Below the pieces are notes generated by a model. That model worked only from the letters and a program-made list of their open reading frames with translations. It was not told the DNA's origin and ran no database searches. DNA of 27,034 bases from positions 1 to 27,034 of the forward strand of contig LQBI01000014.1 in the NCBI GenBank assembly GCA_002030045.1, written 5' to 3'. Position numbers and translations under genes: made by a program. Below are positions 1-27,034 of this stretch, in pieces (positions within the stretch are counted from its first letter, which is position 1; every line of letters starts with the position of its first letter). The stretch is from Candidatus Aegiribacteria sp. MLS_C (lineage in GTDB: Bacteria; Fermentibacterota; Fermentibacteria; Fermentibacterales; JCC-6).

Positions 1-99
1 GGGAACTTTCAGATACGACGAGGATACCATCACGACGACGACCAGGAAGGCAATCTTGAAGGGCGAAACGGTAAAAAGACGCCGTATCGTGTTTTTCAT
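1..99 (-). CDS. N-terminus of a membrane protein, cut by the window edge
   Basis: A 33-codon open frame starts at the ATG at 99 and runs off the left edge. It is preceded by AGAGGA at a normal ribosome-binding distance and by a good sigma-70 promoter further upstream. The visible part has a basic start (residues 2-7 contain K, R, R) followed by a hydrophobic stretch at about residues 13-29 (FKIAFLVVVVMVSSSYL), so the product is probably anchored in the inner membrane through an N-terminal segment. The family cannot be named from 33 residues. It transcribes away from the tRNA gene and looks like part of the backbone beside the island rather than of the defence cluster. Confidence 0.6.
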   Translation of the reverse strand, partial: MKNTIRRLFTVSPFKIAFLVVVVMVSSSYLKVP

Positions 100-127
100 G
101 CGCGCCGTCCTCTTCGAAAGATAAGTG

Positions 128-155
128 ATAGTATCAAAGCATCAGTCAAAGTCAA
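128..155 (-). promoter_or_regulatory. sigma-70 promoter of the left-edge membrane gene
   Basis: On the minus strand TTGACT (155-150) is followed after 16 bases by TACTAT (133-128). It lies about 30 bases upstream of the ATG at 99, and there is nothing else between it and that gene. Confidence 0.6.
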
Positions 156-198
156 GGGAAAGCAAAGAGATAGACCCCGCGGCGCCGGCTGATTGGAC

Positions 199-227
199 TT
201 GACAACAGAACTTCTCTGCGATAAAGA
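199..227 (+). promoter_or_regulatory. Promoter of tRNA-Thr
   Basis: A perfect -35 box TTGACA lies at 199-204, with a weak -10 (TAAAGA, 222-227) after 17 bases. The tRNA begins 21 bases downstream of the -10, which suits a short 5' leader. The divergent membrane-gene promoter is about 45 bases away. Confidence 0.55.
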
Positions 228-247
228 CCCTCTCACATTAAAGAGAA

Positions 248-323
<76 letters not shown>

Positions 324-331
324 GTAATTAC

Positions 332-367
332 AAGGCCTTACGTCACTTTCGGATGTAAGGCCTTTTT
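332..367 (+). terminator. Rho-independent terminator after tRNA-Thr
   Basis: AAGGCCTTAC (332-341) pairs perfectly with GTAAGGCCTT (355-364), with a 13-base loop and a following run of T (363-367). It begins 9 bases after the tRNA CCA end and would terminate the tRNA transcript. Confidence 0.85.
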
Positions 368-371
368 CATT

Positions 372-566
372 TCAAGGCCTATGTAGCCCCCATGTAGCCA
401 CTTTTTTATAAAAAATAGCTTCTTTGTAGCGGTCGAGCGCATAGTAGGCAAACCTTGAGTGATACCACGCATCGGCATGCTCCGGACCACTTATCGTCCA
501 CCGCTGACACCAATCAAACATGCCCTGCCAATCTTTCACCTCTTCAGGGGCATTCGCACCCAACAT
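372..566 (-). pseudogene. Fragment of a TPR-repeat protein (64 codons)
   Basis: The frame holds one good tetratricopeptide repeat (about residues 28-56, with the pattern ADAWY..., AYYALDRYKEAI and then FYKK), preceded by a W/C/W-rich segment. It then ends abruptly in GLHRP after a single repeat. TPR proteins normally carry several repeats in series, so this is probably a truncated remnant. The last codons run through the repeated ATGTAGCC sequence, as if the gene had been joined to unrelated DNA near 380-405. An in-frame TAA lies 12 bases upstream of the start ATG and no strong ribosome-binding site is adjacent. It may instead be a real small protein co-transcribed with the nuclease gene 56 bases upstream. 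Confidence 0.5.
381..399. repeat. Tandem ATGTAGCC repeat at the island's left edge
   Basis: ATGTAGCC occurs at 381-388 and again at 392-399, separated by CCC. The motif AAGGCCT, which forms the tRNA terminator stem, occurs once more at 374-380. This clustering at the end of the truncated TPR frame suggests a recombination junction, though the function is unknown. Confidence 0.45.
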
Positions 567-622
567 TCTTTTTGCTTACCCTCTTCTTGAAAGGAATCCG
601 AACATAATTCATGCCTATCTCG

Positions 623-1276
623 TTATGGCCCGCATCCCCCACAGGACCTGTAGCCGGCACCCACCGTTTCTTCCCTCGTGGTAAATATCGCGGTGCAGTT
701 TTTACAGTTATAATGCTCGCACGCTGGCTGGTGAAACACTTTCGATCTCACATTCCCCTGATACACCAGCCCTTCTTCGTCAGATGGTCCTCTCTTCCCT
801 CGCCGAAAGTCCCATGGCGGGATAGGAGCAGGATGACTCCAGAGGCCGATCCGGCTCTTCCTTGCCTCTTCTTCCAGCGTCAGCCAGTCCTGACAAATCT
901 CGTCTTTACAAAAGTGCCTGTATACCCACGCATATCCGGCCCTGATGATCTCCTCGTTAACACAGACGTTGCCATGGTAAATGATCCCGACCACCCGGCC
1001 ATATCGATCCACGTCTTTCTGGACCACCTTCACATTCTCTCTGAAAATCAGATCCGACACAAACTGCATTGCCCGGCGCCCGAAATCCTGGTGTGATTCA
1101 GGACAGTCAATCCCATAGAGGCGGATTCTGTGTTGGGTACGATCCTGAAGCACCGTGACAGTGTCGCCGTCGGAAATACTTACCACCTTGCCGGTGATAA
1201 CAGGGTCGGCATGGACCAGGGTGGCAAGGAGGAGGATCGTGAAGATTATGGGTATGGGGAGGAGTCGGGTCGGCAT
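623..1276 (-). CDS. Secreted staphylococcal-nuclease-family protein with cysteine-rich C-terminal domain
   Basis: The 217-residue product has a signal peptide (residues 1 to about 23, hydrophobic core PIIFTILLLATLVHA), so it should act outside the cytoplasm. The thermonuclease domain follows at about 27-150. DGDT at 36-39 supplies the metal-binding aspartate, R52, D57 and E60 lie in the IRLYGIDCPE segment, and R94 lies in DRYGR. These correspond to R35, D40, E43 and R87 of the Staphylococcus enzyme, so it is predicted to be an active Ca2+-dependent nuclease. The tail (about 170-217) has cysteines at 186, 191, 194, 212 and 215 and begins GNVRSKVFH, like the Ada-type metal-binding domain sometimes fused to these nucleases. 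The start is set by the signal peptide; its ribosome-binding site is weak. The closest neighbour downstream is the TPR fragment. Confidence 0.9.
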   Translation of the reverse strand: MPTRLLPIPIIFTILLLATLVHADPVITGKVVSISDGDTVTVLQDRTQHRIRLYGIDCPESHQDFGRRAMQFVSDLIFRENVKVVQKDVDRYGRVVGIIYHGNVCVNEEIIRAGYAWVYRHFCKDEICQDWLTLEEEARKSRIGLWSHPAPIPPWDFRRGKRGPSDEEGLVYQGNVRSKVFHQPACEHYNCKNCTAIFTTREETVGAGYRSCGGCGP

Positions 1277-1297
1277 GAGAAGTTCTCGGTCATTGTA

Positions 1298-1318
1298 TTA
1301 GATTAATTGAAAGATCAT
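1298..1318 (-). other. Six-codon minigene in the nuclease leader
   Basis: ATG ATC TTT CAA TTA ATC TAA is preceded by a near-perfect AGGAGG ribosome-binding site (1321-1326 on the complement). It ends 21 bases upstream of the nuclease start and in the same frame, while the nuclease start itself has a poor ribosome-binding site. The arrangement would suit translational coupling or reinitiation, or it may be a relic of a longer N-terminus closed by a stop. It is too short to test by codon use. Confidence 0.3.
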
Positions 1319-1346
1319 ATCCTCCTGGTGCAGCGTGATATTTTGC

Positions 1347-1625
1347 TTATCCCTCATTCCCTGCGGAACCGTCATAGAGAACCTTCCCCGTCTGCTTCGA
1401 TACAAGTATCACCCGGGAGCTTCTGAGCATGGTGGTTCCTCCACATTCATCGCCCCAGGGAACATAGATAAACCAGCAGGGTTCCTTCGGCATGCCGTAA
1501 ATATGGCAATTAGAGGGCTTTTCTTCGTAACATGGCAATTTATCGGTATTCCAAGAATTTATTTTGCCTACCATATGGAGGAGCACATTTCCCAACGCTT
1601 CCTGTCTGGTGATGGGAGTCGTCAT
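1347..1625 (-). CDS. Small hypothetical protein (92 aa)
   Basis: I do not recognise a named family. The protein has no signal peptide or membrane segment. Its middle is rich in Cys, Trp and Pro (CYEEKPSNCHIYGMPKEPC), and its C-terminal half ends in SSRVILVSKQTGKVLYDGSAG, which looks like two beta strands with a conserved Gly-rich end. That compact ending is the kind of motif expected in a real folded protein, not a chance frame. AGGGA lies about 10 bases before the ATG at 1625. It sits 70 bases after the stop of the membrane protein gene upstream and may be co-transcribed with it. Confidence 0.6.
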   Translation of the reverse strand: MTTPITRQEALGNVLLHMVGKINSWNTDKLPCYEEKPSNCHIYGMPKEPCWFIYVPWGDECGGTTMLRSSRVILVSKQTGKVLYDGSAGNEG

Positions 1626-1695
1626 GTCACGCAGTCCCTGCTTTATCTTGGTCAGAAATCCTTAATCTCGTTGATGGATTTTCTGGGGGTGGTAA

Positions 1696-2073
1696 TCATT
1701 GCAGGCGCATTTCCCGCAGGTATGCGTCATTGACGGCCCTGGCGATTTTCCCCCATCGTTCTGATCGCTGAGAAATATTTTGCAAGGCCTCACCGGCAAT
1801 CTCGTTTGCATCAGTCGGCGATAGCACCTCCGCGTCTTCAAGAGCCCTTGCCGCTACATATGCCAGCACTTCTCCAGCCATTTCACCTCCCAGAGCCGCC
1901 TGTGCCTGCATTTCCTGCTGATAGGTATACATTTCAGCATAATACATTTCTATTGCATCAGCAGAACGCTTTACCTCTATAGAACCGAAAACTGCAAGAG
2001 CCGAGATACAGAGAAACATAACAGAGGCAGTAATATAAAAGACAGACTGCGGTATGTTCTTTCTTTCACTCAT
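1696..2073 (-). CDS. Single-pass membrane protein of unknown function (125 aa)
   Basis: One transmembrane helix is evident at about residues 11-31 (VFYITASVMFLCISALAVFGS), after a short charged N-terminus. The rest is mainly helical and rich in Ala, Glu and Met (about 36-80), probably amphipathic or weakly coiled-coil, and would lie in the periplasm or be membrane-associated. No family is recognised. The start is well supported: AAAGGAGG lies 7 bases upstream of the ATG. The gene is separated by 84 bases from the 70-residue protein gene upstream, so it may have its own transcript. No catalytic motif is visible. Confidence 0.65.
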   Translation of the reverse strand: MSERKNIPQSVFYITASVMFLCISALAVFGSIEVKRSADAIEMYYAEMYTYQQEMQAQAALGGEMAGEVLAYVAARALEDAEVLSPTDANEIAGEALQNISQRSERWGKIARAVNDAYLREMRLQ

Positions 2074-2157
2074 GAGATCCCTCCTTTCCTATTATTAAGG
2101 ATTCTCCCTCAGGCTTCCGCAGCGGTTAAATCCCCACCCGCAGAACGGATGCGTCTC

Positions 2158-2370
2158 TCAGAACAATCCCCTGAGGGTCTGCAGACATTTTTCCATCTTC
2201 CACCGTACCATCGTCTTAATGTGGAGGAAAAGAACGTATTTCCCGTCAATGCGGTATAGACACCCCGTACCTGAAGACTCCTCCATCAAGACATTTTCCT
2301 GGCGGACGGTGATCCCGAGTTTCTCCGCCAGCATTTCAAGCTGGGCCAGCAAAGAGTCATCAACACTCAC
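2158..2370 (-). CDS. Small conserved hypothetical protein (70 aa), translationally coupled to the HU gene
   Basis: It starts with GTG at 2370, overlapping the HU stop codon in a GTGA arrangement, which implies translational coupling. The sequence LEMLAEKLGITVRQENV followed by GTGCLYRIDGKYVLFLHIKTMV resembles a small conserved protein I recall from deltaproteobacteria, whose members keep a similar helix followed by a CRI-GKYVL strand pair. Those relatives seem longer at the C-terminus (an extra ALKRFDL-type segment), so this copy may be shortened or frameshifted after residue 65. The function is unknown. Confidence 0.6.
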   Translation of the reverse strand: MSVDDSLLAQLEMLAEKLGITVRQENVLMEESSGTGCLYRIDGKYVLFLHIKTMVRWKMEKCLQTLRGLF

Positions 2371-2645
2371 TCTGCGTTTATCTTCTCTTTCAGCTCTTTC
2401 CCCGCCTTGAAGAAGGGCAGTCTCTTCGCTGCCACTTCGACACGCTCCCCGCTCCGTGGGCTTCTGCCGGTGTGTGCTGGGTACTCCCGTGCAGCAAAAC
2501 TCCCGAACCCCCTGACTTCGATTCGTTCGCCATGCTGCAAGACATCCCGGAATCCACCAAGGATCAGATTGATAATGTCTGTCGCTTCTCTTGCCGTCAG
2601 GCCTTCACGTGCGGCCAAAGCCGTGATGAGGTCAGGTTTGTTCAT
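2367..2645 (-). CDS. HU/IHF family DNA-binding protein
   Basis: This 92-residue protein has the full family layout: an N-terminal helical dimerisation part (1-40), the signature RIEVRGFGSF (41-50), the DNA-wrapping arm with GRSPRSG (60-66, in place of the usual GRNPRTG, keeping the intercalating proline), and the C-terminal LPFFKAGKELKEKIN (76-90). It should bend DNA as a dimer in the nucleoid, and the arm suggests the IHF-beta side of the family. GGAGG lies 10 bases upstream of the ATG. Being encoded inside an accessory region, it could assist recombination or silencing of island genes rather than be the housekeeping copy; that is inference. Confidence 0.93.
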   Translation of the reverse strand: MNKPDLITALAAREGLTAREATDIINLILGGFRDVLQHGERIEVRGFGSFAAREYPAHTGRSPRSGERVEVAAKRLPFFKAGKELKEKINAE

Positions 2646-2691
2646 GGTATCATGGCCTCCATTAAAATGTCTGGTTGCCTGAACGTGACGC

Positions 2692-3198
2692 TCAGAGTGG
2701 GGAACCCGGTTGCAGTAAAAGCTTGCTGAATGCTTCTCGTGGATTGTCGTAATTGATATACGACAGAATGACGCTATTCAGCTTGAAAGACAGATCGTAG
2801 GGCGAAATATCTTCATCTTCAAGATAGCACTGTGCCATCATGATAAGGTTGTTCATTGATCCCGGGACCGATCGGTTAAGCGGTTTTGATAAGCTGACTC
2901 TCGCTGCCGCCGGTGTAACGAGGCGTTTAGCGGTAAACTCGAAGACATCATCATGCAATGTTTCCGATAGGGTGTTCATTACTTCTTTGATAAACAGGGA
3001 ATCGTTTGTAATCCCCCTTCCGTACATGAACACAGAGTACAGCGAGGCCGTATTGGAGAGGATAATATACTGCACCCGGTCGGCTCGAAAGACATGACCG
3101 CTCCAGTCAACATAGGGATTCGTCTCATGAGGGAGCACCTGCGTCGGCTGGTACCCTAGCTTCTTGCCAAGTTTTTGGCTCAGTCGCAGGATCATCAT
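2692..3198 (-). CDS. DUF6933-like protein (168 aa)
   Basis: The N-terminus MILRLSQKLGKKLG, followed by WSGHVFRADRVQYIILSNTASLYSVFMYG, matches my recollection of the DUF6933 family, whose biochemical role is unknown. A helical C-terminal half ends in LSYINYDNPREAFSKLL. There is no signal or membrane segment and no catalytic motif that I can point to. I chose the ATG at 3198 because AAGGGTG lies 5 bases before it. An upstream GTG at 3210 would overlap the preceding stop (GTGA) but lacks a good ribosome-binding site. It is directly coupled to the 50-residue gene upstream. Confidence 0.75.
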   Translation of the reverse strand: MMILRLSQKLGKKLGYQPTQVLPHETNPYVDWSGHVFRADRVQYIILSNTASLYSVFMYGRGITNDSLFIKEVMNTLSETLHDDVFEFTAKRLVTPAAARVSLSKPLNRSVPGSMNNLIMMAQCYLEDEDISPYDLSFKLNSVILSYINYDNPREAFSKLLLQPGSPL

Positions 3199-3206
3199 GT
3201 CACCCT

Positions 3207-3359
3207 TCACTTAAACAGCTTCCGCAGCCCTTTGCCAGTCACCTTGCCGGCAGCCCTTCGGCCGATCCTTCTGCCTATCCGTCCGCTGGATACCGCCTGC
3301 CAGTCGCCGAGAAACTTAGCGAGGCGATAGAGAAAACCTCTGGATTTGCTGATGCTCAT
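3207..3359 (-). CDS. 50-residue cationic small protein
   Basis: The frame MSISKSRGFLYRLAKFLGD (1-19) continues to residue 50 and ends in GKGLRKLFK-stop. GAGG lies about 8 bases upstream of the ATG. The second half is strongly basic and glycine-rich (GRIGRRIGRRAAGKVTGKG), with no acidic residue after position 19, suggesting nucleic-acid or membrane-surface binding. I recall similar roughly 50-residue proteins beside HU-like genes in deltaproteobacterial islands, but have no named family. It overlaps the alternative GTG of the DUF6933-like gene, so the two are co-translated. It is the first gene of the left cassette, 77 bases after the end of mcrC. Confidence 0.7.
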   Translation of the reverse strand: MSISKSRGFLYRLAKFLGDWQAVSSGRIGRRIGRRAAGKVTGKGLRKLFK

Positions 3360-3372
3360 GATTGCCCTCATA

Positions 3373-3390
3373 GTTCATTAAGTTATGAAC
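3373..3390. promoter_or_regulatory. Inverted repeat upstream of the 50-residue gene (possible operator)
   Basis: GTTCAT (3373-3378) and ATGAAC (3385-3390) form a 6-base inverted repeat around TAAGTT, directly upstream of the ribosome-binding site of the 50-residue gene. It could be a dimeric repressor site or an mRNA hairpin. No strong promoter or T-tract accompanies it, so it is not a convincing terminator for mcrC. The rest of 3360-3436 is AT-rich and otherwise featureless. Confidence 0.35.
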
Positions 3391-3436
3391 CAACAATTTG
3401 CACATTAGCCAATTTTTCCCGATCAAGTTATTCTTT

Positions 3437-4570
3437 TTACCTATTCTCTATTACACCCACCACCGAAAGCAGCTGTTTTCGTATCTCTTTCGCTTCAGAA
3501 CCTAGATCAACGGTCGCGAATCGTATTTCATGTCCCTGGATCACGGCAGTTTCATCAATATCGTTACCGACCGAGGGATGCAAAAGAAGACCTTCAGTAT
3601 TGAGTGAAAGGGGATCCGCGGGATCTTCCTGAGATCTCACATAGGCGTATATCTGATACATGTACCCGCTACGGAGCGATTCCTCCCTGTACCAGCCCGC
3701 AGTAACGATGGAGTTGAATTTTGTGTCTATGACAATCCGTCGGCCGGTACTTATTTGTGTCAATACAATATCGGTTCGCATGGCGGGGAGGATTTTGTCG
3801 ATCCCGGTGGTTTTTCTTTCGACGGGCCACGCTATAACTTTCCCTGCATCAACACGCCAGTCCGGCTTCGGCAAAACGACATCGTAAAATCCCGCCACAG
3901 CCTTTTCGTATAGCTTTCTGATCCATGCAATTTGCCTGTCCGGTACGGAAAGGTAGTTGCGTCCCGCTGCTTCAGTCGGCAATGCCAAGTTAAAAACCAG
4001 ATGTGCAACAGATACCATATGCCTGTCTTCGACGTCACACCGACCAAATCGATCAACAGACAGTTCGGCAAGACTCGGTTTTTCTCCGACAACCCCCATC
4101 CGCCGTAAGCTCGCGGCAAGTGACCTGCATCGGCGAGCAATCTCTCTGCGATTAACGATATTCCCGACTTCATCTAGGGCGGCACGAACAAAGCGGTTTC
4201 GAGGTGTGTCAACTGTCAGCTCCTCAAACCGACATGCAATCCTGCCGCGATCAAGTAACTGCCCGCACTCGGTTTCAAGAATATTAATATGCCCGCGGAC
4301 GCGCGTAAGATGCGCATCTCGGATACGATATCCGCAACTTAAGTTTCTCTTCAAACGACGCTTTACCAACCGTGCGAGAATTTCCGCCACCAGGTCGGGA
4401 ATGTCGTCGGGGAGTTCTTCTAATGCCCTTCTAGCGACACCGGACTGACGCATCAGATCTGAGGCATACAGCATCAACAACCAGAGGTTACGTACCGGGA
4501 TAAGCCCGACGTAACCGGGTATCCCAGATATAGCATGGGACGCGTTAATTGCTGTGTCTGCCACGGTCAC
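3437..4570 (-). CDS. mcrC: McrC, nuclease subunit of a modification-dependent restriction system
   Basis: The 377-residue protein is McrC, which binds the McrB ring and cuts DNA. The N-terminal part (residues 15-200) includes GLIPVRNLWLLMLYASD, typical of the family. The C-terminal PD-(D/E)XK nuclease core is intact: D267 in MRTDIVL, D282 and K284 in VIDTKF, and Q306 in YQIYAYV. These match D244, D257 and K259 of Escherichia coli McrC, so it is predicted to be active. Translation begins at a GTG overlapping the mcrB stop (GTGA), with GAAGGA just upstream, so the two subunits are coupled. Length is normal for the family. It is the last gene of the long defence array. Confidence 0.95.
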   Translation of the reverse strand: MTVADTAINASHAISGIPGYVGLIPVRNLWLLMLYASDLMRQSGVARRALEELPDDIPDLVAEILARLVKRRLKRNLSCGYRIRDAHLTRVRGHINILETECGQLLDRGRIACRFEELTVDTPRNRFVRAALDEVGNIVNRREIARRCRSLAASLRRMGVVGEKPSLAELSVDRFGRCDVEDRHMVSVAHLVFNLALPTEAAGRNYLSVPDRQIAWIRKLYEKAVAGFYDVVLPKPDWRVDAGKVIAWPVERKTTGIDKILPAMRTDIVLTQISTGRRIVIDTKFNSIVTAGWYREESLRSGYMYQIYAYVRSQEDPADPLSLNTEGLLLHPSVGNDIDETAVIQGHEIRFATVDLGSEAKEIRKQLLSVVGVIENR

Positions 4571-6759
4571 AGTCCTTCAATGAGTTTCTCTGTCGCTTTC
4601 CTTGCTTTATCAAGATCATCAAACCAGTATTCTGCAAGAAGAGGGCCTATCTCCGTTTTAGCGACCTGAACAAACCATTCCCGAGGGTCACTGATGACGG
4701 TACCAAGCGGGGGTGTTACATAGCTGTGGCCGACTCGAAACTGGGGGCCAAGGCTTGTATCCAACGAAATTTCGTTATTCAGATCATTGATCCGCCGCTC
4801 GATGTCCCACAGGACAGCCGATGCAATCCCCCATTTACGATGAACCCAGTCATGCCAAGGGTCCCCCAGCGTCGGTTCCAGATCGATGAAAGCGAATCTT
4901 CGCCGCAGAGCGAGGTCTACAAGAGCAATCGAGCGGTCAGCTATGTTCATGGTGCCGATTACATACAAATTGTCGGGAATAAAAATCCGTTCATCCTGAT
5001 TCCTGGGATAACAAAGCTCCAAGGCTTCATCAGGCGTTCTCTTGTCAACCTCTAAAAGGGTTAGCATCTCACCAAAAATCTGTGCGGGATTGCCACGGTT
5101 GATTTCCTCGATAACAACGACATGTCTAGCTGAAGGTTCCTTCGATGCAGCCTGTATCATTTCCATGAACGGCCCATCTACAAGTGCCAATTTGCCGTCG
5201 CCCGATGGACGCCATCCGCGGATAAAATCTTCATAGGAAAGGTTTGGATGGAACTGAAGGACACGCACCCTACCATCGTTGCGTTCACCCATGAGTGCAA
5301 AGGCCAGTCGCTTCGCCAACCAGGTTTTTCCCGTACCTGGAGGCCCCTGCAAGATCAAATTCCTTTTCGTCCGGAGACGCTCCAACATCTCTTTCAATTT
5401 TGTACGGTCCAAAAAACATCCATCAGCCAGAATGCTGTCTACCGAATAGGACACAATCGGAGACGGATCTTTCACTGTCTCGTCATCCTCACCACCATCA
5501 ATCGGTTCGATGGGAAGCTTAGGAACCGCATCTTTATACAACCATGCCGCCAATGAAAGCTCGGGAAAGGAGTGTACTGGATAATTTTCTTCCTTAAACC
5601 GCGTCTCGAGCGTATCCATAACGGACAAGTAATCGTCAGCGCTGCAGCGGTTTTTGGGACCGCTGAGCCCGATTGTGATACCAAGTTTTTTCGTGATGTA
5701 ACGCCGTGACTGTCCTTCCAGGGTTGGAAAATTCCAGGGCCGTATCCAGTAAAGTCCCATGGTCAAGTTCCATCCAACCTGGAACCGGTGAACAGCATCG
5801 TTGTACGCCGCAGCAAAGGACGATCGAGTTTCATCATCATCTGATCCGGCAAACTCTATAGTTTTAGCAAAAACTTCCCACAGGGCATCAATATCGTCAT
5901 CCCCGCGATGTTTATGGAATCCGAAAAACCAGGATTTTTGGTTGTTGAGTACCGGTATGCCCTCAAATGATTGGGGTACCGGTTCTTCCACGCCAAGAAA
6001 CGTGGCCAGCTCGGCTGCGATAGCTTTTCTGTTCGCGTCGGTTATCCCTCTATTAAAGATACCCATGGCTGTGAAGGGACAGATATCCCCAAGAGCCCCT
6101 GTGGTACCGTCGTCAAAATGATCCTGCAAATATGTCAGGCCATCTACACGGGATGCAATGGAATGAATCCCTTCAACCAGCGGCTGTCTGTTGAGTTTGT
6201 ACTGAAGTAACTTATCCGCCACTGCTTCGTAAAAGCCAGTCCAGAGAAAACGTTGTTCACCCTCGGTTTTATCGCCGAATCGCTCTCTCCAATAGGGTTC
6301 ATTCCGGAACCTGTCGATATCCTGTGGTTCATTATCGAAGGTAAACGCGATCAAGGCGTCTGCCATCCAGTCGCCAGGCAGAACTCTCCAGACGGTGTTT
6401 CGGTATGTATAAAAATACCACTCCCTTTGAGAGTCGAGTGGAAGCCAGTCAACCTTCAGGTTTTGGCCGTCACCAGAATTGTGCGTAACCGTTCCCGTTG
6501 CCTTGATTGCCATAACGGAAACGACATGACCTCTATTATCGAATGGCAATCCGTGTTTGCGCGTGTAGGTAGATTTTATGGCTATTCGATCACCAGCCTT
6601 AATCGATTTGACCAAATCAACGTTCTTCTCCTGAAATTTGTTCTGCCAAATCCCTTCCGCAAGAAACCGTGATGTCTGGTCATCTGTGCCGCCGTACGAA
6701 GCACCTACAAACCAATATGCACCGGATCCGGCGCTTTCTGATGTAACGCTCATCATCAT
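4567..6759 (-). CDS. mcrB: McrB, AAA+ GTPase with N-terminal EVE-like reader domain
   Basis: This 730-residue protein has three parts. Residues about 13-145 (YWFVGASYGGTDDQTSRF..., GDRIAIKSTYTRK..., VSVMAIKATGTVT) look like an EVE/PUA-type domain of the sort that reads modified bases. Residues 150-440 are a helical linker region. The McrB motor fills 455-720: Walker A GPPGTGKT (472-479), Walker B VVVIEEINR (547-555), the sensor/GTP-binding MNIADRS (604-610, against the family's MNTADRS) and arginines RRRF (619-622). It forms hexamers, recognises modified DNA and translocates using GTP while McrC cuts. Three ATG codons in a row follow AAGGGA; the first is used here. The reader assignment is inference from sequence pattern. 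Confidence 0.93.
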   Translation of the reverse strand: MMMSVTSESAGSGAYWFVGASYGGTDDQTSRFLAEGIWQNKFQEKNVDLVKSIKAGDRIAIKSTYTRKHGLPFDNRGHVVSVMAIKATGTVTHNSGDGQNLKVDWLPLDSQREWYFYTYRNTVWRVLPGDWMADALIAFTFDNEPQDIDRFRNEPYWRERFGDKTEGEQRFLWTGFYEAVADKLLQYKLNRQPLVEGIHSIASRVDGLTYLQDHFDDGTTGALGDICPFTAMGIFNRGITDANRKAIAAELATFLGVEEPVPQSFEGIPVLNNQKSWFFGFHKHRGDDDIDALWEVFAKTIEFAGSDDDETRSSFAAAYNDAVHRFQVGWNLTMGLYWIRPWNFPTLEGQSRRYITKKLGITIGLSGPKNRCSADDYLSVMDTLETRFKEENYPVHSFPELSLAAWLYKDAVPKLPIEPIDGGEDDETVKDPSPIVSYSVDSILADGCFLDRTKLKEMLERLRTKRNLILQGPPGTGKTWLAKRLAFALMGERNDGRVRVLQFHPNLSYEDFIRGWRPSGDGKLALVDGPFMEMIQAASKEPSARHVVVIEEINRGNPAQIFGEMLTLLEVDKRTPDEALELCYPRNQDERIFIPDNLYVIGTMNIADRSIALVDLALRRRFAFIDLEPTLGDPWHDWVHRKWGIASAVLWDIERRINDLNNEISLDTSLGPQFRVGHSYVTPPLGTVISDPREWFVQVAKTEIGPLLAEYWFDDLDKARKATEKLIEGL

Positions 6760-6783
6760 CTGTCCCTTCTATAGTTGCTCAAA

Positions 6784-7050
6784 TCATAACCATTCGTCGC
6801 CCCTATATCGGTCACGAAGCCTGTATTGTCCATCACCAAGTGTCCGAAAGTATTTTTTGTAGGTGTCACTGTGGCTGTCACTTGCCCCGTTTGCCAACGT
6901 CACAACAACATGGTTTGCTGTCGGTGGCGGATTCCAGCGCTTTCCCCTGATCAAATGCCTCACATCTTCGACAGTAAAAGGCTCCCTAATCGAACCATTA
7001 TTTACTGCCGCAACAACTTCCCTGTTCAATCCACGGCCGTATTTTGCCAT
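6784..7050 (-). CDS. Small hypothetical protein upstream of mcrB (88 aa)
   Basis: No family is named with confidence. The N-terminal helical part (AKYGRGLNREVVAAVNNGSIREPFTVEDV) and the following helix look like a winged-helix or restriction-associated DNA-binding module. The segment VVVTLANGASDSHSDTYKKYF, followed by GDGQYRLRDRY, resembles a beta wing closing such a domain. GAGG lies about 12 bases upstream of the ATG at 7050. It is 17 bases after the GIY-YIG gene and 24 bases before mcrB, so it is clearly part of the same transcript, and could act as a specificity or regulatory subunit for either neighbour. Confidence 0.7.
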   Translation of the reverse strand: MAKYGRGLNREVVAAVNNGSIREPFTVEDVRHLIRGKRWNPPPTANHVVVTLANGASDSHSDTYKKYFRTLGDGQYRLRDRYRGDEWL

Positions 7051-7067
7051 CGTACCAACCTCATAAT

Positions 7068-7958
7068 TTATCCATTAAATTTCTTTTCTTCCGGATAATG
7101 CTGCTCCAGCTCCTTCTGCTCCAGCTCTTTCAGAGACACCCCGGCGCCATTCTTCCATTGCCTCAGACCATTGGCCTGGCCACCCTGCACGACCGACGCT
7201 GCGGCGCTTGGGCTCGAAAATTCGTAGTCCTTAGCAAAAAGAAACTTGTCCTGCTTCCTGATGAGAACACCATCGGCTATCAACTGAGACCGCATCATCG
7301 AGGGATATGGATATTTCTTGACCGAAGGCCGTTCGGTCAGCACGGCTTCAGATCCCCTCGTGACAATGAATCCATTATCCGATAGTTTCCCCGTTGCCCT
7401 TACGTTTTTGATGGTGCAGTGCATCAGATCCGACGTCACTGGTTCGGCTGTTGCTTGAATATGGAGCTTCAAAAAGTCCTGACCAAGTACAGAGAGCAGT
7501 TGTTCGACCTTCGCCAGAAATACATCCATATCGGCTGCCTCGGATTCAGGAAGATGGGATCCGCTCGCGTTGGTATTTTCCAGCTCGCACCGGTCGGCCT
7601 CCTTCGCCATCGCAATGAGCTTTCCTTCGAGGTACTTAATGTGCGCCTTGGTCAGGTTCTCGTCTTTGCTTATAAAAATGATGATGGTCTTCCAGAAGTC
7701 GCGATCAAGGTGGGATTTGATTCTGGAACGTACCGCTTCAGCTTCGCCAATGTATACTCTTTGTCTTCCCGTTTCCGGATTGACTCCGGTCAGGAAATAG
7801 ATTCCGGGCTTTCCGGCCTCCTCACGCTTAAGAACGAGTTCCAGTTGGGAGCGGGGTCCGGCAATGGCTTTACCGGTCCAGTTTGATATCTCGGCGGTCC
7901 GGACTGAGGCGGGATCGCCCTGCGCAAGAAAAATTTTTACAGTGGCGGTTTCTTTCAC
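7068..7958 (-). CDS. GIY-YIG nuclease-family protein with C-terminal DUF4357
   Basis: The 296-residue product carries the GIY-YIG fold at about 50-135: GIY at 52-54, YIG at 69-71 (RVYIGEAEAVRSRIKSHL), arginines R77 and R79, and a candidate metal-binding E111 in KYLEGKL. The C-terminal region, about 235-282 (SSPSAAASVVQGGQANGLRQWKN), matches DUF4357, which is often found in such proteins and in restriction systems. It should be a cytoplasmic DNA endonuclease or nickase. It starts at GTG with GGAGG 7 bases upstream. It lies between the methylase block and the mcrBC block, 71 bases after the DUF6998 gene; that gap shows no clear promoter. Whether it belongs to either block functionally is open. 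Confidence 0.88.
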   Translation of the reverse strand: MKETATVKIFLAQGDPASVRTAEISNWTGKAIAGPRSQLELVLKREEAGKPGIYFLTGVNPETGRQRVYIGEAEAVRSRIKSHLDRDFWKTIIIFISKDENLTKAHIKYLEGKLIAMAKEADRCELENTNASGSHLPESEAADMDVFLAKVEQLLSVLGQDFLKLHIQATAEPVTSDLMHCTIKNVRATGKLSDNGFIVTRGSEAVLTERPSVKKYPYPSMMRSQLIADGVLIRKQDKFLFAKDYEFSSPSAAASVVQGGQANGLRQWKNGAGVSLKELEQKELEQHYPEEKKFNG

Positions 7959-8029
7959 GGTTACGCCTCCTTAATTCAGGGTTGGCCACATCAAGGTCCG
8001 GAACGGAAAACGAGTTTATTCTGCCACCA

Positions 8030-8503
8030 TCATGCTTTTCGCGGCAATCTGTCCAATTCGATCACGGATTCGTTGAGCCGCCGCAGCCTGGAAAGTGAAA
8101 TCTGATATTGCCCGTTGCCGGGCCGTTTTTTGCCCTCGAACTGCTTCCAGACCAGATTACCAGGACCGTTGAAGATCTCCTCGAAGGTTCCGTCTTGCTC
8201 GATCTTTATGACGATTGTATGGGCCGGTTCGCTTCTGAAGGCCACGCGATTTGATTGTGTGGCCTTTATCTCTACCTTGTCACCATGTGCCGAGCAGGCA
8301 TCGAAGCCTCTGTTTGAGGCTTGTTCCAGCGTCAGGCCGTAGGCTTCCGCGACAAGACATTCGCCGATACTGCCGACCAAGTGACCGTCGGGCGTGAAGT
8401 GACGGACCGGATACAGTTCACCAAGCGCTCCGACAATTTTATAGAGCTCTTGTATCAACTGTTCTACGCGGCAAGGATTATTCACGGAGCCTGTCTCTTC
8501 CAT
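8030..8503 (-). CDS. DUF6998-like protein with PD-(D/E)XK-type pattern (157 aa)
   Basis: The ATG at 8503 is chosen because GAGGTGA precedes it and the methylase stop lies 4 bases upstream; a longer frame to 8605 would overlap the methylase by nearly 100 bases. The sequence FTPDGHLVGSIGECLVAEAYGL (split at about residues 36-57), then GFDA (66-69) and VEIKATQ (77-83), matches my recollection of DUF6998. The order E48, D68, E78-x-K80 is the classic spacing of restriction-endonuclease-fold active sites, so it may cut DNA; this is inference. Its tight coupling to the methylase suggests a cognate partner. Confidence 0.78.
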   Translation of the reverse strand: MEETGSVNNPCRVEQLIQELYKIVGALGELYPVRHFTPDGHLVGSIGECLVAEAYGLTLEQASNRGFDACSAHGDKVEIKATQSNRVAFRSEPAHTIVIKIEQDGTFEEIFNGPGNLVWKQFEGKKRPGNGQYQISLSRLRRLNESVIELDRLPRKA

Positions 8504-8507
8504 CAGC

Positions 8508-11500
8508 TCACCTCGGTGGATGGCAGCACCGGGGATCACCCGGTGGCAGGTCGAGTCGGGTTTGATAGGGCTGACCCGTGCGAATCGCTTCCTGCAAGGC
8601 GTCATAGATTTCCAGGATCACCCGCTTGGTTCGGTATTCGCCGTCATGGTCGGCTTCGTCCTTGCGACGGACGATGGGGAAGGTGTCCATAATATAGGCG
8701 ACAGCATCCCTCGGTGTCGGAAAATTCTCCTTCAGCAGGGCAAGCTCATCTGCTGTTTCTCTTTCCGCAGGTTTCCAGTCTCCCCTTTCATCGGACTCCA
8801 GATAAAGATGGAAAAAGGCCGCATCGAGTTCACAGCGCAGAAGAAACCGGCGCGCTTCATCCCAGCGGAAGGGTGGTCCGTCCCAGCCGCAGTCCTTGGC
8901 AAAAGATTCCAAGTCCCAGGCGGTATAGGTGAGTTCGAGGATGCGGGGAAGGAGCCACTCACATTGGTTTTGTAGGCCATCAGACCATGAGCATGGTTTC
9001 TTAAATATCATAGGAAAAGGGAATGGAAGCTGATGCAAAATGAAGAAGGTTAGGTTAATTCCGCCCAGCTTCTGCCTCGTCGCGTAATCGAAGACAAATG
9101 AAGTGAAACACCCCTGGAAAGACACAAGTTGTTTTGCACCCACTGAAGAAGGAAAAAGTACAATAGGCATGCTATGACCCACACCAACTCGCGGGAGAAT
9201 AGTTGAAACCACGGTTCGATGGTTTGTAGGGCTGGTTACATTTGCGAAACCTATGAACCAAACACTTTGATATCCAACTTGTATCGATACCATTACGTCT
9301 CTCAAGCCAACCCAGTAGCGTGGTTGTGGAGAGCATGACGGATCTTGGTGCTGCTTATTCGTCAAGTATTCGGGTTGCCCTTGACGAATCATCGCTGTTT
9401 TGCTGATAATTACTTGAGATGCGCGGTGATCAAAATGATGGATCATTTTCGCCTCATAGAGCGGCAGGTACTCCTCTCCATCCTTGCGGAACAGGTTTAC
9501 TTCCAATTCCCATCCCTCGGCTTCCAGCTGTTCTCGTGTGCGGAACAGGTGCGAGTCGTTGGACATGTCGAACATTCTATTGAATTTAATGCCCCAGGGA
9601 TTCTCTTCAGGGCGGCCGCCATGGGCCTCCCGGATCAAGACAGGCACCCTTCGATAGATGGCCTTGGTGAGCTCCGCATCCTGTCTCGACCTGAAGATAG
9701 GGCAGGTCCGGGTATTGGGGTTAAGCAGCGCAATGTCCCCCGCTGAGAGGGTAAACTTCCGGTCGGGATCCTGCAGCTCCTCCACGGCGTGGGCAAAAAA
9801 CACAAACCAGGCATGTTCAGCGATGGGCTGCAGCCCGCTCCCGGTGGTGAACAGACAAAACTTGTAACTGCTGTGAACGTCAGAAAAGAATATTCCTTTG
9901 TTCTCAAAATCAAACAAGCTCACCAGCGAGCCTTTGTTCACCACGTCCTGGAAGAAAAACTTGGTGGTGTCGTCCGTGGCGATGCCCGTGGGCAGAACAC
10001 AGCCGGCGCGGCCCGTCTCGTTGACGAGGCTGCGCATCAACTCAGCAAAGACGGTATAGAGATTGATGTCGCCCCGCCCACACAGAGGATAGCGTCCACT
10101 GTTGCGAAGTAGATGGCTTTCGCCTTCAGCCTGTCGCAGATCATCAAGGAATGCGTTATGCAGATCGGCGTCATTTTTTTTCAAGGCATCAATCATTCGC
10201 TTTCGGGCGGCGGCGTTGGGCGCTCCGGCGATTTCGGGGCTTCGCTCGGCAAACCATTCCTTTTCCTGGAGCTTCACCCGCTCCCAGGGCGGATTCCCAA
10301 GAACACAGTCAAACCCTCCCCTGGCAAAGACTTCGGGAAAGGCCAAATGCCAGTGAAAGAAGCGATAGCGTTCAGACAGGAGACGAACATCCGTGGCAAG
10401 TCCTTCCGGAAGCTCGCCGTCCGATGCCAGGACACTGAGATGTTCCTGCGTGATTCCGATGACACTTCGATCCCTTCCCGGTTCGGCGAAGTATTTTCGT
10501 ATGATAAACGCAGAGCACCATGTGTCAGCGAGGAGCTTCTTGTTCCTGAACTCATCGGTCTGCTCATGATGGCGGAAGGCCCTTTCCTTTGCCCGTATGT
10601 CTTCCGGTCGATCATCGGGCAGTTCTTCCAACCTTGATGCCGCCTCGTACAGACGCGCCTGGTTTTCCCCATCCTCCAAGGCAAAAAGGGATCCGATACC
10701 CTTTCGCGCCCCGCTGTTGCGTTTCTTCAGGATCGTGCAGGCCGCTTTATCATCTCCCTCGATGGGTTTGAAGGCATTGTCAGGCAACCCTCCCGCGATC
10801 AGCTCTGGCGTGGCGCCGAGCAGGCTGTTGCCCACCCTGATATGGTGGTCCAGGAAGGAAAGGGGTTTCCCCGGTTCCAGGGCTTCCAGCCACAGGTTCA
10901 CCCGGCACAGTTCCGCCGACATGGGATTGACATCGACGCCGTAGAGGCATCGCCCGATCACATCCCGAAGAGCCTGCTGATAGAGAACCGGTGACGGTTC
11001 ACTCTCCCCCTGGCTTATGGCCCGCACCCGGGCCAGATGTCGTGCAAGCCGATGGGCGGCACCAACAAGAAAATGTCCCGACCCGACGGCAGGGTCACAA
11101 ACCTTGAGGTTCAGGAGCGCCTGCTCGGCGTCAACAGGGGGCATTCTCCGAATCGCCTTTTCAACAACCGGTTCGAGGGCGGAATCAAGAAGGCACTGAA
11201 CCAGGGAATCGGGCGTGTAGTATGACCCTGAGGTTTTTCGCTCATGCCCGGCTAATTCGGCATAGCTGAATCTGGCTCCGTCGCCGGTTATCTGCGGAGT
11301 GAGGGCCAACAGGCCCTCATAGACGCCACCCAGTTCCTCGGCGCCAAGGTTCCGGTAATCCACCGGCCTGAGCACCTTCCCCTGACGGACAAAGCAGAGG
11401 TGTCGAAGCACTTCGAGGAAGTCGTAATTTGTGAGATCCCTGTCGTTCACCGCATCCGTCGATGCGGGATCCCAGAGGAAACTGCCCAGTGCCGGTAGCA

Positions 11501-12635
11501 TCAGCTGCTGGCTGATTGTTTCATGCTCTTCACTGCCGGAAAGAGCCCGCACCAGCATCTGGAACTGTTTCCACAGGTCGCCGTGACGGCTTCCCTTGAT
11601 TCTCGATGCCATGGTACGGAGGCGGGTCGCACTGTAGTGGGTCCCGTAACGTTCCCGGGCCTCACGGGCCTCCGCGGAGTCATCAGGGGGATGGAGAAGG
11701 GGCCGTCCATCCAGTTCCCGGTCTTCGGCGACAAAGAGGAACAGAAGCCGGTACACGACCCGGAGCAGCTGTCGATGGAGGTCGATGGCAGAGACTTTGC
11801 CGCTGCGAAGGGCGTCACGCAGAGTGGTGTTCTTGGGATGACTCGTAAAACCTTCACCCAGTATCTGGAGTGCTTTTTCCACACCCACACGAAGTTCTCC
11901 CAGGGCGCGGGTACCCTCGACTTCGGCCAGTTTCGTCCATTGTTCAAGAAGGCACTCTTCGGGGCGCCCTCCCTCGGGAGGCATGAACCGTGTGACATGG
12001 GCCATGAGCCAGAGAAGAACGAAGTCAGCGTAAACCTCACCGCTGAACATGGCCTCCAGGTCGAACTCCAGAAAGGACTGGCGGGAAAGTGCCTGGTTGT
12101 CTCTGAGAATGCGAAACCGAAGGCCGTTGCTGACAATGGCCCATAGATGGTCATCGCTGCGGTTCAGAAACTCCTGCACCAGCCCGTGGGGATTTGCCGC
12201 GGCGGCCCCGCGTACGCCGGCAGAACGCCTGTCAGGGCTCACCCCGCACCCGACCAGATGGATTGGGACCGGTCCAAGAAAACGATTGATGGCATAGGCC
12301 TTCCCGTTGATCTCCGGACCAGCCTTGAAGGGGAGCATTCCGAATCCAAGTTCCCGGAGTAGGGGCAAGGTCCACCGGTCATTGGTAAGGGCCGTTCCGG
12401 GCTCGCCTTCGGACAAGCCATTCCGGGCTTCCGTGAAGTCCGCCCAATACTTTCGCAAACGGTTCCAGGACTGCGTGATTGCTTCGTTGAGACGTTCACC
12501 GGGAGCAAGCTGGTAGGCCTCGGGGCTTGTCCCTTCGAGGCGCTCCTTGGGGTCGAGCACCCTTCGCAGCAGATCGGTAGGAAGCAGGCCTCCTTCGGAC
12601 CGGATTGTCTGAAAATCATTGGAACGTCGTGCCAT
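8508..12635 (-). CDS. Eco57I/PglX-like adenine-specific DNA methylase (1375 aa)
   Basis: This is a large N6-adenine methylase of the type used by DISARM (DrmMI) and BREX (PglX). Residues 1-460 are a helical N-terminal region containing a stretch typical of Eco57I-type enzymes (LYRLLFLFVAEDR-like, about 292-305). YYTPDSLVQ (472-480) opens the catalytic core, motif I is DPAVGSGHFL (514-523, binds S-adenosylmethionine), and motif IV NPPW lies at 781-784. The C-terminal 400 residues hold the DNA-recognition region. It should mark host DNA so that the helicases and nucleases spare it. It begins 2 bases after the stop of the SNF2 gene. A section encoding about residues 1100-1215 is much more AT-rich than the rest. 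No frameshift is seen. A self-contained restriction-methylase (type IIG) is less likely because no PD-(D/E)XK pattern is evident at the N-terminus. Confidence 0.92.
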   Translation of the reverse strand: MARRSNDFQTIRSEGGLLPTDLLRRVLDPKERLEGTSPEAYQLAPGERLNEAITQSWNRLRKYWADFTEARNGLSEGEPGTALTNDRWTLPLLRELGFGMLPFKAGPEINGKAYAINRFLGPVPIHLVGCGVSPDRRSAGVRGAAAANPHGLVQEFLNRSDDHLWAIVSNGLRFRILRDNQALSRQSFLEFDLEAMFSGEVYADFVLLWLMAHVTRFMPPEGGRPEECLLEQWTKLAEVEGTRALGELRVGVEKALQILGEGFTSHPKNTTLRDALRSGKVSAIDLHRQLLRVVYRLLFLFVAEDRELDGRPLLHPPDDSAEAREARERYGTHYSATRLRTMASRIKGSRHGDLWKQFQMLVRALSGSEEHETISQQLMLPALGSFLWDPASTDAVNDRDLTNYDFLEVLRHLCFVRQGKVLRPVDYRNLGAEELGGVYEGLLALTPQITGDGARFSYAELAGHERKTSGSYYTPDSLVQCLLDSALEPVVEKAIRRMPPVDAEQALLNLKVCDPAVGSGHFLVGAAHRLARHLARVRAISQGESEPSPVLYQQALRDVIGRCLYGVDVNPMSAELCRVNLWLEALEPGKPLSFLDHHIRVGNSLLGATPELIAGGLPDNAFKPIEGDDKAACTILKKRNSGARKGIGSLFALEDGENQARLYEAASRLEELPDDRPEDIRAKERAFRHHEQTDEFRNKKLLADTWCSAFIIRKYFAEPGRDRSVIGITQEHLSVLASDGELPEGLATDVRLLSERYRFFHWHLAFPEVFARGGFDCVLGNPPWERVKLQEKEWFAERSPEIAGAPNAAARKRMIDALKKNDADLHNAFLDDLRQAEGESHLLRNSGRYPLCGRGDINLYTVFAELMRSLVNETGRAGCVLPTGIATDDTTKFFFQDVVNKGSLVSLFDFENKGIFFSDVHSSYKFCLFTTGSGLQPIAEHAWFVFFAHAVEELQDPDRKFTLSAGDIALLNPNTRTCPIFRSRQDAELTKAIYRRVPVLIREAHGGRPEENPWGIKFNRMFDMSNDSHLFRTREQLEAEGWELEVNLFRKDGEEYLPLYEAKMIHHFDHRASQVIISKTAMIRQGQPEYLTNKQHQDPSCSPQPRYWVGLRDVMVSIQVGYQSVWFIGFANVTSPTNHRTVVSTILPRVGVGHSMPIVLFPSSVGAKQLVSFQGCFTSFVFDYATRQKLGGINLTFFILHQLPFPFPMIFKKPCSWSDGLQNQCEWLLPRILELTYTAWDLESFAKDCGWDGPPFRWDEARRFLLRCELDAAFFHLYLESDERGDWKPAERETADELALLKENFPTPRDAVAYIMDTFPIVRRKDEADHDGEYRTKRVILEIYDALQEAIRTGQPYQTRLDLPPGDPRCCHPPR

Positions 12636-12637
12636 AA

Positions 12638-15469
12638 TTACTGTACCTTCGGTAAGAGAATGAAGAATCCCAGAATATCCACGGGCAGAACCGGTTCGAT
12701 GGTTACGCGGCCCTTGGCCCGCGAGGCCTCTCTGACCCGTTCATGAGCTTCCAGCTGTAGAAGAGCCCGTTCCTCGGATATCTCTTCCAGAGGCTTCCAT
12801 AGCTTATGAAGTGATGGAAGAAGATTTCCCAGTTGCTGTTCCATGGCGCTGGGAAGCACATTCCCCTCGGGCCTGGCGACAAGGAGCGGAGCGGACGCTT
12901 CGGCGGACAACCATTGAGGGTCATCGATGGCGCCGGTCCATGCAAGGGGAATGATTTCTTCGCAGAGCAGGGTGTCGGATTTGTCTCTTGCCGCTACGCG
13001 GATGTGATAACGGAACCGCACCAGCAGAAGGGTAGTCCGCTTGTTTACCGCCGAGGTCCTCGTAACCCCACACCGTGCGGCGATGGCCCGGGCATCCCGG
13101 GCCACGGGATCCAGCGCCTGATCGAGGGTCCAGCCGGCGAGGCCTTCCACAACAGGGCTGGTTCTCCCCAGATAGAGTTCACCCTCCTCCAGGGGAAGCT
13201 CGAAGCGCCCACGGAATGGCTCGTCACGACCGATAGCCTGCCGCAGCGCCCGAGGAGTTTCCAGGCTCAGCTCAACACTGACCGAGCCGTTCCTGCTGGT
13301 AAAGGGAACATTTGCCCCTTCGAGGACAGAACGTAAAAACCTCGCCACATCTTCGCTGCGGCCGATGGCCTCCCTGACGTTTTGTAATTCCGCAGCCACG
13401 ATGTCAGGGCTCAGCGTATGCTGGGCAAACCGTGAACGGCTTGCCTTTTCGAGGTCGAGGGCTTTGTCCCACTCTCCGTGAAGTTCCTTTTTCCTGCTCT
13501 CCAGGTCGTCGATAAAATCAAGGCTCAGCTGAACCTGGCCGGTCTTTTCCCGGAAGAGAGCCCCTTCAAAGAGAGTCTCCGCAATCTGTTCACTCGAACC
13601 GGGTACGGCAATGGTGACTCCCAGGGTGCTTTTGATGCTTTTGTGCTTTCGTATCAGAACATTGAGAATGACCCCGTCTACAGGGTTATCCGTTCCATAA
13701 TAGGTGACGACGCGCACTTCAGGGTTGCTCTGCCCGAACCGGTCCACCCGCCCTTCGCGTTGTTCATGACGGGTGGGGTTCCAGGCCAGATCGTAATGAA
13801 GCACCGCGTCGAAGTGCTGTTGAAGATTTACTCCTTCGGACAAACAGTCGGTACAGACCAGGACATACTCGCTGGGTTCTGAAACGAGGGCGGCAACCCG
13901 GTCTTCCCGTTCAGCAGGAGGGAGGCTCCCCGTGACCGATTCGATCCTGACTTTCTCAGGAAGGACATCACGCAGCTGCTGTGCCACATATTCGGCGGTA
14001 TCGACAAACCTGCAGAAGACCACCGGCTTAAACCTGTCCTTCAACAATGCCCTGATCTCCTGAATTGCCCCCTTGAGCTTGTGATCGGAATCTGGAGAAA
14101 ACCTCTCAAACCGCCGGGCAAATTCCAGGAGCTTTCGACGTATGGACGCTTCGCCCTGTTCCGTATCGGATCCGGGGCTGAAATCCAGAGTAACAGTTTC
14201 GTCAATATCGTCCTGGTCCAGCACTGTTCGACGGCCAATGTCATCGACTTCCTCATCGGGGGCCTGATCCGCCGCGGCGCGGCTCCGCAAGGTAGCCGCT
14301 GCCGCGGCAGGGCTCGAAGACACACAGCGCAACAGAGCCAAGGCAGACCAGTAGCGCACCCGCCGGTGCCGGCTCCCGTCTTCTCCTGCCACATACTCAC
14401 GGGCAAAATTCAGCACATCGTCGAAGATTGCTTTCATCTCCTTGCTGAAGGTGTAGGTTGTCTCACGGTCACTGCGAGTGGGAAAGGCCGTGTCTGTCTC
14501 CAGGTAATGGCGAATATCCGCTCTGCGCCTCTGTACCAGATGCTGTGCCAGTTTACGTCGAGCGCCTTCTCGGCCTGCCCGGTCAAGATCGGTGGGAAGG
14601 CTTACGAAACTGTCATTCAAGAGTCCCAGGAGAGAGCGGAAGGCCTCTTCATTGCCGCTGTGGGGGGTTGCTGTAACCAGGACCAAGTTTCGTTCCGCAT
14701 CCTGCGATATGCGCTTGAGAAGATCATAGCGCTGCTGCCGGCCTCGACCAACCCCGCCGGAGAGCGTACAGCCATGGGCTTCATCAACGATCACCAGTTC
14801 CGGGCATTTGAGAATGAAGTCCTCGGCCCTCCGGGAAGACTTGATGAAATCCGTCGAAACAACGGTGAATCGGTGCCTGTCAAAGACAGACACTCCAATG
14901 GGAAGATGCCGCTCCAGACGTTGGATGGTACTTGACAGAACCAGTTCCGCCTCTATGTGAAATTTCTCCGACAACTCACGCTGCCATTGCTCTGCAAGAT
15001 GGGGCGGACACAGGACCGTCATCCGCCGAGCCTCCCCACGATCCAGGAGCTCCCGGGCGATGAGAATCGCCTCAATGGTCTTCCCGATCCCCACGTCATC
15101 GGCAATCAACAGCCGAACCGGATCGATCCTGAGAGCCATCATCAGGGGGACCAGCTGGTACGGACGGGGCTCGACAGCTATCCTGCCGAAACTGCGGAAG
15201 GGACCGGACGCCGCTCGGGTTGATATGCGCGCGGCATCACGCAACAACAGGCCCGAGGAGAAATCCCCCAGGTCGTTCATGCTCGGAAGGGGGAAGCTGG
15301 TGGACGTGACCGGTTCAATATCCGGCAGGATGCCCGTTATTTCCTCGTCAAGGCCGCCGATAGGCCGAACCAGCAACAAGGTATCCGTTGATTCAGGAAG
15401 AACGGTCCAATCGCGGCCGCGGGCGGTCACAAGAGTCCCGGGTTTAGAAAGATTCATCTGTGTCGTCAT
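12638..15469 (-). CDS. SNF2-family helicase (943 aa), DrmD-like
   Basis: A superfamily 2 DNA translocase. The motor begins around residue 100 with PRPYQLVPLMMAL. It has a slightly unusual Walker A, DDVGIGKT (124-131, where DEMGLGKT is typical), DEAH (229-232), TATPHSGN (266-273), and a second lobe with LVCTDCLSEGVNLQ and NPTRHEQREGRVDRFGQ (about 560-580). The N-terminal 90 residues and the helical C-terminal 280 residues are system-specific. In DISARM the SNF2 subunit DrmD lies beside the methylase, as here. Translation overlaps the upstream helicase stop by 4 bases (ATGA), and the methylase follows after 2 bases, so the three are coupled. It probably translocates on incoming DNA rather than remodelling nucleoproteins in general. 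Confidence 0.93.
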   Translation of the reverse strand: MTTQMNLSKPGTLVTARGRDWTVLPESTDTLLLVRPIGGLDEEITGILPDIEPVTSTSFPLPSMNDLGDFSSGLLLRDAARISTRAASGPFRSFGRIAVEPRPYQLVPLMMALRIDPVRLLIADDVGIGKTIEAILIARELLDRGEARRMTVLCPPHLAEQWQRELSEKFHIEAELVLSSTIQRLERHLPIGVSVFDRHRFTVVSTDFIKSSRRAEDFILKCPELVIVDEAHGCTLSGGVGRGRQQRYDLLKRISQDAERNLVLVTATPHSGNEEAFRSLLGLLNDSFVSLPTDLDRAGREGARRKLAQHLVQRRRADIRHYLETDTAFPTRSDRETTYTFSKEMKAIFDDVLNFAREYVAGEDGSRHRRVRYWSALALLRCVSSSPAAAAATLRSRAAADQAPDEEVDDIGRRTVLDQDDIDETVTLDFSPGSDTEQGEASIRRKLLEFARRFERFSPDSDHKLKGAIQEIRALLKDRFKPVVFCRFVDTAEYVAQQLRDVLPEKVRIESVTGSLPPAEREDRVAALVSEPSEYVLVCTDCLSEGVNLQQHFDAVLHYDLAWNPTRHEQREGRVDRFGQSNPEVRVVTYYGTDNPVDGVILNVLIRKHKSIKSTLGVTIAVPGSSEQIAETLFEGALFREKTGQVQLSLDFIDDLESRKKELHGEWDKALDLEKASRSRFAQHTLSPDIVAAELQNVREAIGRSEDVARFLRSVLEGANVPFTSRNGSVSVELSLETPRALRQAIGRDEPFRGRFELPLEEGELYLGRTSPVVEGLAGWTLDQALDPVARDARAIAARCGVTRTSAVNKRTTLLLVRFRYHIRVAARDKSDTLLCEEIIPLAWTGAIDDPQWLSAEASAPLLVARPEGNVLPSAMEQQLGNLLPSLHKLWKPLEEISEERALLQLEAHERVREASRAKGRVTIEPVLPVDILGFFILLPKVQ

Positions 15470-18400
15470 GTTCGAGGTGCTCCAAAAACGTCAGGATGAC
15501 GACGGAAAATGGCATCCCAGTCATCCCTGTGGTGAAAGCGAATAACAATGTAGCCCATCTCAAGCAAGGACTGGTTGATAGTCTCGTCCTTGCGCATCTG
15601 GTCCGGCTCGTCATGGGGCGGACCGTCTATATAGACGGCAGCGGTGTACTCACGGTAGTAAAAATCAGGGCGGGTGTGACAGGCCTCGATCAAATACTGA
15701 GCATCGCTGGGCGGTCGAAGCATCAGGGCATCCACACGATCGAGCCACCGTTTCTCAAGGGTGCTGTCGCAACGCCTCCTCAACGCGGCCATGCGCTCTT
15801 CACGGGTTCCGGCGCCTCCGGCGGGCCTGCAGGTAGAACGAGACAATTCACCAAGAAAGGCCCGGATCAGGTATCGATCGAGGTTCGGGTGGTCAACCTG
15901 GTTGCCGTAGTCAAGCAGGCACTCATAACAGGCCTTGCCGCAGCGATCAGGGGCCTGGTCTTCAAGTGTCTCGGGATCGAAGTGGCACAAACGTAACGCT
16001 TCCCTGGCGAGCAAGGGCAGGATATCGGGCTCTTCGACTATTTGACGAAGCACTCCCGCACCACCCTCGGATGACTCATAGAAAAGAATTTCCCGCCGGT
16101 CCTGTGAGGTCGGCATGGGCTCGCATGAAAGCTCCCGCGGTTCCAACTGAAAATGCTTCTGTATGGCCTGCTTGAAGGCAGCCTGCAAGCTTGCCATCTC
16201 CTTATCGGACCGCTTCGGCTCAAAGCGCATCACAAGAGCGTTCTTGGTATCCTTGACGTAGGGGACGACTCGCTGCGTTCTCCCCTGTACAGAGGCATCA
16301 TCGCTGTCCTGTTCGTCGGCCTGGTTACGCCACCAGTAGCCCCGCTCGAGATCGAGCATGAAGCCTGCGGGGCCTTTCTGCTGACGTTTCCAGCCCAGGT
16401 TGACCCGGTAAAGATCAGTGGCATCCCCGTAGCTCAGACGACCAATCAAAGTCTCGTCGCAATAGACCTCGGCGTCCTTGCGATCCAGCATCTCCCCGAT
16501 CTCAGGAAATCGGTAGGCTGTCGCAAACTTGTAACCGAACCGCTGGCGTTCCTCCTCATCACAGGTAATTCGTTCGGTAAGCTTCAGGCTTACGTTCTGA
16601 AGGTGAACCAGGTTTTCAATGCGTGAGGGACCTTCGAGGGCCGCTCCGCAACGATCACAGATGTCAACCAGCGCTCTCCCGGATTCAAGATGGGCGTAGC
16701 CGCAGGCAGAACAGCGCTTCATAGTAACGGTGGAAAGATCGTGACTTGCTTCGATATCATCGGAACCGAAATCGATATTTACCTTGTAGACCCGATAACG
16801 TGCTCCCTCGTGATAAACAAGGGCCCGGGGACCGAACTCGGAGATCGCCAGGAAGCGCGGCCTGGAAATAAACTCGTCACTTCCCCGCCTCGCTCGCCGT
16901 CCCGGAACGTAGGCTGACAATGGAAGGCGCGGAAAATTATAGCCCGGGAGAAATCCTTCAGCAGCAAAGTATCGATAGGAATAGAAATCTCCTTCATAAA
17001 TACCTTCTGCTTCGGTCAGTAACCGTATCTGGCTTTCCGCCTGGGCACGGAGCCGACGAGAGTGCGTACGTTCATATTCGGGACGGGCGTGATCGCCAAT
17101 GATCCGGTGATGCAGCTCGCGTTGACGCACGGCGGAACGGTAGAGGCTTCGCCAGCGCTCGCAGGCCCTGTCGAATTGCCGTTCTATCTGGCTCAGGACA
17201 TCATTGGTCCATCCGTCATGAAACCAGGCCGTCGTGGCAATCTCATCACGAATGCTTTCCATAAGAATATTTGCCTTTGTCAGAGTGGCTGCGCGGTGTG
17301 CAGGATCTCTTAACTGCTGGAACAAAACATCCTTCACAGGCAGGGGAAGTGTTCCATCCACACTGGTAAGGTCAAGAACCGTGGGAAGCGTTTTGCCGAG
17401 ATCCGGCTTTGCAACCTCCATCCATAGGGCATGGATGTGCGAGCGTATGAGGTCACGGTTGCGAATGTCGATCCGCGGTGGCGCAACAACTCCGGCAACC
17501 ATTTTGGTGGGCTCGCGGTAATAGTACTGGTCGTGGGGACTTCGGCCCGCACAATAGGTGAAAACCAGCGCTGGTTGTCCGCCTCGCCCGGCGCGACCGC
17601 TTCGCTGCGCGTAGTTGGCGGGCGTCGGGGGAACATTCCGCAGATTGACTAGGTTCAGCTGGGAAATGTCCACCCCCAGCTCCATGGTCGGGGAACAAAA
17701 AAGCAGAGGCAGCAGACCTTCACGAAACCGATCCTCACGTTCCTCACGATCGCCCGAGGCAACCTGGGCCGTGTGCTCACGGGCCTCGAGCACGCATTTT
17801 AAATTAACAAAACTTCGATAGCACTCAACGAAGTAGCGGTTAACCTCCGGCGGGATTTCTCCGACACTGAGAAGTCTGGTTCTGTCTACGGGTCTGACCT
17901 CTCCATATGCAGGAAGCCAGCGGAGGGCACCCGCATTGATCTGATATCCCGGGTCATCATTGTTGTTGCCGCTGCGGACCTGTTCAACAATTCCGTAGCG
18001 CTTCAATGCCAGGAGGAGAAAGCGGATGGTTTCATCAATCTCCGTACGTCCCAGATTCTCCCCCTCATCTATATGAGGTGCCAGCGATCTCTTGAGATAC
18101 TGTCCAAACCGGCCATAGGAAGAGACAAACAATCCGGATCGGTCCTGACGCCTTCTGGACCGTGGAAATGTAACCTCGGATTTCTCTAGACTGCGTGACT
18201 CCTCGAGATACCAGACAGTACCTTCCCTGAGCCTCGGTTTTGTCTGATCTACGAGATCAAGCTGTCTCTGGGGATCAAGAACGTCCACCTTTATCGACAG
18301 TGATCGACGCATGTGATCCAGCAAGGTGCGCAGTATTTCTTCCCGTGTTTCTCGGGGGGCATTCCTGAGTGGACCCGGGGTCTCAAGAAAAAAATCGTCG

Positions 18401-20727
18401 CTTCTGCCACGACGAACGGCAAAGCCTCTGGTCCATATCTCCGCTTCCTCAAACAGGCTGTCGACACCGGTCAGGCCCTCGTAATCGAAGGTGAGAAGAC
18501 CACAGTCTTCCAAATTGGGTGCTGTAACCCGCCATCCGCGGAGCAGATCACGATAGAGATAGTACTCAATAATCCTGCGCAGGGCGTCGTTGGTCGTATT
18601 TCTGGCAGGTCCCCGTATTGTCGGGTCCGCAGCGTATTCCTCAAAATCGAGGCCCATCGCTTCAAATACACTTCGTGACAACTCTCCATGGCCGAGCCCG
18701 CCGGGACCTTTTCCCTGAGTCGCCTTGTGAAGCGCCGATCGAAGGAGGGCCACTTGGGCAAAATCGTTGAAGTGTCCTGCCTGAAGAGACGCGTCCTGTC
18801 GATTGTCAGTGAAGCTAAGAAGTTTACGGGCCTGACGGTCTAGGTCGCGGTCCGTCTGAAGTTCTATGAGTGAACGCACCGCCAGAATCGTTGTGGCCGT
18901 GCTGCGGTTGTCCACTCCCAGTGTCGCCAGCTTTGTTCGCTCAGAACGCTGGGTTCTAGTGTAGGCAATACCGCAGGAGGGATCCAGGCAAAACAGAAAA
19001 TTATTGGTAATAAGCGTGGCGGGAATCCCATCGCCTTCAGAGACAATCCGCCCTCCGGGGCTTATAAAAACAGATTCGGGCAAATCTTTGCGACAGGACG
19101 GTATGACCCGTTCTACGCCGTTTGTGGTAACCTCCTTCAGAAATTCCGGAAGACGATCAAGAAGTTCCTCGTTTACTCCCCGCGGCCAGGGATGTTCCTC
19201 TGAATAGTAAACATAGGCATCTTCATATGTATCATCATCGTCTTCCTTGCGATCCTCGCGAGGCAGCAAAAACTTGCCATGCTCATCCTGACCGACCTTA
19301 ACCCGGTAGTAGGCGGTCCCGCACTGGCGACAGAACACCATGGGATAGAGCGGCTTGTCCGGGTCACCTGGCTTGGATACCTTTTTTGAAATTTCGAGGT
19401 GTCGCACCTCGTTGGGTTCAATGGTTGCCCACACCGTGTCGCCGCGAGTAAAAAACTGATGGAGACGAAAGGCAAAAATCGGAAAGCGACTGGACTCACT
19501 TCGCCGCAACTCCGAACCTTTCATAAGGAATTGGCGCAATACCCGTGAGCATCTTTCGGGGTCAGCACCCGTCATGCTCTCCAGTTCCTCCACAGCGCCG
19601 GCTTCACCATCCAGCTGCCGTGGCAACTGTCTTATCAGACGGCCGGTTTCAGGTTCGGAACATATCCCGAAGGTTGTTTCCACCCAGGAGGCCAGGGGAT
19701 TGCTCCTGAACTCCTCATATGAGTCAGGAGGCGGGTCTGATGATTCAAGAATCGATCGGATTGCTTCAATGGTGGCCTTATCGGTATAATCAAGCTCGGG
19801 TGTCGCCCGCTCCAAGGTTTCCCCGATAATCTGTTCGGGAGTAAAAGGAACTCCAAAAAGGGTTTCTGCAACCTTGGCAACCTCGGCCTTCTGTTCCTCA
19901 ACGGTACCCCCGCTTGTCATGGTGGCAGATGTACCAATACAGATCGTGTCTCTGTCACCAAAGGCCTGACGACACCGACGGATCAACAAGGCCACGTCCG
20001 CCCCCTGGCGCCCACGATAGGTGTGGAGTTCATCAAATACAAGAAACCTGAGATCCTTGGCCGCTCTCACCAACTCGCGGTCCTCTGTACGAGTGAGCAT
20101 GAGCTCGAGCATCATATAGTTTGTCAGCAGTATATCGGGCGGGTTGGCCCGAATCTCCTCACGATCAGGACCTTTTTCCTGGCCAGTATAACGGGCGAAA
20201 CGAACTGGCGACTTGCCGTCGCTATATCCCTTCATGATAAACTTGATAAGCTCTTCGTTTTGACTGTTGGCCAAGGCGTTCATGGGATAGACAACAATGG
20301 CCTGTACTCCCCGGCCCGAACCCCGACGCAGGACATGATCGACTATCGGCACAATATAGGTAAGACTTTTTCCTGAACCAGTCCCGCTCGTCAGGACAAA
20401 GGATTGGTTCTGCTTCGCCTTTAAGATAGCCTCTTTCTGGTGGGCGTGAAGCTGGAGAAGCTTGCCGGTATGATCTGTATCGGATTTGTCGATACGGAAT
20501 ATTTTTGAGCATTCAGAATGAAGGATGCCCTCTCTAACCAGTTCGTCTATAGTTCCACCAGGGAAATAAGTGGGATTGAGCTGCAGAAGAGGATCAGGCC
20601 AGAATGCCCCTGCTTCAAGTGCGGATTCAACAACTTCATTGATGTGCTGATCCGCGATTTTAATAAAGCTCCGGGTGTAGCTGGCATAGTCGGAAACGAG
20701 CCGTCGGCGAAGATCAAATACATCCAT
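15466..20727 (-). CDS. DEAD/DUF1998 helicase fused to a nuclease-like domain (1753 aa), DruE/DrmAB-like
   Basis: Domain order: helicase lobe 1 with GTGSGKS (115-121), DELH (232-235) and TSATM (266-270); helicase lobe 2 with SPTMELGVDIS and QRSGRAGRGGQP (about 1015-1052); paired cysteines CSACG and CDRCG (about 1335-1365), probably zinc-binding; DUF1998 with ESSEGGAGVL and CGKACYECLLDY (about 1545-1605); and a C-terminal module (about 1640-1745) containing RPDF (1686-1689), YIDGPPHD (1699-1706) and LLEMGYIVIRFH, which resembles DUF559/Vsr-type nucleases. DruE of Druantia and the DISARM pair DrmA/DrmB supply the same helicase and DUF1998 functions. GGAGGT lies 6 bases before the ATG, and a 99-base gap separates it from the Hsp70-like gene, so a promoter may lie there. 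It should unwind and perhaps cut invading DNA; cutting is inference. Confidence 0.9.
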   Translation of the reverse strand: MDVFDLRRRLVSDYASYTRSFIKIADQHINEVVESALEAGAFWPDPLLQLNPTYFPGGTIDELVREGILHSECSKIFRIDKSDTDHTGKLLQLHAHQKEAILKAKQNQSFVLTSGTGSGKSLTYIVPIVDHVLRRGSGRGVQAIVVYPMNALANSQNEELIKFIMKGYSDGKSPVRFARYTGQEKGPDREEIRANPPDILLTNYMMLELMLTRTEDRELVRAAKDLRFLVFDELHTYRGRQGADVALLIRRCRQAFGDRDTICIGTSATMTSGGTVEEQKAEVAKVAETLFGVPFTPEQIIGETLERATPELDYTDKATIEAIRSILESSDPPPDSYEEFRSNPLASWVETTFGICSEPETGRLIRQLPRQLDGEAGAVEELESMTGADPERCSRVLRQFLMKGSELRRSESSRFPIFAFRLHQFFTRGDTVWATIEPNEVRHLEISKKVSKPGDPDKPLYPMVFCRQCGTAYYRVKVGQDEHGKFLLPREDRKEDDDDTYEDAYVYYSEEHPWPRGVNEELLDRLPEFLKEVTTNGVERVIPSCRKDLPESVFISPGGRIVSEGDGIPATLITNNFLFCLDPSCGIAYTRTQRSERTKLATLGVDNRSTATTILAVRSLIELQTDRDLDRQARKLLSFTDNRQDASLQAGHFNDFAQVALLRSALHKATQGKGPGGLGHGELSRSVFEAMGLDFEEYAADPTIRGPARNTTNDALRRIIEYYLYRDLLRGWRVTAPNLEDCGLLTFDYEGLTGVDSLFEEAEIWTRGFAVRRGRSDDFFLETPGPLRNAPRETREEILRTLLDHMRRSLSIKVDVLDPQRQLDLVDQTKPRLREGTVWYLEESRSLEKSEVTFPRSRRRQDRSGLFVSSYGRFGQYLKRSLAPHIDEGENLGRTEIDETIRFLLLALKRYGIVEQVRSGNNNDDPGYQINAGALRWLPAYGEVRPVDRTRLLSVGEIPPEVNRYFVECYRSFVNLKCVLEAREHTAQVASGDREEREDRFREGLLPLLFCSPTMELGVDISQLNLVNLRNVPPTPANYAQRSGRAGRGGQPALVFTYCAGRSPHDQYYYREPTKMVAGVVAPPRIDIRNRDLIRSHIHALWMEVAKPDLGKTLPTVLDLTSVDGTLPLPVKDVLFQQLRDPAHRAATLTKANILMESIRDEIATTAWFHDGWTNDVLSQIERQFDRACERWRSLYRSAVRQRELHHRIIGDHARPEYERTHSRRLRAQAESQIRLLTEAEGIYEGDFYSYRYFAAEGFLPGYNFPRLPLSAYVPGRRARRGSDEFISRPRFLAISEFGPRALVYHEGARYRVYKVNIDFGSDDIEASHDLSTVTMKRCSACGYAHLESGRALVDICDRCGAALEGPSRIENLVHLQNVSLKLTERITCDEEERQRFGYKFATAYRFPEIGEMLDRKDAEVYCDETLIGRLSYGDATDLYRVNLGWKRQQKGPAGFMLDLERGYWWRNQADEQDSDDASVQGRTQRVVPYVKDTKNALVMRFEPKRSDKEMASLQAAFKQAIQKHFQLEPRELSCEPMPTSQDRREILFYESSEGGAGVLRQIVEEPDILPLLAREALRLCHFDPETLEDQAPDRCGKACYECLLDYGNQVDHPNLDRYLIRAFLGELSRSTCRPAGGAGTREERMAALRRRCDSTLEKRWLDRVDALMLRPPSDAQYLIEACHTRPDFYYREYTAAVYIDGPPHDEPDQMRKDETINQSLLEMGYIVIRFHHRDDWDAIFRRHPDVFGAPRT

Positions 20728-20826
20728 GCGTTACCTCCGGATCCGGATTTCTAATTTTACAACGTACTGTTACACGCGTCGTCTACTTTTGAGCACGAAA
20801 AAGAAGAGTCCTCAACTTTTCAGTGT

Positions 20827-22215
20827 TCATATTTGCTCTGGACCGATATACCTTTCTTCCCAATCTTGATGAGGAGGCTGTTCGACTGCCATTATACGAC
20901 TTGCCGGAGTAACTTCTCCTATATCAAACTCTCGATGGCTCAACCCCCAAGCAACGACAAGGCGATAATAGTCATCAGTCTGGCTGAGCAGTGATTCCGG
21001 GACGGTAACTTGCATGAGGATAGTTCCTTCATTGATATCAAATTCTCTTAACCATCCGTCAAGCTTCTCAACTGTGGAACTAAAGAATGGCAACTGGCTT
21101 CCACCGCCAATTAAGAGTATTGGCAACCTACCCGTTCGCCACACCGATGAGTTCGGATCTCTTTGCTTGGCATCGCGGATTATTAGCTTCATCATTTTCA
21201 TACATTCAGCTTTAAGCTCGTCCTCAGCTGCCCTGATTTCATTAATCATCTCTTCGCGGCGAAGAATATATGGTTCAATGTCATCTGTAATTGGCATCAG
21301 AGGATCGTGCGAATCTCTCAAATCTTGAGATCTCCTTTCGTGGTAGTGCTGAATTGAGGCGATCCGTTCATGATGAAGACGTATTGTGCCCAACAGTTTT
21401 ACGTCCGTCACTAACAGGCTATAGCGGTCGCCACCGTCTGCTTGATGTAGTATAAAACTGCACATATCTACAGTAGACGCTCCAATGTCAATCATGAGAT
21501 GGAGCCCTACCCGGCGAAGGTCTGAAAGGGCATATCCAACAGCTCCTGCTACAATTTCAGGTATAATCGCAAAATCACAACTCAGCTCATCATCAGTTTC
21601 CCAATAGTCGGAATCATCAACCATGCGTAACTCATTGATTGCCCTCTCCAAAGTAATTCTATTCTCTTGAAGTGTGGATAGCATCCATGCCGCTTTTCCC
21701 ACACGGATGAAACGATGATTGTCTTCGTTATCCTCACTGCATGGAGAAGGAACTCCCAAGTTCAGGCTCCATATTAGTCTTCCAAAGTGTCTCAGAACGT
21801 CTTGTCTTGTTTCAAGAAACCACTTTCGTGAATAGCGAAGAACGAGCGCAAGGTAGATTGCCGCTAATCCTTCCGGCGAGAAACCTTGTTCTTGCGGACC
21901 TCGATTGCTCCTTATGTGGTCGTTATCGGAAAAAAGTTCAAGTTTGATATCATTGATCATATTTTTAGCTCCATTGCCACGCCCGAGATTAAACAAATTA
22001 TTCGGCTGACGATGCAGTCTCGTCGGTAGTATGAAAGGCATCGAGGTGTGTGCCAAATTGCAGAAATTCACTGCATAACCGGGGGATCCCGGAAGGTCTG
22101 GTATTTGTATGACCACTTTGGATGCTGATGTTCCGAAGTCAAAGCCTATCACGAGCTCACACTCGCCCTCGTTACCAGCATATACATACTGTAAACAGTG
22201 TTCATCTATCGGCAT
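20827..22215 (-). CDS. Hsp70/actin-fold ATPase (462 aa)
   Basis: All nucleotide-binding motifs of the Hsp70/actin/sugar-kinase superfamily are visible: phosphate-1 IGFDFGTSASKV (23-34), connect-1-like IIPEIVAGAVGYA (218-230), phosphate-2 MIDIGASTVDM (241-251) and adenosine LLIGGGSQLPFF (367-378). The substrate-binding domain of true DnaK is absent; instead a charged helical insertion with EEMINEIRAAEDELKAE lies around 320-340. It is therefore not a housekeeping chaperone but an ATP switch, probably acting with the SNF2 helicase 14 bases upstream in the same operon. AGGGGG precedes the ATG. Both genes are AT-rich compared with the helicase-methylase block. The specific function is unknown. Confidence 0.85.
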   Translation of the reverse strand: MPIDEHCLQYVYAGNEGECELVIGFDFGTSASKVVIQIPDLPGSPGYAVNFCNLAHTSMPFILPTRLHRQPNNLFNLGRGNGAKNMINDIKLELFSDNDHIRSNRGPQEQGFSPEGLAAIYLALVLRYSRKWFLETRQDVLRHFGRLIWSLNLGVPSPCSEDNEDNHRFIRVGKAAWMLSTLQENRITLERAINELRMVDDSDYWETDDELSCDFAIIPEIVAGAVGYALSDLRRVGLHLMIDIGASTVDMCSFILHQADGGDRYSLLVTDVKLLGTIRLHHERIASIQHYHERRSQDLRDSHDPLMPITDDIEPYILRREEMINEIRAAEDELKAECMKMMKLIIRDAKQRDPNSSVWRTGRLPILLIGGGSQLPFFSSTVEKLDGWLREFDINEGTILMQVTVPESLLSQTDDYYRLVVAWGLSHREFDIGEVTPASRIMAVEQPPHQDWEERYIGPEQI

Positions 22216-22229
22216 ACCTACCCCCTACG

Positions 22230-25200
22230 TCAAATCAGCTGAATAATTGCAATTGCTATCTCCCTCGAATCTGATTTATATGAACGGCTGCGTTCAATCC
22301 TAAGGCGTTGCTGTCCAACTCGTTTTTCCAGCGCACGAATGCGCCCCTCAGTTGCCTTCACAAGTGCCGTACGTCCATGGAAAGAATGTTTTTGCTTTAC
22401 TTCTTCTAATCTACTTTTCTGTAATGTAAGGTGCTGTTCCAATGATTGGAGCTGAATATCAGCCCTGTCTTCGTTTTTGGCTATCAACTCATTCATGTAG
22501 TTTTGATAGTCATCATCCAAGTTCGCAAGAAGAACATCGTTTGCAATTTGATAAACGCACTCAATATCAACAACATTTCGTGCCTCAAGCCAATCCTTTC
22601 CTTTAGTAACTGCTATGTTCACAAGTTTTTCGGCCTGATCAGAATCCAAAAAACCATCGTCGTGGTCGAGCGATCTCGCTGCATAGGATAGTTTCTCCGT
22701 ATCCTGTAACCCGTGAAACGCCCAGAGAGATATAGCAATTATATAAATACCGTGGTTTACGTGAACATCCATGTCCGCGTTATTCAGCTTTATCGCAACA
22801 GCCGGGGTGAGTTGTTCTTCTTTATCTGCTATTCTGCTGCTTATCATTCTTACAATGGGGTGGAACTGCGAAATCAGCTCTTCGTATGGACTGGCTGTAA
22901 CCGCATCGCGGCTCTCAAATTTAAAGCGATAATCCAGAGAGTTCGCCCTAGTTAATCTAGTAACGAACGGCAACCGATTATTTCTTATAAAATCGGCTAA
23001 ATCGAGCTTTGCTTGATCGGATAAGTCAATTTGAAAAAAAGGTTTACCCTGCTCTATCTGGCGTAATTCAGAACCGGGATAATTAAGGCGAAGGTAATCA
23101 AATACATATCTCTGAATATCCTCCCCACTGATCCATCGGTTCATTTCACGTGCCGCGTGTATTTGGTTCAAAATGTAGTCACCATAAGCGATAAGATTTG
23201 AAGCGCCTTGCTCTAATTGTTGCTCCTCAAGCCGAAGGTTTTCAAGAGCCTGTGATGTCTGATCGATTCGTTTCTCCTGTTGTTCTGAAGTTAGATTGCC
23301 TGATAGAAGATCGATCTCAAGCTTGCGGACGGTTTCTCCCAGAATTGCTTCGAAATCCCCTAGAGCATTCCTGCATAAATCAAGTTTTTCATAAAGACGT
23401 TCATAAATCCTAGAATCGATAGTGTTCTTGTAAAAAATATTCCAGATTGTTACCTTATCAGCCTCTTGGCCCAAACGATCGATTCGTCCAATTCTTTGTT
23501 CCAAGCGCATGGGATTCCATGGAAGATCATAGTTAATGAGGACCCTCGAAAACTGAAGATCAACGCCTTCACCACCAACTTCGGATGAAAGCAGAACTCT
23601 GGCGCCTGCTTGGTCGCGAAATCGCTTGATCGTTTCATTTTTGGTTTCCCGTTGTCCCCCTTTAAGCACTAGACATGAAATACCATCAGCCTCCAGCCTT
23701 TCAGCAAGGTAACCAAGTGTGGAGTGGAAAGTTGAAAATACAACTACCTTCTCCTGCGGATGCTTATTCAAAAAAACAGACAAGATGTCACGCAATTTAG
23801 AGTATTTTGTGTCAACCTGAATAAGATGATCAAGTTCTACGTAGTCTCGGGAACGGCGAACAATCTCTGTCACGAGGGGTCCCATGGTCATTCGCCGCTG
23901 CTCATCTTCTTCATCTAACCCAGTCTGCTCCATCTCCTCCAGCTCGATCAATTTTTTCTGCCACGCGCGAAGTGACGCGGCCATGCTACTTGTCATCTGA
24001 CGCTGTGGCTGAATAACGAGGAATCGTTCATTGATCTGTCTTTGAAGGGCATACTTGACAACGACTTCTGTAACAAGATCATAAAACCTTTCTTCAACCT
24101 GCTCGAGTTCGACAAATTCAGGTATCGGCTCACGTAGCACACACCATTCCTGCACGTCCCTTTTACGTGTCCGAGTTACTACATGAGCAAGAAGATTCAC
24201 TGTTTCAAGACGGTAGGCAAGTCGGCTTCTGGCATCTCGTCGGTTGAATCGTTCTTGCGACAACCCTTCCTGCTCAATCATAGAAAGCTGACGGTTTGCG
24301 CGGAGCAGTGGATGGCTTTGAGCTTGGAGTAACAGTTCACGAAATTTATTAACATCCGGTTGTGCGCTGAGAACAAGATCTCTTGCCTTCACCAGTGGCG
24401 CATTGGCTTCTAAAATCTGCGAGAGAACATCTCGTCTCGTAAAGGTGTCAGGATCCAAAAGTTGGAGGAGAGAAAATAGATCATCATTACGATTGTGTAT
24501 TGGAGTTGCTGTAAGAAAGATTGTATATTCCGCCACATTTTTACACAGAAGGCCCAGTTCGTTAGTCTGTGTTTCAAGATTTCTTAAGTGATGGGCCTCG
24601 TCAATCACCAATAGATCAACAAGTCTACTATCACTCTCTTTTGACCTAAGAAAACGCGCAAGCTTAGCACCTGTGCTGTCTGCTTCCTTTTCTTCCCACC
24701 AGCGAGGAGGGCGAAGACCTTGTGTACTTGCAATTACTGCAAAGCCCCTAGAATGTGCATCTTCGCTTCTCAAAATCGCTAATGTTTCGCGTGCATCGCA
24801 AATTTTTGCCTCGACCCCCATTTTTTCCGATAACTCAGACTTCCACTTCTCCCGGAGCGCTGCCGGGCATAGAACCAAAAGACGGCGCATATCAAAGCGG
24901 CTACGAAGTTCTGTCCAGATGAGACCCGCCTCAATGGTCTTGCCAAGCCCTACCTCGTCAGCGATCAGGATACCATTCGACGGTGATTCAAGAATTTTCA
25001 CTACAGACTTGAATTGGTAGGCATAAAAATCGGTGTTTGTGGCCTCCATACTATATATTACATCAGCCAGACGTCCCGACAATTTCATGTGCGTAAGAGT
25101 ACGTCGAAGATCAGATGGTCTTCCCAGTTTTCTCTGCTCTAGCATGTCTAATGGCGACATCCTGACAGACTGGATTCTTTCGAGTTGATCTTCAGGAATC

Positions 25201-25313
25201 CAGCGAATGCCGTCGTTAAATTCCACCTGCAAGAGTCGGCGATTTCTGCGCTTCTGCTCTCTACCAGTTAAAATTCCCGTTCGCACAGGATCGTTAATTA
25301 GCCTTACGCGCAT
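22230..25313 (-). CDS. RapA-like SNF2-family helicase (1027 aa)
   Basis: Residues 1-60 form a small beta-rich N-terminal domain (VRLINDPVRTGILTG...WIPEDQLERI), as in RapA-type helicases. The motor has DEVGLGKT (119-126), DEAH (238-241), TATPIHN (268-274) and lobe 2 with SSEVGGEGVDLQ and NPMRLEQRIGRIDRLGQ (about 580-620). The C-terminal 400 residues are helical, with coiled-coil-like stretches near 660-690 and 945-1005. It is predicted to translocate on double-stranded DNA or strip bound proteins. The start has AGGG 6 bases upstream. It is the first gene of the defence array, downstream of a terminator that isolates it from the next gene, and shares an operon and low GC content with the Hsp70-like ATPase. 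Confidence 0.93.
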   Translation of the reverse strand: MRVRLINDPVRTGILTGREQKRRNRRLLQVEFNDGIRWIPEDQLERIQSVRMSPLDMLEQRKLGRPSDLRRTLTHMKLSGRLADVIYSMEATNTDFYAYQFKSVVKILESPSNGILIADEVGLGKTIEAGLIWTELRSRFDMRRLLVLCPAALREKWKSELSEKMGVEAKICDARETLAILRSEDAHSRGFAVIASTQGLRPPRWWEEKEADSTGAKLARFLRSKESDSRLVDLLVIDEAHHLRNLETQTNELGLLCKNVAEYTIFLTATPIHNRNDDLFSLLQLLDPDTFTRRDVLSQILEANAPLVKARDLVLSAQPDVNKFRELLLQAQSHPLLRANRQLSMIEQEGLSQERFNRRDARSRLAYRLETVNLLAHVVTRTRKRDVQEWCVLREPIPEFVELEQVEERFYDLVTEVVVKYALQRQINERFLVIQPQRQMTSSMAASLRAWQKKLIELEEMEQTGLDEEDEQRRMTMGPLVTEIVRRSRDYVELDHLIQVDTKYSKLRDILSVFLNKHPQEKVVVFSTFHSTLGYLAERLEADGISCLVLKGGQRETKNETIKRFRDQAGARVLLSSEVGGEGVDLQFSRVLINYDLPWNPMRLEQRIGRIDRLGQEADKVTIWNIFYKNTIDSRIYERLYEKLDLCRNALGDFEAILGETVRKLEIDLLSGNLTSEQQEKRIDQTSQALENLRLEEQQLEQGASNLIAYGDYILNQIHAAREMNRWISGEDIQRYVFDYLRLNYPGSELRQIEQGKPFFQIDLSDQAKLDLADFIRNNRLPFVTRLTRANSLDYRFKFESRDAVTASPYEELISQFHPIVRMISSRIADKEEQLTPAVAIKLNNADMDVHVNHGIYIIAISLWAFHGLQDTEKLSYAARSLDHDDGFLDSDQAEKLVNIAVTKGKDWLEARNVVDIECVYQIANDVLLANLDDDYQNYMNELIAKNEDRADIQLQSLEQHLTLQKSRLEEVKQKHSFHGRTALVKATEGRIRALEKRVGQQRLRIERSRSYKSDSREIAIAIIQLI

Positions 25314-25428
25314 ACCGAACCCTGCTTTCTCTTGAATGGTGATAATTTCAAGGGAGCAATGTTCAATTCACATCCCCGGAAGTAATACCTTACTAATCTG
25401 CCAAAGAAAAGGCCTGCTGTTACTTGAT

Positions 25429-25444
25429 TTGGCAATGTTGCCAA
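25429..25444. promoter_or_regulatory. Palindrome upstream of the SNF2/Hsp70 operon (possible operator)
   Basis: TTGGCAA, two bases, TTGCCAA is a perfect inverted repeat about 115 bases upstream of the SNF2 start. A further half-site, CTGCCAAA on the plus strand, lies at 25399-25406. The spacing suits a dimeric repressor. No clear sigma-70 promoter could be fixed between it and the gene; a TATTAC at 25386-25381 on the complement is a possible -10 without a good -35. The rest of 25314-25473 shows nothing else. Confidence 0.4.
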
Positions 25445-25473
25445 CCTGATTCTTTTTTCTAATCCACAATACA

Positions 25474-25506
25474 AAACCCCGTTCTCTGTGAAGAGATACG
25501 GGGTTT
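25474..25506 (-). terminator. Rho-independent terminator after the 78-residue gene
   Basis: AAACCCCGT (25474-25482) pairs with ACGGGGTTT (25498-25506), and CTCT pairs with AGAG inside, around the loop GTGA. Read on the minus strand the hairpin ends in a short T run (GGGGTTTTG). It lies 28 bases downstream of the 78-residue gene's stop, and separates that gene from the defence operon. Confidence 0.75.
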
Positions 25507-25533
25507 GATATCGATTCCAGCATGAAGCCCTCA

Positions 25534-25770
25534 TTACATACCCACCGGTTGTCTGCTTGTCTCTATCGAATATTTGGAGTCGGCGTGCTGCTTGCAGATA
25601 GTGAACTCGGCCATTCCCTCATTCAGCCTGAAAAGCTCCTGCATTATGTAGCGACTTAAGTCGGAACCGTCAACAACAAACTTCCCTGTCTTCCGGATAA
25701 CGTACCCTGCGGCGGTGCAGTAGCGTGGGAAGAGGCCGTCAACAAGTTCGCGACGGAAAAAACGGGGCAT
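25534..25770 (-). CDS. Small hypothetical protein (78 aa)
   Basis: The product begins MPRFFRRELVDGLFPRYCTA and is basic at its N-terminus and mixed afterwards, without signal, membrane segment or recognised motif. A terminator 28 bases after its stop supports a transcribed gene. Against it, no ribosome-binding site is visible at the ATG at 25770, so the real start may differ. It is divergent from the serine recombinase across a 171-base AT-rich region and could be a regulator or accessory of that gene; this is speculation. Confidence 0.45.
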   Translation of the reverse strand: MPRFFRRELVDGLFPRYCTAAGYVIRKTGKFVVDGSDLSRYIMQELFRLNEGMAEFTICKQHADSKYSIETSRQPVGM

Positions 25771-25821
25771 TTTTAATGCATGGCCAATTCATTCCATAGA
25801 AAAGACAATGACGCATATAGA

Positions 25822-25833
25822 ATATGATCATAT
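25822..25833. promoter_or_regulatory. Perfect palindrome in the divergent recombinase control region
   Basis: ATATGATCATAT is a 12-base perfect palindrome, 31 bases upstream of the recombinase -35 box and between two divergent genes. It may be an operator or part of a recombination site bound by the recombinase. The surrounding DNA (25771-25941) is strongly AT-rich. Confidence 0.35.
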
Positions 25834-25863
25834 AATGTTCTCATTGATACATACAGAAATGGA

Positions 25864-25892
25864 TTGACTTATTGTTATTCCTTGCATACATT
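25864..25892 (+). promoter_or_regulatory. Promoter of the serine recombinase gene
   Basis: TTGACT (25864-25869) is separated by 17 bases from TACATT (25887-25892), with AT-rich flanks. It lies about 50 bases before the recombinase ATG at 25942. Confidence 0.55.
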
Positions 25893-25941
25893 ATATACAC
25901 GTTTTTATGGTTTTCACTATAATCGGTGCGAGGAGGCAGTC

Positions 25942-26568
25942 ATGGCAAAGAAGAAAGTCATTGGATATATCCGTGTCAGCACGATCGACCAGGACACGGA
26001 GAAAAACAAGGCGGACATCCTGAAGTTCTCAAATGCCAAAGGGTTTGCCGGCAAGGTTCAGTTTGTCGAGGAAAAAATCAGCGGACTGAAGTCGTGGAAG
26101 AAACGAAAGCTCAAAGACATCGTCGAGTCGATGGAGGCCGGAGACAAACTGATTGTGCCGGAGCTGTCCCGCCTTGGTAGATCTCTGGTTGAGGTTCTCG
26201 AAGTTCTGAACATTTTGTCCGGCAAGGACGTGGCCGTTTATTCCGTGAAGGAGAACTTTCAACTTAACGGTACCGATATGCAGTCTAAGGTAATGAGAAC
26301 CATGCTGGGACTCTTCGCCGAAATAGAGCGGGATTTGATCAGCGCACGCACGAAAGAGGGCCTGGCGGCAGCAAAGGCCTCAGGAAAGCAACTGGGGCGT
26401 CCCAAGGGCATCGGCAAGAGCAAACTCGACGACCATCGTCCCGAGATCGAGTCCCTTCTGAAGAACGGATCATTGAAGACCTTTATGGCAAAACGATACG
26501 GCGTCACCCCGGCAGCCCTGACCAACTGGCTGAGAAAACACAACATTGATATAAAGCCGGAACCGTAG
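25942..26568 (+). CDS. Serine recombinase (resolvase/invertase family, 208 aa)
   Basis: A small serine recombinase. The catalytic serine is S13 in GYIRVST, supporting arginines are R11, R77 and R80 (ELSRLGRS), and the dimer helix contains AEIERDLISARTKEGL (126-141). After the GRPKG hinge (152-156) a C-terminal helix-turn-helix spans about 165-200 (FMAKRYGVTPAALTNWLRKH). It should catalyse resolution or inversion between short sites. The start is the ATG at 25942, which has GAGGAGG six bases upstream; a longer frame from 25864 would include the promoter. It is the only intact plus-strand protein gene and lies beside an insertion sequence, so it marks the mobile right end of the island. Confidence 0.93.
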   Translation: MAKKKVIGYIRVSTIDQDTEKNKADILKFSNAKGFAGKVQFVEEKISGLKSWKKRKLKDIVESMEAGDKLIVPELSRLGRSLVEVLEVLNILSGKDVAVYSVKENFQLNGTDMQSKVMRTMLGLFAEIERDLISARTKEGLAAAKASGKQLGRPKGIGKSKLDDHRPEIESLLKNGSLKTFMAKRYGVTPAALTNWLRKHNIDIKPEP

Positions 26569-26591
26569 AGAGAAATACTTTACAGAGCATA

Positions 26592-26617
26592 ACAAACAGA
26601 GGGGCGTCTGTATTTGT
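26592..26617. terminator. Hairpin between recombinase and transposase (weak terminator candidate)
   Basis: ACAAACAGA (26592-26600) can pair with TCTG plus TATTTGT (26607-26617), leaving a two-base bulge around the loop GGGGCG. There is no proper T run on the plus strand and only TTTGTT on the minus strand, so termination is uncertain. The rest of 26569-26731 shows nothing else. Confidence 0.3.
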
Positions 26618-26731
26618 GGGAGCTGGGGATTTATTTCGGCTGTAAATACGGATAACGTCTTGAAGTCAAGAAACACCGGATGTCGCAGAAACGCACTGCT
26701 GCAAACGGTAATGCGTGATCACCGGCCTATT

Positions 26732-26801
26732 GCTTCATAAATAAATGTTACCGAGAGAGAACATGGAAGAGGTAACGGTGCTTCATAAAAGATGTTACCG
26801 A
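26732..26801. repeat. Repeated GTTACC motifs, probable terminal region of an insertion sequence
   Basis: GCTTCATAAATAAATGTTACCGA (split: GCTTCATAA at 26732, then ATGTTACCGA ending at 26754) recurs almost unchanged at 26780-26801. An inverted GGTAAC lies between them at 26771-26776. Such GTTACC arrays are typical of the ends of some integrase-type (DDE) insertion sequences. The second copy overlaps the transposase stop codon. Confidence 0.55.
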
Positions 26802-27034
26802 CGTATGGTGTTGACGGCAAAGACTTTTCTGATCCGTGTGTCGATGGCTTTTCTTAGCACGAAGGGGTTAAGTCCTTCAAGCTGCCTGGTGAGCTTCCTT
26901 TTGATCGATTCTTCCACATGCGGCGATTCCATGACTCGTTGGAACGGTGTTTTGGGTGCATCATAGTGCTTGATGTGCTTGGATCCCACTCTTTTTTTGG
27001 CAATGAGCTTGAAGGAGGGGCAGAAGAAGTTGTG
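26795..27034 (-). mobile_element. C-terminal part of an integrase-type (DDE) transposase, cut by the window edge
   Basis: The frame is open from the right edge (HNFFCPSFKLIAKKR..., 80 residues visible) to a TAA at 26795. The pattern NFFCPSFKLIAKKR, then YDAPKTPFQRVM, then LNPFVLRKAIDTRI, is the C-terminal tail of rve-domain transposases of the IS481/ISNCY type, downstream of the catalytic DDE core. The catalytic part lies outside the window, so activity cannot be judged. Terminal GTTACC repeats follow directly. Confidence 0.8.

What the first reader, a model, noticed from the sequence alone, without database searches (positions are those of the whole stretch)
3437..25313. About 22 kb of contiguous minus-strand defence genes combining a helicase-methylase system, an SNF2/Hsp70 pair and McrBC
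Ten genes run in one direction, most with overlaps or gaps under 30 bases; only the 71-base and 99-base gaps are larger. Families seen: two SNF2 helicases, an Hsp70-like ATPase, a DEAD/DUF1998 helicase, an Eco57I-type methylase, a DUF6998 protein, a GIY-YIG/DUF4357 protein, an 88-residue unknown, McrB and McrC. DISARM has DrmD, DrmMI, DrmA, DrmB and DrmC; here no phospholipase-D gene exists and helicase and DUF1998 are fused as in DruE. BREX PglZ/BrxC are absent. The set may be a variant of a described helicase-methylase-ATPase type or a new composite in which modification-based and modification-dependent restriction work together.
Basis: partly seen in the sequence, partly recalled or inferred. 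Interest (0 to 1): 0.75.

Follow-up and report, generated by a model that had tools for sequence, protein, structure and literature searches.

The report
ARMADA-McrBC defence locus plus SNF2/Hsp70 pair
The 22-kb run of genes is a mosaic of already described bacterial anti-virus systems (ARMADA type I with McrBC) joined to a separate two-gene unit, a RapA-like DNA motor with an Hsp70-like ATPase, that travels as a fixed pair across many phyla and for which I found no description in the papers I could search.

Summary
In detail: ten intact minus-strand genes at 3437-25313, with gaps of -4 to 99 bases. It is not one new system but three blocks. (1) The core, YprA/DUF1998 helicase, BrxHII-like SNF2 helicase and PglX-like methylase, is ARMADA type I (Bell et al. 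2025): same order, and the YprA falls inside a tree clade of three-gene loci that excludes ARMADA II and Druantia III. (2) Downstream McrBC is a published partner of this cassette; the GIY-YIG/DUF4357 and DUF6998 genes are optional extras. (3) The upstream SNF2/Hsp70 pair is an independent module. In 62 of 62 genome loci found with the Hsp70-like protein, the SNF2 gene (one shortened) lies beside it on the same strand; the two co-evolve (r=0.93); nearly all lack ARMADA. The SNF2 model matches RapA along most of its length; the Hsp70 model matches the DnaK nucleotide-binding domain and is too short for a substrate-binding domain. GC content (45%, 54-58%, 49-53%; genome 59.5%) follows the block borders. 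The pair meets ARMADA I on one strand in four loci, in both orders, so this is repeated, not obligate, association. The core is ordinary; the pair, apparently undescribed, is the interesting part.

The parts
22230..25313 (-). SNF2a: RapA-like Swi2/Snf2 ATPase, 1027 aa, first gene of the run; member 1 of the SNF2/Hsp70 pair
   Evidence: PADLOC model PDLC02623 over the full length, 871 bits; NCBIfam DISARM DrmD 406.8 bits, below its cut-off of 610; AlphaFold2 pLDDT 81; best match E. coli RapA, Z 24.5, 774 residues aligned, rmsd 11.4
20827..22215 (-). Hsp70-like ATPase, 462 aa, too short for a substrate-binding domain; member 2 of the pair
   Evidence: no hit in Pfam, NCBIfam or PADLOC; invariant G24 D26 F27 G28 T29 K33 E220 D243 G245 G370-372 in 54 homologues; AlphaFold2 pLDDT 91.2; DnaK nucleotide-binding domain Z about 25; profile against PDB DnaK E=5.5e-6
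15466..20727 (-). YprA/MZB(DUF1998) helicase, 1753 aa, probable Vsr/DUF559-type nuclease at the C-terminus (ARMADA type I YprA)
   Evidence: DEAD, Helicase_C, MZB; DUF559 E=0.002, below cut-off; tree; full-length tblastn relatives at 35-43% identity
12638..15469 (-). SNF2b: BrxHII/RapA-like helicase of ARMADA type I, 943 aa
   Evidence: PADLOC PDLC02853 (labelled DpdE) over the full length, 808 bits; 40-49% identity to ten plasmid orthologues, most of them beside YprA and methylase
8508..12635 (-). PglX-like/Eco57I-type adenine methyltransferase of ARMADA type I, 1375 aa, NPPW motif intact
   Evidence: orthologue within 9 kb of SNF2b in 63 of 65 surveyed loci
8030..8503 (-). DUF6998 protein, 157 aa, PD-(D/E)xK-like motif E..FDA..EIK; putative accessory nuclease
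   Evidence: Pfam DUF6998 E=2.4e-54; PADLOC mREase_II E=2e-7; motif conserved in a homologue
7068..7958 (-). GIY-YIG plus DUF4357 protein, 296 aa (PADLOC candidate PDC-S14); accessory nuclease
   Evidence: PDC-S14 E=4e-103; DUF4357 E=2e-20; homologue lies between hsdS and hsdR in a type I RM operon on an Acinetobacter plasmid
6784..7050 (-). 88-aa ORF, possible DUF7669 domain
   Evidence: weak DUF7669 E=0.0099; no plasmid homologue
4567..6759 (-). McrB-like AAA+ GTPase with canonical NxxD motif (NIAD), 730 aa
3437..4570 (-). McrC nuclease subunit, D-x-DTK motif intact (DIVLTQISTGRRIVIDTK), 377 aa
   Evidence: NCBIfam McrC equivalog 403 bits, above cut-off 338
25771..25941 (.). divergent intergenic region, likely promoter region of the run
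   Evidence: promoter-like site GTGAAA-16-TATAAT, 25917 to 25890 on the minus strand; consensus match only

Best explanation
The locus is a composite anti-phage island of three blocks read in one direction. Block 1 (ARMADA type I: YprA helicase-nuclease, BrxHII/RapA-like SNF2 motor, PglX-like adenine methylase) most likely marks host DNA by N6-adenine methylation and attacks unmarked incoming DNA by motor-driven translocation and cleavage through the C-terminal Vsr-type nuclease of YprA. Block 2 (McrBC with a GIY-YIG/DUF4357 and a DUF6998 protein) adds cleavage of DNA carrying foreign base modification, so phages that evade block 1 by modification meet McrBC. Block 3 is a separate, widespread two-gene module, a RapA-like dsDNA translocase and an ATPase resembling the nucleotide-binding domain of DnaK. 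I propose that it defends without cutting DNA itself: the RapA-like motor strips or stalls transcription or replication complexes on invading DNA, and the Hsp70-like ATPase works as its nucleotide-dependent sensor or switch. Shown: identity, order, folds, constant pairing and co-evolution of block 3, and modular independence. Inferred: all biochemical activities, the phage target and the cooperation between blocks.
For: Core: same gene order and membership in Nocardioides, D. radiodurans, Chlorohelix, Roseomonas, Acidithiobacillus and others; methylase orthologue within 9 kb of SNF2b in 63 of 65 surveyed loci, YprA found in 52; YprA tree places the window inside the three-gene clade, with ARMADA II and DruE3 outside at 100/99-100 support; published definition matches. 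McrBC: downstream of the cassette in L005, L006, L008, G663 and reported in PMC11090510. Pair: SNF2 next to the Hsp70-like gene on the same strand in 61 of 62 genome-contig loci and 5 of 5 plasmids; in the 62nd (L071) the neighbour is a SNF2 remnant; median gap 12.5 bases; mirror-tree r=0.93 over 63 pairs against a permutation maximum of 0.13. Folds. Three GC blocks. Some pair loci lie in defence islands.
Against: No functional test exists for this locus or for the pair. The pair lies directly beside ARMADA I on one strand in three other loci (G299 upstream, G050/L029 and L030 downstream), so it may be an ARMADA accessory more often than 'independent' suggests. The neighbour enrichment in PADLOC families (161 against 42 families) is crude and the control contained a CRISPR locus. 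The Vsr-type nuclease call rests on a sub-threshold DUF559 match and a motif. A nuclease in the SNF2 C-terminus is not excluded: a RapA-like domain is described as a degenerate REase-like fold in PMC12839542.
Confidence: 0.72

Rival explanations
1. All ten genes form one integrated ARMADA variant in which the SNF2/Hsp70 pair is a dedicated extra sensor arm of ARMADA.
For: One direction, short gaps and no promoter-like site in the 99-base gap. The pair also abuts ARMADA I in G299 (pair, then SNF2b-methylase-YprA), G050/L029 and L030. Three of 14 pair-bearing genomes tested also have ARMADA I, against about 5% of surveyed genomes.
Against: Nearly all pair loci lack ARMADA and about 95% of ARMADA I loci lack the pair. 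GC steps at the block border, 45% to 54%. The same genome has a second ARMADA I copy without the pair or McrBC.
Confidence: 0.2
2. A DISARM variant: SNF2a is DrmD and the methylase is DrmMI, with DrmA and DrmB fused and the PLD gene lost.
For: PADLOC gives DrmD and DrmMI labels.
Against: No DrmC/PLD gene; SNF2a scores 407 against NCBIfam's DrmD cut-off of 610; all 42 SNF2a relatives scanned match one PADLOC model labelled DrmD while their constant partner is the Hsp70-like gene; the YprA is fused and in the ARMADA clade.
Confidence: 0.04
3. The SNF2/Hsp70 pair is not a defence system but a mobile-element or stress/transcription-recycling unit related to housekeeping RapA and DnaK.
For: Folds are those of RapA and DnaK; some neighbourhoods are ordinary (Peptidase_M1, LptF neighbours).
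Against: Patchy distribution, 4 of 246 Acidobacteriota and 4 of 396 Pseudomonadota genomes; closest relatives come from different phyla; frequent restriction-type neighbours; plasmid copies.
Confidence: 0.2

Closest known systems
ARMADA type I (Bell et al. 2025, PMC12458937)
   Same: YprA-family helicase with probable C-terminal Vsr-type nuclease, then BrxHII/RapA-like SNF2 helicase, then PglX-like methylase, in that order
   Different: additional upstream SNF2/Hsp70 pair and downstream DUF6998, GIY-YIG/DUF4357 and 88-aa genes
McrBC joined to a DISARM-like cassette (PMC11090510, Fig. 2 'green')
   Same: canonical NxxD McrB and nuclease-competent McrC after the YprA-SNF2-PglX cassette
   Different: small accessory genes between methylase and McrB
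DISARM class 1 (DrmD, DrmMI, DrmA, DrmB, DrmC)
   Same: SNF2 helicase, adenine methylase, YprA-type helicase and DUF1998
   Different: no PLD/DrmC; helicase and DUF1998 fused; SNF2a below the DrmD cut-off
RapA (E. coli RNA-polymerase-recycling Swi2/Snf2 ATPase)
   Same: SNF2a matches RapA from residue 53 to its end
   Different: patchy, paired with an Hsp70-like ATPase; N-terminal part not covered by the alignment
DnaK/Hsp70 nucleotide-binding domain
   Same: fold and phosphate- and adenosine-binding motifs
   Different: too short for a substrate-binding domain (462 aa); constant partner is a SNF2 gene
CoCoNuT type III CnuD Hsp70-like proteins (PMC11090510)
   Same: Hsp70-like ATPase near McrBC in a defence locus
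   Different: McrB here has NxxD, not NxD; the Hsp70-like gene pairs with SNF2, not with McrC

Membership tests
ARMADA type I | YprA homologue of the ARMADA I clade | tested here: met
   26-row ML tree: window within the clade of YprA-SNF2-methylase loci; ARMADA II and DruE3 outside; the published tree itself was not available
ARMADA type I | gene order YprA, BrxHII-like helicase, PglX-like methylase | tested here: met
   window 20727 down to 8508
ARMADA type I | Vsr-type nuclease at the C-terminus of YprA | tested here: inconclusive
   DUF559 E=0.002, below the curated cut-off; PD..VYIDG..H..R.D motif in the sequence
ARMADA type I | BrxA-like insertion after RecA1, zinc modules inserted in RecA2 | not tested
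   protein exceeds the 1200-aa folding limit; only four CxxC motifs counted
ARMADA type I | no GajB-like ArmD, which marks type II | tested here: met
   no UvrD/GajB-like gene in the run
Canonical McrBC | NxxD GTPase motif in McrB; PD-(D/E)xK in McrC | tested here: met
   NIAD at 605; D267..DTK; McrC equivalog cut-off passed
DISARM | DrmC phospholipase-D protein and separate DrmA and DrmB | tested here: not met
   no PLD hit; helicase and DUF1998 fused
DISARM | DrmD at NCBIfam equivalog cut-off (610) | tested here: not met
   SNF2a 406.8, SNF2b 302.7
Druantia | DruE of a Druantia clade with DruH or other Dru genes | tested here: not met
   outside DruE3 in the tree; no DruH in the window; types I and II not in the tree
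BREX | PglZ and BrxC | tested here: not met
   no such hits among the listed families
CoCoNuT type III | NxD McrB-like GTPase | tested here: not met
   NIAD is NxxD
Hsp70 chaperone | Hsp70 nucleotide-binding-domain fold and motifs | tested here: met
Hsp70 chaperone | substrate-binding domain | tested here: not met
   DnaK match covers residues 19-441 of 462, leaving no room for one

The most novel reading that the evidence does not exclude
The RapA-like SNF2 plus Hsp70-NBD-like ATPase pair is a distinct, undescribed two-gene anti-phage system found in bacteria and at least one archaeal bin, which acts by remodelling phage transcription or replication complexes rather than by cutting DNA, and which repeatedly joins ARMADA I to form larger composite operons.
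Probability: 0.4. Interest if true: 0.72.

Novelty: new variant of a known kind. Interest (0 to 1): 0.5.

Why it matters
It resolves a confusing 22-kb locus into known and unknown parts. It shows that a PADLOC model labelled 'DrmD' matches a SNF2 family whose constant partner is an Hsp70-like ATPase, so DISARM calls built on that model may be wrong. It also gives a compact two-gene candidate that can be cloned and tested. If the pair defends, it would link an RNA-polymerase-remodelling fold and a chaperone ATPase fold to phage immunity.

Tried and rejected
(1) Single new composite system: rejected as the main reading after the linkage surveys. (2) DISARM, Druantia, BREX and CoCoNuT membership: see Membership tests. 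(3) PADLOC's Hma (helicase-methylase-ATPase): HmaA matches SNF2b and SNF2a only as one of many SNF2 profiles (192 and 168 bits against 808 and 871 for the best models). (4) PADLOC PDC-M61B matches 26 of 54 Hsp70-like relatives weakly (best 5.8e-11) and not the window's protein; no held paper mentions PDC-M61, so I could not tell whether that candidate is this pair. (5) Literature on a SNF2/Hsp70 defence pair: none found; the library lacks most subscription papers and most preprints. (6) A third conserved gene next to the pair: none universal. (7) Attachment-site repeats at the window ends: none convincing. (8) Viral contigs: three loci with ARMADA I-type SNF2b, none with the pair.

Full report
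OBSERVATION. The ten minus-strand genes are present at the stated coordinates with gaps from -4 to 99 bases. The window is a complete contig of a 2.98-Mb assembly, so both flanks are cut.

CORE BLOCK. YprA (15466-20727), SNF2b (12638-15469) and methylase (8508-12635) match the published definition of ARMADA type I: YprA first, then a BrxHII-like helicase, then a PglX-like methylase, with a Vsr-type nuclease at the end of YprA (PMC12458937). Plasmid relatives have the same cassette. In 65 SNF2b loci gathered from plasmids, viral contigs and Myxococcota, Acidobacteriota, Pseudomonadota, Cyanobacteriota and the window's own phylum, a methylase orthologue lies within 9 kb in 63 and YprA was found in 52; some of the loci without YprA are cut by contig ends, and the order is reversed mainly in cyanobacteria and some Acidobacteriota. 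A 26-row tree puts the window's YprA inside this clade, with E. coli ARMADA II and Druantia III proteins outside. The Vsr-type nuclease itself is supported only by a sub-threshold DUF559 match and a motif.

McrBC AND SMALL GENES. McrB and McrC are canonical (NxxD, nuclease motif). Their association with this cassette was reported before (PMC11090510; PMC12458937) and is seen here in Nocardioides, D. radiodurans, Chlorohelix and G663; 6 of 65 loci is a lower bound, because my McrB profile came from four sequences. The GIY-YIG/DUF4357 gene recurs in one other ARMADA I locus (G805) and close to type I RM genes on plasmids. DUF6998 was not seen in any other ARMADA I locus.

SNF2/HSP70 PAIR. This is the least expected part. 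A scan of the 84,980-genome collection with an alignment of five Hsp70-like proteins returned 62 loci. In 61 the SNF2a orthologue is the same-strand neighbour (a short ORF was called between them in a few); in the last (Spirulina, L071) the neighbour is a 478-aa ORF that keeps N- and C-terminal pieces of the SNF2 but lacks most of the helicase core. All five plasmid hits are paired too (the fifth, H5, was not fetched but has the same hit coordinates in the query as its sister plasmid H4). The order is SNF2 then Hsp70 in 58 of 66 measured loci and reversed in 8, cyanobacterial where checked. Pairwise distances of the two proteins correlate at r=0.93 over 63 pairs, against a permutation maximum of 0.13, although the window's closest relatives are an unclassified bacterium, an Acidobacteria bin, a Myxococcales bin and a Nealsonbacteria bin: the two genes move together.

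STRUCTURES. The Hsp70-like protein folds confidently (pLDDT 91) and matches the DnaK/Hsp70 nucleotide-binding domain at Z about 25 over some 300-328 residues. With 462 residues it leaves no room for a substrate-binding domain. SNF2a (pLDDT 81) matches E. coli RapA from residue 53 to its end (Z 24.5, 774 residues, rmsd 11.4), so I see no extra nuclease domain; BREX authors describe a RapA domain as a degenerate REase-like fold.

INDEPENDENCE AND REPEATED JOINING. The pair occurs in about 1% of sampled genomes (4 of 246 Acidobacteriota, 4 of 396 Pseudomonadota, centres excluded) and ARMADA I in about 5% (51 of 1027, including two centres that carry it). Among the 642 non-centre genomes of those two phyla one has both (G299); independence would give about 0.3, so genome-level co-occurrence is not significant there. 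Yet in G299 the pair lies about 225 bases upstream of an ARMADA I core, and in G050/L029 and L030 it lies downstream of one. Of 14 pair-bearing genomes tested, three have ARMADA I, one of them linked. I read this as modules that meet in defence islands, with functional coupling possible but unproven. GC content supports assembly from parts: pair 45%, core 54-58%, DUF6998-to-McrC block 49-53%, genome genes 59.5%. A second ARMADA I copy in the same genome (contig C4) lacks the pair and McrBC.

IS THE PAIR A DEFENCE SYSTEM? Support is contextual: patchy distribution, plasmid copies, and neighbours such as McrBC, Hachiman, type I-D CRISPR, GmrSD, DrmA and restriction enzymes. The comparison with random genes (161 against 42 PADLOC families) points the same way but is crude. 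PADLOC labels all 42 scanned SNF2a relatives 'DrmD' through one model and holds a candidate, PDC-M61B, that weakly matches half of the Hsp70-like proteins. I found no paper describing the pair, but the library is incomplete.

MECHANISM. For the core: adenine methylation of self, motor-driven attack on unmarked DNA (for ARMADA II all four genes were shown to be needed; inferred here). For McrBC: cleavage of modified DNA. For the pair: a RapA-like translocase switched by an Hsp70-type ATPase, remodelling phage transcription or replication complexes. The last step is inference from folds.

VERDICT. An ordinary ARMADA I-McrBC core with optional extras, joined to an apparently undescribed, constantly paired SNF2/Hsp70 module that deserves testing on its own.

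Noticed in passing
G000 contig C4, about 61-74 kb (L093, L100, L101): A second ARMADA type I copy in the same genome, about 49% identical in SNF2b and methylase, without the SNF2/Hsp70 pair or McrBC.
   Followed up: partly
window 248-323 and 25942-26568: tRNA-Thr(CGT) at one end and a divergent serine resolvase (208 aa from the ATG at 25942) at the other; possible mobile-island borders, but no attachment-site repeats were found.
   Followed up: partly
window 25304-25534 and 25534-25770: Two overlapping small ORFs (76 and 78 aa) just upstream of SNF2a, with no Pfam match.
   Followed up: no
window 623-3210: Staphylococcal-nuclease-like protein, HU protein and DUF6933 protein downstream of McrC.
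   Followed up: no
window 22230-25313 (PADLOC model PDLC02623): This PADLOC model labelled DrmD matched all 42 Hsp70-paired SNF2 proteins scanned; it may produce false DISARM hits.
   Followed up: partly
L071 (Spirulina) 3362-4798: SNF2 partner lacking most of its helicase core but keeping N- and C-terminal pieces beside an intact Hsp70-like gene; deletion or a helicase-free variant.
   Followed up: no
G043, G454, G060, G080, G033, G032 ARMADA I loci: Recurrent unknown proteins of about 610-690 aa between YprA and SNF2b or after the methylase (four in tandem in G032); a possible family of embedded accessory genes.
   Followed up: no
L062 (Methanosarcinaceae bin): An archaeal bin carries the SNF2/Hsp70 pair.
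   Followed up: no
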